64,000 bases of DNA. Source: Kineosporia sp. NBRC 101731 (lineage in GTDB: Bacteria > Actinomycetota > Actinomycetes > Actinomycetales > Kineosporiaceae). The notes beneath the pieces are model-generated. The model made no database searches. It was not told the origin of the DNA and saw nothing but the letters and a program-made list of their open reading frames with translations. The stretch lies in NCBI RefSeq assembly GCF_030269305.1, contig NZ_BSTC01000007.1, forward strand, positions 310,001 through 374,000, read 5' to 3'. Below are positions 1-64,000 of the stretch, piece by piece (position 1 is the stretch's first letter; each line of letters begins with the position of its first letter). Position numbers and translations under genes: made by a program.

Positions 1-81
1 GATCGGGTGGTGCTGCGACGGCGCAGACTCCCTTTCTCTCCGACGCGGCACGTTTACGCCACTCGGGCGAGCGGTGAAGGA

Positions 82-585
82 TCAATGGGGGGCAGGGCGC
101 AGTTCTTGGTTGATGTCGTGCAGGGCGCAGGTCAGAACGTCCAGAGCGCCGATGAGCGCCGAGAGGGTCTGTGGTTCCAGCGTGTCGAAGGCTTTCTCCA
201 GCACGGCGGCCGGTCTCGTGTAGAAGTCGGCGGTACGGCTGCGGGCCAGCGCGGTGGCTCGCAGGGTGACCTGACGCCGGTCGGCGTGCTCCCGGCTGCG
301 GGCCACGTATCCGGCGTCCTCCAGCCTATTGATCAGAGCGTTCGTGGCGCCGGAGGTGAGCCCGACGCGCTCGGCGAGGCGCACGGGGGAGAGCGGCTCG
401 CCCAGGCGCTCGGCCCACAGCACCTCGACCAGGGCGTTGACGTCGGTGACGTGCAGAGTCAGCGCCTGGGCCGAGCGGCGGCTCAGCTCGGTGTACTCCC
501 CGGCGTAGGTGCGCAGCAGGTCGAGTGCCTGCTGCCGGGGCCCGGGTTCGAGTACCGCCGGAAAGGGTGGGACCTCCTCGTTCAT
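82..585 (-). CDS. MarR family transcriptional regulator
   Basis: This 167-residue protein is the right length for a MarR winged-helix repressor. The helix-turn-helix lies around residues 65-95 (SPVRLAERVGLTSGATNALI), followed by a wing with the DRRQVTL segment typical of MarR proteins. It is divergent from the FAD-dependent monooxygenase at 670, with an 84-bp gap holding an inverted repeat. By family knowledge it probably represses that monooxygenase until a small aromatic or drug-like ligand binds; the ligand cannot be read from sequence. The ATG at 583-585 is preceded by a weak purine stretch. Confidence 0.88.
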   Translation of the reverse strand: MNEEVPPFPAVLEPGPRQQALDLLRTYAGEYTELSRRSAQALTLHVTDVNALVEVLWAERLGEPLSPVRLAERVGLTSGATNALINRLEDAGYVARSREHADRRQVTLRATALARSRTADFYTRPAAVLEKAFDTLEPQTLSALIGALDVLTCALHDINQELRPAPH

Positions 586-612
586 GTTCGTAGACTACTT
601 TACGACGTGCAA

Positions 613-646
613 GACTTCATGAAGCATGTAACTTCACCATGAAGTC
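613..646. promoter_or_regulatory. Candidate MarR operator (inverted repeat)
   Basis: GACTTCATG at 613-621 is repeated inverted as CATGAAGTC at 638-646. Inside the left arm, CTTCATGAAG (615-624) is itself a perfect 10-bp palindrome, and CTTCACCATGAAG (632-644) is a near copy centred about 18 bp away. The pair sits in the gap between the divergent MarR and monooxygenase genes, ending 24 bp before the monooxygenase ATG, which is where a repressor would block transcription. Confidence 0.6.
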
Positions 647-669
647 ATTAGCCAACGGGAACGGATGAC

Positions 670-1887
670 ATGAACAGCCAGAGCCCCACCGTCCTGATCT
701 CCGGGGGCAGTATCGCCGGTCCCGCCCTGGCCTGGGCGCTTCACCGCGCCGGGTTCGCGCCCACGCTTCTGGAACGTGCGCCGAGCATGCGCGTCGCCGG
801 GCAGAACCTCGACATCCGCAGCACCGGGCGCGCCGTCATCGAGCAGATGGGCCTGACCGAGGCCGTCCTGAAGCAGAACACCGGCGAGCGCGGCACCCGC
901 TTCCTCGACCACACCGGCCGCTCCTACGCGCAGTTCCCGGTCGAGGCCGGGCGGGACGGGTCGACCGCCGAGATGGAGATCCTGCGCGGCGACCTGTCCC
1001 GGCTGCTGCTGGACCTCACCGAGAACGAGATACCTCACCGCTACGGCGATCACGTCACCGCCGTCGAGCAGTCGCCGGAGGGCGTGGAGGTGGTCCTGGC
1101 CAGTGGCGGCACCGAGCGGTACGACCTGATGGTCATCGCCGAGGGCCGGCGCTCGCGCACCCGCAAGCTGGTCTTCGGTGACGACGTCGTCTGGCGCGAC
1201 CTGGGGGAGTACGTCGCCTACGGCACCATCGACCGCGCGGACGACGATGACGACTGGTGGCACTGGATGACCTCCACCAACAGCCGGATGATCGCCCTGC
1301 GTCCCGACAACAAGGGCACCAGCCGGGCCAACCTGGCGTTCTTCGCCCCCGACCTGGGGTTGGAATCGATCGGCTTCGAGGCTCAGATGCACGTGCTGAG
1401 GGCTCATTTCGCCGACGCGGGGTGGAAGACGCCACGCATCCTGGACGGTTTCGAGGCCTACCCGCAGGAGTTCTACCTCGAGCGCTTCGCCCAGGTCACC
1501 CTGCCGTCCTGGTCGCGCGGGCGGGTCGTGGCGCTGGGCGACGCGGCCTGGGGGTCGGGGCCGACGGGGATGGGTACCAGCCTGGCTCTGGCCGGTGCGT
1601 ACGTGCTCGCCGGGGAACTGGGGGAGAGCTACGCCGGTTCCGGTCCGGCCGCCGCGTTCGCCGGGTACGAGCGGGTGATGCGGCCGTGGGCCGACAAGGT
1701 GCAGAGCTTCCCGCCCGGCATTCCCCGCCTGATGTTCCCGAAGTCGCGCGCCGGGCTGAAGGTGCTGAAGAGGGTGCACCAGGTCGCGGCCTCGCCGCGG
1801 ATCCGGCACCTGGCCGAGCAGAAGCTGGTGTCCCGGCCCAGCCCTCTGCCCCACCTGCCCGACTACCCGGCGCTGCGCGCCGGGTAG
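670..1887 (+). CDS. FAD-dependent aromatic-type monooxygenase
   Basis: A 405-residue group A flavoprotein monooxygenase (PHBH fold). The N-terminal dinucleotide-binding motif is ISGGSIAGPALAWAL (residues about 10-24), and the second FAD motif is GDAAWGSGPTGMG near residue 290. Family members use NAD(P)H and O2 to hydroxylate or epoxidise small organic compounds, including antibiotics such as tetracyclines. The substrate is unknown. The divergent MarR gene suggests induction by that substrate. The ATG is preceded by AACGGATGAC with no strong ribosome site. Confidence 0.85.
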   Translation: MNSQSPTVLISGGSIAGPALAWALHRAGFAPTLLERAPSMRVAGQNLDIRSTGRAVIEQMGLTEAVLKQNTGERGTRFLDHTGRSYAQFPVEAGRDGSTAEMEILRGDLSRLLLDLTENEIPHRYGDHVTAVEQSPEGVEVVLASGGTERYDLMVIAEGRRSRTRKLVFGDDVVWRDLGEYVAYGTIDRADDDDDWWHWMTSTNSRMIALRPDNKGTSRANLAFFAPDLGLESIGFEAQMHVLRAHFADAGWKTPRILDGFEAYPQEFYLERFAQVTLPSWSRGRVVALGDAAWGSGPTGMGTSLALAGAYVLAGELGESYAGSGPAAAFAGYERVMRPWADKVQSFPPGIPRLMFPKSRAGLKVLKRVHQVAASPRIRHLAEQKLVSRPSPLPHLPDYPALRAG

Positions 1888-1905
1888 AGCCGCAAACCGC
1901 CCGGG

Positions 1906-2499
1906 TCAGCCGATCTCGCGGATGACCCGGGCCGGGTTGCCGACACCGACGACGTTCGCCGGAACGTCTTTCGTCACCACGGAACCGGCGCCGATCACCG
2001 AGTTGTCGCCGATGCTCACGCCCGGGCAGACGATGACACCGCCGCCCAGCCAGACGTTGTCGCCGATCGTGATGGGCGCCGCCGCCTCGAGCTTGTCGCG
2101 GCGGGGTCCGGGCTCGATCGGGTGGGTCGGCGTCAGAAGCTGCACCCCGGGCCCGATCTGGCAGTCCTCGCCGATCGTGATCGCCGCGACGTCGAGCGCG
2201 GTGAGCTGGTAGTTGATGAAGGTGCGCGCACCCACGTGCAGGTTCTCCCCGTAGTCGACGAACAGCGGCGGGCGGATCGTGACCCCGGCCCCCACCGATC
2301 CCAGCACCGAGGCCAGGGTCGCACGCGCCGCCGCGTGCTCGCCGGCGGTGCACTGGAGGCGGTAGGTCTCCAGCACCCGTACCGCCCGTTCGTGGATGCG
2401 CACGCTCTCGTCGTTGCCGGAGTCGTCGGCGATGTACAGGTCGCCGGCCAGCATGCGCTCGCGGTGGGTGCGGGGGTCGCCGGCGAAGTAGTCGGTCAC
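1906..2499 (-). CDS. maa: Maltose-type sugar O-acetyltransferase
   Basis: A 197-residue left-handed beta-helix acetyltransferase. The N-terminal Mac domain contains the ERMLAGDLY segment (about residues 14-22) found in maltose/galactoside acetyltransferases. The hexapeptide-repeat region follows from about residue 70, with the catalytic histidine in LLTPTHPI (near residue 126) and the closing VVTKDVPANVVGVGNPARVI motif. It would transfer acetyl from acetyl-CoA to sugar hydroxyls. Its ATG (2497-2499) overlaps the TGA stop of the upstream TetR gene, so the two are co-transcribed. The gene is convergent with the monooxygenase ending at 1887. Confidence 0.88.
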   Translation of the reverse strand: MTDYFAGDPRTHRERMLAGDLYIADDSGNDESVRIHERAVRVLETYRLQCTAGEHAAARATLASVLGSVGAGVTIRPPLFVDYGENLHVGARTFINYQLTALDVAAITIGEDCQIGPGVQLLTPTHPIEPGPRRDKLEAAAPITIGDNVWLGGGVIVCPGVSIGDNSVIGAGSVVTKDVPANVVGVGNPARVIREIG

Positions 2500-3062
2500 G
2501 GTCGGTGCGCCTTCCGGTCGGCGGTGGCCAGGATGCGGTCGATGGCGTCCAGCGCCACCTGGGGGTCATGGGGTTCGGTGTCGAGCGCCCGGTGCAGGCT
2601 CAGGCCCTCGATCGTCGCGTCCAGCAGGCGGGCCGTGGCCGGGTCGAAGTGCATCTCCAGGGCTGCGCGGCTGGCGGCCATCCAGGCACTGGTGATGCTC
2701 CGGAAGCTGGGGATGCGGGCCGCGAGCGTGTAGAGCTCCTGCATCAGCACCAGTTCGCGCTGGGTGCTGAGGGTGTCGGTGACGATCAGGTCGGCGACGG
2801 CCTGCCGGGCCTCCTGCGCGGTGCCGGCCGCGCTCATCCGGGCCTCGAACTGGCTGCTGGCGGCCTGCGCGAAACGGGTGAAGGCCTCGTACAGGATCTG
2901 GTCGATGCCGTCGAAGTGATAGGTCATCGAGCCGAGCGGGACGTCGGCGGCAGCGGCGATCTTGCGGTGTGACACCCCGGCCACCCCGACCTCGGCGACC
3001 ACGTCCAGACACGCGTCGATGATGCGGCTACGGCGTTCGGGGTCGTGGCGCCGGACGTTCAT
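2496..3062 (-). CDS. TetR family transcriptional regulator
   Basis: The reading frame is open further upstream, but the protein logically starts at the ATG at 3060-3062 (MNVRRHDPERRSRIID), giving 188 residues, standard for TetR. The helix-turn-helix spans about residues 8-50 (VSHRKIAAAADVPLGSMTYH). It is divergent from an MFS transporter beginning at 3109. Two operator-like palindromes fill the 46-bp gap and overlap both starts, so it very likely represses both itself and the transporter. The ligand is probably an exported compound. Confidence 0.87.
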   Translation of the reverse strand: MNVRRHDPERRSRIIDACLDVVAEVGVAGVSHRKIAAAADVPLGSMTYHFDGIDQILYEAFTRFAQAASSQFEARMSAAGTAQEARQAVADLIVTDTLSTQRELVLMQELYTLAARIPSFRSITSAWMAASRAALEMHFDPATARLLDATIEGLSLHRALDTEPHDPQVALDAIDRILATADRKAHRP

Positions 3063-3110
3063 GTGTACGACTGTACATGCCGGTCCCGGCATGTGTACGG
3101 TCGTACGCAT
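3061..3110. promoter_or_regulatory. Double TetR operator between tetR and MFS gene
   Basis: Two palindromes with the same core occur: ATGTGTACGACTGTACAT (3061-3078) and ATGTGTACGGTCGTACGCAT (3091-3110). Their centres are 30 bp apart, close to three helical turns. The first reaches the tetR start codon and the second runs into the MFS start codon, leaving no room for a ribosome-binding site before the ATG at 3109. At least the MFS transcript may therefore be leaderless. Confidence 0.75.
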
Positions 3111-4365
3111 GACACAGATGACGGCGGCGCTGCCGGACCGGGACGTCCGCCGTGCGCGGGTGGCGGTGGGCGTGCTCTTCTTCACCAACGGGGCCATGTT
3201 CGCCAACCTCATTCCCCGCTATCCCCAGATCAAGACCGACCTCGGCATGAGCAACGCGGCCTATGGCCTGTCCGTCGCGGCCTTTCCCATGGGCGCGCTG
3301 ATCGCCGGGACGGCGGCGGGCCTGCTGGTGCGGCGGTTCGGTTCGGCATCGGTGGCGGCGGTGGGCATGGCGCTGACCGGGGTCGGCGTGATCGCGGCGG
3401 GTCTGGCCCCGGTCACCGTCGTCTTCGCCCTGGCCCTGTTCGTGGCCGGCAGTCTGGACGCGATCGCCGACGTCGCGCAGAACGGGCACGGCCTGCGCGT
3501 GCAGCGGCGCTATGGCCGCTCGATCATCAACTCCTTCCACGCCATCTGGTCGGTCGGCGCGGTGACCGGTGGTCTGATGGCGGCCGCGGCGATCGCCCGG
3601 GGTCTCCCGCGCGGCGCGCACCTCGTCCTCTCGTCCGTGCTGCTGGCCGTGATCGCGCTGCTGGCCTGGCGTTTCTGCCTGCCGGGGACGGAGACGGAGC
3701 TGGAGCCGGTGCAGGAGAGGGCCGATGGTCAGCCGGCCGTCGCGGCGGGCCGCTCGCCGGTCAGCCCGACCACGGCCCTGACCGTCGGCGCGCTGGTGCT
3801 GATCGCCATGGCGGGCACTGTCGTGGAGGACTCGGGCAATTCCTGGGCCACTCTCTACCTCAGTGACTCCCTCGACGCCCCGGCCGCGATCGCCGCCCTC
3901 GGCTACATCGCGTTGGTCGGTGCCCAGTTCGTCGGCCGGCTGTTCGGCGACCGCCTGGTCGACCGCTTCGGCCAGCGCACCATCGCCCGGGCCGGAGGCG
4001 CCTTCGCCGCCGCCGGAATGGGCCTGGCCCTGGCTTTCCCGAGCGTCTGGGGCACTGTACTGGGCTTCGCCGCGGCCGGTTTCGGCGTCGCGACGCTGGT
4101 GCCCGCGGCCATGCACGAGGCCGACGAACTACCGGGCCTGCGCCCGGGCACCGGTCTCACCGTAGTCTCCTGGCTCATGCGCCTGGGCTTCCTGCTGTCG
4201 CCGCCGGTGGTCGGCGCGGTCGCCGACGCCACCAGTCTGCGGGCCGGACTCCTGGTGGTGCCGGTGGCCGGGCTGATCGTGGTGCTCACAGCAGGGGTCC
4301 TGTCCCAGCGCCCGCACCACCGCCAAGCCCTTACCGCCCCCAGCGAAACACCTCCTTCTCCGTGA
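3109..4365 (+). CDS. MFS transporter
   Basis: A 418-residue protein with about 12 hydrophobic segments. The first half carries RRARVAVGVLFFTNGAMFAN and a loop GLLVRRFGSAS resembling MFS motif A; the second half carries the corresponding GRLFGDRLVDRFGQRT motif. It fits the FucP/YbjJ-like branch of inner-membrane transporters. The chosen ATG at 3109 (MTQMTAAL) directly follows an operator palindrome; a second ATG lies at 3118. Control by the divergent TetR suggests efflux of the TetR ligand, which is inference. Confidence 0.85.
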   Translation: MTQMTAALPDRDVRRARVAVGVLFFTNGAMFANLIPRYPQIKTDLGMSNAAYGLSVAAFPMGALIAGTAAGLLVRRFGSASVAAVGMALTGVGVIAAGLAPVTVVFALALFVAGSLDAIADVAQNGHGLRVQRRYGRSIINSFHAIWSVGAVTGGLMAAAAIARGLPRGAHLVLSSVLLAVIALLAWRFCLPGTETELEPVQERADGQPAVAAGRSPVSPTTALTVGALVLIAMAGTVVEDSGNSWATLYLSDSLDAPAAIAALGYIALVGAQFVGRLFGDRLVDRFGQRTIARAGGAFAAAGMGLALAFPSVWGTVLGFAAAGFGVATLVPAAMHEADELPGLRPGTGLTVVSWLMRLGFLLSPPVVGAVADATSLRAGLLVVPVAGLIVVLTAGVLSQRPHHRQALTAPSETPPSP

Positions 4366-4540
4366 TCGAAGGGAAGGGGAAGGGAACCGGTCGATCTGAT
4401 CACCGGAATCGCCCTGGTGGCCGAGCGGTACGACGACCCGCCGGCCCACGCCGCGCGGCTGCGGTAACTGACCGTGCAAGGGGTCAGCCCCGCCTGAAGA
4501 TCGGCTCAAGGTCGACGGAACCGGGGTCGATGCCGCAGGA

Positions 4541-6538
4541 GTGCCGCAGGAACCTGCCCACGCCACCGCGGCGGATCCCGCCCGGAGGCCGGCCGATCGC
4601 CGTCAGGTCCGGCGGGGTCGTGGAGCCGTGGCCGCTCTGGTCGCGGTCGCGGGAGCCGTCGCGGCGTTCGTGCTGTGGTCGTCGGAGACCACGAACACGG
4701 CCGTCCAGCAGGCCACCTCGGCCGTCGACCGGTCGACGGCCTACGACGCCACGGTGACGGCCCTGGCGGCCCAGCAGTCCCTGGCCCGAGACTTCCAGCT
4801 CAATCCCACGCCGGGCTCCCGGGCCGCCTATGACCAGGCCGCGCAGACCTTCCAGACCGCTCTGGACGCCCTGGACCGGATCAGTGGCGGATCTCTCCAG
4901 CGGGCCATCGACCAGGTCCGCCACGAGAACCAGGCCTACCAGACGGCGGTGACCCGTCTGTTCGACGCGGCGGAACGGTCACCGGACCTGATCGTCGACC
5001 GCGACGCGGACATCGACCTGTGGTTCGACCGCCTCAACTCCGTCATGACGACGGCCGCCCAGGCCCAGCACCGGCGCGCCGACCAGGCGCTGGCCCACCT
5101 CCGCGCACTGGAGCAGCGGGAGCGGCACCTGACCCCGGTCGTCATCCTGCTCGGCTTCGTCCTGGCGGGCGTGCTGAGCTGGATCTCCCGGGGGCACCGG
5201 CGTCAGCTGGACGCCGAGCGGGCCGGCGCGGTGTACCGGTCGCAGCACGACCACATCAGCGGGTTGCCCAACCGCACCGTGCTCACCGCGCGGATGGCCG
5301 ACGCCCTCGCCCGGGAGAACGGGCTGATCACGGTGCTGCTCATCGACCTCAACCACTTCAAGGACGTCAACACCACCCTGGGGCATCTCGAGGGCGACCA
5401 GATCCTGGCCCGGGTCGGTGCCCGCCTGCGGGCGGCCGTTCGCGAGGAGGATGTGGTCGCCCATCTCGGCGGCGACGAGTTCGTGGTCCTGCTCACCGAC
5501 GTCACCGCCGACGAGGCGGGCCTGGAGGTCGCCGCCCGGCTGCACGCCGTCCTGGACGAGGGTTTCGCCGTGGGGGAGGTCGAGATCGACGTGGAGGCCA
5601 CCATGGCGCTCGCGACCTCCGGGCGGCCCGGCGACGATCCGGACACCCTGTTGCGCAACGCCTACATCGCGATGGAGACGGCCAAGGCGCAGGGGCATCC
5701 GGTACTCGTGCACGAGCAGGCGGCCGACGAGAAGTCGTCGCACAAGCTCGTGCTGCTGAGCGACCTGCGCCGCGGGATCAGCCGCGGGGAGCTGGTCCTG
5801 CACTACCAGCCCAAGATCGACATCGGTTCCGGGGCACTGGTCGGGGCCGAGGCGCTGGTGCGCTGGAACCATCCGGAACTCGGCTTCGTGCCCCCGGACC
5901 GGTTCATCCCGATCGCCGAGCAGACCGGCCTGATCCACCCCCTGACCCGCTACGTGCTGGACGCCGCCCTGATGCAGGCGCGCACCTGGCAGCAGGCCGG
6001 CACCCCGGTGCGCGTCGCGGTCAATCTCTCGGCCCGCAACCTGCTCAACGACGAACTGCCCGGCCAGATCGCGGACCTGCTGGCCGGTAACGGGGTGAGC
6101 GCGGCCCTGCTGGAACTGGAGGTCACCGAATCGGCGATCATGACCGACCCGCAGCGCGCCCTGCACGTGCTCAATGACCTGGCCGGGATGGGGATCGGAC
6201 TGTCCATCGACGACTTCGGCACCGGTTACACGAGCATCGGCCAGCTGCGTCATCTTCCGGTGCACGAGCTGAAGATCGACCGGTCGTTCGTGACCGCCCT
6301 GGCCACGGACGCCACGGACGCCATGATCGTGCGCAGCATCGTCGAGCTCGGTCACAACCTGGGGCTCAGCATCGTCGCCGAAGGGGTCGAGGACGATGCG
6401 ACCCGGTGCGTCCTGGCCGGTGTCGGCTGCGACATCGCCCAGGGGTTCGGCATCTCGCGGCCGCTGCCGGCCGATCGGTTCGACGCGTGGATGCGCAGCT
6501 ACGTGCCTACGTCTTCTGCTTCACTGCCTGTGCGGTGA
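4541..6538 (+). CDS. Membrane GGDEF-EAL cyclic-di-GMP enzyme
   Basis: A 665-residue protein that makes or degrades the second messenger c-di-GMP. A transmembrane segment lies at about residues 28-47, followed by an extracellular helical sensor to about residue 200 and a second membrane segment (TPVVILLGFVLAGVLSW). The GGDEF domain has intact LGGDEF and an inhibitory RxxD site five residues earlier (REED). The EAL domain has YQPKIDI, EALVRW, VNLSARNL, ELEVTES, DDFGTGYTS, KIDRSF and VAEGVED, so it looks catalytically complete. The start is the GTG at 4541. Its last 32 bp overlap the convergent FUSC gene. Confidence 0.9.
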   Translation: MPQEPAHATAADPARRPADRRQVRRGRGAVAALVAVAGAVAAFVLWSSETTNTAVQQATSAVDRSTAYDATVTALAAQQSLARDFQLNPTPGSRAAYDQAAQTFQTALDALDRISGGSLQRAIDQVRHENQAYQTAVTRLFDAAERSPDLIVDRDADIDLWFDRLNSVMTTAAQAQHRRADQALAHLRALEQRERHLTPVVILLGFVLAGVLSWISRGHRRQLDAERAGAVYRSQHDHISGLPNRTVLTARMADALARENGLITVLLIDLNHFKDVNTTLGHLEGDQILARVGARLRAAVREEDVVAHLGGDEFVVLLTDVTADEAGLEVAARLHAVLDEGFAVGEVEIDVEATMALATSGRPGDDPDTLLRNAYIAMETAKAQGHPVLVHEQAADEKSSHKLVLLSDLRRGISRGELVLHYQPKIDIGSGALVGAEALVRWNHPELGFVPPDRFIPIAEQTGLIHPLTRYVLDAALMQARTWQQAGTPVRVAVNLSARNLLNDELPGQIADLLAGNGVSAALLELEVTESAIMTDPQRALHVLNDLAGMGIGLSIDDFGTGYTSIGQLRHLPVHELKIDRSFVTALATDATDAMIVRSIVELGHNLGLSIVAEGVEDDATRCVLAGVGCDIAQGFGISRPLPADRFDAWMRSYVPTSSASLPVR

Positions 6539-8135
6539 CCGCGTCGCACAGCTGCTCGGCCTCGGTGATGGCCTGCTCCCAGTCGGGCGTTGGACGCCCG
6601 CCCCGGGAAGGTTCCTGACGCACCTGCCCGGCGGCCCGGCGGGCCTCGCCGAGGTGCTGGTAGGCGGCGCGCCGCAGCGCGTGACGCTGCGCCGGGACGG
6701 CGCCGGGCGCCAGGTCGCGGTAGCGCTGCGCGGCGGCCACCGCGTCGGCGGTGCGGGCCTGGGCCCGATCGGCGGCCGAGCGGGGCCACAGCAGGAAGTG
6801 CACGGCCAGCACCACCAGCACGGCCAGCGCCGTGTCGAGAATGCGAGGCCAGTAGAGGGCGCGGTGGTCGCCCAGCATGTCGAGCAGCACGAAGACCACA
6901 CCGGTCAGCCCCGTCGTGGCGATCGCGTAGTGCTGCCGCACGCCGACGGCCATTACCGCGCCGAACCCCGCCACCGCCGCGATCAGGGCGTAGCGGTCGT
7001 CGGTGACCAGGGTGATCGCACCGATCGCGGCCACCCCGGCGACCGTTCCCAGGCAGCGGTGCAGGGACCGGCGGAAGACCGGGCCGAAGTCGGGCTTGTA
7101 GACGAACGCCACGGTCATCGGCAGCCAGTAGCCGCGCGGGCCCTCGAGAGCCAGGGCCGCCAGCTGGGCGATCAGCACACACAGGGCCAGGAGGAGCGCG
7201 TAGCGCAGGTGCGCGGCCCGGGTCGACCAGCTCCGGGCCGGTGGCTGTAACGGCACGTCCGGCACCGGCCCGGCGCCACTGGCCACGCACACGTCGGCCA
7301 GGGCCTGCTCGCCGGGGGAGCCGGGGGCGAAGTGCGGGGTGGGCGCGAGCGGGTGGTCGCCCCGGGCGAAGAGCCGTTGCTCCATGCGCAGGGGGGCGCT
7401 GGTCACGGCCTCCGTCAGCGCCCGGCCCTCCCACAGCAGGGTGGTCACCGCCTCGCCGAGCGGTACGGCGAGGTGGAAGGCGCGGACCAGCCGCCCCGCC
7501 GGGGTCTGCGGTCCTGACCGACTGCCCCGCGCCAGGTGCGGGGCCATCACCGCGTGGGCGTGGTCGAGGGCGTCGGCCACCTGCCGGCGGGCGTCCTCGG
7601 CGGCCGGGGTGCCCGCGGTCTCCAGCGCGCGGGAGGCGGTGGCGTAGACCGCCCGCACGGCCGCGCGTTCGATCTCGTACCGCGACCACAGCCACGGGAA
7701 GGCCGACAGCACGAGCACCAGCAGGGTCCCCCCGAGCAACGCCAGCGGCGCGTGCCACCACGGGCCCGGCACCGGGATGCCGCTGCCGATGACCGTCCCG
7801 AGAAGGAAATGCATCCCCGCCACCGAGGCCACGCGTCCGAAAGGACTGACCAGACCCGAGACGAAACCGGCCGCCACGAGCGCGACCGTGACCACCGGCC
7901 CGTGCCCGGTGCGCAGCGCGAGCTCACCGGCCAGCAGGCCGAGGGCGGCGAACCCGCCCAGCCAGGCCAGCCGCCGCGTCCGGGACCAGTACGGGTCACC
8001 GCCGTCCTGGCCCACGCCCCACAGCGCGCCGACGGCCGCGATCACGGCCAGGGTGGTCCCGCCGGTCCAGACCCCGAGCAGCAGGGGAACGGTGAGCGCG
8101 GCGGCGCCACGCGCAGCGGGAGCGAGGTTGCGCAT
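6507..8135 (-). CDS. FUSC family inner-membrane protein
   Basis: A 542-residue protein built as two halves, each a cluster of hydrophobic helices. The second cluster starts near residue 310 (YALLLALCVLIAQLAALALE) and contains GYWLPMTVAFVYKPDFGPVF and CLGTVAGVA, which are characteristic of the FUSC/YccS/AaeB-like family of putative aromatic-acid or small-molecule exporters. An AGAGGAC ribosome site precedes the ATG at 8133-8135. The 3' end overlaps the GGDEF-EAL gene tail to tail by 32 bp, so the stops are antisense to each other. The substrate is unknown. Confidence 0.82.
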   Translation of the reverse strand: MRNLAPAARGAAALTVPLLLGVWTGGTTLAVIAAVGALWGVGQDGGDPYWSRTRRLAWLGGFAALGLLAGELALRTGHGPVVTVALVAAGFVSGLVSPFGRVASVAGMHFLLGTVIGSGIPVPGPWWHAPLALLGGTLLVLVLSAFPWLWSRYEIERAAVRAVYATASRALETAGTPAAEDARRQVADALDHAHAVMAPHLARGSRSGPQTPAGRLVRAFHLAVPLGEAVTTLLWEGRALTEAVTSAPLRMEQRLFARGDHPLAPTPHFAPGSPGEQALADVCVASGAGPVPDVPLQPPARSWSTRAAHLRYALLLALCVLIAQLAALALEGPRGYWLPMTVAFVYKPDFGPVFRRSLHRCLGTVAGVAAIGAITLVTDDRYALIAAVAGFGAVMAVGVRQHYAIATTGLTGVVFVLLDMLGDHRALYWPRILDTALAVLVVLAVHFLLWPRSAADRAQARTADAVAAAQRYRDLAPGAVPAQRHALRRAAYQHLGEARRAAGQVRQEPSRGGRPTPDWEQAITEAEQLCDAVTAQAVKQKT

Positions 8136-8454
8136 GAGGTGTCCTCTCGCGGGAAGGGGCCTCCGCGGTGAGGAATGACTTCCTGGAAGTTAGCTGACCC
8201 ACTGCGTTATCGGGAACCGAGGGGTAGACCGTGAGGTGCGCCACAGGCCCACTCCGCCTCATCGGGTGAAGTACGCCTCATTGACGTGCACAAGCACCCC
8301 GAACGGCGGCATGGTCGACTGCAATGGTCAGCGCGCCTGCCGATGAAGGTGACAGTCTGTGCTGACCAGCACGTGTCGACACGGTGATCGTCACGCCGGG
8401 CCCCGAACCTGAGGCCGGACGTCCCGATCACCCGAAGGAAGTGAGGTACTACCT
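8136..8454. promoter_or_regulatory. Divergent intergenic region with two palindromes
   Basis: This 319-bp gap separates the divergent FUSC and DUF7455 genes. ACTTCCTGGAAGT (8178-8190), a perfect palindrome around one central base, lies 43 bp before the FUSC start and is a possible operator. CGTGTCGACACG (8372-8383), a perfect 12-bp palindrome, lies 72 bp before the DUF7455 start. An AAGGAAGTGAGG ribosome site precedes the GTG at 8455. No gene is evident. Confidence 0.45.
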
Positions 8455-8760
8455 GTGACCGCCATCGCTCCCGAGATGCAGGCCCCGGTGTCTGCCTTCG
8501 ACACCGTCCCGGCCCTGACGGCGGCCGACCGTTGTGACGCCACCACCACCACGATCCGCGAGGGTTCCGGCAGCGCGAACTCGCGGGTGCCCTGTGGTGC
8601 GCAGGCGTACGTCACGGCCCTGTTCCCCAGTGGTAGCACCTTGCAGTTCTGTGCCCACCACGGCCACAACCTCGAGGCCAGCCTGGTGCAGAAGGGCGCC
8701 GTGATCCGCGACGACTCAGGTGTGCTGCAGCAGAACACCAAGCCCGGAGCCTCCGCCTAG
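8455..8760 (+). CDS. DUF7455 small zinc-ribbon-like protein with insertion
   Basis: A 101-residue protein recognisable as an actinobacterial DUF7455 protein from LTAADRCD, CGAQAYV, LFPSG and FCAHHGHN. In the family as I know it, the first two cysteines form a tight CDxCGAQAYV motif. Here about 18 residues rich in Thr, Ser and Gly (ATTTTIREGSGSANSRVP) separate CD from CGAQAYV, while the second metal site (FCAHH) is intact. Function is unknown; the cysteine/histidine pattern suggests metal binding. The start is the GTG at 8455, after a good AAGGAAG site. Confidence 0.8.
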   Translation: MTAIAPEMQAPVSAFDTVPALTAADRCDATTTTIREGSGSANSRVPCGAQAYVTALFPSGSTLQFCAHHGHNLEASLVQKGAVIRDDSGVLQQNTKPGASA

Positions 8761-8765
8761 TCCTC

Positions 8766-8795
8766 ATCCAGGCCTATCCAGGCCTATCCAGGCCT
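8766..8795 (+). repeat. Three tandem 10-bp repeats
   Basis: ATCCAGGCCT occurs three times head to tail at 8766-8775, 8776-8785 and 8786-8795, six bases after the DUF7455 stop codon and before the long palindrome at 8830. I see no coding or regulatory role; replication slippage is the simplest origin. Confidence 0.9.
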
Positions 8796-8829
8796 CTGGT
8801 TCTCCGGCGGGGCCCGCGTTCCATTCCTT

Positions 8830-8873
8830 CGTGATCATGCAGAGTGTCCCCGGGGACACTCTGCATGATCACG
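8830..8873. terminator. 44-bp perfect palindrome, bidirectional terminator candidate
   Basis: CGTGATCATGCAGAGTGTCCCC (8830-8851, quoted in two parts: CGTGATCATGCA plus GAGTGTCCCC) is followed immediately by its exact reverse complement (8852-8873). It lies between the convergent DUF7455 and HpxO-type genes, so a hairpin would end both transcripts. There is no U-tract, as usual in high-GC actinobacteria. Its outer ends match elements at 20437 and 33045. Confidence 0.75.
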
Positions 8874-8887
8874 ACCGGGTTTGGGGG

Positions 8888-10045
8888 TCAGCCCAGGGGG
8901 TTGCCGACCATGTTGGCCATGATGCCCCGGATGACGTTCGTGCCGTCCTCGGTGCGCAGCTCCTCGTACCAGGCGCGGGTGACCTCGGGGTCCTTGGCGT
9001 GCGTGACGTCGGCCCGGCGCCGGGCCGAGAGCACCAGCTCACCGGCCCGCTGCGTGCGGGAGTCCTGGTAACGCCGCAGGCTGTCCTCGACACCTAGCGT
9101 GGTGGTGGCCAGCACCCGCTCCAGCATGATCGTGTCTTCCAGCGCCGAGCAGCCACCCTGGCCGATGTCCGGGGTGGTGTTGTGCGCGGCGTCGCCCAGC
9201 AGCGCGACCCGGCCCTTCACCCAGGTGTGGAACGGGTCGATGTCGAACACCTCGACCCGGTTCGTGGTCATCGGGTCGAGGTTCGCGATCAGCCGCTGCA
9301 CCCCGGGCGCCCAGCCGGCGAAGTGCTTCGACAGCACCTCGCGGGCATCGGCCCGCCGGTAGGCCAGCCCCTGCGGCTCGATCACGTCGAAGAAGAAGTA
9401 GAAGCGGCCCCCGGCGATCGGCATCACCGAGACGCGCTGCCCGTCGGCCACATACGTCGTCCACTGATCAGCCGGACCGATCTGCGGGTCGATGTCGACC
9501 AGACCGTTGAAGTTCACGTACCCCGCATACCGGCGCTCCAGCTCGGTGCCGAGAACGTAGGCTCGCGTGCGGGATTTCGCACCGTCGGCACCGATCAGCA
9601 GGTCGCCGGTGGCCCGGGAGCCGTCCGCGAACGTGGCCGTGACCGATCCGGGCTCCTGGGAGATGCTCTCCAGCCGCATGCCGAACCGGATCCGGTCCAG
9701 GCCGAAGGCCTCCATCAGCATCGCCTGCAGATCGGCCCGGGCCACCGGGTAGGGCCGCTGCCCCATCTGCTCGGTGATCGGGTCGAGGGGGAACCGGCAC
9801 ATCGTCTCTCCGGTGAGCCCGTCCCGGTAGGACATGTGGTCCATCCGCCCGCCCAGGGCCGCGGTCTGCGCGGCGAGTCCCAGGTGGTTCAGGGCCTTCA
9901 CCCCGTTCGACCACACCGAGATCGCGGCTCCGACCGGCTTGTTCTCCGTGACCTGCTCGTAGATCTCGACCTCGTGACCGAGCCGCTGCAGGGCGATGCC
10001 CGCACTGGCGCCGCCGATTCCCGCGCCGATGATGATGATTCGCAT
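8888..10045 (-). CDS. hpxO: FAD-dependent urate hydroxylase (HpxO type)
   Basis: A 385-residue flavoprotein monooxygenase that closely resembles HpxO, which converts urate to 5-hydroxyisourate with NADH and O2. The GxGxxG motif is in IIIIGAGIGGASAGIAL (residues 3-19). Segments typical of HpxO include KPVGAAISVWSNGVKAL, YAGYVNFNGLVDID, DQWTTYVADG, GRFYFFFDV and GDAAHNTTPDIGQGGCSALED. The ATG at 10045 is preceded by GGGAAAGGG at suitable spacing. It is divergent from the xanthine dehydrogenase operon that would supply urate, which supports the call. Later uricolytic genes (hydrolase, decarboxylase) are not in this window. Confidence 0.88.
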   Translation of the reverse strand: MRIIIIGAGIGGASAGIALQRLGHEVEIYEQVTENKPVGAAISVWSNGVKALNHLGLAAQTAALGGRMDHMSYRDGLTGETMCRFPLDPITEQMGQRPYPVARADLQAMLMEAFGLDRIRFGMRLESISQEPGSVTATFADGSRATGDLLIGADGAKSRTRAYVLGTELERRYAGYVNFNGLVDIDPQIGPADQWTTYVADGQRVSVMPIAGGRFYFFFDVIEPQGLAYRRADAREVLSKHFAGWAPGVQRLIANLDPMTTNRVEVFDIDPFHTWVKGRVALLGDAAHNTTPDIGQGGCSALEDTIMLERVLATTTLGVEDSLRRYQDSRTQRAGELVLSARRRADVTHAKDPEVTRAWYEELRTEDGTNVIRGIMANMVGNPLG

Positions 10046-10360
10046 GAGATGCCCTTTCCCGCGTCTGCTGCCTGTTTTTATCGCACCGGCCGCTCGGCTC
10101 AATCCAGGGGCGTAGGTCCCGTACCCCCTCCGGGGGACGGAAATGATTGGCATACGGAAATTTACCGACACGAAACACCGCTGTGCCCAAGATGCCGCGG
10201 CTTGAAAGTCCGGGACCATTGGCTCTACGGTGACCGCCATGGATCTCCGCCTTCGCACACACGGCACCGCCTGGGTGCGGGGGCGTATCGCGCACGGGCA
10301 TCGCGCTGACGTCGTCCCTCACGTCATCTACCCGTCGTCGATGCGTCCGGAAGCCGGAGA
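10046..10360. other. Divergent hpxO-xdh intergenic region
   Basis: These 315 bp separate the divergent urate hydroxylase and xanthine dehydrogenase genes and must hold both promoters. Short open frames here run into the xdhA gene in the wrong frame and show no family signature. CCCCCTCCGGGGG near 10124 is a small inverted repeat. I see no clear operator or gene. Confidence 0.5.
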
Positions 10361-11746
10361 ATGCTCACTTCACCCTCAGCACAGGTCAACGGCCGCCCCC
10401 TCGGTCTGAGTGGGGCCGCCCCGCACGTCTCCGCCCTCGATCTTCTGCGTGCCAACGGCCTTCTCGGGGCCAAGGAAGGCTGCGCCGAAGGGGAGTGCGG
10501 CGCCTGCGCGGTGCTCCTGGCCCGCCCGGGCATCGCGGCCGCCACCGAGTGGACGGCCGTCAACGCCTGCCTGGTTCCCTCCGCGACCCTCGCCGACCAG
10601 GAAGTGCGCACGGTCGAGGGTCTCGGTGACCCGGAGAACCTGCACCCGGTGCAGCAGGAGATGGCCGAGCGCGGCGGATCGCAGTGCGGCTACTGCACCC
10701 CCGGGTTCGTCTGCAGCATGGCGGCCGAGTACTACCGGCCCGACCGCGGCGACCACTTCGACCTGCACGCCATGAGCGGTAACCTGTGCCGCTGCACGGG
10801 TTATCGTCCGATTCGCGACGCCGCCGAAGCGCTCGGCAAGCCCACGGCACACGACGCGCTCGCCGCCCGGTGCTCGCACGCGCCGCCGATGGTGCAGGCC
10901 GTCGAGTCCGAGACCTTCGTGCGTCCGGCCAGCCTGTCCGGTGCCCTGGAGGTGCTCGCCGGGCCGGACGACGTCACCGTCGTCGCCGGCAGCACCGACC
11001 TGGGCGTCGACATCAACCTCAAGGGACTGCGGCCCACCCGGCTGCTGTCCGTCGCCCATCTGGACGAGATGCGCCAGTGGCAGATCACGCCGGGCTCGGC
11101 CGAGATCGGGGCGGCCCTCACCCTCTCCGAGATCGAGCGCCGTCTCGACGGCGCGGTTCCGCTGCTGTCGCAGCTCCTTCCCCAGTTCGCCTCCCGGCTC
11201 ATCCGCAATTCGGCCACCATCGGCGGAAGCCTGGGTACCGCGTCCCCCATCGGAGATCTGGCCCCGGCGCTCCTGGCGCTCGACGCCACGCTGGTGCTGA
11301 GCTCGGCCGCCGGGGAGCGCGAGGTGCCCGTCAGCGACTACTTCACCGGTTACCGCACCAGCGTGCGCCGGCCCGGCGAACTGATCCGCCTCGTCCGCAT
11401 CCCGCGACCCTCACCCGCCCACACCGCCTTCCACAAGATCGCCAAGCGCAAGTACGACGACATCTCCAGCGTCGCCGTCGCGATCGCCGTCGACCTGCAC
11501 GACGGCGTGGTGAGCCGCGCCCGGATCGGCCTGGGTGGTGTGGCCGCCACCCCGATCCGTGCCCACGCCACCGAGGCCGCGCTCGCCGGGCAGCCCTGGA
11601 ACCCCGAAACCGTCGAGGCGGCAGCGGAAGTGCTGCGCGTCGAGGGAACCCCCATGAGTGATCACCGGGCCAGCGCCGGCTACCGGGCGGCGATGCTCGG
11701 CGAGTCGCTGCGCCGGTTCTCCGCGCAGCTGATGGAGCAGTCATGA
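10361..11746 (+). CDS. xdhA: Xanthine dehydrogenase, FeS/FAD subunit
   Basis: A 461-residue fused iron-sulfur and FAD subunit of a molybdenum hydroxylase that oxidises hypoxanthine and xanthine to urate. The plant-type [2Fe-2S] cysteines are C41, C46, C49 (CAEGECGACAV) and C70; the second cluster uses C109 and C112 (QCGYCTPGF) and C143 and C145 (NLCRCTGYRP). The FAD domain includes VVAGSTDLGVD and RNSATIGGSLGTASPIGDL. The ATG at 10361 has GGAAG twelve bases upstream. Its stop overlaps the start of xdhB (ATGA), indicating translational coupling. Confidence 0.93.
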   Translation: MLTSPSAQVNGRPLGLSGAAPHVSALDLLRANGLLGAKEGCAEGECGACAVLLARPGIAAATEWTAVNACLVPSATLADQEVRTVEGLGDPENLHPVQQEMAERGGSQCGYCTPGFVCSMAAEYYRPDRGDHFDLHAMSGNLCRCTGYRPIRDAAEALGKPTAHDALAARCSHAPPMVQAVESETFVRPASLSGALEVLAGPDDVTVVAGSTDLGVDINLKGLRPTRLLSVAHLDEMRQWQITPGSAEIGAALTLSEIERRLDGAVPLLSQLLPQFASRLIRNSATIGGSLGTASPIGDLAPALLALDATLVLSSAAGEREVPVSDYFTGYRTSVRRPGELIRLVRIPRPSPAHTAFHKIAKRKYDDISSVAVAIAVDLHDGVVSRARIGLGGVAATPIRAHATEAALAGQPWNPETVEAAAEVLRVEGTPMSDHRASAGYRAAMLGESLRRFSAQLMEQS

Positions 11747-13968
11747 CCGTCGGGAAACCACTACCGCACGAGAGCGCCCGCCTGCACGTGACCGGGAAGG
11801 CGCTCTACACCGACGATCTCGTGTACCGCACGGCCGGCACGCTGCATGCCTACCCGGTGCGCTCCTCGCACGCGCACGCCCGGATCACCCGCCTGGACGT
11901 GAGCGGTGCCGCGCACGTTCCCGGCGTGGTGCGGGTGCTCACCGTCGATGACGTACCCGGTGTCAACGACGCCGGCGTCAAGCACGACGAGCCGTTGTTC
12001 CCCAGCGAGGTCATGTTCCACGGCCAGGCGATCTGCTGGGTGCTGGGTGAGACCCTGGAGGCGGCCAGGCTGGGCAGCCTCCAGGTCGTGGTGGAGTACG
12101 AGCCGCTGCCGGCGATCGTCGCGGTGCGTGATGCCATCGCGGCCGGCAGCTATCAGGGCAACACCTTGGTGCTGGATCGCGGGAACCTCGATTTCGACGC
12201 GGCCAGCCAGGTTTTCGAGGGTGAGTTCGAGTTCTCCGGTCAGGAGCACTTCTACCTGGAGACCCACAGCTCGCTGGCGATGGTGGACGAGGCGGAGCAG
12301 GTCTTCGTGCAGTCCAGCACCCAGCACCCCACCGAGACCCAGGAGATCGTGGCCCACGTGCTGGGGCTGCGCAGCCACGACGTCACCGTGCAGTGCCTGC
12401 GCATGGGGGGTGGATTCGGCGGCAAGGAGATGCAACCCCACGGTCTGGCCGCCGTCGCCGCGCTGGGCGCCACCCTCACCGGCCGCCCCGTGCGGATCCG
12501 GCTCAGCCGGGCCCTCGACATGGCGATGACCGGGAAACGCCACGGCTTCCACGCTTCCTGGCGGGTCGGGTTCGACGACGACGGACGCCTGCTGGCCCTG
12601 GAGGCGACCCTCACCGCCGACGGTGGCTGGAGCCTGGACCTGTCCGAACCGGTGCTGTCCCGGGCCCTGTGCCACATCGACAATGCCTACTGGATCCCGG
12701 GCATCCACGTCACCGGCCGGGTCGCGAAGACCCACAAGACCTCGCAGACCGCGTTCCGGGGCTTCGGCGGCCCGCAGGGCATGCTGGTGATCGAGGACAT
12801 CCTCGGCCGCTGCGCCCCGCAGCTGGGCCTGGAGCCGGACGAGCTGCGGCGCCGCAACTTCTACCGCCCGGGTCAGGACACACCCTACGGCCAGCCGGTG
12901 CGTCACGCCGAGCGGCTGGAGCGCACCTGGCAGCAGGCGCTCGAGACCAGCTCGTTCGCGCAGCGCCAGGCCGAGGTCGCCGCCTGGAACGCCGCGCACG
13001 AGCACAGCAAGCGGGGCCTGGCGATCACCCCGGTGAAGTTCGGCATCTCGTTCAACTTCACGGCCTTCAACCAGGCCGGCGCCCTCGTGCACGTGTACAA
13101 GGACGGCTCGGTGCTGATCAACCACGGCGGCACCGAGATGGGGCAGGGTCTGCACACCAAGATGCTGCAGGTGGCGGCCACGACCCTGGGCCTGCCGATC
13201 GAGAAGGTGCGCCTGGCCCCGACCCGCACCGACAAGGTGCCGAACACCTCGGCCACCGCGGCCTCGTCGGGCACCGACCTGAACGGCGGCGCCGTGAAGA
13301 ACGCCTGCGAGCAGATCCTCGAACGGCTCACCGACGTGCGCGGTACCACCTGGGAGGAGAAGGTCGCCAACGCCTACATGGCGCGGATCCAGTTGTCGGC
13401 GGCGGGTTATTACCGCACCGAGGGCATCTACTGGAACGGCCTGGCGATGAAGGGCAGCCCGTTCAAGTACTTCGCCTACGGGGTGGCGGTCGCCGAGACC
13501 GAGGTCGACGGTTTCACCGGGGCCTACGAGACCCGCCGCGTCGACATCGTGCACGACGTGGGCGACAGCATCTCCCCGCTGATCGACATCGGCCAGGTCG
13601 AGGGCGGTTTCCTGCAGGGCCTGGGCTGGCTCACCCTGGAGGAGCTGCGCTGGGACGACACGACCGGGCGCCTGCTCACCGCCGGGGCCAGCACCTACAA
13701 GATCCCCAGCTTCTCCGAGATGCCGGCCGAGTTCAATGTCGGCTTCCTCGAGCAGGCCACCGAGGACGGGGTGGTGTACGGCTCGAAGGCCGTCGGCGAG
13801 CCGCCCTTCATGCTGGCCTTCGCCGTGCGCGAGGCGCTGCGCCAGGCCGTGGCCGCGTTCGGGCCGACCGGCGTGAGCGTGGAACTGGCCTCTCCCGCCA
13901 CACCCGAGCAGGTCTACTGGGCGGTGAAAGCCACCTCGAAGCAACGGGATCCGGCATGGACTGGCTGA
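11743..13968 (+). CDS. xdhB: Xanthine dehydrogenase, molybdopterin subunit
   Basis: A 741-residue catalytic subunit that binds the molybdenum cofactor. Conserved segments include RMGGGFGGKEMQPH, AFRGFGGPQGML, GGTEMGQGLHTKM and the catalytic glutamate in YGSKAVGEPPF (E686). The aldehyde oxidase/xanthine dehydrogenase hammerhead domain occupies the N-terminal part. The length is normal for bacterial XdhB. It overlaps xdhA by 4 bp and runs 13 bp into the xdhC start, so the three genes form one coupled operon. Confidence 0.93.
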   Translation: MTVGKPLPHESARLHVTGKALYTDDLVYRTAGTLHAYPVRSSHAHARITRLDVSGAAHVPGVVRVLTVDDVPGVNDAGVKHDEPLFPSEVMFHGQAICWVLGETLEAARLGSLQVVVEYEPLPAIVAVRDAIAAGSYQGNTLVLDRGNLDFDAASQVFEGEFEFSGQEHFYLETHSSLAMVDEAEQVFVQSSTQHPTETQEIVAHVLGLRSHDVTVQCLRMGGGFGGKEMQPHGLAAVAALGATLTGRPVRIRLSRALDMAMTGKRHGFHASWRVGFDDDGRLLALEATLTADGGWSLDLSEPVLSRALCHIDNAYWIPGIHVTGRVAKTHKTSQTAFRGFGGPQGMLVIEDILGRCAPQLGLEPDELRRRNFYRPGQDTPYGQPVRHAERLERTWQQALETSSFAQRQAEVAAWNAAHEHSKRGLAITPVKFGISFNFTAFNQAGALVHVYKDGSVLINHGGTEMGQGLHTKMLQVAATTLGLPIEKVRLAPTRTDKVPNTSATAASSGTDLNGGAVKNACEQILERLTDVRGTTWEEKVANAYMARIQLSAAGYYRTEGIYWNGLAMKGSPFKYFAYGVAVAETEVDGFTGAYETRRVDIVHDVGDSISPLIDIGQVEGGFLQGLGWLTLEELRWDDTTGRLLTAGASTYKIPSFSEMPAEFNVGFLEQATEDGVVYGSKAVGEPPFMLAFAVREALRQAVAAFGPTGVSVELASPATPEQVYWAVKATSKQRDPAWTG

Positions 13969-14741
13969 AGGGCATCCAGACCCTGCGCAGCCGCAACCAG
14001 GCCGGGGTGCTGGTCACCGTGGTCGCTGCGCGGGGGCACACGCCCCGCGAGGCCGGCGCGAAAATGGTGGTGGGCCCGCGGGATCTGTGGGGCACCGTGG
14101 GCGGTGGCAACCTCGAGGCCGTGGCGGTGGAACGGGCCCGCACCGGTGACCTGACCGGGCCGGAGCTGATCACCCTCAACCTGTCCGACAAGGCGCCCTA
14201 CCAGCACGGAGTGCAGTGCTGCGGGGGAGAGGTGACCCTGTTGCTGGAGCCCCTGCGCGCCGTACCCGCCGTGGCGGTGTTCGGGTTCGGTCACGTCGGG
14301 CTGGAGCTGGCCCGTATCCTGGCCCGGCACGACCTGGAACTGCACCTCGTCGACACCCGCACCGACCAGTTCACCCCCGAAAGACTCGACGTCCTGCACG
14401 ATGCCGTTGCCCGCGTGGTGGTGCACCCGGTGGCCCTGGCCCCCGAGCACGTGCTCAAGGATCTCCCGGTCGGCGCGCACGTTCTGGTGATGACCCACGA
14501 TCACGCCGAAGACCTGGCCATCTGTGAACACGCCCTGCGGATGCCCGACCTCGGCTCGATCGGGCTGATCGGGTCGTCGGCCAAGGCCTCCACCTTCAAC
14601 CGCCGGCTCACGGACGCGGGTCACCCCGACGGTCTGTCGGGTATCCGTTGTCCGGTGGGGCTGGCCGGGGTCGGGGACAAGAAGCCCGCCGCCGTGGCGC
14701 TCAGCATCGCGGCGGAGATGCTCACGCTCGTCCAGCCCTAG
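13956..14741 (+). CDS. xdhC: XdhC molybdenum-cofactor chaperone
   Basis: A 261-residue XdhC-type protein, which sulfurates and inserts molybdenum cofactor into xanthine dehydrogenase. The N-terminal domain has the QCCGGEVTLLLEPL motif (cysteine pair near residue 88), and the C-terminal Rossmann part starts with VFGFGHVGLELARIL and ends with AVALSIAAEML. The frame stays open far upstream through xdhB, but the family start MDWLKGIQTL fits the ATG at 13956, giving the expected length. Confidence 0.9.
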   Translation: MDWLKGIQTLRSRNQAGVLVTVVAARGHTPREAGAKMVVGPRDLWGTVGGGNLEAVAVERARTGDLTGPELITLNLSDKAPYQHGVQCCGGEVTLLLEPLRAVPAVAVFGFGHVGLELARILARHDLELHLVDTRTDQFTPERLDVLHDAVARVVVHPVALAPEHVLKDLPVGAHVLVMTHDHAEDLAICEHALRMPDLGSIGLIGSSAKASTFNRRLTDAGHPDGLSGIRCPVGLAGVGDKKPAAVALSIAAEMLTLVQP

Positions 14742-14758
14742 GACACGACCCGGCACCA

Positions 14759-15658
14759 CTAGTTGAGGTTGCCGACCTTGACGTAGTCCGGGATGTCGAT
14801 GCAGCTGGACTCGGTCCCGACCTTCCCCAGGGCCGTCGTGTCCTCATCGGCGAAGCCGTCCGGCGTGGAGGCCGACAGCTTCGGGTACATCAGCTGCTGC
14901 TGGTCCGTCGAGTCGGCCAGACCCATCACGTGACCGAGTTCGTGCAGGACGATGTTGCCCCGCGTCGCTCCCGCACCGAAGCCCTCCGGGAGGTCCGCGA
15001 TCTGGTTCGCGTCGAGGAGAACCTGGCCCCGCACCGCCGCGGCGCCTTCCGTCTTCTGGTCGAACCAGCTCGTCCAGAGCACGCCGCCCCACCCCGGGTA
15101 GTTGTCCTCCATCTCGAAGTCGGTCTTGCTCTCGGGCCTGACCACGGCCACGACGATCTCGGCGGGCTGCTCCTGGACCGTGTCCTTCTGCGGTACGAAC
15201 GAGGTGTCGCCGCGGTAGCGGTAGATGATGCCGGTGGCGGTGTGGAGCTTCTTGAAGGATTCCATGACGGTGCGCAGCATTTCGGCGCGCTGTGCCTTCG
15301 GCAGGTCGTCGAGATTCACCCGGTAGCTGACGACCGCCTGGCACGGGTTCCAGCGGATCTTGACGTCCTTGCCGCTGTGCAGGGTGGCGGTCATGAGCGA
15401 GTAGGCGCCGGAGTTGAAGCTCTGCGTGTCCGTGGCGGTGATCGGCTTGGTGTCGTTGCTGGTGATGGAGCTGACGTTGTAGCGCCAGGACTGGTCGCCC
15501 TCATCGGTGCTCGCGGTGACGGCGGTGGTCTGGGCCGAGGCCTGCACGGCGGACGACACGAAGCCGGGTCCGACCAGGAGGCCGACGCCGATGACGGCGG
15601 CGATGCTTCCACCGACCCACTCGAATCGCTTCAACGGCGTCATCTCGTGCCAGCCCAC
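14759..15658 (-). CDS. Secreted matrixin-like zinc metalloprotease
   Basis: About 299 residues. A hydrophobic signal or anchor (WVGGSIAAVIGVGLLVGPGF) near the N terminus indicates export. The metzincin zinc motif HELGHVMGLAD lies near residue 240, followed by a met-turn-like LMYPKLS. The GGVLWTSWFD and QIADLPEGFG segments resemble matrixin-domain proteins of actinobacteria. I chose the GTG at 15658 because TGAGG lies six bases before it; a longer form from GTG 15682 and a shorter one from ATG 15643 are possible. It is convergent with xdhC. The substrate is unknown. Confidence 0.8.
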   Translation of the reverse strand: MGWHEMTPLKRFEWVGGSIAAVIGVGLLVGPGFVSSAVQASAQTTAVTASTDEGDQSWRYNVSSITSNDTKPITATDTQSFNSGAYSLMTATLHSGKDVKIRWNPCQAVVSYRVNLDDLPKAQRAEMLRTVMESFKKLHTATGIIYRYRGDTSFVPQKDTVQEQPAEIVVAVVRPESKTDFEMEDNYPGWGGVLWTSWFDQKTEGAAAVRGQVLLDANQIADLPEGFGAGATRGNIVLHELGHVMGLADSTDQQQLMYPKLSASTPDGFADEDTTALGKVGTESSCIDIPDYVKVGNLN

Positions 15659-15682
15659 TGTGAACCTCAGCTCTCCCGGCAC

Positions 15683-15973
15683 CCGCAGGTGCTATCGAAC
15701 GGACCTCCGTGGTCACTTTCTGTAGTTCGAGAATGCGGGACGAGGAGTGAACGCGGTATCTGTCGTTCGAGTGAATACGTGACGCCACCGCACCCGCCGG
15801 TCACCTCCTGTGGCGCACGGCATACGCCGGGCCCGGGGCAGAAGCAGGCAAAAACCATGTTCGGGAATCCGGTCCGCAGCCGAACGGGTGAGGGCGCACG
15901 GGGCCCGGCTCCCGGCGGGCAACCGTGATCCCCCGGACGGCCCAGCCTGTGATGGGCGACCGAGCTGGTGGCG
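15683..15973. other. Intergenic region with a direct repeat
   Basis: The 291-bp spacer lies between the protease start and the 3' end of the ABC exporter gene. CTGTAGTTCGAG (15720-15731) and CTGTCGTTCGAG (15760-15771) are near-identical direct repeats exactly 40 bp apart, upstream of the protease promoter side, possibly an activator site. Nothing else recognised. Confidence 0.4.
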
Positions 15974-17731
15974 CTACCGGCGATGTCCCGACCGTGACCA
16001 GGAGTTCCAGAGCCGTGCGTAACGGCCCTGCCGCTCCAGGAGCTCCTCATGAGTGCCGTACTCCTCGATCCGGCCGTGCTCCATCACGGCGATCCGGTCG
16101 CAGACCCGTGCCTGGGAGAGCCGGTGGGCCACGACGACCACGGTCCGGCCCGACCGCAGCGCCAGGGCAGCCCGTTCCAGGTCGCGCGCGCCGGCGCTGC
16201 CGGCCTCGGCGGTCGCCTCGTCCATGACCAGCAGCGGCGGGTCGAGCAGGACCAGCCGGGCCAGGGCCAGTTGCTGCGCCTGGACGGCGCTGAGGGGGTG
16301 CCCGCCCGCTCCGACGAGGGTGTCCAGCCCGGCCTCCAGGCCCCGCGCCCAGGTGGCGGCACCCACCTTCTCCAGCGCGTCCCACAGGTGGCTGTCCGTG
16401 CCGGCCGGGTGAGCGAAAAGGAGGTCTTCGCGCAGGGTTCCACTGAACACGGGGGTCTCCTGGGAGACCATCGCCACCCAGTCGCGCCGCCGGGCCGGGT
16501 CCATCTCGGTGACGGGGACGTCGACGAGGCCGTCGTTCACCGACACCGTTCCGGCGGTGGCCGGGAACATGCCGGCGAGAATGGCCGCCAGGGTGCTCTT
16601 GCCCGCGCCGCTGGTGCCCACGACGGCCAGGGACGAACCGGCCGGGACATCCAGGTCGACGCCGTCGACGGCGTGGTGCCCGCCGCCGTAGGAGTGCCGG
16701 ACACCGCGCAGGCAGACGGACACGCCACCGCGGGGAGAGGGCTGGTCGCGGTACGCGCGGGCGGGTACCTGCGTGACCCCGATGATCCGGGCCAGGGCGG
16801 CCCCGGCGCGCTGCACGGAGTCGAAGGAACCGAGCAGGGTTCCGAGCGGGTCGAACAGACGGTGGAACAGCAGGGCGGCCGCGGTGACCTCGCCCACCGT
16901 GACCAGGTCGCCGCGGACCAGCCAGTAGCCGGTCATCAGGATCGAGCACAGGCCCGCCGCCTCGGCCGCGTTCATCGATGTGGTGAGCCACAGCGACACC
17001 CCGATCGTGCGCACCCGCACGTCCAGGCTGTGGGCCGACGCCTGCTCCACCCGCCGGGACTGCAGGGCGGACATGCCGTAGGCGGTGACGGTGCTGCGTC
17101 CCTGGAGCGACTCCAGCAGCACCTGGCCACGTTCCGCCGCGGTGCGCCGTTCCTGGGCGTACAACGGTCCGGCCCGGGGCAGGTAGCGGCTCAGACCGAA
17201 CCAGTAGAACGGCGCCACCGCGACGAAGGAGATCGCCAGCCGCCAGTCCAGCCCGGCCACGGCGCCGACGGAGGCCAGGACGGTGGTGAGAGCGGTGGAC
17301 ACCTGTGCGATCAGCGGGATGGCCGCGACGAAGTTCTCGACGTCGTCGGTGACCCTCGCGGTGATGTCCCCGCTGCCGGCGGATTCCAGGAGGGCCGGCT
17401 CGAGGCCCAGTGCTGCGGTCAGGGCCTGCTCCCGGATGTCGGCCGCGATCAGGGCTCCGAGCCGGGCCGTGGCCCGCAGGGCCAGGGCCGTGGCCAGGGC
17501 GCCGAGAACGCCGACAGCCCCGATCAGCGGCAGCAGCACCGGCAGGCTCTCCGGGCGTTCGAGACGGACGGCATCGACGAGCCGACCCAGCAGCAGCGGG
17601 AGCATGACGATTCCGGCGCTCGCCAGCAGGGTCCAGGACACGGCGGCGGCCGTCGCCGGCCGGTGCCCGGCGGCGGCGCGACACAGCCCGGCCCAGGTCT
17701 GCCGGCCGGTGGCCACGGGAAGGACACTCAT
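15974..17731 (-). CDS. ABC exporter half-transporter, catalytic-site partner
   Basis: A 585-residue fused membrane/ATPase protein. Six membrane helices occupy about residues 25-310. The nucleotide domain has an intact Walker A (GTSGAGKST, about residue 372) and Walker B with catalytic glutamate (LLVMDEAT, about 502), but its signature is degenerate, LSAVQ rather than LSGGQ, and the D-loop is atypical. The 4-bp overlap with the upstream gene at 17728-17731 and the mirror-image defects of that protein show they form a heterodimer. The substrate (lipid, drug or peptide) is unknown. Confidence 0.88.
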   Translation of the reverse strand: MSVLPVATGRQTWAGLCRAAAGHRPATAAAVSWTLLASAGIVMLPLLLGRLVDAVRLERPESLPVLLPLIGAVGVLGALATALALRATARLGALIAADIREQALTAALGLEPALLESAGSGDITARVTDDVENFVAAIPLIAQVSTALTTVLASVGAVAGLDWRLAISFVAVAPFYWFGLSRYLPRAGPLYAQERRTAAERGQVLLESLQGRSTVTAYGMSALQSRRVEQASAHSLDVRVRTIGVSLWLTTSMNAAEAAGLCSILMTGYWLVRGDLVTVGEVTAAALLFHRLFDPLGTLLGSFDSVQRAGAALARIIGVTQVPARAYRDQPSPRGGVSVCLRGVRHSYGGGHHAVDGVDLDVPAGSSLAVVGTSGAGKSTLAAILAGMFPATAGTVSVNDGLVDVPVTEMDPARRRDWVAMVSQETPVFSGTLREDLLFAHPAGTDSHLWDALEKVGAATWARGLEAGLDTLVGAGGHPLSAVQAQQLALARLVLLDPPLLVMDEATAEAGSAGARDLERAALALRSGRTVVVVAHRLSQARVCDRIAVMEHGRIEEYGTHEELLERQGRYARLWNSWSRSGHRR

Positions 17732-19293
17732 CGCAGCACTGCCTCACGGTAGTCGGGACGTTCCATCAGGGCGCTGTGCGGGCCGGTGACCGTGGCCGGG
17801 TCGCCCGGTGGAGGGAGGACGAAGACGACCCGGTCGCAGGCCGTCAGCAACGCCGGCGAGGTGGAGACCACCACGGTGGTGTGCCGATCCTGGTTGCGCA
17901 GAAGCCGTAGCCGATAGGCGATCGTGTCCTCGGTGACGGCGTCCACAGCCGTCAGGGGGTCGCGCAGGACCAGCACCGCCGGGTCGGCGGCCAGGGCCCG
18001 GGCCAGGGCCAGACGCTGGCGTTGCCCTCCGGACAGGTTGGCTCCGGCGCCCTGTAATGCTGCCGTCTCCACCATCTCCATGGTGTCGGCCGCAGCCGTC
18101 ACGAGGGCTCGGGCCGTCCAGTCCGGCGAGGTGTCGCGCCCGGTGTCCAAGGCCGCCTCCAGAGTGCCGCCCAGCAGATGGGCAGCCGCCGGTTCGACCA
18201 GGAACTGCGGCGAGGACAACTGGGCGAGCTCGTCCGTGACCTGTTGCGCCGCCGCCGGATCGGTGGTGACCACGCCGAGCATCTCGCCAGGAACCAGTTC
18301 GGCCTTCCAGTCGGTGATGGGTCGCCCGGACGTCCCGGGAACCACCCCGGAGGCCGGCAGCAGCGGCGCCACCCGGGCCGCGCCGGCCCGTGAGACCGCC
18401 ACTGACTGGACCCCGCTCGCCACCCTCTGGACCGGGTCGGCGACGAACGAGGCCATGGCCACCACGGTGATCAGCTCGCCCACCGTGATCCGTCCGGAGA
18501 GAGCCATCTGCCCGGCGACCGCAGCGGTCGCGATCACGACCAGGACCGTGGCCACCAGACCCACGGCCGCCACCACCGCGGACGCCGTGGCCGCCTCGAG
18601 AGCCGCGTCCCGTGACCGCCGGCTCACCCTTCGGTAGCGGCGTGCGGCCTCGCCGATCCCACCGAACCCCCGGATCGGCCGCAACGCGGTCACCAGCTCG
18701 GCCGCGAACGCCGCTGCCAGACCACCGGTCTGCTGCTGGGCCGCGACCTTGCGCTCGAGCCAGGGGCCGATCCGGTCGATGCCGGCCATCAGCAGCGGAA
18801 CCACCAGCACCAGGCCGAGTCCGAGGCCAAGATCGATGCGCACCAGCACGGCCACGGTCACGGCCAGACCGGTGAGGCCGGACACGATCATCGCGGCCGC
18901 CGGGACGATCGCCGCGACGCCGGCGGTGTCGGAGGTCAGGATCGCCATCAGCTCCCCGGCGCTCCGGCCGCGTCCGGCGCCGGGATCGGCGAGGATCCGG
19001 TCCGCCGCCCGCACCCGCAGCTCGTGGGCCTCCCGCTGGAGGGTCACCGTCAGGATCCAGTACTGGAAACCGCCGCAGGCCGCCAGGAGCACGAAGAGAG
19101 CCAGAAGGGTGGACACGGCGACGAGGAGGGCCACGAGGCCTCCACCGTCCACGGCCTGGTCAACGGCCAGGCCGATGGCCAGCGGTACTAGTGCCTCGCA
19201 GGCCTGGTGAACCATCGAGGCGGAGGAGCCGAGAGTCAGTGGGCGTGCGCGGCGCCGGGCCACACCGAGTAATAGGGCACGTTCAGGACGCAT
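17728..19293 (-). CDS. ABC exporter half-transporter, degenerate-site partner
   Basis: A 521-residue membrane/ATPase fusion starting at ATG 19293 (MRPERALLLG); the frame is open upstream but without homology. The signature LSGGQ (about residue 419) is intact, yet the Walker A region reads GVVTTDPAAAQQ with no lysine (about 339), and Walker B reads LVLRDPLTAVD, with proline where the catalytic glutamate belongs. Paired with the downstream gene, one composite ATP site is complete and the other is dead, as in heterodimeric exporters such as TM287/288. An inverted repeat lies just upstream. Confidence 0.85.
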   Translation of the reverse strand: MRPERALLLGVARRRARPLTLGSSASMVHQACEALVPLAIGLAVDQAVDGGGLVALLVAVSTLLALFVLLAACGGFQYWILTVTLQREAHELRVRAADRILADPGAGRGRSAGELMAILTSDTAGVAAIVPAAAMIVSGLTGLAVTVAVLVRIDLGLGLGLVLVVPLLMAGIDRIGPWLERKVAAQQQTGGLAAAFAAELVTALRPIRGFGGIGEAARRYRRVSRRSRDAALEAATASAVVAAVGLVATVLVVIATAAVAGQMALSGRITVGELITVVAMASFVADPVQRVASGVQSVAVSRAGAARVAPLLPASGVVPGTSGRPITDWKAELVPGEMLGVVTTDPAAAQQVTDELAQLSSPQFLVEPAAAHLLGGTLEAALDTGRDTSPDWTARALVTAAADTMEMVETAALQGAGANLSGGQRQRLALARALAADPAVLVLRDPLTAVDAVTEDTIAYRLRLLRNQDRHTTVVVSTSPALLTACDRVVFVLPPPGDPATVTGPHSALMERPDYREAVLR

Positions 19294-19307
19294 GAAAACA
19301 CATACCT

Positions 19308-19339
19308 CGTGTCGATCAAGGGCGGTATTGATCGACACG
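19308..19339. promoter_or_regulatory. 12-bp-arm inverted repeat before the ABC exporter
   Basis: CGTGTCGATCAA (19308-19319) and TTGATCGACACG (19328-19339) are exact reverse complements separated by 8 bp. The element is 15 bp upstream of the ATG of the ABC gene and downstream of the ArsR-type regulator gene on the same strand. It could be an operator for that regulator or an RNA hairpin controlling exporter translation. Confidence 0.6.
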
Positions 19340-19397
19340 GTAGGTACCCCGGTCGCGGCGGCGGTATCGATTCGGCCGGAGCCGAATCCTCGCGGGT

Positions 19398-20417
19398 CTA
19401 CGCGCCGTCGTCGGGTGGGGCCAGCAAGGAAAGCAACGCCACACCGGAGGGTTCCAGCTCGTACAGCACGCTGCGGCCCGAACGCCGCCGGTGGATGACG
19501 CCCGCCGTCAGCAGCCCGGCCAGGTGCTCGGAGACGGTGCTGGGGGCCAGGCCCAGTTCGCCGGCCAGCCCGGTCGTGGTGGAGGGCCGGCGCAGAGCCC
19601 GCAGCAGCGTCGCGCGGGCCGGGCCGACCAGGACGGCCAGCCGGTCGGGCTCCTGCGACCGGGGCGAGCCGCTCCCGGCCAGCCGCGCGGCTCCCCGCGC
19701 CTGGTAGGAGATCGACTGGATGCGCGGATGATCGGTCGAGACCATCGTGGTGTTCTCGGCGAAGATGAGCGGGACCAGGAGCAACCGCTGATCGACCGCG
19801 ATCAGTGACGATTCCTTGTTGCGCTTGGGAAAATTCAGCACCGGGGCCTGCCATACCTGCGGCCCGTGCAGGTCCAGGAGCAGCGCGTCGGCGCCCTCGG
19901 CCGCGAGCCGCCGGGCCCGCAGGAGCACCTCCTCGTCCAGGGCGGTGCGCATCGCCGGCCAGTACGGGGCCATGGCCCGGTCCCAGAACACCGCGAAAGC
20001 CTCGGCCAGCCGGTCGAAAGCCCTTTCCGGTTCCTGCACGTACCGCTGCAGGAAATCGGGAGCGCCCTCGGGGTAGTGCTTGCGGACCTGTTCGTGCACC
20101 AGGGCCGGTGGCGTGCCCCGCAGCCGGCCCAGTTCCGCCGCCAGGTCGGGAACCGCCTCTTCGGGGACGGGCGTGAAGACGTCGGGTGTCGGGCGGCCGT
20201 GGTCGGCGCCGTAGAGGTCGCCGTACAACCGCAACGGCGCCGTCTGCGGCGCCGTGCGTAGCACCTCGGCGGCGGTGCGGGCCCAGTCGGTGTAGGGCCA
20301 CGGCACCGCGGCCGGATGCCGGTGCAGGATCTCCAGCCCCCGGACCATCTCGAGCAGCTGGCTGACCGCGATCCGGGTGCGGGCCAGGGTCACCTCGTCG
20401 AGGTGGATGCGGATCAC
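19398..20417 (-). CDS. ArsR-type winged-helix regulator with DUF5937-like N-terminus
   Basis: A 339-residue protein with the DNA-binding domain at its C terminus, about residues 260-330: RATLLRALRRPSTTTGLAGEL followed by LAPSTVSEHLAGLLTAGVI, an ArsR helix-turn-helix. The N-terminal 250 residues match the actinobacterial arrangement usually annotated DUF5937 (FSSELDDLARTR-like start, here HLDEVTLARTRIAVSQ). It precedes the ABC exporter genes on the same strand and probably controls them. Confidence 0.8.
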   Translation of the reverse strand: MIRIHLDEVTLARTRIAVSQLLEMVRGLEILHRHPAAVPWPYTDWARTAAEVLRTAPQTAPLRLYGDLYGADHGRPTPDVFTPVPEEAVPDLAAELGRLRGTPPALVHEQVRKHYPEGAPDFLQRYVQEPERAFDRLAEAFAVFWDRAMAPYWPAMRTALDEEVLLRARRLAAEGADALLLDLHGPQVWQAPVLNFPKRNKESSLIAVDQRLLLVPLIFAENTTMVSTDHPRIQSISYQARGAARLAGSGSPRSQEPDRLAVLVGPARATLLRALRRPSTTTGLAGELGLAPSTVSEHLAGLLTAGVIHRRRSGRSVLYELEPSGVALLSLLAPPDDGA

Positions 20418-20436
20418 CGCACCGAGATTAACGAAC

Positions 20437-20507
20437 GGACGGGGACACTTCGCATGATCACGAGCAGGAAGCTTCTTTTGCCCGTCATCATGCAGAGTGT
20501 CCCGTCC
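20437..20507. terminator. Imperfect long inverted repeat, palindrome family member
   Basis: Left arm GGACGGGGACACTTCGCATGATCACG (20437-20462) pairs with right arm CGTCATCATGCAGAGTGTCCCGTCC (20483-20507) with a few mismatches and a 20-nt loop. The inner sequence TGCAGAGTGTCCC is shared with the palindrome at 8830. It follows the stop of the ABM gene on the minus strand, so it would end the long catabolic transcript before the ArsR-type regulator gene. Confidence 0.65.
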
Positions 20508-20510
20508 GCC

Positions 20511-20798
20511 TTACTCCACGTCGTCGTACTGGGCGAATTTCGGCGGGGCCGCCGCCGCGCCGCTGATGAACGTGGTCCAGGCCTGGGTGTGGGCCTGCTC
20601 CTTGTGGGCCTCGTGGTCGGCCGCCGTGGTCCAGACCTCCAGCAGGCGCAGGTTCTCGGCCTCGCCGAGCTTCCAGGACAGCTGGTACTCCACGCAGCCG
20701 GTCTCCTCCAGGCACAGCTTCTGGAAGGCGGCGCCCTGCGCCTCGACCTCCGCGACGTGCGCCGGGTCGACGGTGATGCCGCCGTGAACGATCCTCAT
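20511..20798 (-). CDS. ABM-domain small protein
   Basis: A 95-residue antibiotic-biosynthesis-monooxygenase (ABM) fold protein; the pattern GCVEYQLSWKLGEAENLRLLEVWTT fits the ferredoxin-like barrel, with E-W in the conserved strand. Such proteins act as cofactor-free oxygenases or as small partners in aromatic pathways. It is the last gene of the large minus-strand run, 9 bp after the LLM gene, and just before a long inverted repeat. Its substrate is unknown. Confidence 0.82.
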   Translation of the reverse strand: MRIVHGGITVDPAHVAEVEAQGAAFQKLCLEETGCVEYQLSWKLGEAENLRLLEVWTTAADHEAHKEQAHTQAWTTFISGAAAAPPKFAQYDDVE

Positions 20799-20807
20799 GA
20801 TCTCTCC

Positions 20808-21809
20808 TCAGACGAGTTCGCGCAGCGCCGGCAGCACCTGGCTGCCGATCAGCCGCACGGCCGATACCGGGTCCGGTCCCATCGGGGGACCGAACGAAAT
20901 ATGTTTCACCCCAGCGTCGATGAGCTGGGCGCACTGCTCGATCACCTCGTCCACCCCACCCACGATGCCCAGCTCCAGCATCGTGTCGGTGACCGAGGCG
21001 ACCGCGTCGTCCTCGCGCCCGGCGAGCATCAGCTCCTGGGTGCGGGCGAACTCCTGCGGGTCGAGCCCGTTGGCGGCCAGGGCGTCGGTGGACAGCGAAC
21101 CGCTGTAGAGCGCGATGTGCCGCGCCATCAGGGTTCTCGCCTCGTCGCGGTCGTCGCTGATGCTCGCCCACACGCACGCCGCCACATCGAGGTCGTCGAT
21201 GGTGCGGCCGGTCTTGGCTGCCCCGGCCTTGAGCTGCTCGACCACTCCGTAGACGTGGCGGGGCGGCAGGCACAGGGGCAGGGCGCCGTCGGCGATCTTC
21301 CCGGTCAGGTCGATCATCTTCGGGCCCATCGCGCCGATGTAGATCGGGACCGGGCGGTGGCTGCGCAGTTTCGCGTTCTCGGTCCACAGGTCACCGGTGC
21401 CGGGCACACCCGCCGGGCTGCGGCCGTTCGTCAGCTCGCGGATGGCGAGCACGGCCTCCCGGGTGCGGACCACGGGTTTGGCCGGCTCGAGCCCGGCCCA
21501 GCGGAAGAACACGTCCGAGCCGGCGCCCAGGCCCAGCAGGAAGCGGTCGCCGGAGATCTCCTGCAGCCCGGAGGCGAACATCGCGATCTGGGCCGGGTGC
21601 AGGGAGACCGGGTCGATGACGCCCGAGCCGAACCGGATCCGGGACGTCTTCATCGCGATCGCCGCGAGCGTCACCAGCCCGGGTTCGCCGAACATGTCGT
21701 TGCCGGTCCACACCTGGTCGAAACCGGCGTCCTCCACCAGCAGGGCCTTCTCGACCACGGACATCACGCCGTGCCCGCCGATGCGGGCGCTGAAGATCAG
21801 CTCGCTCAC
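20808..21809 (-). CDS. LLM class flavin-dependent oxidoreductase (paralog A)
   Basis: A 333-residue luciferase-like TIM-barrel flavoenzyme. Typical segments are DAGFDQVWTGNDMF, RIRFGSGVIDPVSLHPAQIAM and FLLGLGAGSDVFFRWAGLEP. It starts at GTG 21809, overlapping the stop of the preceding TIGR04076-like gene (GTGA). Family members use FMNH2 or F420 to oxidise or reduce diverse substrates. It is clearly paralogous to the gene at 25928, sharing TGND, NPVSLHPAEIAM-like and AGLEPA motifs in the same places. The physiological substrate is unknown. Confidence 0.85.
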   Translation of the reverse strand: MSELIFSARIGGHGVMSVVEKALLVEDAGFDQVWTGNDMFGEPGLVTLAAIAMKTSRIRFGSGVIDPVSLHPAQIAMFASGLQEISGDRFLLGLGAGSDVFFRWAGLEPAKPVVRTREAVLAIRELTNGRSPAGVPGTGDLWTENAKLRSHRPVPIYIGAMGPKMIDLTGKIADGALPLCLPPRHVYGVVEQLKAGAAKTGRTIDDLDVAACVWASISDDRDEARTLMARHIALYSGSLSTDALAANGLDPQEFARTQELMLAGREDDAVASVTDTMLELGIVGGVDEVIEQCAQLIDAGVKHISFGPPMGPDPVSAVRLIGSQVLPALRELV

Positions 21810-22072
21810 GACTCCTCCAGGGGCTCGACGCGGATGTGCAGGTTCTCGGGCGGGTCCGGACAGGCCAGCAGGGGCCTGGAGCGCAGGAACTCGTCGGGTC
21901 CGGCGGCGTCGAGCCGTCCCAGCACCGACGGGATCACCGCGGCGATGGCGAAGTAGCAGAAGCGCTTTCCCTCGGGCACGGTGACGCCGGTGGGGGAGAG
22001 CTCGAACCAGTCGCCGACCTCCAGGGCGCACGCCGAGTAGTTCATGTCCTCCACCGTGCAGCGGACCTTCAC
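21806..22072 (-). CDS. TIGR04076 family protein, copy 1
   Basis: An 88-residue protein with the layout of TIGR04076: an initial strand MKVRCTVEDM, a CALEVGDWFELSP segment, GKRFCYFAIAAVIPSVL, and the closing CPDPPENLHIRVE. The function of this family is not established; the conserved CPD near the end and the VGD segment are its hallmarks. It is followed without gap by LLM paralog A (4-bp overlap) and preceded by a second, divergent copy 7 bp upstream. Confidence 0.7.
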   Translation of the reverse strand: MKVRCTVEDMNYSACALEVGDWFELSPTGVTVPEGKRFCYFAIAAVIPSVLGRLDAAGPDEFLRSRPLLACPDPPENLHIRVEPLEES

Positions 22073-22079
22073 AGCTTGA

Positions 22080-22358
22080 TCACCAGGCCTCCAACCGCAG
22101 AACGACGTTCTCGGACACGTCCGGACAGCACAGGAACGGTTTGCGGGCCAGCCAGTCGTCGGCCGGCAGCGCGTTCTGGCGCATCCCGAGCACCGGGATC
22201 ACACTCATCAAGGCCTGGGGGCAGAAGGGTTTCCCGCCGGTGGAGAGTCCCGGCCCGTCCACGTCGACACTGTCGCCGACCCGGATGCCGCACCTGGGTG
22301 CGTCCGCCCGCTCCACCACGATCCGCACCCTGGGTGACGGGGGCAGCATCTCAGCCAT
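22080..22358 (-). CDS. TIGR04076 family protein, copy 2
   Basis: A 92-residue relative of the downstream gene: RIVVERADAPRCGIRVGDSVDV, GGKPFCPQALMSVIPVLGM and CCPDVSENVVLRLE align with the same landmarks (VGD, C-x-x-A...IPVL, CPD-x-x-ENV). The two copies share perhaps a third of residues by eye. Its start overlaps the last 8 bp of the SDR gene. Two tandem copies inside a catabolic operon suggest a hetero-oligomer, which is inference. Confidence 0.68.
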   Translation of the reverse strand: MAEMLPPSPRVRIVVERADAPRCGIRVGDSVDVDGPGLSTGGKPFCPQALMSVIPVLGMRQNALPADDWLARKPFLCCPDVSENVVLRLEAW

Positions 22359-23109
22359 GGATCGGCTCCCCTCCGGTCAGCCAGAGCACCTGCCCGGTGA
22401 TCGCGGGGGAGTCCACGAGCGTGAGGACGCCGTCGGCGACGTCGGCCGGGGAGGGGAACCGGGGCAGGGCCATCCGTTCGAGGAGCCGATCGGAGAGCGC
22501 CGCCTGCTGCGGGGTCAGCTCGTCGGGGACGGAGGGGTCGACCACCCGCCCGGGCGCGACGATGTTGGCGGTGATCCCCGCGCGTCCCTCCTCCAGGGCG
22601 AGGTACTTCGTGAGCGTCGTGGCGGCGGCCTTCGCCGCGCCGTAGAAACCGAATCCTGTTGCCGGCCGGGACATCAGGGCCCCGGACAGGTAGATGATCC
22701 GGCCCCGGCCGAGCGCGCGCATGGCCGGCACCACCCGGGCGCAGAGCGCGGCGTGGGCAGACACCCCGGCCAGCTGGGCGGCCAGGGCGGCGGGATCGCC
22801 GTCCGCCACCGCTGCGGGTGACGACAGGCCCGGGTGCGCGGCGTTGACGAGCACCGATACCGGTCCCAGGTGGTGCTCCACGGTGTCCACGGCGTCGGCG
22901 AGCTCCCCGGGCGAGGTCAGGTCGGCCCCGACCACCAGATGTTCCCCGGGCAGCCCCGCGATCAGTTCCTGGGCGGTCTCGGGACGGCTGCGGTAGTGCA
23001 CGGCGACGCGTAGTCCCCGCCCGGCCAGCGTGGCCACCACGGCCCGCCCCAGCGGGCCGGTGCCGCCCGCGACCAGGGCGACCGACGCGTCCTCGATCGT
23101 GGTGGTCAT
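22351..23109 (-). CDS. SDR family oxidoreductase
   Basis: A 252-residue classical short-chain dehydrogenase. The cofactor motif is GGTGPLGRA (residues about 15-23; an atypical GGxGxxG form), the catalytic serine lies in IYLSGALM and the YxxxK pair in FYGAAKAAA. The C-terminal [12 protein letters not shown] is typical. It probably oxidises or reduces a hydroxyl/keto intermediate with NAD(P)(H). It follows the amino-acid ABC ATPase gene with a 4-bp overlap (23106-23109), tying metabolism to uptake in one transcript. Confidence 0.85.
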
Positions 23110-23873
23110 CGCAGGACCGCCGCCAGGAACGCCTGGGTGCGCTCCTGCGTGGGCGACCCGAGCACCTGCTCGGGGGTTCCCTCCTCGACCACGCGACCCG
23201 CGTCCATGAAGATCACCCGGTCGCTGACCTCGCGGGCGAAGCCCATCTCGTGGGTGACGACGACCACCGTGATGCCGCCGGTGGTGGCGAGATCCTTCAT
23301 CACGCTGAGCACCTCACCGACCAGCTCGGGGTCGAGGGCGCTGGTGGGTTCGTCGAAGAGCATCACCTGCGGGCGCATCGCCATCGCCCGGGCGATCGCG
23401 ACCCGCTGCTGCTGGCCGCCGGACAGCTTGGAGGGGTAGGAGTCCTCCTTGCCGGAAAGTCCCACCCGGCCGAGCAGTTCCTGGGCGTAGGCCCTGGCCT
23501 GCGCCGGTTTCTCACCTTTCACCCGGACCGGTGCGAACGAGACGTTCTCCAGCGCCGTCATGTGCGGGAAGAGGTTGAACTGCTGGAACACCATGCCGAT
23601 GCCCAGGCGCTGACGGCAGGCCTCGTGCTCGCGCAGTTCGTGCAGCCGGCCGTTGTGCTCGCGGTAGCCGACCAGATCGCCGTTCACCGAGATGCTGCCG
23701 GCGTTGATGTCCTCGAGATGGTTGACGGTCCGCAGCAGCGTGCTCTTGCCCGATCCGGAAGGGCCGATGATGCAGACCGTCTCACCCTGCATCACCTGGA
23801 GGTCGACACCGAACAGCACCTGGTTCTGGCCGTACCACTTGTCCACGCCCTGGATGTCGATCATCACGTTCAT
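23106..23873 (-). CDS. Polar amino acid ABC transporter, ATP-binding protein
   Basis: A 255-residue ATPase of the GlnQ/HisP family. Walker A is GPSGSGKST (about residue 38), the signature is [14 protein letters not shown], Walker B is [12 protein letters not shown] and the H-loop is VVVTHEM. ATG 23873 overlaps the permease stop (ATGA). Together with the permease and the binding protein at 27011 it makes a complete uptake system. Context suggests import of tryptophan, kynurenine or another aromatic compound rather than a generic amino acid. Confidence 0.92.
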
Positions 23874-24721
23874 CGCTCGGCCGCCCGTCGCTCCAGGAAG
23901 AACTGCGCCGTCGAGTAGACGACGATCACCAGCAGGTACCAGATGGTGGCCACGATGAGCATCTCGATCGTGCGGAAGTTGATGCCCGAGATGCCCTGCA
24001 CCACGGTGAGCAGGTCGCCACCGGCGATCACCGACACGATGGCCGAGGCCTTCAGCATGCCGATGAACTCGTTGCCCAGCGGCGGGATGATCACCCGCAG
24101 GGCCTGCGGCAGCACGATGTAGCGCAGGGTCAGGGTGCGGTTGAGCCCCAGGGCCTTGGCGGTCTCGTGCTGGCCGTTGCCCACCGCCAGCAGGCCGCTG
24201 CGCACGATCTCGGCCATGTAACCGGAACCCGCCAGGGACAGCCCGATCACGGAGGCCACGAACGGGGTCACGATCTCGCCGACCGGGGCCGACCAGAAGG
24301 TGACGTCGGTGAACGGGATGCCGAGGCGGAACTCCCGGAAGAACAGGCCCAGGTTGCCGACGAAGATCAGCAGCACGATCAGCGGCACGCCGCGGAACAG
24401 GAACACCCAGATCGACGCGGCGCCGGAGATGATCCGGCTCGGTGACATCCGCATGACGCCCACGACGATCGCCAGGGCCAGCGCGACCACCATGCCGATG
24501 ACGGTCATCTCGAGGGTCAGCAGCAGGCCCTTGAGCACGGTCCGGGCGAAGAGGTACTGCCCGACCACGCTCCACTCGAAGTTCGGGTTCGTGGCCACGC
24601 CGTAGAGCATCCAGGCCACGAGCAGCACGACCACGCCGGCCCCGATGCCGCGACCCCAGTGCCGGACCGGCACCACGTCACGTTGGGGCGCCTTCACCGT
24701 GTCGATGCCGACCTCGGTCAT
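23870..24721 (-). CDS. Polar amino acid ABC transporter, permease
   Basis: A 283-residue membrane protein of the HisM/GlnP family, with an N-terminal cytoplasmic extension and five to six helices. The conserved ATPase-contact loop is [20 protein letters not shown], followed by [14 protein letters not shown]. Only one permease gene is present, so the channel is presumably a homodimer. The ATG at 24721 overlaps the stop of the monooxygenase gene by 4 bp. Confidence 0.9.
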
Positions 24722-25902
24722 GCCGCCTCCTGCGGATGCGCGGTGACCAGGGCCTGGCCGACCGACAGCCAGCGGCTGCGCCAGGTGGAGGCGTGGGCGC
24801 CCATGCCGGTGGTGTCGCGCACCAGCTTCTCGAACGGATAACGCTCGTAAATGGCCTGGGAACCCATGATCTCGCCGCAGTGGTCGACCACCCGGCGGGT
24901 GAAGTCGTGGGCCAGGGGTGCGTCGCCGCGGGCCATCACGGTGTCGTCCGGCACCACGCCGGGGGTGAAGATGGCCGCGTCGATCGCGCTGACGCCGTCG
25001 ATCACCAGGGAGCGCGCGGCGTGCACGTAGCTCGACGCCTCTCCGAGCAGGCTGATCTGCCGCTCGCTGGGCGTGCGGCCCTTCGCGGACGCCAGGGCCG
25101 CCAGATAGGCGGTGGCCAGGTCGATCGCGTGCTGGGCGATGCCGACCGAGATCCCGGCCATGCTGTAGAACGGCAGATCGACGTGCTTGTTCAGCGGTTC
25201 GGCGTCGGCGGTCGGGGTGAAGAACCGGTCGAAGCAGTGGTGCTCGGGCACGAACACGTCGGTGACGGTGTAGCCCTGGCTGGCCGAGGCCCGCAGGCCG
25301 ATCACGTGCCAGTCGTCCAGCAGCCGCACCTGGTCGGTGGGCAGCCACACGCCGAGGGTGAGCACGCTGCCGTCGGCCTTGCGCACCTTCTCGCCGGCCT
25401 CGGTCTCCACCTCGGCCCCGCCGACGATGCGCTCGGCGGAACGGATGCCGCTGCCGAAGTTCCAGGTGCCGGTGACCCGGTAGCCGCCGGGCACCTGCAC
25501 GGCTTTCGCCTTGGGGTGGAACGAACCGCAGGTGGGCAGGTCGAGGGCGGGGTAGAGCTCGTCGTAGGCCGCCGGCGACAGGCGCCCGGCGTAGAACCCG
25601 GTGGCGGCCAGGACACAGACGTTCCAGGCGATCCCGGCGTCGGCCGTGGCGATCAGCTCGATCATCCGGGTCTGGTCGGCCAGGGTCATCTCGGGCCCGC
25701 CGTGCGCGGTGCTGAAGCCCACCCGGAACGTTCCCGCGGTGCGGAAGGCCTCGCGCAGCCGGTCGGTGAGGTGGCCCTGCGCCTCGCACTGCGCGGCGTC
25801 CTCACGCACGAGCGGCAGCAGGGCCTGCACGTTGGCGAGGATGTCGGCCGACGTCAGCGGTTCGCGCAGCTGGGGCTCGGGGGTGGCGGTGGCGGTACTC
25901 AT
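24718..25902 (-). CDS. Acyl-CoA-dehydrogenase-fold flavin monooxygenase
   Basis: A 394-residue protein with the acyl-CoA dehydrogenase fold. The pattern TAHGGPEMTL, AGIAWNVCVLAATGFYA, GYRVTGTWNFGSGIRSAE and DDWHVIGLRASASQGYTVTDVFVP matches oxygen-dependent relatives (HsaA, DszC and IacA-like) that hydroxylate aromatic or indolic substrates with reduced flavin, rather than true CoA dehydrogenases. The reductase would be the flavin reductase at 28402. It sits between LLM paralog B and the permease gene. Whether it acts on an indole, anthranilate derivative or another substrate cannot be decided here. Confidence 0.8.
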   Translation of the reverse strand: MSTATATPEPQLREPLTSADILANVQALLPLVREDAAQCEAQGHLTDRLREAFRTAGTFRVGFSTAHGGPEMTLADQTRMIELIATADAGIAWNVCVLAATGFYAGRLSPAAYDELYPALDLPTCGSFHPKAKAVQVPGGYRVTGTWNFGSGIRSAERIVGGAEVETEAGEKVRKADGSVLTLGVWLPTDQVRLLDDWHVIGLRASASQGYTVTDVFVPEHHCFDRFFTPTADAEPLNKHVDLPFYSMAGISVGIAQHAIDLATAYLAALASAKGRTPSERQISLLGEASSYVHAARSLVIDGVSAIDAAIFTPGVVPDDTVMARGDAPLAHDFTRRVVDHCGEIMGSQAIYERYPFEKLVRDTTGMGAHASTWRSRWLSVGQALVTAHPQEAA

Positions 25903-25927
25903 GGCTGATTCACTCCCTGGTCGTGGT

Positions 25928-26923
25928 TCAGGTGGGGCGCAGGGCGGGCAGCACGTGCCGGCCCAGCAGGGTCAGAGCTTGTACGGGGGATGCGCCCAGG
26001 GGCTGCCCGAACGACAGATGGTGGACGCCCCGGCTCACCAGTTCCTCACAGCGTTCGGTGACGTCGTTCACGTCACCGGCCATGCCCAGGCGCAGCATGG
26101 CCTCGTCCACGGCGTCGATCGCGGCCTCGGTGTCCCCGGCGGTCATCAGGGCCTGTACGTGGGCGAACCGCTCCACGTCGAAGCCGGCCGCCTCCAGGGT
26201 GTCCGGGGCCAGCGATCCCGCGTAGGGCGCGATCTTCGAGGCCAGTCGCCGCTTTGCGGCCTCCCGGTCGTCGTCGATGGACACCCACAGGCAACAGGCG
26301 AGATCGAACGGATCGGTGCGCCCGCCGCGTCCCTCATCGATCTGTGCGGAGAACCACTCGATCCGGTCGGGCGGAAGGCACAGCGCCAGCGCGCCGTCGG
26401 CCTCCCGCCCGGCCAGGGCGAGCATCTTCGGGCCCATCGCCCCGAGGTAGATCGGGGTGGGCAGAGCCGGGCCGTCCTTCAGGCGGGCCTGCTCGTGCCA
26501 GCCCTCGGGTACCCGGCCCTCCAGCAGCGCCCGGACCGCGCGCAGCCCTTCCCGGGTACGGGGGACCGGCCGGGCCGGCTCCAGCCCGGCCCAGCGCAGG
26601 AACACCTCGGAACCGGCACCCAGACCGAGCAGGTACCGGCCGTGCGAGATGTCCTGCAGCTGGGCCGCGATCATCGCGATCTCGGCCGGGTGCAGACTGA
26701 CCGGGTTGAGCACGCTCGACCCGACCCTGATCCGGCTGGTCGCCGTGAGGGCGACGGTGACCGGGACGATGCCCGAGCGCCGCAGCAGGTCGTTGCCGGT
26801 CCAGATCTGGTCGAAGCCCAGTTCCTCGGCCGCCAGAGCACATTCACGGAACACGGAGACCGGTGTGCCGCTGCTGAGGCGGACGCTGAAGGTGAGGCGT
26901 TCATCGGGCTCGCGCGCTGTCAC
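25928..26923 (-). CDS. LLM class flavin-dependent oxidoreductase (paralog B)
   Basis: A 331-residue luciferase-like flavoenzyme with ELGFDQIWTGNDLL, RIRVGSSVLNPVSLHPAEIAM and YLLGLGAGSEVFLRWAGLEP. I start it at GTG 26923 because AAGGAGG lies about ten bases upstream; the open frame extends to 27001 across a terminator palindrome. Compared with paralog A at 20808 the two align along their whole length. Having two copies in one operon suggests two related oxidation steps or a heterodimer like LuxAB. Confidence 0.85.
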   Translation of the reverse strand: MTAREPDERLTFSVRLSSGTPVSVFRECALAAEELGFDQIWTGNDLLRRSGIVPVTVALTATSRIRVGSSVLNPVSLHPAEIAMIAAQLQDISHGRYLLGLGAGSEVFLRWAGLEPARPVPRTREGLRAVRALLEGRVPEGWHEQARLKDGPALPTPIYLGAMGPKMLALAGREADGALALCLPPDRIEWFSAQIDEGRGGRTDPFDLACCLWVSIDDDREAAKRRLASKIAPYAGSLAPDTLEAAGFDVERFAHVQALMTAGDTEAAIDAVDEAMLRLGMAGDVNDVTERCEELVSRGVHHLSFGQPLGASPVQALTLLGRHVLPALRPT

Positions 26924-26964
26924 GGTTCCCCTTCCTCCTTCCGCCGCCGCACTTCGTTCGTCCT

Positions 26965-26996
26965 CAGGCAGACCTTCCCCGGGGAAGGTCTGCCTG
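26965..26996. terminator. 32-bp perfect palindrome after the binding-protein gene
   Basis: CAGGCAGACCTTCCCC (26965-26980) is directly followed by GGGGAAGGTCTGCCTG (26981-26996). It begins 15 bp after the stop of the solute-binding-protein gene on the minus strand. The CCCC/GGGG centre and adjoining TGATCATG are shared with the other long palindromes. A partial terminator here would raise binding-protein mRNA over the downstream genes. Confidence 0.7.
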
Positions 26997-27010
26997 ATCA
27001 TGGTTGACGA

Positions 27011-27973
27011 CTAGGACTTCTCGCCGATCGCCGTCTTCGTGACCGGGTTGGCGACGACCTCGTCGGCGGTGATCTCCGCGTCGGCAAGGCCGTACTGCTC
27101 CATCACCTTGGCGTAGTCGCCGTTCTCGACGATCGTCTTCATGGCGCCGAGCAGGGCCTTGGTCAGGCCGGGCTGGTCCTTGGAGACGGCGATGGTGGTG
27201 TACTGCGGCTCGAACTCGCTGTCCGGCACGGCCACCACACCGAACGCGTCGCTGCTCTCCTCGGCCACCGCCTTCTGACTGGTGGTGGAGTCCATCCAGG
27301 CGGCGATGGTGCCGGCGCGTACGGCGCTGATCGCGGCCGTGGCGCCGGAGTACTCGGCGAGCTTGATGTCGTTGCCGGCGCAGGAGGCCTTGCTGACGGC
27401 CTTGATCGTCTCGGACTGGATGGAACCGACCGGCACACCGACCTTCTGGCCGCACATGCTGGCCAGGCCGCTGATCCCGGAGGTCTTGTCGGCGTTCATC
27501 AGCAGGGCCATGGACGACTTGTAGAACGGGATCAGGTCGACCACGCTCGTCTCCCGCTCGGCGGTGGCCGAGACCTGGCCCATCAGGGCGTCCACGTTGC
27601 CGGACTGGACGCCGGGCAGCTGGGCCGGCCACTGCATGTTCTTCCAGTCGACGGTGACATCGAGGACCGGGGCCAGCGCGGCGGCCAGATCGGGGGCGAC
27701 GCCGACCGGGGTGGAGGCGTCGCCGGTGGTCACGCTGATGATCGGGGCGGTCTCCCAGAGGGCGCCCAGGGAGATCTTCTGGGATGACCGGATCGCCTCG
27801 GGCAGCTCGGCGATCAGGGCGGCGTCGGCCGTACCGGCAGCAGCGGCGGTGGAGGTGGCCGGGTCTGAGGAGGCCTCGTCGGTGGGGGTGGAGCAGGCGG
27901 TGAGACCGAGAGCCAGGATCGACAGACCGGCGGTGAGTGCGGCGGCGGGACGACGGGAAGACAGGGCAGACAT
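27011..27973 (-). CDS. Polar amino acid ABC transporter, substrate-binding lipoprotein
   Basis: A 320-residue family 3 solute-binding protein. The N terminus is a lipoprotein signal ending in the lipobox LGLTACS (cleavage before Cys at about residue 27), followed by a Ser/Ala-rich linker. The mature part has the SBP_bac_3 layout, with APDLAAALAPVLDV, VDALMGQVSATAERE and ADKTSGISGLASMCGQKVGVPVGS. It captures the ligand outside the cell for the permease and ATPase at 23106-24721. The ligand is probably aromatic, judged by the operon. Confidence 0.9.
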   Translation of the reverse strand: MSALSSRRPAAALTAGLSILALGLTACSTPTDEASSDPATSTAAAAGTADAALIAELPEAIRSSQKISLGALWETAPIISVTTGDASTPVGVAPDLAAALAPVLDVTVDWKNMQWPAQLPGVQSGNVDALMGQVSATAERETSVVDLIPFYKSSMALLMNADKTSGISGLASMCGQKVGVPVGSIQSETIKAVSKASCAGNDIKLAEYSGATAAISAVRAGTIAAWMDSTTSQKAVAEESSDAFGVVAVPDSEFEPQYTTIAVSKDQPGLTKALLGAMKTIVENGDYAKVMEQYGLADAEITADEVVANPVTKTAIGEKS

Positions 27974-28063
27974 GGGGAAATCCGTTCGGTCGGGGTGGGA
28001 GGCAGAACCGAGTGACGCTGGATAACCGGTGGGGAGCTGGATGGCCGCTGGACGGCCGTTGGA

Positions 28064-28405
28064 TCAGCGCTGGGACAGGGCGAAATCCGTGACGACGAGG
28101 GTGCAGTTCTCGTCCCGGCAGGCGGCTTCGGCTGCGGGGCTGAGCATTCCGGGATCGAGCACGACGGTGGTGTACTCGTGCCCGAAGCGCTGGACGAACC
28201 AGGCCACGTCCTGCGGCCGGGTGGTGGTCTCGCCCGGTCGCGGTCGCAACCGGGCCAGGCGGCGGGCGGGCAGCTCGCCGCTGTGGGTGAGGATCTCGGC
28301 GATGCCGTCCAGAAGGTCGTCCGGGGCAGGCATCCCGACGATGATCCCGAGGCGCCGGCCGTGTGGGCGGTGCGCGTCGCGGATGGTCCGCAGGGGTTCG
28401 CTCAT
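28064..28405 (-). CDS. Uncharacterised 113-aa protein in kynurenine operon
   Basis: I do not recognise this family. The ATG at 28405 overlaps the stop of the flavin reductase gene by 4 bp, so it is translated as part of the operon. The protein is soluble, mixed alpha/beta by eye, Arg-rich in the middle (ARRLARLRPRPGE), with two cysteines spaced CRDENC and a C-terminal strand TLVVTDFALSQR. No signal peptide, membrane helix or catalytic motif stands out. A role as a small partner of the flavin enzymes is conjecture. Confidence 0.7.
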   Translation of the reverse strand: MSEPLRTIRDAHRPHGRRLGIIVGMPAPDDLLDGIAEILTHSGELPARRLARLRPRPGETTTRPQDVAWFVQRFGHEYTTVVLDPGMLSPAAEAACRDENCTLVVTDFALSQR

Positions 28406-28908
28406 GCGGTCTTCTGCAGTCGCCGGAAGGCGGAACCGTGGAAGACCAGGGGGTCCTGGGCGGCCTCGTCGTGCCAGAGGGTGTGGACCTCCAGCAGAAC
28501 CACCCGGTGGTCGCCGGCCGGCATCTCGCCGTACACCGAGCAGTCCAGCCACAGCGAGGCCCCGGCGAACAGGACGGCGCCGTCCTGCGTGAGGGTCAGG
28601 ACGTCGTCGGCGAAACGGCTCGCGGTGTCGGCCCCGGCCAGGCGCCGGCACAGGTCGGCCTGGTCGGCACCGAGCAGGGAGATCCCGATGCGGGGGCTGC
28701 GGCGCAGCACCGGCCAGGTGCGGGACTCGTTGCGGGCGCTGAACATCACCAGGGGCGGGTCGAGGGAGACCCCGACGGCGAAGGACGAGGCGACCATCGC
28801 GGTCGGGCCCTCGCCACCCCGGGCGGCGAGCGCGACGACCCCGGAGGGGTAGCGGGCGAAGGCCCGGCGGATGAGGGTGGCGTCCTGGTTGTGGGCCGTG
28901 AGGGTCAT
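28402..28908 (-). CDS. Flavin reductase (HpaC/NTAB-like)
   Basis: A 168-residue FMN-binding split-barrel reductase. Signature segments are RYPSGVVALAARG, AMVASSFAVGVSLDPPLVMFSARNESRTWPVLR, GISLLGADQADLCRRLA and ASLWLDCSVYGEMPAGDHRVVLLEV. It makes reduced flavin for a partner monooxygenase, most likely the acyl-CoA-dehydrogenase-fold protein at 24718 and perhaps the two LLM enzymes. The ATG at 28908 overlaps the paaX stop, and its own stop overlaps the next gene. Confidence 0.88.
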   Translation of the reverse strand: MTLTAHNQDATLIRRAFARYPSGVVALAARGGEGPTAMVASSFAVGVSLDPPLVMFSARNESRTWPVLRRSPRIGISLLGADQADLCRRLAGADTASRFADDVLTLTQDGAVLFAGASLWLDCSVYGEMPAGDHRVVLLEVHTLWHDEAAQDPLVFHGSAFRRLQKTA

Positions 28909-29783
28909 CCGAGAGCCTCCAGTTGTTTCGTCGGGTCCGTCGTGGGTGCGGGCCCGGTGACCTCGTCCACGTAGGCGTGGGCCAGGGGCAGGATGCGGTC
29001 GCGCAGTTCGTGGAACACCGGCACGCTGCGGCGCCCGGGCCAGTCCGCCGGCAGGAGTTCGGGCGGCAGACCGGGATCGAGGTAGGGAATCTTGCGCCAG
29101 CTGTCCAGGCCTCGCACCCAGACCGAGAACGCCTCGCGCAGAGCCGGATTCGGCCCGAGTGCGCGCACCTCCTCCTCGTGGGCGTCGAGGAAGTCGTGGT
29201 GCAGGGCCCGCACGGCGTCCAGGTCCCACCAGCCGGCCACGGCCTCACGGGGAGGGCGGGGGCCGCGGACCTCGTCGGACAGGAACAGTGTGGCGTTCCG
29301 GCTCAGCCCGAGGTCGGCGAGAATGTCCTCGACCTCGGTGGTGAGGTACTCCGGGCAGATCCACAGGGCCGGTGAGACCGCGCCGCAGCCGATCCAGGTG
29401 AGCCGGCGCCGCAACTGGTGGCGCAGGTCGCGTTTCTCCTCCGGCACCGACCAGGAGATCAGGCACCAGCGACCGTCGGCCGTCATCGTGCGGGGATAGT
29501 AGATGCGGTCGTCGCCGCGCTCGAGCATGGGTGTGGCCGCGGGCGAGAGCCGGTACCCCGGGATGCCGTGCCGTGGTTCGGCACTCAGCAGGCCCTTGGC
29601 CTTCACCCGGCTCAGGGCCGTGCGGGTGCGGGCCTCCGGCACCCCGGCCGCCGCCATCAGCTCGATCAGGTCGGCCACGGCGATCCAGCCGCCCAGGCGG
29701 CGCAGCGACGTGCCGATGATCGAGCGCAGCAGTGACGTGGTGCTGCCGGGGGCGGAGTCGAAGTCGTCCTGAACGGTTTTCAC
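28905..29783 (-). CDS. PaaX family transcriptional regulator 1
   Basis: A 292-residue PaaX-type repressor. The N-terminal winged helix (SLRRLGGWIAVADLIELM, then RTALSRVKAKGLLS) is followed by the PaaX core, WCLISWSVPEEKRDLRHQLRRRLTWIGCG, and the C-terminal domain with WWDLDAV and DPGLPPELLPADWPG. PaaX proteins bind aryl-CoA thioesters such as phenylacetyl-CoA. That fits a pathway going through anthraniloyl-CoA. It sits inside the operon it presumably controls, overlapping kynU and the flavin reductase gene by 4 bp each. Confidence 0.9.
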   Translation of the reverse strand: MKTVQDDFDSAPGSTTSLLRSIIGTSLRRLGGWIAVADLIELMAAAGVPEARTRTALSRVKAKGLLSAEPRHGIPGYRLSPAATPMLERGDDRIYYPRTMTADGRWCLISWSVPEEKRDLRHQLRRRLTWIGCGAVSPALWICPEYLTTEVEDILADLGLSRNATLFLSDEVRGPRPPREAVAGWWDLDAVRALHHDFLDAHEEEVRALGPNPALREAFSVWVRGLDSWRKIPYLDPGLPPELLPADWPGRRSVPVFHELRDRILPLAHAYVDEVTGPAPTTDPTKQLEALG

Positions 29784-31045
29784 GTGCGTTCGTCCAGGAG
29801 CTGGGCCACCAGGGTGAGACCCGCGGCCACCTCGCCGAAACTCGTGCTCAGCGGCGAGAGCCCGATCCGCATCCCCTGGGGCGGGCGGAAGTCCGGGATC
29901 ACGCCGCGCTCCCAGAGCACCGGAATCAGGTCCCGGAAGGCCGGGTGCGTCAGCATCACGTGCCCACCGCGCCGGGCGGCCTCGCGGGGGGTGGCGATCT
30001 CGACCCCGAAGGGTGTCAGCAGCTCGTCGGCCAGGTCGATCACATAGGCGGTGAGGGCGCTCGACTTGGCCCGCACCGCGTCCAGCCCGGCCTCGCCGAT
30101 CAGGTCGAGCATGTCGCGCATCGCGAGCATGCCGACCACCGGCGGGGTTCCGGAGATGAAGCGGCGCATGCCGGCGGCCGGGGCGTAGCCCGGGCCCATG
30201 GTGAAGGGCTCGGCGTGGCCCATCCAGCCCTGGACCGGCTGGCGCAGCTCACCCTGCAGGCGGCTCGCGACGTAGCCGAAGGCGGGGGCGCCCGGTCCGC
30301 CGTTGAGGTACTTGTAGGTGCACCCGACGGCCAGGTCGACGTTCCAGGCGTCCAGCTCGACGGGTACCACCCCGGCCGAGTGACACAGGTCCCACAGCAC
30401 CAGGGCGCCCGCCGCGTGGGCGACCTGGGTGATCTCGCGGACGTCGGCCAGGAACCCGGACTTGAAGGCCACGTGACTGAGCACCACCAGGGCGGTGTCG
30501 GGCCCGACGGCGGCGGCCACCTCGTCCGTCGTGACTCCGCTCAGCGGATCGGGCTCGATCCAGACCAGCTGCGTGCCGGTCTCGGCCGCGATGCCCTCGA
30601 GCACGTACCGGTCGGTGGGGAAGTTCTCGGTGTCCAGCACGATCTGCGAGCGGCCGGGACGGGCGGATACCGCGGCCCGGCAGAGCTTGTAGAGCATGAC
30701 CGTGGTGGAGTCGGCGATCACCGTCTGCCCGGCCGCCGCGCCCAGGGTCAGGGCGCCCAGGGTGTCGCCGAGGGTGAGGGGCGAGTCCATCCAGCCCTCG
30801 TCCCAGCCGCGGATCAGGCGGGGGGCCCAGACGTCGTCGACGAAGCGGGACAGGTGCTCGCGGGTGGCGATCAGCGGCCGCCCCAGCGAGTTGCCGTCCA
30901 GGTAGGCGATCAGCTCACCGTCGCCCGGCACGAAGCGCTCGCGCAGAGCGGCCAGCGGGTCGGCGGCGTCGAGCTCGGCGGCCCGGGCCAGCAGCCCCGA
31001 GCTGCTGGAGTCGGTGGAGTCGGTGGAGCTGGTGGACGCGGTCAT
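29780..31045 (-). CDS. kynU: Kynureninase
   Basis: A 421-residue PLP enzyme that cleaves L-kynurenine to anthranilate and alanine. Recognisable segments are YLDGNSLGRPL, DSTTVMLYKLCRAAV, DTENFPTDRYVLEG, WDLCHSAGVVPVEL, and the PLP lysine K245 in CTYKYLNGGPGAPAF. FRPPQGMRIGLSPLSTSF near the end completes the pattern. The first 18 residues are a Ser/Thr/Asp low-complexity tail. It overlaps the amidohydrolase gene upstream and paaX downstream by 4 bp each. Confidence 0.95.
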   Translation of the reverse strand: MTASTSSTDSTDSSSSGLLARAAELDAADPLAALRERFVPGDGELIAYLDGNSLGRPLIATREHLSRFVDDVWAPRLIRGWDEGWMDSPLTLGDTLGALTLGAAAGQTVIADSTTVMLYKLCRAAVSARPGRSQIVLDTENFPTDRYVLEGIAAETGTQLVWIEPDPLSGVTTDEVAAAVGPDTALVVLSHVAFKSGFLADVREITQVAHAAGALVLWDLCHSAGVVPVELDAWNVDLAVGCTYKYLNGGPGAPAFGYVASRLQGELRQPVQGWMGHAEPFTMGPGYAPAAGMRRFISGTPPVVGMLAMRDMLDLIGEAGLDAVRAKSSALTAYVIDLADELLTPFGVEIATPREAARRGGHVMLTHPAFRDLIPVLWERGVIPDFRPPQGMRIGLSPLSTSFGEVAAGLTLVAQLLDERT

Positions 31046-32016
31046 CGGGAAAGTACCTCCGCAGCGGCAACGGTGAGTCGTTGCGCGGTCGAGAACCAGA
31101 CGGCACAGTCTTGCGCGGTGCGCGGCAGGGGCCGGGTGTTGTGCAGCAAGCGGCCGGTGGCCGGGATGTCGGTCAGGTCGGCGATGTCGGGATGGTGGAC
31201 GCCGGTCAGGGCGCCCAGCAGGGCGTCACCCTCGAGCCCGGCGGCCCCCAGAGCGAGGATCTCGGCCTCGTTCACCCCCACCGGGGTGGGGCCGTTGCCC
31301 ATGTCGGTGCCGTAGCGCAGCCGGCCCCCGGCGGCGGTGAACCGCCGGGCGTTGTCCAGTGCGAGGGCCCGGGCCGGCCCCTCGTGGATGGCGAAGGTGC
31401 TGATCCAGGTGATCGACCCGGCCATCGCGGCGATGGTGGCGTCGTCGAGCCGCTCGCTCCAGGGGGCGTGCACGAGCACGTCGGCCCCGGCCGTCGTGGC
31501 CCGCTGCGCCTGCCCCTCGCCCTCGGCGTGCGCGCTGACCGTGAGCCCCGCCGCGTGCGCGGCCCGGACCAGCGTGTGCAGCAGGTCGTCGGACAGCGCA
31601 GGGCCGCCGGTGTGGAGAGTGACCTTGAGGGTGTGGGCGCCGGCGGTCACGAGCGCGGCCACGGCGGTCTCGGCCTCGCGGGCGTTCGTGATCGCCCGCA
31701 CCGATCCCGGCGGGGCCCAGGAACGCGTTTGCGGGTAGCCACCGGGTGCTGTGTGGAACGGCCCGGCCGCCTCGAGGTGGACCGAAGGACCCAGCGTGGC
31801 CCGCCAGGCGGGCGCCGCGTCCGGCAGCCAGCCGAGGTCGTGCACCTCCACCACGGCCGACCCGGCCAGGCGGGCGTGATCGACCAGGCCCAGGTGCACG
31901 TGCGCGTCCACCAGCCCGGGCAGTACCGAACCACCCAGGTAGGGGGCGTTCTCGCCGGTTCCGGCCGGTGGTGCGGGCCAGACCGCGTCGACCCTCACGT
32001 GCTCCAGGACGGTCAT
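31042..32016 (-). CDS. Amidohydrolase, candidate N-formylkynurenine formamidase
   Basis: A 324-residue metal-dependent amidohydrolase. Metal-ligand motifs visible are DAHVHLG (near residue 38), a lysine in TLKVTLHTG, a histidine in SAHAEGEG and an aspartate in YGTDMGNGP. It lies exactly between tryptophan dioxygenase and kynureninase, with a one-base gap and a 4-bp overlap. The pathway needs a formamidase at this position, and no KynB- or KynB-like alpha/beta hydrolase is in the operon. Deformylation of N-formylkynurenine is therefore a strong contextual inference, not shown by sequence. Confidence 0.8.
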   Translation of the reverse strand: MTVLEHVRVDAVWPAPPAGTGENAPYLGGSVLPGLVDAHVHLGLVDHARLAGSAVVEVHDLGWLPDAAPAWRATLGPSVHLEAAGPFHTAPGGYPQTRSWAPPGSVRAITNAREAETAVAALVTAGAHTLKVTLHTGGPALSDDLLHTLVRAAHAAGLTVSAHAEGEGQAQRATTAGADVLVHAPWSERLDDATIAAMAGSITWISTFAIHEGPARALALDNARRFTAAGGRLRYGTDMGNGPTPVGVNEAEILALGAAGLEGDALLGALTGVHHPDIADLTDIPATGRLLHNTRPLPRTAQDCAVWFSTAQRLTVAAAEVLSR

Positions 32017-32017
32017 C

Positions 32018-32872
32018 TCAGGCGCCGATCAGACTGCGGACGGTGAACAGCTCGGGGAAGAACGTGAGTTCCAGCGCCCGGCGCAGGAACGGCACCCCGC
32101 TGGAGCCACCGGTGCCGACCTTGCTGCCGATGATCCGCTGCACCGTGGACAGGTGCCGGAAGCGCCAGTTCTGGAACGCGTCCTCGATGTCGACCAGGTC
32201 TTCGCAGGCTTCGTAGAGATCCCACTCGGACTCCACGTTCTCGTAGATCTTCTGGAAAACCGGCACCAGATCCGCCTGCTCGGTCCAGGGCAGGCGCACG
32301 TCGCGCTCCAGCACCTCGGCCGGCACCTCGTAGCCCCGCCGGGCCAGCAGCCGCAGGAAGCTGTCGTACACCGTCGGCTCGCCCAGCAACTGCTCGAGCG
32401 CGGCGTGCACCTCCGGCCGGGAGGCGAAAACGTCCAGCATGCCTTCGTTCTTGTTGCCGAGCAGGAACTCGACCGAACGGTACTGGTACGACTGGAAACC
32501 CGAGGAGGGCCCGAGGATCTTGCGGAAACCCGCGTACTCGCTGGGCGTCAGCGTGGCCAGTACCGACCACTGCTCGGTCATCGTGGCCTGGATGTGCTTG
32601 ACCCGCGCCAGCCGCTTGAGGGCCACCGGCAGCCGGTCCGCGTCGATCAGGTCCCGGGCCGAGAGCAGCTCGTGGATGATCAGTTTCAGCCACAGCTCGG
32701 TGGTCTGGTGCTGCACGATGAACAGCAGCTCGTCGTGGTGGGCCGGGTTGCTGAGCGGGTGCTGCGCCTGGAGCACCTGGTCCAGGCGCAGGTAGTTCGC
32801 GTAGTCCATGACCTCGTGAAAGTTGGTCCGGACACCGCTTTCGAGCTGGCGCTCGCCGTTCTCGACGCTCAC
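32018..32872 (-). CDS. kynA: Tryptophan 2,3-dioxygenase
   Basis: A 284-residue heme enzyme that opens the indole ring of L-tryptophan to give N-formylkynurenine. Diagnostic segments are NYLRLDQVLQAQHPLS, HDELLFIVQHQTTELWLKLI, SGFQSYQYRSVEFLLGNKN, and WRFRHLSTVQRIIGSKVGTGGSSG. The length is normal for the bacterial enzyme. It is the first gene of the long minus-strand run. Its upstream region holds a 22-nt motif shared with the cupin/RidA promoter. Confidence 0.96.
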   Translation of the reverse strand: MSVENGERQLESGVRTNFHEVMDYANYLRLDQVLQAQHPLSNPAHHDELLFIVQHQTTELWLKLIIHELLSARDLIDADRLPVALKRLARVKHIQATMTEQWSVLATLTPSEYAGFRKILGPSSGFQSYQYRSVEFLLGNKNEGMLDVFASRPEVHAALEQLLGEPTVYDSFLRLLARRGYEVPAEVLERDVRLPWTEQADLVPVFQKIYENVESEWDLYEACEDLVDIEDAFQNWRFRHLSTVQRIIGSKVGTGGSSGVPFLRRALELTFFPELFTVRSLIGA

Positions 32873-32906
32873 GGGAACCTCCGTCGCTCGGTGGTGTTCG
32901 GTGATC

Positions 32907-32928
32907 GTATCGACTTTGTGACGGTCGT
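32907..32928. promoter_or_regulatory. Shared 22-nt motif upstream of kynA
   Basis: The 22-nt block at 32907-32928 begins GTATCGACTTTG and ends ACGGTCGT. It matches the block at 36925-36946 at 16 of 22 positions without gaps. It lies 35 bp before the kynA start and could be a PaaX operator or a common activator site. Confidence 0.45.
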
Positions 32929-33044
32929 AAAGATGGTGAGATGTAAACTCGGGATTTCCTGCAGCTGTAGGTCAAGTGCCCCTGGCCGGCGATATGTCAG
33001 CAAAGGTCCCGAAGGCGCGGCCCGCGCCTTCCCCGTCCTTCCTT

Positions 33045-33127
33045 CGTGATCATGCAAAACCTCCCCAGAGTTCTAGAACTCTGCGCTGGACAGTTCTATA
33101 ACTTCGGGGAGGTTTTGCATGATCACG
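33045..33127. terminator. Nested palindrome after the anthraniloyl-CoA enzyme gene
   Basis: The outer arms CGTGATCATGCA + AAACCTCCCC (33045-33066) and their exact reverse complement (33106-33127) form a 22-bp stem. The 39-nt loop contains a perfect 16-bp palindrome, AGAGTTCTAGAACTCT (33067-33082), and AGTTCTATAACTT (33092-33104), a near palindrome, giving a cloverleaf-like fold. It follows the gene at 33144 on the minus strand and precedes the kynA promoter, so it insulates the two units. Confidence 0.7.
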
Positions 33128-33143
33128 GGAGTTTGGGGGGCGT

Positions 33144-35519
33144 TCAGCCCGTGAGGGCGGGGCGCCAGCGCAGGTGGGTGCGGTCTTCCTCGGGTCGGGT
33201 GGCCCGCAGGAGCTGCAGGCGGGGGCGGACGGCGTCGGTCCGGGCCGAGGGCGGGCGGCGCCGGCCGGCGGCGAAGGGTAGGGGCCAGGGGGCGCCCGGG
33301 CCGCGGTAGTCCTGCTCGGCGGCGGCGTGCAGGGTCCACTGCGGGTCGTAGAGATGGGTGCGGCCCAGCGCACACAGGTCGGCCCGGCCGGCCAGCAGGA
33401 TGGAGTTCACGTCGTCGTACGAGGAGATGGCCCCCACCGCGATCACGGCCACCCCGGCCGGGCCGGCGACCTCGTGCCGGATCCGGTCGGCGAACGGCGT
33501 CTGGTACGAGCGCCCGAAGGCCGGTTTCTCCTCCTTGGCCACCTGCCCGGACGACACGTCGATCCCGTCGGCCCCGTGCTCGACGAAGGCGGCCGCGATG
33601 GCGACCGCGTCGTCCACCGTGTTCCCACCGGGCACCCAGTCGGTGGCCGACAGGCGCACCAGCAACGGACGATCGGCCGGCCAGACCGCGCGCACCGCGT
33701 CGAAGACCTCGAGCGGGAAACGCAAGCGGTTCGCCGCACTGCCGCCGTACGCGTCCTGGCGCCGGTTGGACAGGGGCGACAGGAAGGACGACAGCAGGTA
33801 CCCGTGGGCGCAGTGCAGTTCCAGCACGTCGAACCCGGCCGCGGCCGCCCGGCGGGCGCAGGCGGTGAAGTCCTCGACGATCGCGGCGAGATCGGCGCGG
33901 GTGAGCTCGCGGGGCACCAGGGAGCCGGGACCGTAGGGCAGCGCCGACGGGCCGGTCACATCCCACCCGCCCTCGGTCAGGGGGTCGTCGATGCCCTCCC
34001 ACATCACCTTGGTCGAGCCCTTGCGCCCGGAATGACCCAGCTGCACACCGATCCGCGCACCGGGCGAGGTGTGCGCCAGGTCGACCACGCGCCGCCAGGC
34101 GTCTTCCTGTTCCTGCGTGTACAGCCCGGCGCAGCCGGGGGTGATACGGGCCTGCGGTGACACACAGACCATCTCGGTCATCACCAGCCCGGCGCCGCCC
34201 AGGGCCTTGGAGCCCAGGTGGGCCAGGTGGAAGTCGCCGGGCACGCCGTCCACGGCCGAGTACATGTCCATGGCCGAGACCACCACCCGGTTGCGCAGTT
34301 CCAGGCCGCCCAGGCGCAGCGGCTGGAACATGGCCGGGACCGAGGGATCACCGGCGCAACCGGTGGCGAAACGTTCCTGTACCCGGGCCGCGAACGCCGG
34401 GTCACGCGTCCGCAGATTGTCGAAGGTGATCCGCCGGGAGCGCGTGATCAGGTTGAAGCAGAACTCCACCGGGTCGTCGGCCGCCTGAGCGGCGTACACG
34501 CCGAGGTTCTCGAACCACTCCAGCGATGCCTGGGCGGCCCGCTGGGTGGACTCCACCACCGGGCGCCGCTCGGTCTCGTACGCCTGCAGGGCCGCGTCGA
34601 CCGATGGCTGTTCGTGCAGGCAGGCGACCAGGGCCAGGGCGTCTTCCATCGCGAGCTTGGTGCCCGAGCCGATGGAGAAGTGCGCGGTGTGCGCGGCGTC
34701 GCCGAGCAGCACCACGTTGCCGGTGCTCCAGTGCCCGCACCGCACGGTGGTGAAGTTCAGCCACTTGGAGTTGTTGGCCAGCAGCGCGGCGCCGTCCAGC
34801 TCCTGCGCGAACAGCGAGGAGACGCGCGCGATCGCCTGATCGTCGGACTCACCGGGCCCGAAGACCTCGCCGGTGTCGAAACCCGCCTTCGCCCAGACGT
34901 CCTCGTGCATCTCGACGATGAAGGTGGACCCGTCGTCGCCGTAGGGGTAGCCGTGCACCTGCATCGTGCCCCAGGGGGTCTGGCGTACGAAGAACTGGAA
35001 CGCCTCGAACACCCGGTCGGTGGCCAGCCACATGTACTTGCTGTGCCGCACGTCCAGGTCGGGGGCGAAATCGTCGGCGTAGCGGGCGCGCACGGCCGAG
35101 TTGATGCCGTCGCAGGCCACCACCAGGTCGTACTGCGCCCGCAGGTCGTCCACGTCCGGGGCGGGCGTGCGGTAGCGCACGTCGATGCCCAGCTCGTGGC
35201 AGCGCTGTTGCAGCAGGGCCAGCAGCCGGTGGCGGTTCATCGCGGCGAAACCCTGCCCGCCCACGGTGTGCCGTTCGCCGTCGAGGTGGATGTCGATGTC
35301 GCTCCAGCGGGCGAACTCGGCCTCCATCGTGGCGTAGAAGCCGGTGTCGGCGTTCTCGATGCCGCCGAGGGTCTCGTCGGAGAACACCACGCCGAAGCCG
35401 AACGTGTCCTGCGGCGCGTTGCGTTCCCAGACGGTGATCTCACGGGTGGGGTCGAGCTGCTGGGCCAGGGCGGCGAAGTAGAGCCCGGCCGGCCCGCCCC
35501 CGATCACGGCGATCTTCAT
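33144..35519 (-). CDS. 2-Aminobenzoyl-CoA monooxygenase/reductase-like fusion
   Basis: A 791-residue two-domain flavoprotein. The N-terminal part (about 1-385) is an FAD monooxygenase of the salicylyl-CoA 5-hydroxylase type: IGGGPAGLYFAALAQQL and LLGDAAHTAHFSIGSGTKLA. The C-terminal part (from about 395) is an old-yellow-enzyme barrel: MFQPLRLGGLELRNRVVVSA, HSGRKGS and ELHCAHGYLLSSFLSPLSNRR. This fusion is known from 2-aminobenzoyl-CoA monooxygenase/reductase, which hydroxylates and reduces anthraniloyl-CoA to a non-aromatic CoA ester. Kynureninase and a CoA ligase nearby support this over salicylyl-CoA hydroxylase. Confidence 0.88.
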   Translation of the reverse strand: MKIAVIGGGPAGLYFAALAQQLDPTREITVWERNAPQDTFGFGVVFSDETLGGIENADTGFYATMEAEFARWSDIDIHLDGERHTVGGQGFAAMNRHRLLALLQQRCHELGIDVRYRTPAPDVDDLRAQYDLVVACDGINSAVRARYADDFAPDLDVRHSKYMWLATDRVFEAFQFFVRQTPWGTMQVHGYPYGDDGSTFIVEMHEDVWAKAGFDTGEVFGPGESDDQAIARVSSLFAQELDGAALLANNSKWLNFTTVRCGHWSTGNVVLLGDAAHTAHFSIGSGTKLAMEDALALVACLHEQPSVDAALQAYETERRPVVESTQRAAQASLEWFENLGVYAAQAADDPVEFCFNLITRSRRITFDNLRTRDPAFAARVQERFATGCAGDPSVPAMFQPLRLGGLELRNRVVVSAMDMYSAVDGVPGDFHLAHLGSKALGGAGLVMTEMVCVSPQARITPGCAGLYTQEQEDAWRRVVDLAHTSPGARIGVQLGHSGRKGSTKVMWEGIDDPLTEGGWDVTGPSALPYGPGSLVPRELTRADLAAIVEDFTACARRAAAAGFDVLELHCAHGYLLSSFLSPLSNRRQDAYGGSAANRLRFPLEVFDAVRAVWPADRPLLVRLSATDWVPGGNTVDDAVAIAAAFVEHGADGIDVSSGQVAKEEKPAFGRSYQTPFADRIRHEVAGPAGVAVIAVGAISSYDDVNSILLAGRADLCALGRTHLYDPQWTLHAAAEQDYRGPGAPWPLPFAAGRRRPPSARTDAVRPRLQLLRATRPEEDRTHLRWRPALTG

Positions 35520-35550
35520 GGTGTTGCCTCTCTCAGTGATGGACGAGCCC

Positions 35551-36426
35551 TCAGATGCGGACGAGGCCTTCCTGGGCGACCGTGGCCAGGTGGGTGCCGT
35601 CGGGGGTGAAGAACCGGCCCAGTCCCAGGCCGCGCCCGCTGTGGGCGGTCACGGCCTCCTGGGCGTAGAGCAGCCAGTCGTGGGGCCCGGCGCTGCGGTG
35701 GAACCACATGGCGTGGTCGAGGCTGGCGGTGACCAGACCCGGCTGCCGCCAGGACAGGCCGAGCACCCGCAGCACGGGCTCCAGGATGGTGTAGTCGCAC
35801 ACGTAGGCGAGCGCGGCGGTGTTTCGCTGCGCGGCGCTCAGGCCGGGCACCTCGCGCAGGGTGTCGAACGGGCGCACCCAGACCGCCTGGTGCGGTTGAC
35901 GTTCCCCGTCCACCCGCAGATAGACCGGCCCGGGCACGTGACGCAGGTCGAAACTGCGCCCCGACGACCAGTACGCGCGCACCTCCGGGTCGTCCAGGCC
36001 CTCCAAGGTGCTGGCCGCCGGGGGCAGGACGTGCGGGTCGGGGACGTCCGCCGGCGGGCTCGCGGTGTACTCGGGCCCGGGTTCGCCGGTGTGGAAGGAG
36101 GCCAGCGCCGTGTAGACGACCTTGCCGTTCTGGTAGGCCCGCACCTGCCGGGTGGAGTAGCCGCGCCCGTCGCGCAGGCGTTCCACCTCGTACCGCACGG
36201 CCCGGCCGATGTCGGCCGGGCGCAGGAAGTAGCTGTGCATCGAGTGCAGGGACCGGTCCTCGCCGGTGGTCCGCACGGCCGCGACGGCGGCCTGGGCCAC
36301 CAGGTCGCCGCCGTAGGCCTTGGGCCAGGGGCAGGGGCCGGTGACGCCCTCGAAGGCGTCGTCGAAGACCTGGGCGGTGACCGGTTCGAGCGTGAGGACG
36401 TCGGTGAGGGTCTGCGATGTCGTCAT
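35551..36426 (-). CDS. Acyl-CoA thioesterase II (TesB-like)
   Basis: A 291-residue double-hotdog thioesterase. WPKAYGGDLVAQAAVAAV, HSMHSYFLRPADIGRAVRYEVERLRDGRGYSTRQV and the second half with TASLDHAMWFHRSAGPHDWLLY and GRGLGLGRFFTPDGTHLATVAQEGLVR are typical of TesB. The ATG at 36426 overlaps the cupin stop by 4 bp. It probably releases CoA from a pathway intermediate or relieves stalled thioesters. Its place between the CoA-dependent oxygenase and the cupin suggests a dedicated role. Confidence 0.88.
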   Translation of the reverse strand: MTTSQTLTDVLTLEPVTAQVFDDAFEGVTGPCPWPKAYGGDLVAQAAVAAVRTTGEDRSLHSMHSYFLRPADIGRAVRYEVERLRDGRGYSTRQVRAYQNGKVVYTALASFHTGEPGPEYTASPPADVPDPHVLPPAASTLEGLDDPEVRAYWSSGRSFDLRHVPGPVYLRVDGERQPHQAVWVRPFDTLREVPGLSAAQRNTAALAYVCDYTILEPVLRVLGLSWRQPGLVTASLDHAMWFHRSAGPHDWLLYAQEAVTAHSGRGLGLGRFFTPDGTHLATVAQEGLVRI

Positions 36427-36899
36427 CGGCGGCGGAAGCCGGTCAGGTCGGTGTCGGGGACGTCCTCGAAGTTGACCACGAGGTTCTCCGGGGTGCGGGT
36501 GGTCAGCCAGACGAGTTCCTCGGTGGTCGACATGTTGCACTCCACGTGCGGCAGGAACGGCGGCACGAACACCCAGTCACCGGTCTCCAGGTCGACGTAC
36601 TCCTCGTAGGCGTGGCCGTAGTAGATGCGGGCCGAGCCGGAGAGCACGTAGCCGCCGGTCTCGGCCTCCCCGTGGTGGTGCGGCACCGACCGGAACCCGG
36701 CGTCGTTGAGTACCTTTCCGTACCAGAGGCGGCGGGCCGGGGTGTGCTGCCGGCTCACGCCCGACATCCGCACGGCGCCCCCGGAGTGCAGCGTGCGCCC
36801 GTCCTCCTCGCCGGCCCGGGTGACCACCGGCATCAGGCGGCCGTCGGGCAGCGCCCAGGGGGTCGGATCTCCTTGCAGTTCATAGCCTTCGAAGTTCAT
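36423..36899 (-). CDS. Cupin-domain protein
   Basis: A 158-residue single-domain cupin starting at ATG 36899, with GGAGG ten bases upstream. Cupin motif 1 is PHHHGEAETGGYVLSG (HxH-x3-E), and motif 2 is GDWVFVPPFLPHVECN (H-x3-N), so a metal site is intact. It does not resemble 3-hydroxyanthranilate dioxygenase or gentisate dioxygenase beyond the fold. It is the first gene of the cupin-tesB-oxygenase operon and is divergent from ridA. A dioxygenase, isomerase or sensor role is possible. Confidence 0.8.
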   Translation of the reverse strand: MNFEGYELQGDPTPWALPDGRLMPVVTRAGEEDGRTLHSGGAVRMSGVSRQHTPARRLWYGKVLNDAGFRSVPHHHGEAETGGYVLSGSARIYYGHAYEEYVDLETGDWVFVPPFLPHVECNMSTTEELVWLTTRTPENLVVNFEDVPDTDLTGFRRR

Positions 36900-36924
36900 C
36901 CGGCAGCCTCCGTCAGGTTGGTAT

Positions 36925-36946
36925 GTATCGAAGTTTGCACGATCGT
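36925..36946. promoter_or_regulatory. Shared 22-nt motif in the cupin/ridA divergent promoter
   Basis: The block at 36925-36946 starts GTATCGAAGTTTG and ends ACGATCGT, an 8-bp palindrome. It resembles 32907-32928 upstream of kynA and, over GTTT..ACGAT.GTC, the block at 40822 upstream of the CoA ligase gene. It is 26 bp before the cupin start and 46 bp before ridA. Confidence 0.45.
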
Positions 36947-36991
36947 CAGGTAGAGTCAATAAGACAGTAGGTCCGAGACGAGGAGTCGCAG

Positions 36992-37417
36992 ATGCCCGTT
37001 CCCGTGAACCCGGCGTCCCTGCCCGTGCCCCGCGGCTACTCGCACGGCACGCTCAGTGGCAACACGCTCTACCTGGGCGGCCAGACCGCCCTCGATGCGG
37101 ACATGAAGATCGTGCCGGGCGGGATCGTGCCGCAGTTCCGGCAGGCGTTCGGCAACGTCCTGGCCACCCTGCGGGAGGCCGGCGGCCTGCCCGAAGACCT
37201 GGTCAGCATCACGATCTACCTCACCGATATCCCCGGCTACCAGGCCCACGGTCGCGAGATCGGCCAGGCCTGGCGGGAACTCGCCGGGCCCGTCTATCCG
37301 GCGATGGCCGGCATCGGCTGTACGGCGCTGTGGCAGCCCGAGGCGCTGATCGAGATCGTCGGGGTGGCGCAGATCCCCTCGTCCCGGCTGGTCGAGCCGG
37401 CCGTCGTGTCCCGATAA
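36992..37417 (+). CDS. RidA family protein
   Basis: A 141-residue RidA/YjgF-type protein (GTLSGNTLYLGGQTALD, QFRQAFGNVLATLREAGG, VSITIYLTDIPGY). Family members deaminate reactive enamine/imine intermediates; some act in 2-aminomuconate or aminoaromatic pathways. The product expected from the oxygenase at 33144 carries an enamine group, so hydrolysis to a ketone plus ammonia is a reasonable inference. An AGGAG ribosome site lies ten bases before the ATG. It is followed 10 bp later by the second paaX gene. Confidence 0.87.
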   Translation: MPVPVNPASLPVPRGYSHGTLSGNTLYLGGQTALDADMKIVPGGIVPQFRQAFGNVLATLREAGGLPEDLVSITIYLTDIPGYQAHGREIGQAWRELAGPVYPAMAGIGCTALWQPEALIEIVGVAQIPSSRLVEPAVVSR

Positions 37418-37427
37418 GGTCCGTTGC

Positions 37428-38267
37428 GTGAGGATCCAGGGCGACACCGACGCGGACACCGACGCCGAGGAGAGCGGGGGCCGCGCGGCGCCCCGCAGCC
37501 TGATCGTGACCACGTACGGGCTGTACGCGCGGCGCACGCAAGGCTGGATGAGTGTGGCCGGGCTGATCCGGCTGATGTCGTTCCTCGACGTCGAGGCCCC
37601 GGCCGTGCGCTCGTCGATCCTGCGGCTCAAGCGCCGCGGGGTGCTGGAGGCCGAACGCCGCGACGGGGTCGCCGGATACACGCTGTCGGCCGGGGGTCTG
37701 CACATCCTGCAGGAGGGCGACCGCCGCATCTTCGAGCACCCGCGCGCGGGCCTGTCCGACGGCTGGCTGCTGGCGGTGTTCAGCATCCCGGAGTCCGAAC
37801 GCAACAAGCGCCACCTCCTGCGCAGCCGCCTGACCTGGCTGGGGTTCGGCACCGTGTCCTCCGGGGTGTGGATCGCGCCGGGCCACCTGGAGGCCGATGC
37901 CCGCGCGGTGCTGTCCCGCGACGGTCTGGACGCTTTCGTGAACCTGTTCCGCAGCGACTACCTGGGCTTCGGCAGGATCGAGCAGGAGGCGGCGCGCTGG
38001 TGGGACCTGGCGGGCCTGGCCGCTCAGTACGAGGACTTCCTCGGCACCTGGCAGGCCCGCCTGGTCCTGCCGCACGACGATGCCGAGGCCTTCCGCGACT
38101 ACCTGACCGCGCTCACGCTCTGGCGCCGCCTGCCGTTCCTGGACCCGGGTCTACCGGTCGAGGTGGTGGGCCCGGACTGGGCCGGGGAGCGGGCCGGCCG
38201 GCTGTTCTCCGAACTGCGCCGCGCCTGGGAGGGCCCGGCCGAACGCCATGTGCGGTCGTTGGTCTAG
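37428..38267 (+). CDS. PaaX family transcriptional regulator 2
   Basis: A 279-residue PaaX-type protein from GTG 37428. The winged helix (GLYARRTQGWMSVAGLIRLM, then RSSILRLKRRGVLE) and the PaaX core (WLLAVFSIPESERNKRHLLRSRLTWLGFG, WWDLAGL, DPGLPVEVVGPDWAG) are clear. It differs markedly from the paralog at 28905. Two PaaX regulators in one island suggest that two different aryl-CoA esters or two operon sets are sensed. Its TAG stop overlaps the convergent FAH gene's TAG within a CTAG palindrome. Confidence 0.9.
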   Translation: MRIQGDTDADTDAEESGGRAAPRSLIVTTYGLYARRTQGWMSVAGLIRLMSFLDVEAPAVRSSILRLKRRGVLEAERRDGVAGYTLSAGGLHILQEGDRRIFEHPRAGLSDGWLLAVFSIPESERNKRHLLRSRLTWLGFGTVSSGVWIAPGHLEADARAVLSRDGLDAFVNLFRSDYLGFGRIEQEAARWWDLAGLAAQYEDFLGTWQARLVLPHDDAEAFRDYLTALTLWRRLPFLDPGLPVEVVGPDWAGERAGRLFSELRRAWEGPAERHVRSLV

Positions 38268-39115
38268 ACCAGCGACGCGCGGGAGACCCGGTTCACCAGC
38301 ACGCCCAGGCCACTGATCTGCGTCTGGACCAGGTCACCCTCACCCAGCCGGACCTGCGGGTCGCGGGCGTTGCCGATCCCCGAGGGGGTGCCGGTCAGTA
38401 CCACGTCACCCGCGCGCAGCGTCATCCCCCGGCTCAGCTCGGCGATCAGGCGCGGCACGGCGAAGGCCATCTGCGAGGTCGAGGCCGACTGCATCACCGT
38501 GCCGTTCACCCGGCAGGTGATCTCCAGGTCGCCCGGGTCGATCTCGTCCAGGGTGGTCAGCCAGGGTCCGAGCGGGCAGGTGCGGTCGATGCTCTTGCCC
38601 TTCAGCCACTGCCCGCCGTGCTGGAACTGCAGGTCGCGGAGCGACACGTCGTTGGCCACCATCACCCCGAAAACGTGTTTCCAGGCTTGGTCCTCGGTGA
38701 TCGAGCGGCCGTCACGCCCGATCACCAGGGCCAGTTCGGCCTCGTAGTCGTAGCGCTGCGACAGGTCCGGGTCCCAGGCGATGTCGTCGCGCGGCCCGAT
38801 CACGCTGTCAGGTGCCCGGGTGAAGAAGTTCGGGTGCTCGGGCAGTGGTGTTCCCGGGCCTTGCGTCTCGTAGAAGTGGTCGAGGTAGTTCCAGCCGGTG
38901 CACAGCAGGTCGCGGTTGAACCGTGACACCGGTGCGGCCAGATCGGCTGCGGCGAGCGGGATCCGCTCACCACCCACCAGCTGCGCGGGATCCACGATCC
39001 CGCGCACCACATCGTCCACCGAAGCTTTCAGTTCATGATGGACGACGACGTCACCGTTCGCGTCCACCGTCCCGATCCGGGGTCCCCGGCTCGTGCGGAC
39101 CGTGGCCAGGCGCAC
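38264..39115 (-). CDS. Fumarylacetoacetate hydrolase family protein
   Basis: A 283-residue FAH-fold enzyme. The metal-binding acidic residues lie in RYDYEAELALVIGRDGRSI (about residues 125-140) and in NDVSLRDLQ; KGKSIDRTCPLGPWL and VVLTGTPSGIG complete the signature. Such enzymes cleave C-C bonds of beta-diketones or decarboxylate/hydrate oxo acids. In this setting it may open or trim the dearomatised ring product. The GTG at 39115 directly follows the stop of the 66-aa gene. Confidence 0.9.
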   Translation of the reverse strand: MRLATVRTSRGPRIGTVDANGDVVVHHELKASVDDVVRGIVDPAQLVGGERIPLAAADLAAPVSRFNRDLLCTGWNYLDHFYETQGPGTPLPEHPNFFTRAPDSVIGPRDDIAWDPDLSQRYDYEAELALVIGRDGRSITEDQAWKHVFGVMVANDVSLRDLQFQHGGQWLKGKSIDRTCPLGPWLTTLDEIDPGDLEITCRVNGTVMQSASTSQMAFAVPRLIAELSRGMTLRAGDVVLTGTPSGIGNARDPQVRLGEGDLVQTQISGLGVLVNRVSRASLV

Positions 39116-39316
39116 TCAGACGCCCTCGTCCACGAGGTGCTCGAACCGCAGCCCGAGGTCGGTGACGGCCACGGCCACCGGCGCCAGGGCCGTGCGCACG
39201 TTGGCCACCACGCACGGCGTCACCGCGTCCCGGGCCAGGGCCCGCAGCTTCTCGTACACGTCGAGCAGCTGGGACTCCTCGGCGGTCAGGTCATTGCCCC
39301 ACAGATCCTGCTGCAT
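39116..39316 (-). CDS. Uncharacterised 66-aa protein
   Basis: I do not recognise this small protein (MQQDLWGNDLTAEESQLLDV, then YEKLRALARDAVTPCVVANV...). It is predicted helical, acidic at both ends, with one cysteine and no signal peptide. It starts 18 bp after the CoA ligase stop and ends directly at the FAH-family start, so it is part of the ligase-FAH operon. The start is an ATG preceded by AAGGGAAACAGCT. It may be a small subunit or chaperone; that is conjecture. Confidence 0.7.
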   Translation of the reverse strand: MQQDLWGNDLTAEESQLLDVYEKLRALARDAVTPCVVANVRTALAPVAVAVTDLGLRFEHLVDEGV

Positions 39317-39333
39317 AGCTGTTTCCCTTCCGG

Positions 39334-40686
39334 TCAGGAACTGGTGCTCAGGCTGGTGTGCTCGACGGCCGGGCGCAGGTCGGCCAGCCGCTTGGCCTTC
39401 AGCTCGAACCGCGGCAACTGCCCGGTCCCCGCCCGCTCCAGGATGAAACGCAGGCCCTCGTGAGCCTGCGCGAGCTCGCCGCCCAGGGTCTGCGACAGGG
39501 CCTGCCAGGCGCCGTCGTCGATCCGCGGATGCGGCTCGACCTGCAGCACCACCTCGTCACGCAGACCCCGCCGCTCGATACGGATCTGGAACTCCTCGAT
39601 CCCCTCATGACCGCGCAGGATGGCCTCGATCGCGCCCGGGTACACATTGGTGCCGCGCACGAGCTTCATGTCGTCCGCGCGCCCGACGATCCCACCCTCG
39701 TACAGGTCCCAGGTGCGGCCGTTGCCCGCCGAGGCCGCCGGTTGACGTACCACCAGATCGGCCGTGCGGTACCGCAACAGGGGGATCATGCTGCGCCCGA
39801 ACGAGGTGCACACCCGCTCGCCGCGCTCGCCGTAGCCGAGCGGCTCCTGGGTGTCCGGGTCGATGACCTCCTCGACGAAGTGGTCCTCGATGATGTGGCA
39901 GCCGCCCGGCTGGTTCTCCGGCTCGAACATGAAAATGGTGGATATCTCGGTCATCCCGGCGGTGTCGAAGGCCTTCGCGCCCCACAGCCGCTCGATCAGC
40001 GCCTTGGTCTCGACGATCGAGCCGGCGGGTTCACCGCTGAGCACCAGCCGCGTCACCGCGCTGGAGGGCAGGTCGATACCGAGGTTCTCGGCCTCCTGGG
40101 CCATGCGCAGCGCGTAGGTCGGGGTGGTGGCCACCACGGTGGCGCCGAAGTCGGCGATCTGTCGCACCCGGGCCGCGGTGCTCTGCGCACCGCCGGGCAC
40201 GGTCAGTGCGCCGATCTTCTCCAGACCGTTGTGCAGACCCCAGAACCCGATGAACGAACCGTAGCCGAAGGCCAGGTAGCCCACGTCGCGCGGCCGGATC
40301 CCCATGCCCCACAGGGCGTAGGACCACATCTCGGCCGCCCAGGACCAGTCCTTGCGCGAGTCCAGGGCCCGCAGCGGGGTGCGCCCGGAGGTGCCGCTGG
40401 TGGTGTGTACCCGGATCGCGGCCCCGGCCCCGGCGACCGGGAGCTCACCGTAGGGAGGGTGCTCGTTCTGGCTGTGCATCCACTGCTCGCGGGTCAGCAG
40501 CGGGATCCGGCGCAGGTCGTCGAGCGTTTTCAGCTGGCTGGGCTCGAAACCCGCCGCGGCGAAAGTGCGCCGGTAGAAAGGGCTGCGCGCGGCCGCCCAC
40601 TCGGTCACCGCCCGCAGCTTGACCAACTGCAGGGCCGCCAGCTGCTCGCGCGGCAGGCATTCGGTCTTCGGGTTCCAGAAGTCCAT
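39334..40686 (-). CDS. PaaK-type aryl-CoA ligase, candidate anthranilate-CoA ligase
   Basis: A 450-residue AMP-forming ligase of the phenylacetate-CoA ligase family. The P-loop is VHTTSGTSGRTPLRAL (about residues 95-110), with VLSGEPAG, FDTAGMTEISTIF, and YRTADLVV following, and a C-terminal AMP-binding cap (GRADDMKLVRGTNVYP). I start it at ATG 40686 (MDFWNPKTE) because AAGGAGG lies 11 bases before it. Because kynureninase makes anthranilate and the adjacent oxygenase uses an aminobenzoyl-CoA, anthranilate is the likely substrate. Phenylacetate itself is unlikely, as no paaA-E genes are here. Confidence 0.87.
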   Translation of the reverse strand: MDFWNPKTECLPREQLAALQLVKLRAVTEWAAARSPFYRRTFAAAGFEPSQLKTLDDLRRIPLLTREQWMHSQNEHPPYGELPVAGAGAAIRVHTTSGTSGRTPLRALDSRKDWSWAAEMWSYALWGMGIRPRDVGYLAFGYGSFIGFWGLHNGLEKIGALTVPGGAQSTAARVRQIADFGATVVATTPTYALRMAQEAENLGIDLPSSAVTRLVLSGEPAGSIVETKALIERLWGAKAFDTAGMTEISTIFMFEPENQPGGCHIIEDHFVEEVIDPDTQEPLGYGERGERVCTSFGRSMIPLLRYRTADLVVRQPAASAGNGRTWDLYEGGIVGRADDMKLVRGTNVYPGAIEAILRGHEGIEEFQIRIERRGLRDEVVLQVEPHPRIDDGAWQALSQTLGGELAQAHEGLRFILERAGTGQLPRFELKAKRLADLRPAVEHTSLSTSS

Positions 40687-40821
40687 ACGAACCACGTCCT
40701 CCTTGTCGTCACCGGTGCGGCGCGCAGCCGCGTCATCGGGGCGAAACCACGCTTGCAGCAATGTGAAACAAACTCGAAACAACCCGTTGGGGCTACCTGG
40801 CCACCATAAGACATGATGCGT

Positions 40822-40837
40822 GTTTCTGACGATAGTC
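40822..40837. promoter_or_regulatory. Motif copy upstream of CoA ligase
   Basis: GTTTCTGACGATAGTC at 40822-40837 resembles the right part of the blocks at 32907 and 36925 (TTTGTGACGGTCGT and GTTTGCACGATCGTC). It is 136 bp upstream of the ligase start, so it would need a long leader. Weaker than the other two. Confidence 0.3.
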
Positions 40838-40877
40838 GCGGAAGCGAATTAACTTGAGCGGTTCGCGTCGGGGCAAA

Positions 40878-40920
40878 CGACAGCGGCGCCGGGCGGAAGA
40901 TCCGCCCGGCGCCGCTGTCG
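40878..40920. terminator. Strong hairpin terminator
   Basis: Twenty bases at 40878-40897 (CGACAGCGGCGCCGGGCGGA) pair perfectly with 40901-40920 around an AGA loop. It lies 6 bp after the stop of the minus-strand LLM gene at 40926, a classic GC-rich actinobacterial terminator without U-tract. Confidence 0.85.
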
Positions 40921-40925
40921 GAACC

Positions 40926-41911
40926 TCACACGCCGGCTGCGCGCACCGCTGCGTGGAAGCCCGCCGCGTTCTCCAGCAGGTGCTCCAGGTTGCGCGAGGC
41001 TCCTGGGGCGGTGACGAACACGTGTTCCACGCCGACCTCGGCCAGGGCGGCCACGTCTTCGGCGATCTGATCGAAATCGCCGGTGTAGGGAGTTCGTTCC
41101 GCCGTGGTCACCCGCTCGAAGCTGCTCACGATCACCTGGGCGATGCAGCCGACCGACTGCGGGTCGCGACCGTACTCGGCCGCCTTCTCACGGATCCGGG
41201 CCAGGCCGGCACCGGTCTCGGCGGCCGGGCCGGCCACCGGGATCCAGCCGTCGCCGCGCCGGGAGATGCGATCCAGTGCCTTGCCTGTGGTACCGGCCAG
41301 CACCACCGGGATCGTGCGGGCCGGTTTGGGGCCGAGGCTGGCCGGGGCGATGTCGTAGCGCTCGTTGTGGAACGCGACCGGATCCGGACCCCAGACCGCC
41401 TGGGCGATGTCCAGGAACTCCTCCAGCGCGTCACCCCGCTCCTTGATCGGCCGGGGGGCCGCGGCGGAGTACTCGCGTCGATCGACCAGCCGCTGCCCAC
41501 ACCCGCGATCACCCGGCCACCGCTGATGTGGTCGAGACTCGCGACGGTCTTGGCCAGGCGGGTGGGCAGGTGCAGGGGCGCGATGAGCACGTTCGTGCCG
41601 AGCTCGATGCGGCTGGTCACCGCCCCCGCGACGGTGAGCACCGTGAGGGCCTCGGGGATGTTGCGGTACGCCGCCGGCCAGGGCATGTCGGGGGCGCCGT
41701 ACAGGCCGTGCGGCCCGCTCTGGTCGTCGGGCACCAGCAGGCGCTCGAAGGCCCAGACGCTGTCGTATCCAATGTCTTCGAAACCCTGAGCGGCGGCGGC
41801 AATATCGGTGGTCAGGTCGTACCGGTCGAACTGAGGAAGGCTTACACCGAGCTTGATCACAGACGTCGGCTCCCGATAGTCGTACGGCAGGGCATGTCCG
41901 AAATGTGACAT
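40926..41911 (-). pseudogene. Frameshifted LLM flavin-dependent oxidoreductase
   Basis: Two reading frames together make one LLM protein. The first (from GTG 41860, or ATG 41911) reads LGVSLPQFDRYDLTTDI through GGRVIAGVGSGWSID. The sequence then continues in another frame as REYSAAAPRPIKERGDALEE and ends VVLAGTTGKALDRISRRGDGW to AAGFHAAVRAAGV. Restoring a single base near 41477 (GACCGC instead of GACGC) joins them perfectly. It is either a recent pseudogene or a sequencing error. GTG 41860 has GGGAG upstream and gives the usual family start. Unlike the paralogs in the kynurenine operon, it belongs to the F420-type LLM group. Confidence 0.8.
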
Positions 41912-41936
41912 TACCCCGATCGGGTGCCGGGTGCCG

Positions 41937-42767
41937 TCACTTCCCGTCGAGCCAGGCGTCGATGTCGGCGATCACCGGGCCGGGGGTGTGCCGCGCCCAG
42001 CGGAAGTGGTCGTCACCCGGGTGGTCCACCCGGATCTGCCGTCGTTCGGCACCACCGGCCCGGCGGGCCAGGAGTGCCACCGCCCGCGGGTTGATCAGCG
42101 GGTCGCCGTCGATGCCGAGCATCAGCCGGGGCGTGCTCATCCGGGCCAGTGCCGCCTCGTAGTCGTACCGGTCGCCGTGCAGGCGGAACGTGCCGTGGTG
42201 CGCCTCGTGGGCCCAGTCACGCATGACGGTGCTGGGCTGGCGTCCGGCGAAGCCCATCCGGTGCCCGGGCCAGTAGCCCAGGCCCCGGGTGACGGCCCGC
42301 ACGACGCTGGTGCCGGCATGCCGCCGCGCCCGCCGCCAGAGGCCGAACTCCGCCGCACACCAACTGGTTCCGGTGGCGATCGTGACCACCGCCGCCGGCG
42401 TGACGACCTGGGCGGCAGTGCCCAGGAGGGCCAGGGCCCCACCCATGCTGTGCCCGGCCAGCACCACCCGCGACGCCTCCCGCACCGGGGCCAGACCGAA
42501 GACCGCGGGCAGGTCTCGGCGGATCATGTCGCTGTACCCGAACCGCCCGGTGGCCGGGCTCAGGGGCTGGCCCCGGTTCTCCACCCCGACCACCTGGCGG
42601 CCCCGGCGCACCCAGGCATCGAACAGGGGCGTGTAGTACCCCAGCGGAACGCCCAGGGCCGGCAGGAAGACGACGGTCACGGACGCGTCGCCGGACCCGT
42701 GGATCTCGCAGCCGACGCGATGGGCGTCGTCCGCCACGACGGTGGTTCGCACCCGACCCATCCTCAC
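41937..42767 (-). CDS. Alpha/beta hydrolase
   Basis: A 276-residue serine hydrolase of the lysophospholipase/aminopeptidase-S33-like type. The nucleophile elbow is VLAGHSMGGALAL (Ser near residue 106), the acid is in MLGIDGDPLINP and the histidine in DHPGDDHFRWARH. FLPALGVPLGYYTPLFDAWV matches the oxyanion region. No signal peptide, so it is probably cytoplasmic. Tandem CCCATCCTC repeats lie at the start codon, where ATGs at 42767 and 42761 are both possible. The substrate is unknown. Confidence 0.82.
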   Translation of the reverse strand: MRMGRVRTTVVADDAHRVGCEIHGSGDASVTVVFLPALGVPLGYYTPLFDAWVRRGRQVVGVENRGQPLSPATGRFGYSDMIRRDLPAVFGLAPVREASRVVLAGHSMGGALALLGTAAQVVTPAAVVTIATGTSWCAAEFGLWRRARRHAGTSVVRAVTRGLGYWPGHRMGFAGRQPSTVMRDWAHEAHHGTFRLHGDRYDYEAALARMSTPRLMLGIDGDPLINPRAVALLARRAGGAERRQIRVDHPGDDHFRWARHTPGPVIADIDAWLDGK

Positions 42768-42804
42768 CCATCCTCGTGGTGACCGGGGCGAGGAGCAACC
42801 GTTC

Positions 42805-44085
42805 TCAGAAGATCTGCAGGATGACGACCACGGCGTTCAGCGTGCTCAGCACACCCGTGATGACGATCATCAAGGCGGTGGTGCGAGGGGTGTTCGCGTG
42901 CTCGCCCATCACCGACCGACTGCTGGTCAGCACGGTCAGGGCGATGAGGGCCGGCGGGATGCCGAAACTGAGCACGACCTGGCTGAGGATCAGCACCTGC
43001 GTGGGGTCGGTACCCGAGCACAGCACCGCGATCGCCGGGAGCATGGTGACCGTGCGCCGCAGCCACCGGCGCGAGGTGCGGGCCAGGAAGCCGTCCATGA
43101 TGATCTGCCCGGCGGCCGTGCCCACGCTGGCGGAGGAGATGCCGGAGGCCAGCAGCGCCACCGCGAAGGCGAGAGCGGCGCTGCCCCCGACGGCCTGCGC
43201 CAGACCGGAGTGGACACTCTCGAGCGTCAGGGTGGTGGGGGAGGGCCGGAAGATCTGCGCGGCGACGGCCAGCATGCTGAGGTTGACCAGGCCGGCCAGG
43301 CCCATGGCGACGACGATGTCGGCCCGCCCCACCCGCAGCAGCCGCACCCGCTCACCGACGCTGCGCACGTCGATGCGGCCGCTGGTCAGCCCGGAGTGCA
43401 GGTAGATCGCGTGCGGCATGACGGTCGCGCCGATGATGCCGACGGCCAACAGCAGAGTGTCGTCGCCGCCCAGGTTCGGCCGCAGCCCCGACACCAGGCC
43501 GGCACCCGAGGGCGGCACCCGGAAGGTCAGGTAGGCGAACCCGGCGCCGATCAGCAGGATCGAGGCGGTCACCGCGATCTCGAAGGGACGATGCCCGCGG
43601 CGCTGCAGCGACAGCACGGCCAGGGCGACGACCGCGGTCACCAGCGCGGCGATCGGGAACGGCATGTGGAACAAGAGTTTCAGGCCGACGGCGGCGCCGA
43701 TGAACTCGGCCAGGTCGGTGGCCATGGCCACCACCTCGGCCTGGGCCCACATCGCGACGGCGACCGGGCGGGGCAGGCGCTCGCGGCACAGGTGCGGCAG
43801 GCTCCGGCCGGTCACCACCCCGAGCTTCGCCGAGAGGAACTGGATCGGCATGGCCACGAGGTTGGCCAGTACGAGCACCCACACCAGCTGGTACCCGGTG
43901 CTGGCACCGGCCTGGAAATTGGTGGCGAAGTTGCCGGGATCGACGTAGGCGATGGCGGCCACGAAGGCCGGGCCCAGTGCGGCGACCACCGGGATGGGGC
44001 GACGCGCCCTCGGTGCTGAGGCCGGCGTCCCCGGTTCCGGGACGGCTGTCGTGATCTGAGCGTCGGCATCGGGGGTGGACTGCAC
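42805..44085 (-). CDS. mntH: Nramp family divalent metal transporter
   Basis: A 426-residue proton-coupled metal importer with about eleven helices. The metal-binding motif in helix 1 is AYVDPGNFATNFQAG (DPGN) and the helix 6 motif is VMPHAIYLHSG (MPH); both are intact. By family, it imports manganese or iron. The first 35 residues are a soluble Pro/Ala tail. A 9-bp tandem repeat (GCCGGATAT at 44110-44118 and 44119-44127) lies in the short region upstream. The neighbouring Tat-exported ferritin-like gene may also handle metal. Confidence 0.9.
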   Translation of the reverse strand: MQSTPDADAQITTAVPEPGTPASAPRARRPIPVVAALGPAFVAAIAYVDPGNFATNFQAGASTGYQLVWVLVLANLVAMPIQFLSAKLGVVTGRSLPHLCRERLPRPVAVAMWAQAEVVAMATDLAEFIGAAVGLKLLFHMPFPIAALVTAVVALAVLSLQRRGHRPFEIAVTASILLIGAGFAYLTFRVPPSGAGLVSGLRPNLGGDDTLLLAVGIIGATVMPHAIYLHSGLTSGRIDVRSVGERVRLLRVGRADIVVAMGLAGLVNLSMLAVAAQIFRPSPTTLTLESVHSGLAQAVGGSAALAFAVALLASGISSASVGTAAGQIIMDGFLARTSRRWLRRTVTMLPAIAVLCSGTDPTQVLILSQVVLSFGIPPALIALTVLTSSRSVMGEHANTPRTTALMIVITGVLSTLNAVVVILQIF

Positions 44086-44142
44086 GCCGGGGCTGCTCCT
44101 GCGGTCATGGCCGGATATGCCGGATATGTCAGGTGTGGGGGC

Positions 44143-44180
44143 GGCGGGGTGCGTCCTGCCGGTGCGGGACGCACCCCGCC
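44143..44180. terminator. Hairpin terminator of ferritin-like gene
   Basis: GGCGGGGTGCGTCC (44143-44156) pairs with GGACGCACCCCGCC (44167-44180) around a 10-nt loop. It begins 10 bp after the stop of the ferritin-like gene on the minus strand and precedes the Nramp gene. Confidence 0.8.
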
Positions 44181-44189
44181 GGATCGTCG

Positions 44190-45158
44190 TCAGGCGCTGG
44201 TGTTCACGGCTCCGTGCACGCCGTTGGGGAAGAAGCCACCCTTCTTGACCGACTTGGTGTTGAGGTAGACGACGTTGAGGACCTTGCCGGGGGAGCGGCT
44301 GTAGGCGATGCCCGTGGGCGCGGCGGGAACGATGTTCGCCATGCCCTTCCAGCGGATGCCCTGGTCGCCGTCCTTGCCGCCGTCGAGGGCGTCGCGGGCC
44401 ATGGAGATCTTGCCGGCCGCCTGGTACAGGCCCTTCTCGTACAGCGAGGTGCGGATCGTGGCGGCGTGGTAAGCCTCCACGGCCAGGATGCCGGCGGCGG
44501 CCTCCAGATACGCCTTGTTGTCGATCAGTGGTGCGGCACCCTTGTAGGCGGTGACGCCGACGTCCTCGAACAGGAAGGCGCCCAGCAGGAAGTTGTCCTC
44601 GTTGGCGAAGGGGTCGAACGTCTGGGTGGAGCTGATCAGCCCCGCGGCCCGGGCAGCGGCGGTGAAGCTGTTCTTGATGTCGATCTGGGGACGCGACACG
44701 GCGGACCTGCCCAGGGCCGAGCGCAGGAACTTCACGTGTGCCAGTTCGTCACCGGCGATCTCCGCGGCGTACTGGGCGATGCGCCGGGTCTTGAACGGGA
44801 CCTTCTTGCCGCCGACGACACCGCCGCGGGTCTGCAGGCCGGAGGTCAGCTTGTCGGCCAGCCCGTGGCCGTGCACGGCGTAGGAGTAGAACTCCGCCTC
44901 GAGGTACTCCAGGTTGAGTGCGAAGTTGAGCACGGCGCCGTCGCTGGGGGCGGCCGCTGTGCCCACGCCGTCAGCGACGTCAGCGATGTCGGCGCTGTCG
45001 GCGCTCGCCGACATCGCGCCCATGACACTCGTGCCCACCACCCCGGCACCGACGGCGCCCATGCCCGCGGCGCCTGCCGCCCGCAGGAATCGTCGCCGGT
45101 CGGTCTGGTTCTGCGAGCTGCGCCCGATCATGTCGACGACCAGTTTCTTACCGAACAT
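44190..45158 (-). CDS. Tat-exported ferritin-like protein
   Basis: A 322-residue protein with a twin-arginine-type signal: DRRRFLRAAGAAGMGAVGAG near residues 20-40, cleaved around ASA. The mature part is the ferritin_2 (desiccation-related) fold, with LNLEYLEAEFYSYAVHG, GDELAHVKFLRSALG, AFLFEDVGVTAYKGAAP and ILAVEAYHAATIRTSLY supplying the E...EAEF and ExxH-type metal ligands. It acts outside the membrane, possibly in metal binding or stress protection. It is on the same strand as the Nramp gene but separated from it by a terminator. Confidence 0.85.
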   Translation of the reverse strand: MFGKKLVVDMIGRSSQNQTDRRRFLRAAGAAGMGAVGAGVVGTSVMGAMSASADSADIADVADGVGTAAAPSDGAVLNFALNLEYLEAEFYSYAVHGHGLADKLTSGLQTRGGVVGGKKVPFKTRRIAQYAAEIAGDELAHVKFLRSALGRSAVSRPQIDIKNSFTAAARAAGLISSTQTFDPFANEDNFLLGAFLFEDVGVTAYKGAAPLIDNKAYLEAAAGILAVEAYHAATIRTSLYEKGLYQAAGKISMARDALDGGKDGDQGIRWKGMANIVPAAPTGIAYSRSPGKVLNVVYLNTKSVKKGGFFPNGVHGAVNTSA

Positions 45159-45712
45159 GTACTGCCCCCGTTGGCTGATTGGTGGACTGGATCAAGAGGT
45201 AGGTCTTGTTCTGCGCCTGCTCAACTGGACGCATGACCTGAGAAAGCCTCTGTATCGCTGGTGCTTTGGTGAGCACTGTCCAACAGCGAGGCTACGTGAC
45301 GCAGGGTGGGGAAGACCTCGGGCTTTCGAGGGATGCGTGGTGTGGCCCTTGTCGGGGACCCGCAGGTAGCGTCCCGATCTTGCGAGTGACTCCTCGGTAC
45401 ACCGGTACGCGGCCTTCCCCGGACCCCGACGAGGGCGGTCGCGGTGGCAGCCGGCTGGCCACGCAGGAGGGCGCCCGGATCACGGCCTCGTTCTCGAGTG
45501 CGCCGCCGGAGGCCCGTCACCTCGATCTGGCCGTGCTCGAGAACCTGCTGGTAATAATAGAACTCGCCGACGTCGACCTCGAAACCGGCCACCCGAACCG
45601 GAAGTCGTTCGCCGGGCACTGGCCCCCCGTGCCGGTGCTGCGTGACCCGGCCCGGTTCGACGACTTCACGTTCGACCCGGCCACCGGGCCGGCCGCCGCG
45701 ACCTCGATCTGA
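45159..45712. other. 554-bp region with no confident gene
   Basis: Open frames run on both strands: plus-strand 45266-45712 (148 aa) and minus-strand 45221-45619 (132 aa). Neither has a recognisable domain. The plus frame is the more protein-like at its end (DLAVLENLLVIIELADVDLE, VPVLRDPARFDDFTFD) and local AT-rich codons (GTAATAATA) break the GC pattern. It could be a decayed gene. The promoter of the ferritin-like gene must lie at the left edge. Confidence 0.35.
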
Positions 45713-46819
45713 TCACGTCGTCCTGAGCTGGTCGATCATCGCGCGGTACGCGGCCGCGGCTTTCGGGTTCCGGGAGTCGGACAGGGCACAGCCGCAGTAG
45801 GTGGCGCTGTCGTTGAACAGGGCGACGAACCGGATCGAGCCGGGATCGGCCTTGTCCCGGTCGGCCAGCCAGCCGTAGGCGGCCTCGAAGAACTTCGGGT
45901 TGTCGCCGCCGGAGGCCGCCGATCCGGAGTAGACGCTGAACTCGCCCAGGCCGAACGGCAGGTTCCGCTCCCGGGCGAACCGGTACCAGTAGTCCCATCC
46001 GTACGGCTTGGTGAAGTGGGTGGTGATGCTCGCCGCGGTGGTGAACGGCTCGTACCAGTCGTACGCGTCGAGCGCGATGATGTCGACCTTGCCCGGAACG
46101 TAGAGATTTTCGATCGCACTGACGGTGCCACCCTGGGCGGCACCCTCATTCGGGTTGAACACGATCAGCAGATTCGGCGCCGCAGTACGCAGCAGGGTGA
46201 CCGCCCGGGAGAACTGCTTCTTCCAGGCCTCGGCGTCGGTCGCCCGGGAGAAGCAGCAGTTCATCTCCCAGCCCAGGCGCACCAGAGCGTCCGGGTCGAC
46301 GGCGGCGATCTTCTGGCCGAGCTCCTTCCAGTTCCCGTCGCTGCCGGCGTCGCCGTCGTCGGTCCACAGCGGCACCGAGAGGATGAAGTCGTCGCGGCCG
46401 GGCTGGAAGGTGGCCGGTACCGACCCGGCCCACCAGGGATTGAGCTGCGCGGTCCAGGTGGAGCGGTCGGTGTAGGCCTGGACATTGTCCAGCGGGGCGC
46501 CCCGCCACTGCGCGAAAGCAGTGGCCCCGGAGGCCGAGTGCTCGAAGAAACCACCGTCGCTCCAGGGCAGGCCGGAGGCGTACCGCCGAATCGGGGCCGG
46601 CGTGGTCGCCGTGGGTTTCACCGTCGGCAGCGGGCGGTCCGGGTGCGCCAGGATGTAGTTGCGCACCGTCTCGTTGGCGTCCAGTGCCTGCCGCTGAGTG
46701 GGGCGGGTGATACCTCCGGCTTTGGCCTCGACCGTGTCGGCGAAGGCGTTACCGGCCAGCAGGGCTGCTGCGACGGTCAGGCCTGCTACTACCGCGGTGA
46801 CCGGATGCACGCGTCTCAT
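45713..46819 (-). CDS. Secreted glycoside hydrolase, GH26-like
   Basis: A 368-residue protein with a signal peptide (VTAVVAGLTVAAALLAGNAFA). The catalytic TIM barrel resembles GH26 mannanase/glucanase-like enzymes: the acid/base glutamate is in VRLGWEMNCCF (about residue 184) and the nucleophile in PFGLGEFSVYSG (about 291). WYEPFTTA and GWDYWYRFARER fit the barrel. It should act outside the cell on a plant or microbial polysaccharide. The ATG at 46819 begins MRRVHPVTAVV; the much longer open frame upstream is a shadow of the gene on the other strand. Confidence 0.8.
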   Translation of the reverse strand: MRRVHPVTAVVAGLTVAAALLAGNAFADTVEAKAGGITRPTQRQALDANETVRNYILAHPDRPLPTVKPTATTPAPIRRYASGLPWSDGGFFEHSASGATAFAQWRGAPLDNVQAYTDRSTWTAQLNPWWAGSVPATFQPGRDDFILSVPLWTDDGDAGSDGNWKELGQKIAAVDPDALVRLGWEMNCCFSRATDAEAWKKQFSRAVTLLRTAAPNLLIVFNPNEGAAQGGTVSAIENLYVPGKVDIIALDAYDWYEPFTTAASITTHFTKPYGWDYWYRFARERNLPFGLGEFSVYSGSAASGGDNPKFFEAAYGWLADRDKADPGSIRFVALFNDSATYCGCALSDSRNPKAAAAYRAMIDQLRTT

Positions 46820-47002
46820 GGAGTGTGTCTCGGCCGGCCCGGCGCCCGGCTGGCGTCCGGACGTGACCGATGTACCCGGAAGGGTGACAGGCGAGCGGGG
46901 TGGGTGCAGACGGGGGCCGGTACTGTCGATGACCGCTCGATGACCGTGTGGCGCCGACCAGAACCGGCCCGGCGCCGGCGGACGAACGAGAGGGTGGGAC
47001 AC

Positions 47003-49175
47003 GTGGCTGGCAGAGGGGGCGTGCACCCGCCGTCGGCGGACATCATCGGGTTCCGGACCGCGGCCACCCTGATCCTCCAGGACTTGCGTGACCGGGTCGG
47101 TCTGGAGCACTGGTCGATCTCCCGGCGCGACGGGGACACCCAGGTGGTGCTGACGGCGCTGGACACCTCGGTGGGTGTCAACGCGGGCGACGTCCGGCAC
47201 TGGCGGGACAGCTTCTGCGCCCTGGTGGTGGAGGGCCATGCCCCCTCGTGCACCGAGGACGTCGCTCTGGTGCCGGTGCTGCGGGAGGTGGCCGAGCGCA
47301 ACCAGGCGCAGATCGGTGCCTGCGCCGTGGTTCCGGTCACGGCGCCGGACGGCGAGGTGCTCGCGACCATCTGCGGGCTGTCGGACACACCCCGCCCGGG
47401 ACTGGCCGCATCGATGGGGGTGATCCACCGGCAGGCCCAGATCCTGGGCATCATGCTGGCCCACGAGCTGCGCTTCGCCGAGCAGGTGCGTCAGACCGAG
47501 CGCGTCGAGCAGGCCGCCCACCAGGACGTTCTGACCGGCGTCGGTAACCGGCGGGCCTGGGACGTGGCCATGGTGCGGGAGGAGGCCCGATCCGCGGCCT
47601 TCGGCACCCCCGCGACCATCGTCGTCCTCGATCTCAACGGCCTGAAGAAGGTCAATGACGAACAGGGGCACGAGGCCGGTGACGAACTGATCGTGCGGAC
47701 GGCGGAGGAACTCACCGGCCGGCTGCGCAGCAGCGATGTCGTGGCCCGGCTGGGCGGTGACGAATTCGGGCTGCTGCTGCCCCAGACCACGCAGGAACAG
47801 GGATTGGGCCTGGTCGCGGGAATCCTGGCCCGACTGGCGACGGTGGGGGTGTCGGCCTCGGCCGGGGTCGCCCAGCGCACGGCGATCGACGGCCTGATGG
47901 AAGCCTGGCGCCAGGCCGACGCCCGGATGTATGCCGACAAGAAGAGCAACGGCTCGCGCCGGGTGACCCAGCCCGCCCAGGCGGCCCGGCCCAAACCGAT
48001 GCAGTCGGCTGCCCACGCCGTGCAGAACATCGACGCGGTGCTGGAACTGGTCAAGGCCCAGCTGGGTATGGAAGTGGCCTTCGTCAGCCGATTCCAGGGA
48101 GATCAGCGCCAGTTCCGCAACCTGGTCAGCTCGATCGACCTGCCCTTCGCCGCCGGAACCGCCGAGGCGTCGGTCGGCACCTACTGCCGGATGATCGCCG
48201 ACGGTGAACTTCCCCAGGTCATCCCCGACGCAACGCTCAATGTGACCGTGAAGAATCTGGCGGTGACCGGGCAACTGGGGATCGGCTCGCACGTCGGCGT
48301 GCCGCTGTACCACCTCGACGGCCGACTGTACGGAACTCTCTGCGCCTTCTCCACCCAGACCTCCCCCGGACTCGGCGACCGTGATGCCCAGGTGCTGCGG
48401 AACGTGAGCGACGTCGTCATGCGTCTGGTGGAGGTGGAGGACGACCGGGACGAGCGCCGCTACTCCTTCCTGCGCGCCGTCGACGACGTGATCGGGCGGG
48501 GTGGACCCACCGCGGTCTACCAGCCGATCCACCGCCTCGCCGACCTCGCGATCGTCGGCCACGAGGCACTCAGCCGGTTCCCCGGGGGGCAGCCCTTCAC
48601 CGGTCGAGTGGTTCGCCCAGGCCGGGGAGTACGGGGCCGGGCCGCAACTGGAACTGGCCTGCGTGCGGTCGGCCGTCACCGGTCTGCCCCACCTCGACGG
48701 CTACCTGTCGCTGAACATCTCGCCCGCCACCGTGCTGACACCCGAGTTCTCCCGGGTGATCGGAGAACTGCCCCTGGACCGGATCGTGATGGAACTGACC
48801 GAGCACGAGGTCATCGACGACTACGACACGGTCAACGCCAGCCTGCGGCCCCTGCGCGCTCGCGGGATGCGCGTCGCGGTCGACGATGCCGGGGCCGGGT
48901 TCGCCAGCATGCGCCACATCCTGGCGATCATGCCGGACATCATCAAGCTCGACGTGAGCCTGGTGCGTGGCATCGACAGCGATCCCGCCAAGCAGGCACT
49001 GGCCGCCTCGCTGGTCGCGTTCGGGGCCAAGACCGAGGCCGGGCTGGTCGCCGAGGGCATCGAGACCTCGGACGAATTCCGTTGTCTGCGCGACCTCGAC
49101 ATCGCTTACGGCCAGGGTTTTCACCTCAGCCGGCCGGAACCGCTCGAGGCGCGGGTCTCGATTCCCCGTGGTTAG
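47003..49175 (+). pseudogene. GAF-GGDEF-GAF-EAL protein, frameshifted in EAL
   Basis: This gene encodes a c-di-GMP enzyme of about 724 residues. It has an N-terminal GAF-like domain, then GGDEF with LGGDEF and an RxxD site (RSSD), then a second GAF (VQNIDAVLELVKAQLGMEVAF) and an EAL domain. The frame breaks after GHEALSRFPGG, in a run of six G at 48584-48589. Removing one G gives SRFPGGSPSPVEWFAQAGEY and restores the rest (LNISPATVL, MELTEHEVIDD, DDAGAGFA, KLDVSLVRG, VAEGIET). GTG 47003 follows AGGGTGGG. It is a homopolymer sequencing error or a real loss of EAL. Confidence 0.82.
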
Positions 49176-49207
49176 GTGGCTGCCCGTCGAGCAAGAGGGA
49201 GCACACC

Positions 49208-49489
49208 GTGACCCAGGAACCGCACGAGATCGACCCCCGGAACAACGCCGAGTCGCAGCAGGCGGAGACGGACGCCAGCCAGACCGGTTCGCGCGCCGGC
49301 ACCGGCGGTGCCGTCTTCTCCGGGGCCCGCGCTGCCGGTTCGGTTCCGGGGCAGCCCGACCCGCAGGACGGTGACCCGACCTCCGGTGTGGGAGCGGGTA
49401 ATCCGCTGGACGGGGTGCTGATCGACGAGGCCGACGCCGAGCAGGCGGTGCCCGGTGACGAGGGCCCCGAGCACCCCGGCCGACGCTGA
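49208..49489 (+). CDS. Small acidic disordered protein
   Basis: A 93-residue protein (VTQEPHEIDPRNNAESQQAE...) from GTG 49208, preceded by AAGAGGGAG. It is rich in Gly, Ala, Asp, Glu, Gln and Pro, with no hydrophobic core, and is probably disordered. It begins 32 bp after the GGDEF-EAL gene and may share its transcript. I recognise no family. The start is fixed by the ribosome site; the longer open frame upstream belongs to the frameshifted gene. Confidence 0.55.
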   Translation: MTQEPHEIDPRNNAESQQAETDASQTGSRAGTGGAVFSGARAAGSVPGQPDPQDGDPTSGVGAGNPLDGVLIDEADAEQAVPGDEGPEHPGRR

Positions 49490-49965
49490 TTCAGAGCTTT
49501 TCGTAGGGGTGTTCGCGGAGTTTGCCGGCCAGGCCACCGGTCACGATCCGGTGGGCCGAGGTGTGGGGCCTGCGCGTGGGTGGCCAGGGCGTGATGGACG
49601 ACGTCACGGGGGAGAGCGTCGGTGCGGACTCCCGAGACGTCCAGCGCGGGCGAGGGGTAGGCCCCGGCCAGCCCGCGGGCGGCCCGGGCGGCGCCGGTGG
49701 CTGGGGGGCACGAAGTCGCCGATCTGCACGGGCCCGTCATGCCGCCGGCCCCGGCGGGGACTCCTGGGTCCCACCCGGTGTACCGGAGGTGCCCAGCACC
49801 CGACCACCGACGGGTGACGTGGGGAACGCCGGACGGTGGGGACGGCGGGTCTGGTCCGCCGTCCCGCTGGGCGACGCGTCTGGCCCGGCCCGGGAGACCT
49901 GATCTTGCCCCCTGATCCTGCCCCCGGAAGCTCAAGGAGGTGGTGGCGGCATCCGAAGCCGGAGA
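49490..49965. other. 476-bp region, possible decayed minus-strand gene
   Basis: No intact gene is evident. On the minus strand, one frame gives AARAARGLAGAYPSPALDVS then GVRTDALPRDVVHHALATHA, and a second frame, ending at the TGA at 49491-49493, gives HTSAHRIVTGGLAGKLREHP then YEKL. Together they resemble one protein with a frameshift near 49565. On the plus strand, AAGGAGG at 49934 precedes a very short open frame (VAASEAGE, 49942-49968) just before the next gene. Confidence 0.3.
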
Positions 49966-52239
49966 GTGACCTCCAGCCGTATGGCCTCCAGCGCCCGGGT
50001 GGCCTGGCTGTTGCTGACCGCTACCGTGCTCGTGGCCGTGCTCACGGTCGTCGAGGAGAATCTGCGCTCGGCCGGGACCGTGCTGGCCGGGGTCGCCGGG
50101 GTCGCGATGATCGTGTCGGGCGTGCGGCGTTACCGCCCCGCCGCAGCGTCCTGGCCCTGGCTGGCCGTGGCCCTGACGCTGTGGACGGTGGCCGCCGCGC
50201 TCGTGCACGGGCAGGGGCGGGGCACCCTGACGGTGGTCGTCTGTGTCTGGGCCGGGCAGATGGTCGCGGCCGGGGTGGTGCTGCACTCCCTCCTCTCCGT
50301 TCCCCGGCAGACGGTCCGTTCGCTCACCGCGGGCCTGGATCTGGCGATCATCGCGGTGGTGCTGGTGCTGGTCGCCGCCCAGATCATCCGGGCCGGGACG
50401 GGCGAGGGCACGAACCGGACCACGGTGCTGGTCTCGAGTGTGGACGTGGTGCTGATCGGGATGCTGGTGCGCTTCGCGGTGGCCCGCCGAGGGCTGGGGC
50501 CCAGCTCCCGGCTGCTGCTGGTGGCGGCCTTCGTGGCCATCGTCTACGACCTGTCCTCAGCCCTGCAGGGCCGGCGGATGTCGCTACCGGGCGAGGCGAG
50601 CCAGGCTCTCGGCGTGCTGATGCCGCTGTTGTTCGGCACCGCGGCCCTGCACCCGTCCATGACCGGGGCCTTCGGCGCCGAGACGTTCGCCCGGCGGCGG
50701 CCCCCCTCGACCGCGCTGCTGGGTCTCCTGCCGCTCGTCCTGGTGCCACCCGCGGTCGGCTGGGTGGCCGACGTCAGCGGGACGAGAAGCCTTCCGGCGT
50801 GGGCGGTCCCGGTGGCGGGCGCGGTCGTCGCCGGTCTGTGCCTGGTGCGGGGCAGTGACGCGCTGCGCCTCAGCGAGCACCTGGCCGAGCACGATCCGCT
50901 GACCGATCTGGCCAACCGGCGGGGTCTGGCCCGGGTCTTCGACGAGGCACCCACCTCGGCCGGGTCCAGCCTGCTGCTCATCGACGTCGACGAATTCAAG
51001 CAGGTCAACGACACCCACGGGCACGACATCGGTGACGCACTCCTGCTGCGCCTGCGCGACCGGCTGCTGCTGGCCACCGGTGAGTCGGGCCTGGTGGCCC
51101 GGCTGGGAGGTGACGAGTTCGTCGTCCTCACCCGGAGCGACCAGGCCGCCGCGGTGGCCGAGCGGTTTCTGCACACCCTGGAAGACCCGTTCGTCGTCGG
51201 TGACCTGGTGCTGCGCACCGGGGCCAGTGTCGGGATCGCCGACGCCGGGGCCGGGACGACACTCGCCGAGCTCCTCACCCATGCCGACGTGGCGATGTAC
51301 GCGGCCAAGGCGGCCGGCGGCATGCAGGCCCTGGCCTTCCAGGCGGACATGCGGATCGAGGTGGCCCGGCGCTTCACCCTGACCAGCCAGATCCGGCAGC
51401 TGCTGGGCAACGAGAACCAGGACGTCGGGCGGCTGGAGATCCGTTACCAGCCGCTGGTCGACCTCAGGTCCGGTGAGGTGGTCGGCGCCGAGGCACTGGT
51501 GCGATGGCTGCACCCGGAGATGGGGCTGCTCGCCCCCGACGCCTTCCTGGGACTGGTCAGCAGCAACCGCCTGGACGCGGAACTGGACGCGGCCGTGCTG
51601 CGTGACGTGCTCACCCAGATGGCCCGATGGCGTGACCAGGGACTGCGCGTCCTGCCGATCAGCGTCAACCTGACCCGCGACAGCCTCGACGACCCCCGCC
51701 TGGCCGACCATGTCCTGGCCGCGCTGGCGAGCCTCGACCTGCCCACGTCGCTGCTGCACCTGGAGATCACCGAGCACCACCAGCTGGCCGCGGACACCCC
51801 GGCCGTGCGCACCCTGCAGGTGCTCGACGCCGCCGGGGTGCTGATCTACCTGGACGACTACGGCACCGGTTACACGTCGCTGGAGTACCTGAACCGCTTC
51901 CCGATCCGGATGCTCAAGCTCGACCGGTCGGTGGTGACCTCCCTGGACGGGGGTCAGGTGCAGTTGGTCGCCGCGGTGAACGCGATGGCTGTCACCCTCG
52001 ACCTGGAGATTCTCGCCGAGGGCATCGAGACGGCGGAACAGCGGGATCAGCTCCTGGCACTGGGGATCCATTACGGGCAGGGGTATCTCTTCTCCCACCC
52101 GCTGACGGTCGCCGATTTCGCGGCGTCCATGCTCACCAGGGCGGACAGCGCCGACAGCGCCGACAGCGCCGACAGCAGGGGGACCGACAGCAAGGGGGCC
52201 GACAGCGCGGGAGCCGACAGCACCGTGCCGGCCGGGTGA
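49966..52239 (+). CDS. Integral-membrane GGDEF-EAL protein
   Basis: A 757-residue protein with eight or so predicted membrane helices in the first 300 residues. The GGDEF domain follows (LGGDEF intact, but no RxxD inhibitory site: TGES at that position), then an EAL domain (YQPLVDL, AEALVRW, VNLTRDSL, HLEITEHHQ, DDYGTGYTS, KLDRSVV, AEGIETA). Unlike the gene at 4541 it has DDYGTG instead of DDFGTG. The C terminus ends in a Ser/Asp/Ala repeat (DSADSADSADS). The start is GTG 49966; ATG 49981 is an alternative. It may be feedback-insensitive. Confidence 0.88.
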   Translation: MTSSRMASSARVAWLLLTATVLVAVLTVVEENLRSAGTVLAGVAGVAMIVSGVRRYRPAAASWPWLAVALTLWTVAAALVHGQGRGTLTVVVCVWAGQMVAAGVVLHSLLSVPRQTVRSLTAGLDLAIIAVVLVLVAAQIIRAGTGEGTNRTTVLVSSVDVVLIGMLVRFAVARRGLGPSSRLLLVAAFVAIVYDLSSALQGRRMSLPGEASQALGVLMPLLFGTAALHPSMTGAFGAETFARRRPPSTALLGLLPLVLVPPAVGWVADVSGTRSLPAWAVPVAGAVVAGLCLVRGSDALRLSEHLAEHDPLTDLANRRGLARVFDEAPTSAGSSLLLIDVDEFKQVNDTHGHDIGDALLLRLRDRLLLATGESGLVARLGGDEFVVLTRSDQAAAVAERFLHTLEDPFVVGDLVLRTGASVGIADAGAGTTLAELLTHADVAMYAAKAAGGMQALAFQADMRIEVARRFTLTSQIRQLLGNENQDVGRLEIRYQPLVDLRSGEVVGAEALVRWLHPEMGLLAPDAFLGLVSSNRLDAELDAAVLRDVLTQMARWRDQGLRVLPISVNLTRDSLDDPRLADHVLAALASLDLPTSLLHLEITEHHQLAADTPAVRTLQVLDAAGVLIYLDDYGTGYTSLEYLNRFPIRMLKLDRSVVTSLDGGQVQLVAAVNAMAVTLDLEILAEGIETAEQRDQLLALGIHYGQGYLFSHPLTVADFAASMLTRADSADSADSADSRGTDSKGADSAGADSTVPAG

Positions 52240-52243
52240 GGCC

Positions 52244-53119
52244 TCAGCCTTTGCGGAAGTGCCAGAGCATCACGGCGGGCGAGGAGTCCAGGACCGCGGC
52301 GGTGGCCGAGGGCACCATCGCCTGGAGTGACCACGGCCAGGTGTCCCAGGTTCCCGCCACGGCGGCACCCGGGCCGTTCCCGGTGGGCGGGCACGGTTCC
52401 TCGCACGCCTCCACCCGGAAACCGGCGGGCAGGGCGGCGCCGAGGTAGTCGCCGGCCCGGTACCGGTGGGACGGGATGAGCGCGGGCTCGCCCTGCGCGG
52501 AACGCACGTGCGCGAGCGAACCCAGGGCCACCCGTTCGTGGTGGACGTCGGTCACGACCAGGTGCCCACCGGGCCGCAGAACCCGCGCGAACTCGGCGAA
52601 GGCCGGGCCCAGTTCCGGTAGGTGGGCCAGAGCCAGGGCGCACACCACCAGGTCCACGGCATCGTCCGGCAGCGGCAGGTGGTGCAGGTCGCCCTGGTGA
52701 AAACGGGCTTGGGGAACGCGTTCGGTGGCCCGGGCGAGCATCTGCGGTGAGCTGTCCACACCGATGACGCGGTGGCCCCGTGCGGCCAGGGCCGCCGTGT
52801 GTCTCCCGGTGCCGCAGGCGGCGTCGAGCACGTCGCCCACCGGCAGGGTGTCCACGATGCCCTGGACGAACGGTTCCTCGAGCGCGAACAACCCGTTGCC
52901 CGGCCGGTCGTACGTGGACGACCAGGCCCGGTACCCCGTCACGGTGTCCACCTCGGCGGCCGTGACTCCCTCACCGGCCAGGGCCGGGTCGGCCAGCAGC
53001 CGGCGCATCTCCGCGACCCGGTCCTCGCCGAAGTCCCGGTCGTGATCACCGGCGAAAGTCTGCAGAAGAGCCAGGCCTTCGATCCCGAGCAGGTAGTGCA
53101 ACGGATGCTGGTAAGCCAT
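52244..53119 (-). CDS. Class I SAM-dependent methyltransferase
   Basis: A 291-residue methyltransferase (Methyltransf_11 type). The SAM motif I is DVLDAACGTGRHTAALAA (about residues 96-113), the acidic motif II is RVIGVDSSPQML, and motif III/IV is VDLVVCALALAHLPEL and LRPGGHLVVTD. The first 70 residues have no recognised domain. It is convergent with the GGDEF-EAL gene (4-bp gap). The substrate is unknown. Confidence 0.87.
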   Translation of the reverse strand: MAYQHPLHYLLGIEGLALLQTFAGDHDRDFGEDRVAEMRRLLADPALAGEGVTAAEVDTVTGYRAWSSTYDRPGNGLFALEEPFVQGIVDTLPVGDVLDAACGTGRHTAALAARGHRVIGVDSSPQMLARATERVPQARFHQGDLHHLPLPDDAVDLVVCALALAHLPELGPAFAEFARVLRPGGHLVVTDVHHERVALGSLAHVRSAQGEPALIPSHRYRAGDYLGAALPAGFRVEACEEPCPPTGNGPGAAVAGTWDTWPWSLQAMVPSATAAVLDSSPAVMLWHFRKG

Positions 53120-53161
53120 GGCGCGACGGTAGGCGGCGGGCGCGGGGACCGCCAGTGGATT

Positions 53162-53536
53162 TCAGGGTTCGAGAGTGAGGACGTCGCGTACGCCCAGGAG
53201 TTTCATCACCGGGCGGGACCAGGCGGGCAGGACGGCCATGCCCTCGTCGTGGCTCAGCAGGTGCACCGGAAGGTCGTGCTGCCGGACCCCTCGGACGGTC
53301 AGGTCGACGTGGCCTGCCGCCCGGGCGTTCGCGACCCAGTTGACGTCGGATCCGTACGGCAGGGCCACGACCCAGCCTCGAGCCGTACGCAGCGCCATGA
53401 CGGGGTTCGCGTAGCCCGTGCCCGAGCGGCGTCCTACGTGATGGACCAGGGCCAGGGGACGACAGCGTCTCGCCAGGGGCACGACGCCCCGGTTGAGGGT
53501 GCGGGGCAGGGCGCGGGCGAAGACCGGAAGTGGCAC
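53162..53536 (-). CDS. Ddn-like nitroreductase/quinone reductase family protein
   Basis: A 124-residue split-barrel protein of the F420-dependent Ddn/DUF385 family: LVHHVGRRSGTGYANPVMAL, GWVVALPYGSDVNWVANARAAG and VRGVRQHDLPVHLLS are typical. By family it binds deazaflavin F420 and reduces quinones or nitro compounds. GTG 53536 has TGAGG six bases upstream. It is divergent from a TetR regulator, which probably controls it through the inverted repeat between them. The protein is slightly shorter than average at the N terminus. Confidence 0.8.
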   Translation of the reverse strand: MPLPVFARALPRTLNRGVVPLARRCRPLALVHHVGRRSGTGYANPVMALRTARGWVVALPYGSDVNWVANARAAGHVDLTVRGVRQHDLPVHLLSHDEGMAVLPAWSRPVMKLLGVRDVLTLEP

Positions 53537-53591
53537 GGCGAACCTCAGAACGACGAAGGGGCAAGGAGTCCGAGCAATTAAGAAACTCTCG

Positions 53592-53624
53592 GTATCTCCA
53601 CCGTAGGCGAGGTGGTTAAGATAC
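53592..53624. promoter_or_regulatory. Inverted repeat overlapping the TetR start
   Basis: GTATCTCCACC (53592-53602) and GGTGGTTAAGATAC (53611-53624) form an inverted repeat with a 3-nt bulge and an 8-nt spacer. It lies between the divergent Ddn-like and TetR genes and covers the GTG at 53612, so it may be the TetR operator. Confidence 0.5.
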
Positions 53625-54265
53625 GCAAGGTGTCTTCCAGGAGAGTCCAGAGCACCCACCGACGCCGCGGTACCCAGCTGGAGTCGGCGATCCTGCAGGC
53701 CGTACTGGAGGAACTGCTCGAGACCGGGTACGCCGACCTGTCCATGACCGCGATCGCCACCCGGGCGGGCACCAGCAAACCCGTGCTCTACCGGCGCTGG
53801 CCCAGCAAGGCCCGCATCGTCCTCGCCGCGTTGCAGGGTCGCTACCAGGCGTCCGAGATCCAGACCCCGGACCGGGGCGACCTGCGCTCGGACCTCCTGG
53901 CCGCCATGACGTCCCTGGCCTCGACGATCGCCGACGTGACGCCCGAACTCCTGTGGGGACTGCTCGCCGACAGCGGTGCCGATCCGGAACTGGCCGGGGC
54001 CGTGCGGGCGGAGTTCACCGACAACGAGCCCGGGGACTGGCTGGACGTCGTGCTGGAGCGGGCCGTCGAGCGCGGCGAGCTGTTCGGGGCGACCCTCACG
54101 CCCCGCCAGCGCCGGCTGCCGATGCAGCTGATGCACGAGCAGGTGATGTCTGCCGGGCACCTGACCCAGAGCGATCTGAGCGAGATGGTGGACGAGGTTC
54201 TCTCGCCTCTGCTGCGTTCTGCCGGACTGCGATCCGGCGCCGGTGGCGGCACAGTGGCAGGGTGA
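53612..54265 (+). CDS. TetR family transcriptional regulator
   Basis: A 217-residue TetR protein. The helix-turn-helix is [20 protein letters not shown] (about residues 43-62), after [19 protein letters not shown]. The C-terminal domain has [20 protein letters not shown] and [11 protein letters not shown], like TetR_C_16-type proteins. GTG 53612 lies within the inverted repeat; GTG 53630 is an alternative start. Its last 4 bp overlap the DUF2256/DUF3253 gene. It likely controls the divergent Ddn-like gene. Confidence 0.87.
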
Positions 54266-54636
54266 AGAATCCCGATACCAAGGTGTGCGCGGCCTGCGGG
54301 CGCACCATCACCTGGCGCAAGAAGTGGGCGGCGGACTGGGACTCGGTACGTTACTGCTCGCAGCGCTGCCGCCGGGACAGGGTCGACGACACCGGCCGGC
54401 GTCTGGAGGAGAGCATCGTGGAACTGCTCGGGCAGCGCCGGGCCGGGGCCACTATCTGCCCCTCGGAGGCGGCGCGGGCGGTCGGCGGGCAGGACTGGCG
54501 TGATCTGATGGAGCCCTCCCGGGCTGCGGCCCGCCGGCTCACCGCGGCGGGACAGGTGGTGATCACCCAGGGCGGGACAGTGGTCGACCCCTCGACGGCC
54601 CGGGGCCCGATTCGGATCCGGTGGGCGAAGCCCTGA
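54262..54636 (+). CDS. DUF2256-DUF3253 fusion protein
   Basis: A 124-residue protein. The N-terminal DUF2256 zinc-ribbon is [20 protein letters not shown] then [14 protein letters not shown] (four cysteines), and the C-terminal DUF3253 is a winged-helix-like part with [20 protein letters not shown] and [20 protein letters not shown]. These two domains are often fused in actinobacteria. Function unknown; nucleic-acid binding is plausible. The GTGA overlap with tetR shows co-translation. Confidence 0.85.
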
Positions 54637-54905
54637 CCCCGTGAGACCCCGTGAGACCCCGCATGGCGCTGCCTGGCCCCTGCCCTGTCGGACCCCGCAA
54701 GGCCCCCCAGGGCGCCCAAAGCAGCCCGTCCGTCAGCCCTCGCCGCGGCTGTCAGGCAGCGAATCGCCTTATGCAGCATCATCTTTGATGATTCTTGAAG
54801 GATGCCCGCGGGATCTGGGCCCGAGGTTCTGCGGCCCTGTCCCCACCCGGTCCTGAGGTCAGTGGCAGGGCCGGGGTCAAGGCCGTTCATGGCATGATGC
54901 GAATC
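54637..54905. other. Intergenic region before the LacI gene
   Basis: This 269-bp spacer starts with repeated GTGAGACCCC units (54641-54660) and holds a hairpin ATCATC-TTT-GATGAT (54778-54792), a possible operator for the downstream LacI regulator. The ATG cluster ATGATGCGAATCATG precedes the gene. No gene is seen. Confidence 0.4.
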
Positions 54906-55958
54906 ATGACGACTGGTGTGAACAGCGGGCACGGAAGAACGCTGGGTCAGGGTTCCGGTCGGCTGCCGACGATGGCTGATATCGCCGAGCACGTGGGGGT
55001 CTCGCGTCAACTCGTCTCCCTGGTCCTGCGGGAGGCCCCGGGGCCCAGTACCGAGTCACGCGAGCGGGTCCTGGCTGCGGCCGCTGAGCTGGGGTATCGC
55101 CCGAACGCCTCGGCCCGCCTGCTGCGGCAGAGTCGGACCCACCTGATCGGTGTTGTCTTCAGTATGCGTAATCCGTTCCAGGTGCGTTTCGTCGAGCGGC
55201 TTTTCGTGCGGGCAGCGGAGCAGGGATTCGGTGTCGTGCTCGGACCGATGACGCAGGAACGACCCCCGGAGGCCGCGGTGTCCGCCCTGATGGAAGCGCG
55301 GGTGGAGGCGCTGGTGGCTTTCAACCCCGGGCCGGACACGCAGGCCCTGACCACGGCGGGTGAGCTCGTGCCGGTGGTGTGGCTGGGGGAATGGGTCGAC
55401 GAGCCGACGCTGGACAACGTGCATGTCGACGAGATCGAAGGGCTGCGGCTGGCCGTGGAACATCTGATGTCGTTGGGCCACAGCGACATCGAGTACATCG
55501 GCGGGCTGGAGAGCCGGGTCGGCGCCGACCGGATCGAGGCCTATCGCAGTGCCATGGCCGGGGCGGGGCTGGCCCGGCAGACGAAGGTGACGGTGACCGG
55601 CTTCTCCGAAGAGGGGGGCGCCTCGGCAGCGCGCCGGATTCTGCGGCGTAAGCGGCGCCCCACCGCCATCGTCTGCGGCGGTGATCAGTGCGCGGCCGGG
55701 GCGCTGGCCGTCTTCGCCCGGGCCGGAGTGGCCGTACCGGAGGAGATCTCGGTGGTTGGTTTCGACGACAGTTACCTGGCGTCGTTGTCGTACCACCAGC
55801 TCACGTCGGTCCGGCAGGATGTCGAGGCGACGGTCGAGGCCACCTTGACATCGGTGCTGGGCCATCTGAATGCGGCCGACGCGCCCCGCCGGGTGACCGC
55901 CACCCGGGTCGAGCTGATCGTGCGGGAATCGACCGGGCCGGCGCGGACCGGGGCGTGA
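54906..55958 (+). CDS. LacI family transcriptional regulator
   Basis: A 350-residue LacI/GalR regulator. The helix-turn-helix (TMADIAEHVGVSRQLVSLVL) begins near residue 23, with the hinge RPNASARLLRQ. The effector domain contains LIGVVFSMRNPFQ, SDIEYIGG, AIVCGGDQCAAGALAVFARA and VVGFDDSYLAS. It is next to an MFS transporter, and the two operator-like palindromes at 57294 lie across the promoter of that gene. It probably represses the sugar genes at 55980-59803 until a sugar binds. The start is the third ATG in ATGATGCGAATCATG; earlier starts are possible. Confidence 0.9.
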   Translation: MTTGVNSGHGRTLGQGSGRLPTMADIAEHVGVSRQLVSLVLREAPGPSTESRERVLAAAAELGYRPNASARLLRQSRTHLIGVVFSMRNPFQVRFVERLFVRAAEQGFGVVLGPMTQERPPEAAVSALMEARVEALVAFNPGPDTQALTTAGELVPVVWLGEWVDEPTLDNVHVDEIEGLRLAVEHLMSLGHSDIEYIGGLESRVGADRIEAYRSAMAGAGLARQTKVTVTGFSEEGGASAARRILRRKRRPTAIVCGGDQCAAGALAVFARAGVAVPEEISVVGFDDSYLASLSYHQLTSVRQDVEATVEATLTSVLGHLNAADAPRRVTATRVELIVRESTGPARTGA

Positions 55959-55979
55959 TGTCCCGGTCCGCGTCCCGGT

Positions 55980-57242
55980 TCAGCGCACGCTGCGGATCGG
56001 GATGATCACCAGGGTGCCGATCAGGGCAACGAAGGCTGCCCCCCACAACAGGGCCGGATAGTTGTCACCACCACCGAGGCCCAGCAGCGTCAGGCCTACG
56101 ACGGGGGCCAAGGACTGCGGCAGCGAATTGGCGATGTTGATCACGCCGAGGTCCTTGCCGGGCTTGTCCGGATCCGGCAGCACCTCCACGACCAGTGCAT
56201 TGTCGACAGCTGCGTAGATGCCGTAGGCGAATCCGAGAATGATCTCGGCGAGGTAGAAGACCGCCACCGTGCCGGCGAGGGCCAGCACCACCAGGCCGAA
56301 GCCGAACATGAGGGTGGACCCCGCGACGAAGATCTTGCGGCGCTGAAGCCGGTCGGTCAGCCATCCCGATGCTGCGGCGGCAGCGAGCAGGGCGATCGTG
56401 TAGAAGAGCACACCGTTGGCGACAGCCTTGACGGCAGCGTCTTCCTCGAGTCCTAGGTGGTCCTTCATGTAGAGCAGGCGGTACGTGGTGAACATGGTGG
56501 TGGCGAGAATGACGCAGAAGCGGGACCACCAGGCGAGCCCGAAGTCCGGGTATTTCAGCGGGTTCGTCCAGAGGGTCGTGAACAGGCCGATGATCGAGGG
56601 CCGGGGCACCCGTTCGTGCGGCAGTACGTCAGGCGTGACCATCACGTAGAAGGTCACCATGACCACTCCCAGCACACCGGGAACGACGAACAGCAGGCCG
56701 AGGTTGCCGACCAGCACCACGGCCGCATACGTGCCGGCCAGGATCGAGATGTTCTGTGACAGGGCCAGGATGCTGGAGGCCTGACCCCGCTGCGCGGCGG
56801 GAACATTGTCGGCGAAACTGGCCAGCAGGCTGGCCGAGGCTGCGTTCGAGGCCAGTTGGCAGACGAGCCAGGCCACGGTCAGCATCGCCACGCTGGTGCT
56901 GGCACCGACCCACGCGAGGCCGGCCAGCAGCACCACGATCCCGCCCATGAGCCAGGGCTTGCGCCGGCCCCAGCGGGTGCGCGTCGAGTCGCTCAGGGCA
57001 CCGAAGATCGGGTTGCCGAAAATGGCTCCCAGAGCCCCGATCGGGAGCACCGTCCCGATCACGGCCGCCGGATTGTCCGGATTCAGATCCTCCGCCTTGA
57101 GCTGCATGGTGACGAACACCGGCGACAGGATGGCAACGAAGATGCCGGCCTGGGCCACGCCCAGGGCCGCGAGGTAGAGCCTGCTGACCGGGTTTTGGCC
57201 GGGATCGGCCGTGACCGGGGCAGCGGGAAGTTCTGTCGTCAT
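55980..57242 (-). CDS. MFS transporter (sugar region)
   Basis: A 420-residue protein with 12 predicted helices. GNPIFGALSDSTRTRWGRRKPW is an MFS motif A of the kind seen in GPH/sugar-type carriers; the C-terminal half has GWLTDRLQRRKIFV. I start it at ATG 57242 because GGAGG is eleven bases upstream; ATG 57272 lacks a ribosome site. It is divergent from a Gfo/Idh/MocA dehydrogenase and convergent with the LacI gene. Import of a sugar or polyol is likely from context. Confidence 0.87.
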   Translation of the reverse strand: MTTELPAAPVTADPGQNPVSRLYLAALGVAQAGIFVAILSPVFVTMQLKAEDLNPDNPAAVIGTVLPIGALGAIFGNPIFGALSDSTRTRWGRRKPWLMGGIVVLLAGLAWVGASTSVAMLTVAWLVCQLASNAASASLLASFADNVPAAQRGQASSILALSQNISILAGTYAAVVLVGNLGLLFVVPGVLGVVMVTFYVMVTPDVLPHERVPRPSIIGLFTTLWTNPLKYPDFGLAWWSRFCVILATTMFTTYRLLYMKDHLGLEEDAAVKAVANGVLFYTIALLAAAAASGWLTDRLQRRKIFVAGSTLMFGFGLVVLALAGTVAVFYLAEIILGFAYGIYAAVDNALVVEVLPDPDKPGKDLGVINIANSLPQSLAPVVGLTLLGLGGGDNYPALLWGAAFVALIGTLVIIPIRSVR

Positions 57243-57293
57243 TGACGCCTCCGATGGCTGTGAAGCAGACATCGCGGTCCCCGGGCCGCGAAT

Positions 57294-57339
57294 TTAGCTC
57301 GTGCTAATCTGCAACTGGCGCCAGCTTAGAACGTGCTAA
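57294..57339. promoter_or_regulatory. Two LacI-type operators between divergent sugar genes
   Basis: TTAGCTCGTGCTAA (57294-57307) and TTAGAACGTGCTAA (57326-57339) are near-identical palindromes with centres 32 bp apart, about three helical turns. A perfect 10-bp palindrome CTGGCGCCAG (57315-57324) lies between them. The TTAGC...GCTAA form with a central CG-type core fits LacI-family sites. They lie in the 135-bp gap between the MFS and oxidoreductase genes. Confidence 0.75.
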
Positions 57340-57377
57340 CCGAAATCTCTACAACGACGTCGAACGGGAGTCAGCAC

Positions 57378-58412
57378 ATGTTGCCCTCGCATCTGCCGGA
57401 GCCGGATCTGTACCGACCGGGAACGGGCGAACCCTCCCTGCGGTGGGGCATCGCCGGTCCGGGCTGGATCGCCGGAGAATTCACCAAAGCCCTCAAGGCA
57501 CACACCAACCAGCAGGTGGTGGCCGTCTCGTCCCGTGCGCAGGAGCGAGGTGCGGCGTTCGCGGCCGAGCACGGCCTTTCCCTGACCTTCGGTTCGGTGG
57601 AGCAGATGGCTGCGCATCCCGAGGTGGACGTCGTCTACATCGCCACTCCGCCCAGCGACCACGTCATCAGTGGCCTGGCCGTGATCGCGGCGGGCAAGCA
57701 CGTGATGATCGAGAAGCCCTTCACCGTCAGCGCGGCGCAGGCGCACCAGCTGGCCGACGCGGCCCGCGCGGCCGGGGTGCTGGCCATGGAAGGCATGTGG
57801 AACCGTTACCTTCCGCAGACGTCGGTCTTGCGTAAGCTGCTCGACGACGGCGTGCTGGGTGAAGTGCGCACCCTGCTGGCCGATCATGGTCAAGCGATCC
57901 CCGCAGACCCCCAGCATCGGCTCTACCGGCCCGAACTGGGTGGTGGCGCGCTGATGGACATCGGCATTTATCCGATGGCGTTCTCCTCGTTCGTGCTGGG
58001 TCCGCCCCGTCAGGTGACGGCCATCGGCAGCATGACCGACACAGGTGTCGATGCCCAGTCGACGATCGTGCTGCAGCACGCCGGGGGAGCACAGTCCACC
58101 CTCTTCTCCTCGATCGTCGGGCGAACCCCGAGCACCGCGACCGTCGCCGGTTCGGAAGCATCCCTTACCTTCGGTGAGTACTTCTACACCCCGACCACTT
58201 TCACGCTCCGCGGGCCCGGGCACTTCGATCCGGTCCTCAGCTGGAGCGACCCGAGCGGTCTGACGCAGTTCGAGGCCCTCTCCTGGGAGGCGACGGCGCT
58301 GGCGACGTTCGTCGGGCAGGGCCGGACGGAATCTCCCGTACACACGCTCAGCGAGATCACTCAGATCATGGACACCATCGACCAGGCCCGCGCCCAGATC
58401 GCCGCGTCCTGA
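57378..58412 (+). CDS. Gfo/Idh/MocA family oxidoreductase 1
   Basis: A 344-residue NAD(P)-dependent dehydrogenase. The Rossmann motif is WGIAGPGWIAGEF (about residues 23-35), a GxGxxA variant, followed by VDVVYIATPPSDH and the EKP motif in KHVMIEKPFTVSA. The C-terminal domain has GGGALMDIGIYPM. Family members oxidise sugars, inositols and related compounds at a hydroxyl. ATG 57378 follows ACGGGAG. It is the first gene of a plus-strand operon with the two genes downstream. Confidence 0.9.
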   Translation: MLPSHLPEPDLYRPGTGEPSLRWGIAGPGWIAGEFTKALKAHTNQQVVAVSSRAQERGAAFAAEHGLSLTFGSVEQMAAHPEVDVVYIATPPSDHVISGLAVIAAGKHVMIEKPFTVSAAQAHQLADAARAAGVLAMEGMWNRYLPQTSVLRKLLDDGVLGEVRTLLADHGQAIPADPQHRLYRPELGGGALMDIGIYPMAFSSFVLGPPRQVTAIGSMTDTGVDAQSTIVLQHAGGAQSTLFSSIVGRTPSTATVAGSEASLTFGEYFYTPTTFTLRGPGHFDPVLSWSDPSGLTQFEALSWEATALATFVGQGRTESPVHTLSEITQIMDTIDQARAQIAAS

Positions 58413-58439
58413 TTCCGAATGGCTGGGGAAGGTAGTGAC

Positions 58440-58910
58440 ATGGAAGACCTGATCGCCGTTCTGGAGAGCCAGGAGAAGGAACTCGTCCTGGAGTCCTTCG
58501 ACCACGCGGACGCCTGGCAGCTGGGATCCCGGATCACCCGGATGGCCCTGGACGCCGGGCACGGGGTGGGGATCGACATCCGCCGGCCGGGGCTCATTCT
58601 CTTCCGTTCCGCCCTGCCGGGCATCACCGCCGACCAGGATGTCTGGATCGCGCGCAAGGCCGCGGTCGTGCTGCGGATGGAGGCCAGCAGCGCACTGGTG
58701 GAGGCCCGCCTGGCCCAGGCCGGGATCGATCCGGCGGCGATCGGCTGGCTGGGGCCCGAATATGCCGTGACCGGTGGGTCATTCCCGATCAGAGTGCACG
58801 GCGCGGGGGTGGTGGCGACGGCGACGGCCTCGGGCCTGTCCTCCCGCGAAGACCACGACCTCATCGTCGAGGGCCTGCGCGCCCATCTCACCGAAGGGGC
58901 GGGCCGGTGA
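58440..58910 (+). CDS. Heme-degrading-domain / UPF0303 family protein
   Basis: A 156-residue protein of the GlcG/HbpS-like UPF0303 family: ESFDHADAWQLGSRIT, HGVGIDIRRPGLILFRSALPG and WIARKAAVVLRMEASS match. The C-terminal part has GGSFPIRVHGAGVVATATASGL. ATG 58440 has GGGGAAGG about eight bases upstream; ATG 58419 is an alternative. Members bind heme or small ligands; in catabolic operons their role is not settled. It overlaps the PD40 gene by 4 bp. Confidence 0.82.
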   Translation: MEDLIAVLESQEKELVLESFDHADAWQLGSRITRMALDAGHGVGIDIRRPGLILFRSALPGITADQDVWIARKAAVVLRMEASSALVEARLAQAGIDPAAIGWLGPEYAVTGGSFPIRVHGAGVVATATASGLSSREDHDLIVEGLRAHLTEGAGR

Positions 58911-59803
58911 GCGACGAGGACATTCCCCAGCGCCGACTGCGTCCCGGCCAGACGTCCCGGATCCGCGTCTGGGACCGTGAGTCGGGACAGACGTCCACAC
59001 TTTTCGCATCAACAAGCCGACTCTACGAAGCGCCCAACTGGACGCCGGACGGCCAGCTCCTGGTCAACGGGGACGGCCGGCTCTGGCTCTTGCCGGTGGA
59101 CGGCTCGGGCCCACCCCGGCAGATCCCCGCCGAGGGTCTGCCGGACGTCAACAACGACCACGTTCTGGCCCCGGACGGCCGCAGCGTCTTCGCCTCGGCG
59201 AACGACTGGCACATCTGGGAGGTCCCGCTGGCCGGAGGCCCGGTCCGCAGGGTGACCCAGGACGAGGGCATGCACTTCCTGCACGGCGTGAGCCCGGACG
59301 GTCGTCTCCTCGGCTATGTGCGTCTGGAGCCGGACGGCGAGAACTGGTGGGCCTCGGCCACGGTCAACGTGGTGGGCGTCGACGGGAAGGATGACGTGCG
59401 CCTCACCAGCGATCCCGGCCCGGCCGACGGGTGCGAGTGGACGCCGGACGGCGCGTGGATCGTGTTCAATACCGAGCAGTTCTCGCAACAGCCGGGTCAT
59501 GCCCAGCTCGCCCGGATCCGTCCCGACGGAACGGGCCTGGAACAGCTGACGTTCGACGAACGGGTGAACTGGTTCCCGCACGTCGCACCGACCGGTGACG
59601 TCGCGGTGTACCTCAGCTACCCGTCCGGCACCACCGGTCACCCCGCTGATCTGCCGGTGGAACTGCGCCTGGTCCGGGTGGACGACTGGCAGCAGCCGAC
59701 CACCGTGGTGACCCTGTTCGGGGGGCAGGGGACGATCAATGTGCCGAGCTGGGCTCCGGACGGATCGGCCTTCGCCTTCGTGGATTATCCGATCGACGCC
59801 TGA
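58907..59803 (+). CDS. PD40/TolB-like beta-propeller protein
   Basis: A 298-residue beta-propeller of the WD40-like PD40 type, with repeated blades such as NWTPDGQLLVNGDGRLWLLP, VLAPDGRSVFASANDWHIWEVP, GVSPDGRLLGYV, EWTPDGAWIVFNTE and SWAPDGSAFAFV. There is no signal peptide, so it is probably cytoplasmic. In sugar operons such proteins may be oligosaccharide- or glycoside-processing lyases or regulators. The GTG at 58907 overlaps the previous stop. It ends at a tandem repeat and a terminator. Confidence 0.82.
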   Translation: MSDEDIPQRRLRPGQTSRIRVWDRESGQTSTLFASTSRLYEAPNWTPDGQLLVNGDGRLWLLPVDGSGPPRQIPAEGLPDVNNDHVLAPDGRSVFASANDWHIWEVPLAGGPVRRVTQDEGMHFLHGVSPDGRLLGYVRLEPDGENWWASATVNVVGVDGKDDVRLTSDPGPADGCEWTPDGAWIVFNTEQFSQQPGHAQLARIRPDGTGLEQLTFDERVNWFPHVAPTGDVAVYLSYPSGTTGHPADLPVELRLVRVDDWQQPTTVVTLFGGQGTINVPSWAPDGSAFAFVDYPIDA

Positions 59804-59837
59804 TCTGCGCGATCTGCGCGATCTGATCGATCTGCCT
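59802..59837 (+). repeat. Four tandem 9-bp GATCTG units
   Basis: GATCTGCGC, GATCTGCGC, GATCTGATC and GATCTGCCT follow head to tail at 59802-59837, beginning inside the stop codon of the PD40 gene. They sit just before the terminator at 59849. Probable slippage product. Confidence 0.85.
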
Positions 59838-59848
59838 GATTCACCTGA

Positions 59849-59895
59849 CCGGCTGCTGGTGCGCGGACCGTTGCGGTCTGCGCACCAGCAGCCGG
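59849..59895. terminator. Bidirectional hairpin terminator
   Basis: CCGGCTGCTGGTGCGC (59849-59864) pairs with GCGCACCAGCAGCCGG (59880-59895), and GACCG pairs with CGGTC further in with one mismatch around a TTG loop. It sits between the convergent PD40 and isomerase genes and should serve both. Confidence 0.87.
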
Positions 59896-59900
59896 TGGTG

Positions 59901-60938
59901 TCACTGGTTGCTGAAGGCCGCGTCGAACGAGGCGGAGGGGGGCTGCCACAGCAGCGAGCGCACGAACTTCACGGCCTCGGCCGCACCGTGCAGACGGTCC
60001 ATTCCCGCGTCCTCCCACTCGATCGAGATCGGGCCCCGGTAGCCGATCGAGTTCAGGGCCCGGAACGCGTCTTCCCAGGGAACGTCGCCGTGGCCGGTGG
60101 AGACGAAATCCCAGCCCCGTCGTGGATCACCCCAGGGCAGGTGCGAGCCGAGGACGCCGGCGCGCCCGCCGGGCGGGCGCACGCGGGTGTCCTTGCAGTC
60201 CACGTGATAGATGCGCTCGCGGAACTCCCAGATGAACGAGACCGTGTCGATCTGCTGCCACATCATGTGTGACGGGTCCCAGTTCAGACCGAAGGCCGGA
60301 CGGTGCTCGATCGCCTCCAGGCTGCGCACGAGAGTGTAGTAGTCGTAGGCGATCTCCGAGGGATGCACCTCGTGGGCGAAACGCACGCCCTGGTCGTCGA
60401 AGACGTCGAGAATCGGGTTCCAGCGGTCGGCGAAGTCCTGGTAGCCCGCCTCGATGACGCCGGCCGGAACCGGCGGGAACATGGCCACGTACTGCCAGAT
60501 GCTCGAACCCGTGAAGCCGACCACCACATCGGTGCCCAGTTTCCGGGCCACCCGGGCCGCGCGCTTCATGTCTTCGGCCGCCCGCTGCCTCACGCCCTCG
60601 GCCTCGCCATCGCCCCAGACGTAGTCGCGCAGGATGGCCTGATGACGGAAATCGATCGGGTTGTCGCAGACGGCCTGCCCGGCCAGATGGTTGGAGATGG
60701 CCCAGACCTTCAGGCCGTACCGGTCCAGGATGTCCAGACGGCTCTGCAGATAGGCCGGGTCTTCGTCGGCCCGCTTCAGGTCGAGGTGATCCCCGGAGGC
60801 AGCGATCTCGAGGCCGTCGTAACCCCATCCCGCGGCCAGCCTCGCGACCTCCTCCAACGGCAGGTCGGCCCACTGGCCGGTGAACAGGGTCACGGGCTGC
60901 CGGGCTTCGACGATCTCTTGCTGCTCCATCGCATCCAT
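59901..60938 (-). CDS. Sugar phosphate isomerase/epimerase (AP endonuclease 2 fold)
   Basis: A 345-residue TIM-barrel protein. [20 protein letters not shown] near residue 25, [34 protein letters not shown], and HVDCKDTRV supply the E, D, H and H metal ligands typical of the xylose-isomerase-like family. By family it isomerises, epimerises or dehydrates sugars or inosose derivatives; with Gfo/Idh/MocA partners it may open a keto-sugar. It lies downstream of a ROK regulator on the same strand (98-bp gap) and carries ATGs at 60938 and 60929. Confidence 0.87.
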
Positions 60939-61036
60939 CCGTTTGAGGTGGCCTGTGCTTCAGGCGATAGACGCTAGAGGTCGTTCAGCGCGGCAACAAC
61001 CTCGGAATATGGCCCGAATTGGGATTTCTGGCGGCG

Positions 61037-62296
61037 TTAATGACTGTGCTGACGAGTGTTCAGCCGCTCGAGCAAGGCATCGGGCTGGAGCAGTTGCTCG
61101 GCGCCGATGACGAACCCACCCAGGCATCCGGCGGTGGTCGGGTGAACCGGACCGGTGATGGTGAGATTGCGGGTGGCCAGGGGGAGGGCACGCCGGTACA
61201 CCACGCTCCGCACACCGGCCAGGAGCTCATCGGTGGCTTCGGCCAGATGGCCACCCAGCACGATGTGTGACGGGTTGACCATGTGCACCAAGGCGGCCAG
61301 CACCTCGCCGATCGCCAGGGCCGACCCCTGCACGAGTTCCAGGGCCCGGCCCTCGCGCCGGGGCAGGGCCTGCAGGAAGCGTTCGACGGCGTCGGGACCG
61401 TCGCCGACCAGGTCGGCGGCTGCCCGGCTCAGGGCCCCCAGGCCGGCCACCGCCTCCAGGCAGCCGATGTTCCCGCAGGCGCACGGTGCGGTGGCATCGG
61501 GAACCCGCACATGACCGATATCGCCGGCGGCCCCGTCGGCCCCGCGCAGCAGCCGGCCGTCGGAGGTGACCATCCCCGCGCCGATGCCGGTGCCGACCTT
61601 GACGAACAGGAGCGGGCCGGGCGCCGGGGGGCGGGCCCGGGCCTCACCGAGGGCTCGGAGGTTGACGTCGTTCTCCAGGCTGACCCGTCCGCCCAGCTGG
61701 TCCCTCAGATGCCGGGCGGCCTGGTACCCGTCCCAGCCGGGCATGATCGGTGGGCGTACGACGGTTCCGTTGCGGTCGTCCACCGGCCCGGGCAGGCCGA
61801 CCACGGTGATCAGGTGATCGGTGGGTCCGGGAAGGCCGGCCAGGAGTTCGGCGGCCTCGTCCGCGAGCCGGTCCAGCACCGGCCGCGGGCCCTCGGCCAT
61901 GCTGAGCCTCAGCGAGTGCGACGCCAGGAGATTCTGCCCGAGATCGAACACCGTCAGACGGGCCTGGTGCACACCGCAGTCGGCGACCAGCACCAGGCCG
62001 AACGACGGGTCGATCTCCAGGGCCTCGGCCGGGCGGCCCCGCCCGGCCAGATGCTGGAGTCCGCCGACCCGCACGGCCCCGATGGACTCCAGGGTGCGGA
62101 TGCCGGTGTCGACGGTGGAGCGGGCCAGGCCGGTGAGCCGGCTGAGGTCGGCCTTGGACGTGGCCGTGCCGCTGGAGATCAACCGCGCCAGGGTGCTGGC
62201 GATGACCTCGGGGCTCACCCGGGCCGACAGCGGCGGCACCTGCAACCAGACCGGGCTGCTGGGCATGACCGGATTCGCCGGGTCTTGCAGATCCAC
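61037..62296 (-). CDS. ROK family transcriptional regulator
   Basis: A 419-residue ROK repressor. The N-terminal winged helix is IASTLARLISSGTATSKADL then SRLTGLARSTVDTGIRTLES, and the ROK sugar-binding/kinase-like domain follows. The zinc motif CACGNIGCLEAV (CxCGxxGCxE) is intact, and GTGIGAGMVTSDGRLLRGADG and the GDIGHVRV segment are typical. GTG 62296 has AGGAAGTAGG upstream; ATG 62266 lacks a site. It is divergent from the second dehydrogenase gene and probably controls both directions. Confidence 0.9.
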   Translation of the reverse strand: MDLQDPANPVMPSSPVWLQVPPLSARVSPEVIASTLARLISSGTATSKADLSRLTGLARSTVDTGIRTLESIGAVRVGGLQHLAGRGRPAEALEIDPSFGLVLVADCGVHQARLTVFDLGQNLLASHSLRLSMAEGPRPVLDRLADEAAELLAGLPGPTDHLITVVGLPGPVDDRNGTVVRPPIMPGWDGYQAARHLRDQLGGRVSLENDVNLRALGEARARPPAPGPLLFVKVGTGIGAGMVTSDGRLLRGADGAAGDIGHVRVPDATAPCACGNIGCLEAVAGLGALSRAAADLVGDGPDAVERFLQALPRREGRALELVQGSALAIGEVLAALVHMVNPSHIVLGGHLAEATDELLAGVRSVVYRRALPLATRNLTITGPVHPTTAGCLGGFVIGAEQLLQPDALLERLNTRQHSH

Positions 62297-62468
62297 GTCG
62301 GCGAGCCTACTTCCTGGGAGAGTCCACTGCTCAGGACGGTCGGCGCCCGATGTACGACTAATGCTCGGACCGGGCATAAAACAGTCGTTGAACGAGTGGT
62401 TGGCACGATCCAAAATCAAAGGCAGCCGACCTCGCGCACGGAGCCCGGGGAGATCGCAGGTGAGACGG
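62297..62468. promoter_or_regulatory. ROK/Gfo divergent promoter with palindromes
   Basis: ATGCTCGGACCGGGCAT (62361-62377) is a near-perfect 17-bp palindrome, and TCGTTGAACGA (62385-62395) is a perfect 11-bp palindrome. Both lie in the 172-bp gap between the divergent ROK and dehydrogenase genes and are candidate ROK operators. Confidence 0.5.
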
Positions 62469-63569
62469 ATGACTGTGCAAGATGTGGGTGTGCCCGAGCG
62501 GTTGCGCCATGGAATTGTCGGTGCCGGCTTCATGGGGCAGGTCCACGCCCGTGCCGTCGCGGCCGCGGGTGGCCGCCTCGTCGGGGTCGCCGGCCGTCCG
62601 GAGGAGGCCGAGCAGGCCGCCCGCCTCCTCGGTGCCGAACGGGGATTTCGGGAGTGGTCCGATCTGGTCGCCTCCGATCAGATCGATGTGGTGCACGTGT
62701 GTGCCCCGAACGCCGTGCACGCCGAGATCACGTTGGCCGCGCTCGCGGCCGGCAAGCACGTGATCTGCGAGAAGCCGCTGGCCGTATCGGTCGAGCAGGC
62801 GCTCGACGTCACCCGGGCCGCTGCCGACGCCGACCGGATCGGCGTCGTCCCGTTCGTCTACCGTTTCCATCCGATGATCCGCCAGGCCCGGGCCAAGATC
62901 GCGGCCGGTGAGGTGGGCCGGCTGAATGTGGTGCACGGCAGCTACCTGCAGGACTGGCTGCTCGGCGCGGACGACACCAACTGGCGGGTCTCGGCGGCCA
63001 CCGGTGGTCCGAGCCGGGCCTTCGCCGACATCGGCTCGCACTGGTGCGATCTGCTGGAGTTCGTCACCGGAAGCCGCATCGCCGCCGTTTCGGCCCGGCT
63101 GGCCACGGTGAACGGTGAACGTGGTGCCGCTGCGGTGGACACCGAAGACGTGGCGGTGGTCCAGTTCGAGACCGAGGCCGGGGTGATCGGCTCCACCGTG
63201 ATCAGTCAGGTCTCGGCCGGCCGCAAGAACCGGCTCAGCCTGGAGATCTCCGGCGCCGAATCCACCCTGGCCTTCGATCAGGAGAACCCCGAACTGCTCT
63301 GGGAAGGCCGGCGCGCGGGCAGCCTTCTGCATGTGCGCGACCCCCAGACGCTGTACCCCGAAGCCGCCCGGTACGCCCTGGTCCCGGCCGGTCACGCGCA
63401 GGGGTACCAGGACTGTTTCAACGCCCTGGTGCGCGACACCACGGCGGCGATCAACGGCACGGTGGAGGACGGTCTTCCGCGTTTCACGGACGGGCTGCGG
63501 GCCGTCCGGATGGCCGACGCCGTCCTGACCTCCGCGCGTGAACGCACCTGGGTCCCGGTCGAGAACTGA
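62469..63569 (+). CDS. Gfo/Idh/MocA family oxidoreductase 2
   Basis: A 366-residue NAD(P)-dependent dehydrogenase. The Rossmann motif is HGIVGAGFMGQVHARAV, then VVHVCAPNAVHAE and the EKP motif KHVICEKPLAVS. The C-terminal domain has AFADIGSHWCDLLEF, carrying the G-x-H-x-x-D catalytic histidine region. It oxidises a sugar or polyol hydroxyl. It differs clearly from the enzyme at 57378. ATG 62469 (MTVQDVGV) follows AGACGG. It is followed 19 bp later by a TIM-barrel isomerase, suggesting a two-step oxidation/isomerisation. Confidence 0.9.
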   Translation: MTVQDVGVPERLRHGIVGAGFMGQVHARAVAAAGGRLVGVAGRPEEAEQAARLLGAERGFREWSDLVASDQIDVVHVCAPNAVHAEITLAALAAGKHVICEKPLAVSVEQALDVTRAAADADRIGVVPFVYRFHPMIRQARAKIAAGEVGRLNVVHGSYLQDWLLGADDTNWRVSAATGGPSRAFADIGSHWCDLLEFVTGSRIAAVSARLATVNGERGAAAVDTEDVAVVQFETEAGVIGSTVISQVSAGRKNRLSLEISGAESTLAFDQENPELLWEGRRAGSLLHVRDPQTLYPEAARYALVPAGHAQGYQDCFNALVRDTTAAINGTVEDGLPRFTDGLRAVRMADAVLTSARERTWVPVEN

Positions 63570-63588
63570 CATTCTGAGGGAGATGACG

Positions 63589-64000
63589 ATGGCAACGATG
63601 CATCGACTGAGTATCAACCCCCTGCCCTGGATCCTGGGCGATCTGGGCTACAACCTCAGCTTCGAGGTGGTCGAGACCGCCCTGATGGACCTGAAGGCCG
63701 CGGGATACACGGCGATGACCGTCGAGTGGACGGCCGACATGGACGTGCCCACGTACGGTGCGCTGTTCGCCCGGCACGGCATGTTCCCGGCTCCCGGTTA
63801 CTTCTCCGGAGCCTTTCACGACGCCTCCGAGCACGCCGCTCTGGTGGAAGGCATCAAACGGCACGCCGAGGCGCACGCCTCCTTCGGGCTGGACCAGGCC
63901 TTCATCGCTGCCGACCTGACGCCGGAGCGGATTGCGGCACCGGCCGTCGGGGCCGGCGAGTCCACTCAGGCCAGCGCGGTGATCGCTGAGGGGATGGCCC
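63589..64000 (+). CDS. Sugar phosphate isomerase/epimerase, cut by window edge
   Basis: The first 137 residues (MATMHRLSINPLPWILGDLG...) of a TIM-barrel isomerase of the xylose-isomerase-like family; NLSFEVVETALMDLKAAGYT and MTVEWTADMDVPTYGALFAR fit its first barrel strands. The ATG at 63589 has GAGGGAG about seven bases upstream; the ATG at 63583 would leave too little spacing. The gene runs off the window without a stop, so its end is unknown. It follows the second Gfo/Idh/MocA gene in one operon. Confidence 0.8.
   Translation, partial: MATMHRLSINPLPWILGDLGYNLSFEVVETALMDLKAAGYTAMTVEWTADMDVPTYGALFARHGMFPAPGYFSGAFHDASEHAALVEGIKRHAEAHASFGLDQAFIAADLTPERIAAPAVGAGESTQASAVIAEGMA

Follow-up and report, generated by a model that had tools for sequence, protein, structure and literature searches.

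In the window, the 64,000 nucleotides of Kineosporia sp. NBRC 101731 analysed here, genes for kynurenine breakdown lie beside genes of the anthraniloyl-CoA type in one island (Table 1). All the genes named by a first-pass annotation were recovered by family-model scans where it had placed them. kynU, an amidohydrolase gene and kynA are contiguous, with an overlap of 4 bases between the first two, and two further genes each encode a protein with the N, middle and C domains of PaaX (PF07848, PF20803 and PF08223). A PaaK-type ligase gene and a monooxygenase/reductase fusion gene do lie upstream of the kyn genes, when read on the minus strand. The interval proposed earlier, 20511–40686, also proved to be a natural unit: in a blastn alignment with the congener G402, 20522–40853 matches and the alignment ends at both edges, leaving the flanks unaligned. 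The thioesterase, cupin and flavin reductase genes, and the flavoenzyme and transporter genes at 20511–27973, had not been named before.

Table 1. Features of the island in window coordinates; gene starts are in-frame start codons chosen by us.
Feature	Position	Strand	Basis
Whole island	20511..40853	.	block conserved with congener G402, flanks not common
ABM-domain small protein (module U)	20511..20798	-	PF03992
LLM1, luciferase-like (F420/FMN) oxidoreductase, start approximate (module U)	20808..21800	-	PF00296
TIGR04076 family small protein (module U)	22080..22358	-	TIGR04076 44.5 bits, cut-off 33
Short-chain dehydrogenase (module U)	22351..23109	-	PF13561
Amino-acid-type ABC transporter ATPase, start approximate	23106..23867	-	PF00005; EhuA/GlnQ-like, below cut-offs
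Amino-acid-type ABC transporter permease, start approximate	23870..24709	-	translation matches annotated NJ-530 permease
Acyl-CoA-dehydrogenase-fold flavin monooxygenase, HsaA/XiaF-like (module U)	24718..25902	-	PF08028; HsaA model 103 bits, below cut-off 450
LLM2, luciferase-like oxidoreductase (module U)	25928..27001	-	PF00296; 53% identical to LLM1
Family 3 solute-binding lipoprotein	27011..27973	-	PF00497
Flavin reductase	28402..28908	-	PF01613
PaaX1, kyn-operon-type PaaX regulator	28905..29783	-	PaaX domains; 51-53% to PaaX of four kyn operons
KynU kynureninase	29780..31045	-	TIGR01814 253.1 bits, cut-off 246.4
Amidohydrolase-superfamily protein, candidate N-formylkynurenine formamidase	31042..32016	-	PF01979 25.3 bits, cut-off 25
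KynA tryptophan 2,3-dioxygenase	32018..32872	-	TIGR03036 394.9, cut-off 390.7
Predicted PaaX operator upstream of kynA	32903..32946 (readings 32911-32946 minus, 32903-32938 plus)	.	PWM 18.5 bits, palindrome
2-Aminobenzoyl-CoA monooxygenase/reductase fusion (ABMR)	33144..35519	-	NF006101 1191 bits, cut-off 1078
TesB-type acyl-CoA thioesterase	35551..36426	-	family scans; near ABMR in 79/80 loci
Cupin, both metal-binding motifs	36423..36899	-	family scan, alignment; near ABMR in 78/80 loci
Predicted PaaX operator, divergent cupin/RidA promoter	36921..36956	.	PWM 29.0 bits
RidA-family enamine/imine deaminase	36992..37417	+	PF01042; near ABMR in 79/80 loci
PaaX2, anthraniloyl-CoA-core-type PaaX regulator	37428..38267	+	PaaX domains; nearest L149, NJ-530 core and pAL1 PaaX (pairwise identity)
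FAH-superfamily hydrolase	38264..39115	-	family scans; near ABMR in 61/80 loci
DUF6052 protein, 66 residues	39116..39316	-	PF19522; 75% in G402
PaaK-type acyl-CoA ligase, proposed anthranilate-CoA ligase	39334..40686	-	family models, sequence comparisons
Weak predicted PaaX operator upstream of ligase	40811..40846	.	PWM 5.4 bits; corresponding G402 place 6.4 bits

KynA and KynU both score above their curated cut-offs, consistent with a kynurenine (anthranilate) pathway. The amidohydrolase between them retains an intact superfamily metal site: His39, His41, Lys131, His163, His183 and Asp238, which we take to be the metal-ligand pattern of the superfamily (HxH, Lys, His, His, Asp), are invariant in 25 of 25 sequences. 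Matches to the protein occur in 27 genomes besides its own, from which 20 regions were fetched; the 16 closest of these relatives include 13, spread over several families, in which kynA and kynU flank its gene. Because of this placement in other families and the intact metal site, the protein is a candidate for a third type of kynurenine formamidase. The proposed reaction is that of KynB, of the cyclase family, and of the eukaryotic serine-type formamidase, from both of which the island protein differs in belonging, by Pfam and by its metal ligands, to the amidohydrolase superfamily. The operon contains no KynB-type cyclase, and a genome-wide search with PF04199 gave three matches, on contigs 23, 10 and 4, with none on the island's contig 7. 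The absence of KynB was rejected as proof of the amidohydrolase's role: any such cyclase is missing from 5 of 17 genomes in which the amidohydrolase gene adjoins kynA, but also from 3 of 7 kynA–kynU genomes lacking the amidohydrolase, and so does not discriminate.

It would seem rather unlikely, though it deserves consideration, that this step is performed by a KynB-type cyclase or alpha/beta hydrolase encoded elsewhere and that the amidohydrolase takes a different acyl group off kynurenine derivatives. The three cyclase matches elsewhere in the genome would suit such a role, as would the Pfam score barely above its cut-off. In the congeners G400 and G399 the amidohydrolase gene and kynU occur together without kynA, so that the protein may have another substrate than N-formylkynurenine, or may use formylkynurenine that has been imported. 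Against this, the gene order follows the order of the reactions across several families, the metal site is complete, and Herbiconiux ginsengi, with most of the remaining island, has an HGGFW alpha/beta hydrolase adjoining its kyn genes instead.

The fusion enzyme consists of an FAD monooxygenase half (PF01494) and an old-yellow-enzyme half (PF00724) and is 70% identical to its homologue on the Arthrobacter plasmid pAL1; its proposed substrate is anthraniloyl-CoA. The NCBI name of its family, NF006101, is salicylyl-CoA 5-hydroxylase/oxidoreductase. The best model for the ligase is phenylacetate-CoA ligase, at 234 bits under a cut-off of 646, and its nearest solved relatives, almost tied, are 2-hydroxyisobutyryl-CoA synthetase and phenylacetate-CoA ligase. 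Six AMP-binding anthranilate-CoA ligases that were compared are 54–66% identical to the pAL1 ligase. No orthologue of this kind of ligase, found in Arthrobacter sp. Rue61a, is present in the island or the genome, the best matches there to one member (L042) being 30–36%, and the PaaK-type ligase probably replaces it.

Genes for the thioesterase, cupin and RidA accompany 78–79 of the 80 fusion loci closest to that of the island (out of 369, close relatives included), counted at E ≤ 1e-8 over more than half of the query. Across the class, fusion matches occur in 67 genomes, and 38 surrounding regions were fetched. Gene calling was crude, with few genes or none predicted for L057, L067, L071 and L072. 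Both metal-binding motifs of the cupin were located in an alignment of 74 cupins, kept by start and length limits, plus that of the window. The cupin profile has only weak similarity to oxalate decarboxylase (E 5e-5), which leaves its role unfixed, and a structure predicted from 19 sequences, with a mean pLDDT of 47, was too poor for a fold search. Among the scanned island proteins none was named as an enoyl-CoA hydratase, hydroxyacyl-CoA dehydrogenase or thiolase, and the sole protein with an acyl-CoA-dehydrogenase fold fits monooxygenase models best. By gene content, the thioesterase/cupin/RidA/FAH set would appear to stand in the place of the beta-oxidation genes of Azoarcus, although enzymes of beta-oxidation might be supplied by genes outside the island.

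Ring-cleaving cupins and FAH proteins resembling maleylpyruvate hydrolase are known partners. The lower half might then run through 5-hydroxyanthranilate: the fusion enzyme, or its monooxygenase half, would form 5-hydroxyanthraniloyl-CoA, TesB would free 5-hydroxyanthranilate, the cupin would cleave the ring in the manner of gentisate dioxygenase and FAH would split the product. Maleylpyruvate hydrolase is among the matches of the island FAH (7.8e-28), behind better matches to other FAH proteins, and the available sections of PMC3534580 report a presumed hydroxyanthraniloyl-CoA in Rue61a. We nevertheless regard this route as improbable, as it leaves little for the reductase domain and RidA to do, and the same sections describe a C7H8O4-CoA ester in Rue61a and no growth on 5-hydroxyanthranilate or gentisate.

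The kyn genes, the core and the flanking flavoenzyme/ABC module occur together in G402, in Rhodococcus sp. NJ-530 and in Herbiconiux ginsengi, where the stretch stops within the permease gene. With most of the unit present again in all three, and parts of it elsewhere, a chance neighbourhood was rejected. On its linear plasmid, NJ-530 has kynA, kynU, the core, the module (with one LLM) and two PaaX genes; it differs in having an AMP-binding ligase, an alpha/beta hydrolase and no amidohydrolase, with an alanine dehydrogenase close by. Aminobacter sp. MSH1 carries kynA, kynU, an AMP-binding ligase and the fusion enzyme within about 17 kb of plasmid pAM01, but acyl-CoA dehydrogenase, enoyl-CoA hydratase and 3-hydroxyacyl-CoA dehydrogenase replace cupin, TesB and FAH, and the regulators are MarR/GntR; no paper treating this cluster as a tryptophan route was found in the open-licence literature. 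In Azoarcus evansii a ligase and then a monooxygenase/reductase likewise lead to 2-amino-5-oxocyclohex-1-ene-carbonyl-CoA, but the lower route is beta-oxidation, and kynurenine is not mentioned in the accessible part of the review (PMC4539516). Closest below anthranilate is Rue61a (pAL1 and chromosome), with the fusion enzyme, RidA, FAH, cupin, TesB, two PaaX proteins and the same promoter element. Rue61a differs in being fed by quinaldine, in a 34-kb stretch without kyn genes or the flavoenzyme/ABC module, in its ligase family and in that both its PaaX proteins are of the core type. The available sections of PMC3534580 describe a cluster with the fusion gene, its enzyme termed putative, and two PaaX-like regulators, anthranilate-CoA ligase activity measured for two cloned ligases, and anthraniloyl-CoA together with the C7H8O4-CoA ester measured in anthranilate-grown cells.

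The NCBIfam name of the fusion enzyme, the top model of the ligase and the PaaX type of the regulators would also fit an island for salicylate or phenylacetate, with a salicylyl-CoA 5-hydroxylase, a ligase making salicylyl- or phenylacetyl-CoA and the kyn genes as chance neighbours, but this is very improbable given the kyn genes near the fusion gene in the congener, Rhodococcus and Herbiconiux, kynU near it in Arthrobacter ERGS1:01 and both kynA and kynU in Aminobacter, scans of the island proteins that named no further paa gene, a stand-alone monooxygenase encoded apart from the island and close to a ligase, the presence of RidA close to the fusion gene at 79 of 80 loci, as suits an amino substrate, and the anthranilate context of the pAL1 relative, whose host did not grow on salicylate according to the sections of PMC3534580 available.

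Both regulators belong to the PaaX family rather than being PaaX proper, because PaaX1 and PaaX2 score 142.9 and 131.1 bits with TIGR02277, below its cut-off of 264.55. The presence of two is explicable from their relatives, one being of the kyn-operon type and the other of the anthraniloyl-CoA-core type. When the surroundings of RidA were searched for exact inverted 6-mers, all dyads proved clade-limited; promoter comparison then revealed a longer shared block. Sites entered the resulting model if they had 10 or more of the 12 block matches, which gave 49 unique sites and excluded 14 of 87 promoters; the version tested on the four islands was trained without those islands. In the window, G402 and NJ-530 its two top-scoring places are the kynA and RidA promoters, and in Herbiconiux the same promoters hold its best place and the next one distinct from it. 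The site before the ligase, at 5.4 bits, exceeds the 95th percentile (1.7) but not the top (6.1) of 100 shuffles, and those of NJ-530 and Herbiconiux also lie inside the shuffle range. A probable PaaX operator is thus the conserved palindrome that lies ahead of kynA and of the cupin/RidA operons, with a weak copy ahead of the ligase gene.

Taken together, it is likely that the island is a catabolic unit degrading tryptophan, and probably also imported kynurenine. KynA would open the indole ring of tryptophan to give N-formylkynurenine, the amidohydrolase would take off the formyl group, KynU would cleave kynurenine to alanine and anthranilate, and the PaaK-type ligase would form anthraniloyl-CoA. 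By analogy with the Azoarcus enzyme, the fusion protein would hydroxylate and reduce this to 2-amino-5-oxocyclohex-1-ene-carbonyl-CoA, the enamine of which RidA may hydrolyse to 2,5-dioxocyclohexane-carbonyl-CoA, leaving FAH, cupin and thioesterase, in an order and with roles that we infer, to open the ring and release CoA. PaaX repressors would bind the palindrome before the main operons, relieved, by analogy, by anthraniloyl-CoA. More tentatively, all of this may form a single PaaX regulon for tryptophan, combining an amidohydrolase-class formamidase, the PaaK-type ligase, anthraniloyl-CoA as inducer, deamination by RidA and thioesterase/cupin/FAH ring opening without beta-oxidation, with the F420/flavin module as a further route into the hub.

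The earlier proposal of tryptophan degradation through anthraniloyl-CoA to a dearomatised product is thus largely supported, by family assignments, synteny with pAL1, recurrence and the common promoter element. Its remark that the arrangement was not familiar as a described actinobacterial system fails for the part below anthranilate, published for Rue61a (PMC3534580, as far as its available sections go); for the join to kynurenine, no paper linking the anthraniloyl-CoA pathway to kynureninase was found in the open-licence literature. Pathways like the lower half are known already; the junction to tryptophan breakdown and two of the enzymes look new. The routes that break down tryptophan, indole, auxin and quinaldine meet at anthranilate. 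The arrangements indicate a plug-in hub in actinobacteria, a single conserved anthraniloyl-CoA module to which upper pathways of different kinds connect: that for quinaldine on pAL1, that for kynurenine in the island and, in Tsukamurella, an indolepyruvate-oxidoreductase set. The island makes testable a proposed third kind of kynurenine formamidase, a replaced ligase, a tryptophan regulon controlled by a CoA ester and a ring-opening route with thioesterase, cupin and RidA genes.

The flanking flavoenzyme/ABC module might import and oxidise a further indole- or kynurenine-type substrate, the weakest step of the scheme. The neighbourhoods of other relatives of its monooxygenase, on Proteus Rts1 and Rhodococcus pLW3, gave no functional hint. 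LLM1 scores below the cut-offs of the F420 LLM models, and at E ≤ 1e-65 has relatives in 3 of 394 genomes of the class, its own counted (the others being G220 and G275). By kinds of protein alone, module U resembles the IacA/G/E/B system of the IAA type.

The window comprises bases 310001-374000 of contig 7 in a genome of 8.26 Mb, and between 40686 and 20511 nearly all of its genes lie on the minus strand. The island genes occur in identical order in a congener, G402, at 59-94% identity; nucleotide alignment with this genome covers 20522-40853, and no alignable sequence is seen outside these limits. The island is a unit, real, compact and catabolic, with plasmid-borne relatives. As the first-pass annotation proposed, kynA, the amidohydrolase and kynU are contiguous; with the regulator gene PaaX1 they follow one another closely, either 1 base apart or overlapping by 4 bases, much as in a single transcript.

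Gene groups of the island and predicted PaaX operators (window coordinates)
Feature	Position	Strand
Ligase, DUF6052 protein, FAH	first minus-strand group, from 40686 downwards	-
Cupin, TesB, fusion enzyme (33144-35519)	second minus-strand group	-
kynA, amidohydrolase (31042-32016), kynU, PaaX1 (28905-29783), flavin reductase	third minus-strand group	-
Solute-binding protein, LLM2, flavin monooxygenase, permease, ATPase, SDR, TIGR04076, LLM1, ABM	fourth minus-strand group, down to 20511	-
RidA, PaaX2 (37428-38267)	divergent from neighbours	+
Predicted operator, cupin/RidA	36921-36956	
Predicted operator, kynA	32903-32946	
Predicted operator, ligase	40811-40846	

Among the six genus genomes searched, the fusion enzyme and kynA are each present in two and kynU in five, in one at only 45% identity. 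In G400, whose flanks are the closest to those of the island, the match with the window runs up to 20432 and resumes at 40928; the same site holds only amidohydrolase-kynU, so that the island may either have been gained around this pair or have been mostly lost from around it. The pair lies at 2637-4807 of locus L245 (G400) and at 5696-7908 of locus L255 (from a further congener, G399); kynA had no match at E<=1e-30 in either genome. Elsewhere in the window (10361-13968), two genes that by eye resemble molybdopterin dehydrogenase subunits fall in a stretch that is syntenic in G400.

The lower half of the island corresponds to a known hub. The fusion enzyme is found in 67 of 394 class genomes (E<=1e-120), and its neighbours in the best 80 named loci of 369 include TesB and RidA (79 loci each), the cupin (78), a PaaX (66) and FAH (61), but seldom kynA (two loci) or kynU (one). 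The published example is plasmid pAL1 of Arthrobacter sp. Rue61a. For this strain PMC3534580 reports ligase activity of two cloned ligases, one plasmid-borne and one chromosomal, terms the fusion enzyme putative and describes two PaaX-related regulators. Cells grown on anthranilate contained anthraniloyl-CoA together with a C7H8O4-CoA ester; no anthraniloyl-CoA was found in cells grown on oxoquinaldine. The earlier suggestion of an undescribed actinobacterial arrangement thus fails for the lower half, and may hold for the join to kynureninase: in the open-licence literature no paper was found combining kynureninase with the hub enzyme names or with PaaX. For the proposed ring opening, RidA is compatible with the enamine product and with the C7H8O4-CoA ester, FAH would suit the part of a C-C hydrolase, and the cupin retains both metal-binding motifs.

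Other hubs have other neighbours. Indolepyruvate oxidoreductase and cyclase genes adjoin the hub in Tsukamurella, and in Arthrobacter ERGS1:01 it is adjoined by kynU and a different amidohydrolase (Pfam Amidohydro_1), which gave no tblastn match with that of the island. Since these neighbours and those in pAL1 differ, one anthraniloyl-CoA hub appears to serve several upper pathways. The Tsukamurella case is a T. tyrosinosolvens plasmid (L112), where the genes beside the hub, for an indolepyruvate ferredoxin oxidoreductase, a cyclase and a nitrilase-type protein, suggest an indole/auxin-type upper pathway feeding the same hub. A second actinobacterial type of fusion-enzyme cluster (L050-L052, L055, L056, L061-L066, L069) lacks the cupin/TesB pair; it has a gene that looks from its sequence like an enoyl-CoA hydratase (cluster c4, 12 loci), and its RidA is more distant. 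At C4:478907-484211 the Kineosporia genome also encodes a stand-alone monooxygenase that shares 44% identity with the N half of the fusion enzyme; an acyl-CoA ligase lies some 3 kb away, and this may be a salicylyl-CoA cluster.

The join to kynurenine recurs in other organisms. Rhodococcus sp. NJ-530 and Herbiconiux ginsengi have kynA, kynU, the hub and the flavoenzyme/ABC module, with no amidohydrolase or PaaK-type ligase in the stretch examined. At least four island genes (fusion enzyme, monooxygenase, kynU, LLM1) were found by tblastn on an R. qingshengii plasmid, and in Aminobacter MSH1 and Shinella PSBB067 kynA and kynU are joined to the fusion enzyme, whose annotated neighbours in MSH1 are beta-oxidation genes. 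An alanine dehydrogenase lies close to the island genes in NJ-530 (annotated) and in G402 (read by eye), fitting the release of alanine by kynureninase.

Loci such as those of pAL1, Herbiconiux and NJ-530 pair the fusion enzyme with an AMP-binding ligase, and the six compared are 54-66% identical to the pAL1 ligase. The island has no ligase of this kind, and for one member of the family (from L042) the best matches in the Kineosporia genome are 30-36% identical. The PaaK-type ligase is 90% identical in G402 and had no match at E<=1e-15 in any other locus compared, most of these covering only the surroundings of fusion or kyn genes; it is therefore the likely replacement for the AMP-binding enzyme.

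The amidohydrolase, a candidate formamidase, has matches in 28 of 394 class genomes, its own included (E<=1e-20). In 20 regions compared, kynA and/or kynU lies next to the gene in each of the 16 closest, 13 of them as kynA-X-kynU, and in none of the four weakest. Coordinates place two more beside kynA (genomes G367 and G148), and Embleya has the same kynA-amidohydrolase-kynU trio. Across 25 sequences, the four outlying ones included, six residues of the metal site do not vary. Against the role stand two congeners with amidohydrolase-kynU but without kynA; a lack of cyclase genes does not discriminate. Seven of 20 fetched kynA regions have kynA-kynU pairs without the amidohydrolase, and Herbiconiux has beside its kyn genes, instead, an alpha/beta hydrolase whose HGGFW motif is that of the eukaryotic type of formamidase. 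An alpha/beta hydrolase family (cluster c12) occurs in six fusion-enzyme loci (L047, L052, L054, L055, L058, L070); the one member whose sequence was inspected has HGGFW and is possibly a formamidase.

Promoters upstream of RidA share a block matched at >=10/12 positions in 73 of 87 loci, many of them close relatives, compared with 0.65 per 87 in shuffles. In a 36-base model trained on the 49 unique sites without the four islands, the cupin/RidA promoter of the window scores 29.0 and the kynA upstream region 18.5, the top of 100 shuffles being 6.1. The predicted ligase site, also present in G402 (6.4), scores 5.4, above the 95th percentile (1.7) and within the shuffle range. The kynA and RidA promoters are the best distinct places in NJ-530 (4.6, 4.2) and Herbiconiux (5.5, -0.6), at low scores. 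Among kynA regions, TGACGNNCGTCA is matched at >=9/10 in six of eight loci with PaaX in the stretch, all six at -33 to -63, and in two of 33 without (L201, L224). Pairwise identities place PaaX1 closest to the PaaX of kyn operons and PaaX2 closest to hub PaaX, and both pAL1 regulators are of the hub type. A PaaX-type protein reportedly responds to anthraniloyl-CoA in Rue61a. Two apparently replaced enzymes and a probable shared regulon are notable features of the island.

No high-scoring site was found with this model upstream of the solute-binding protein, and the flavoenzyme module (20511-27973) may therefore be read through or controlled otherwise. Relatives of its luciferase-like oxidoreductase LLM1 occur in three of 394 class genomes, its own included (E<=1e-65), and in two plasmid records (E<=1e-50), both from Rhodococcus with island genes. 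Similar proteins at L059 8252-9244 and L201 12480-13487, the latter Pfam luciferase-like, resemble by eye F420-dependent glucose-6-phosphate dehydrogenase, hinting that LLM1 and LLM2 may use F420.
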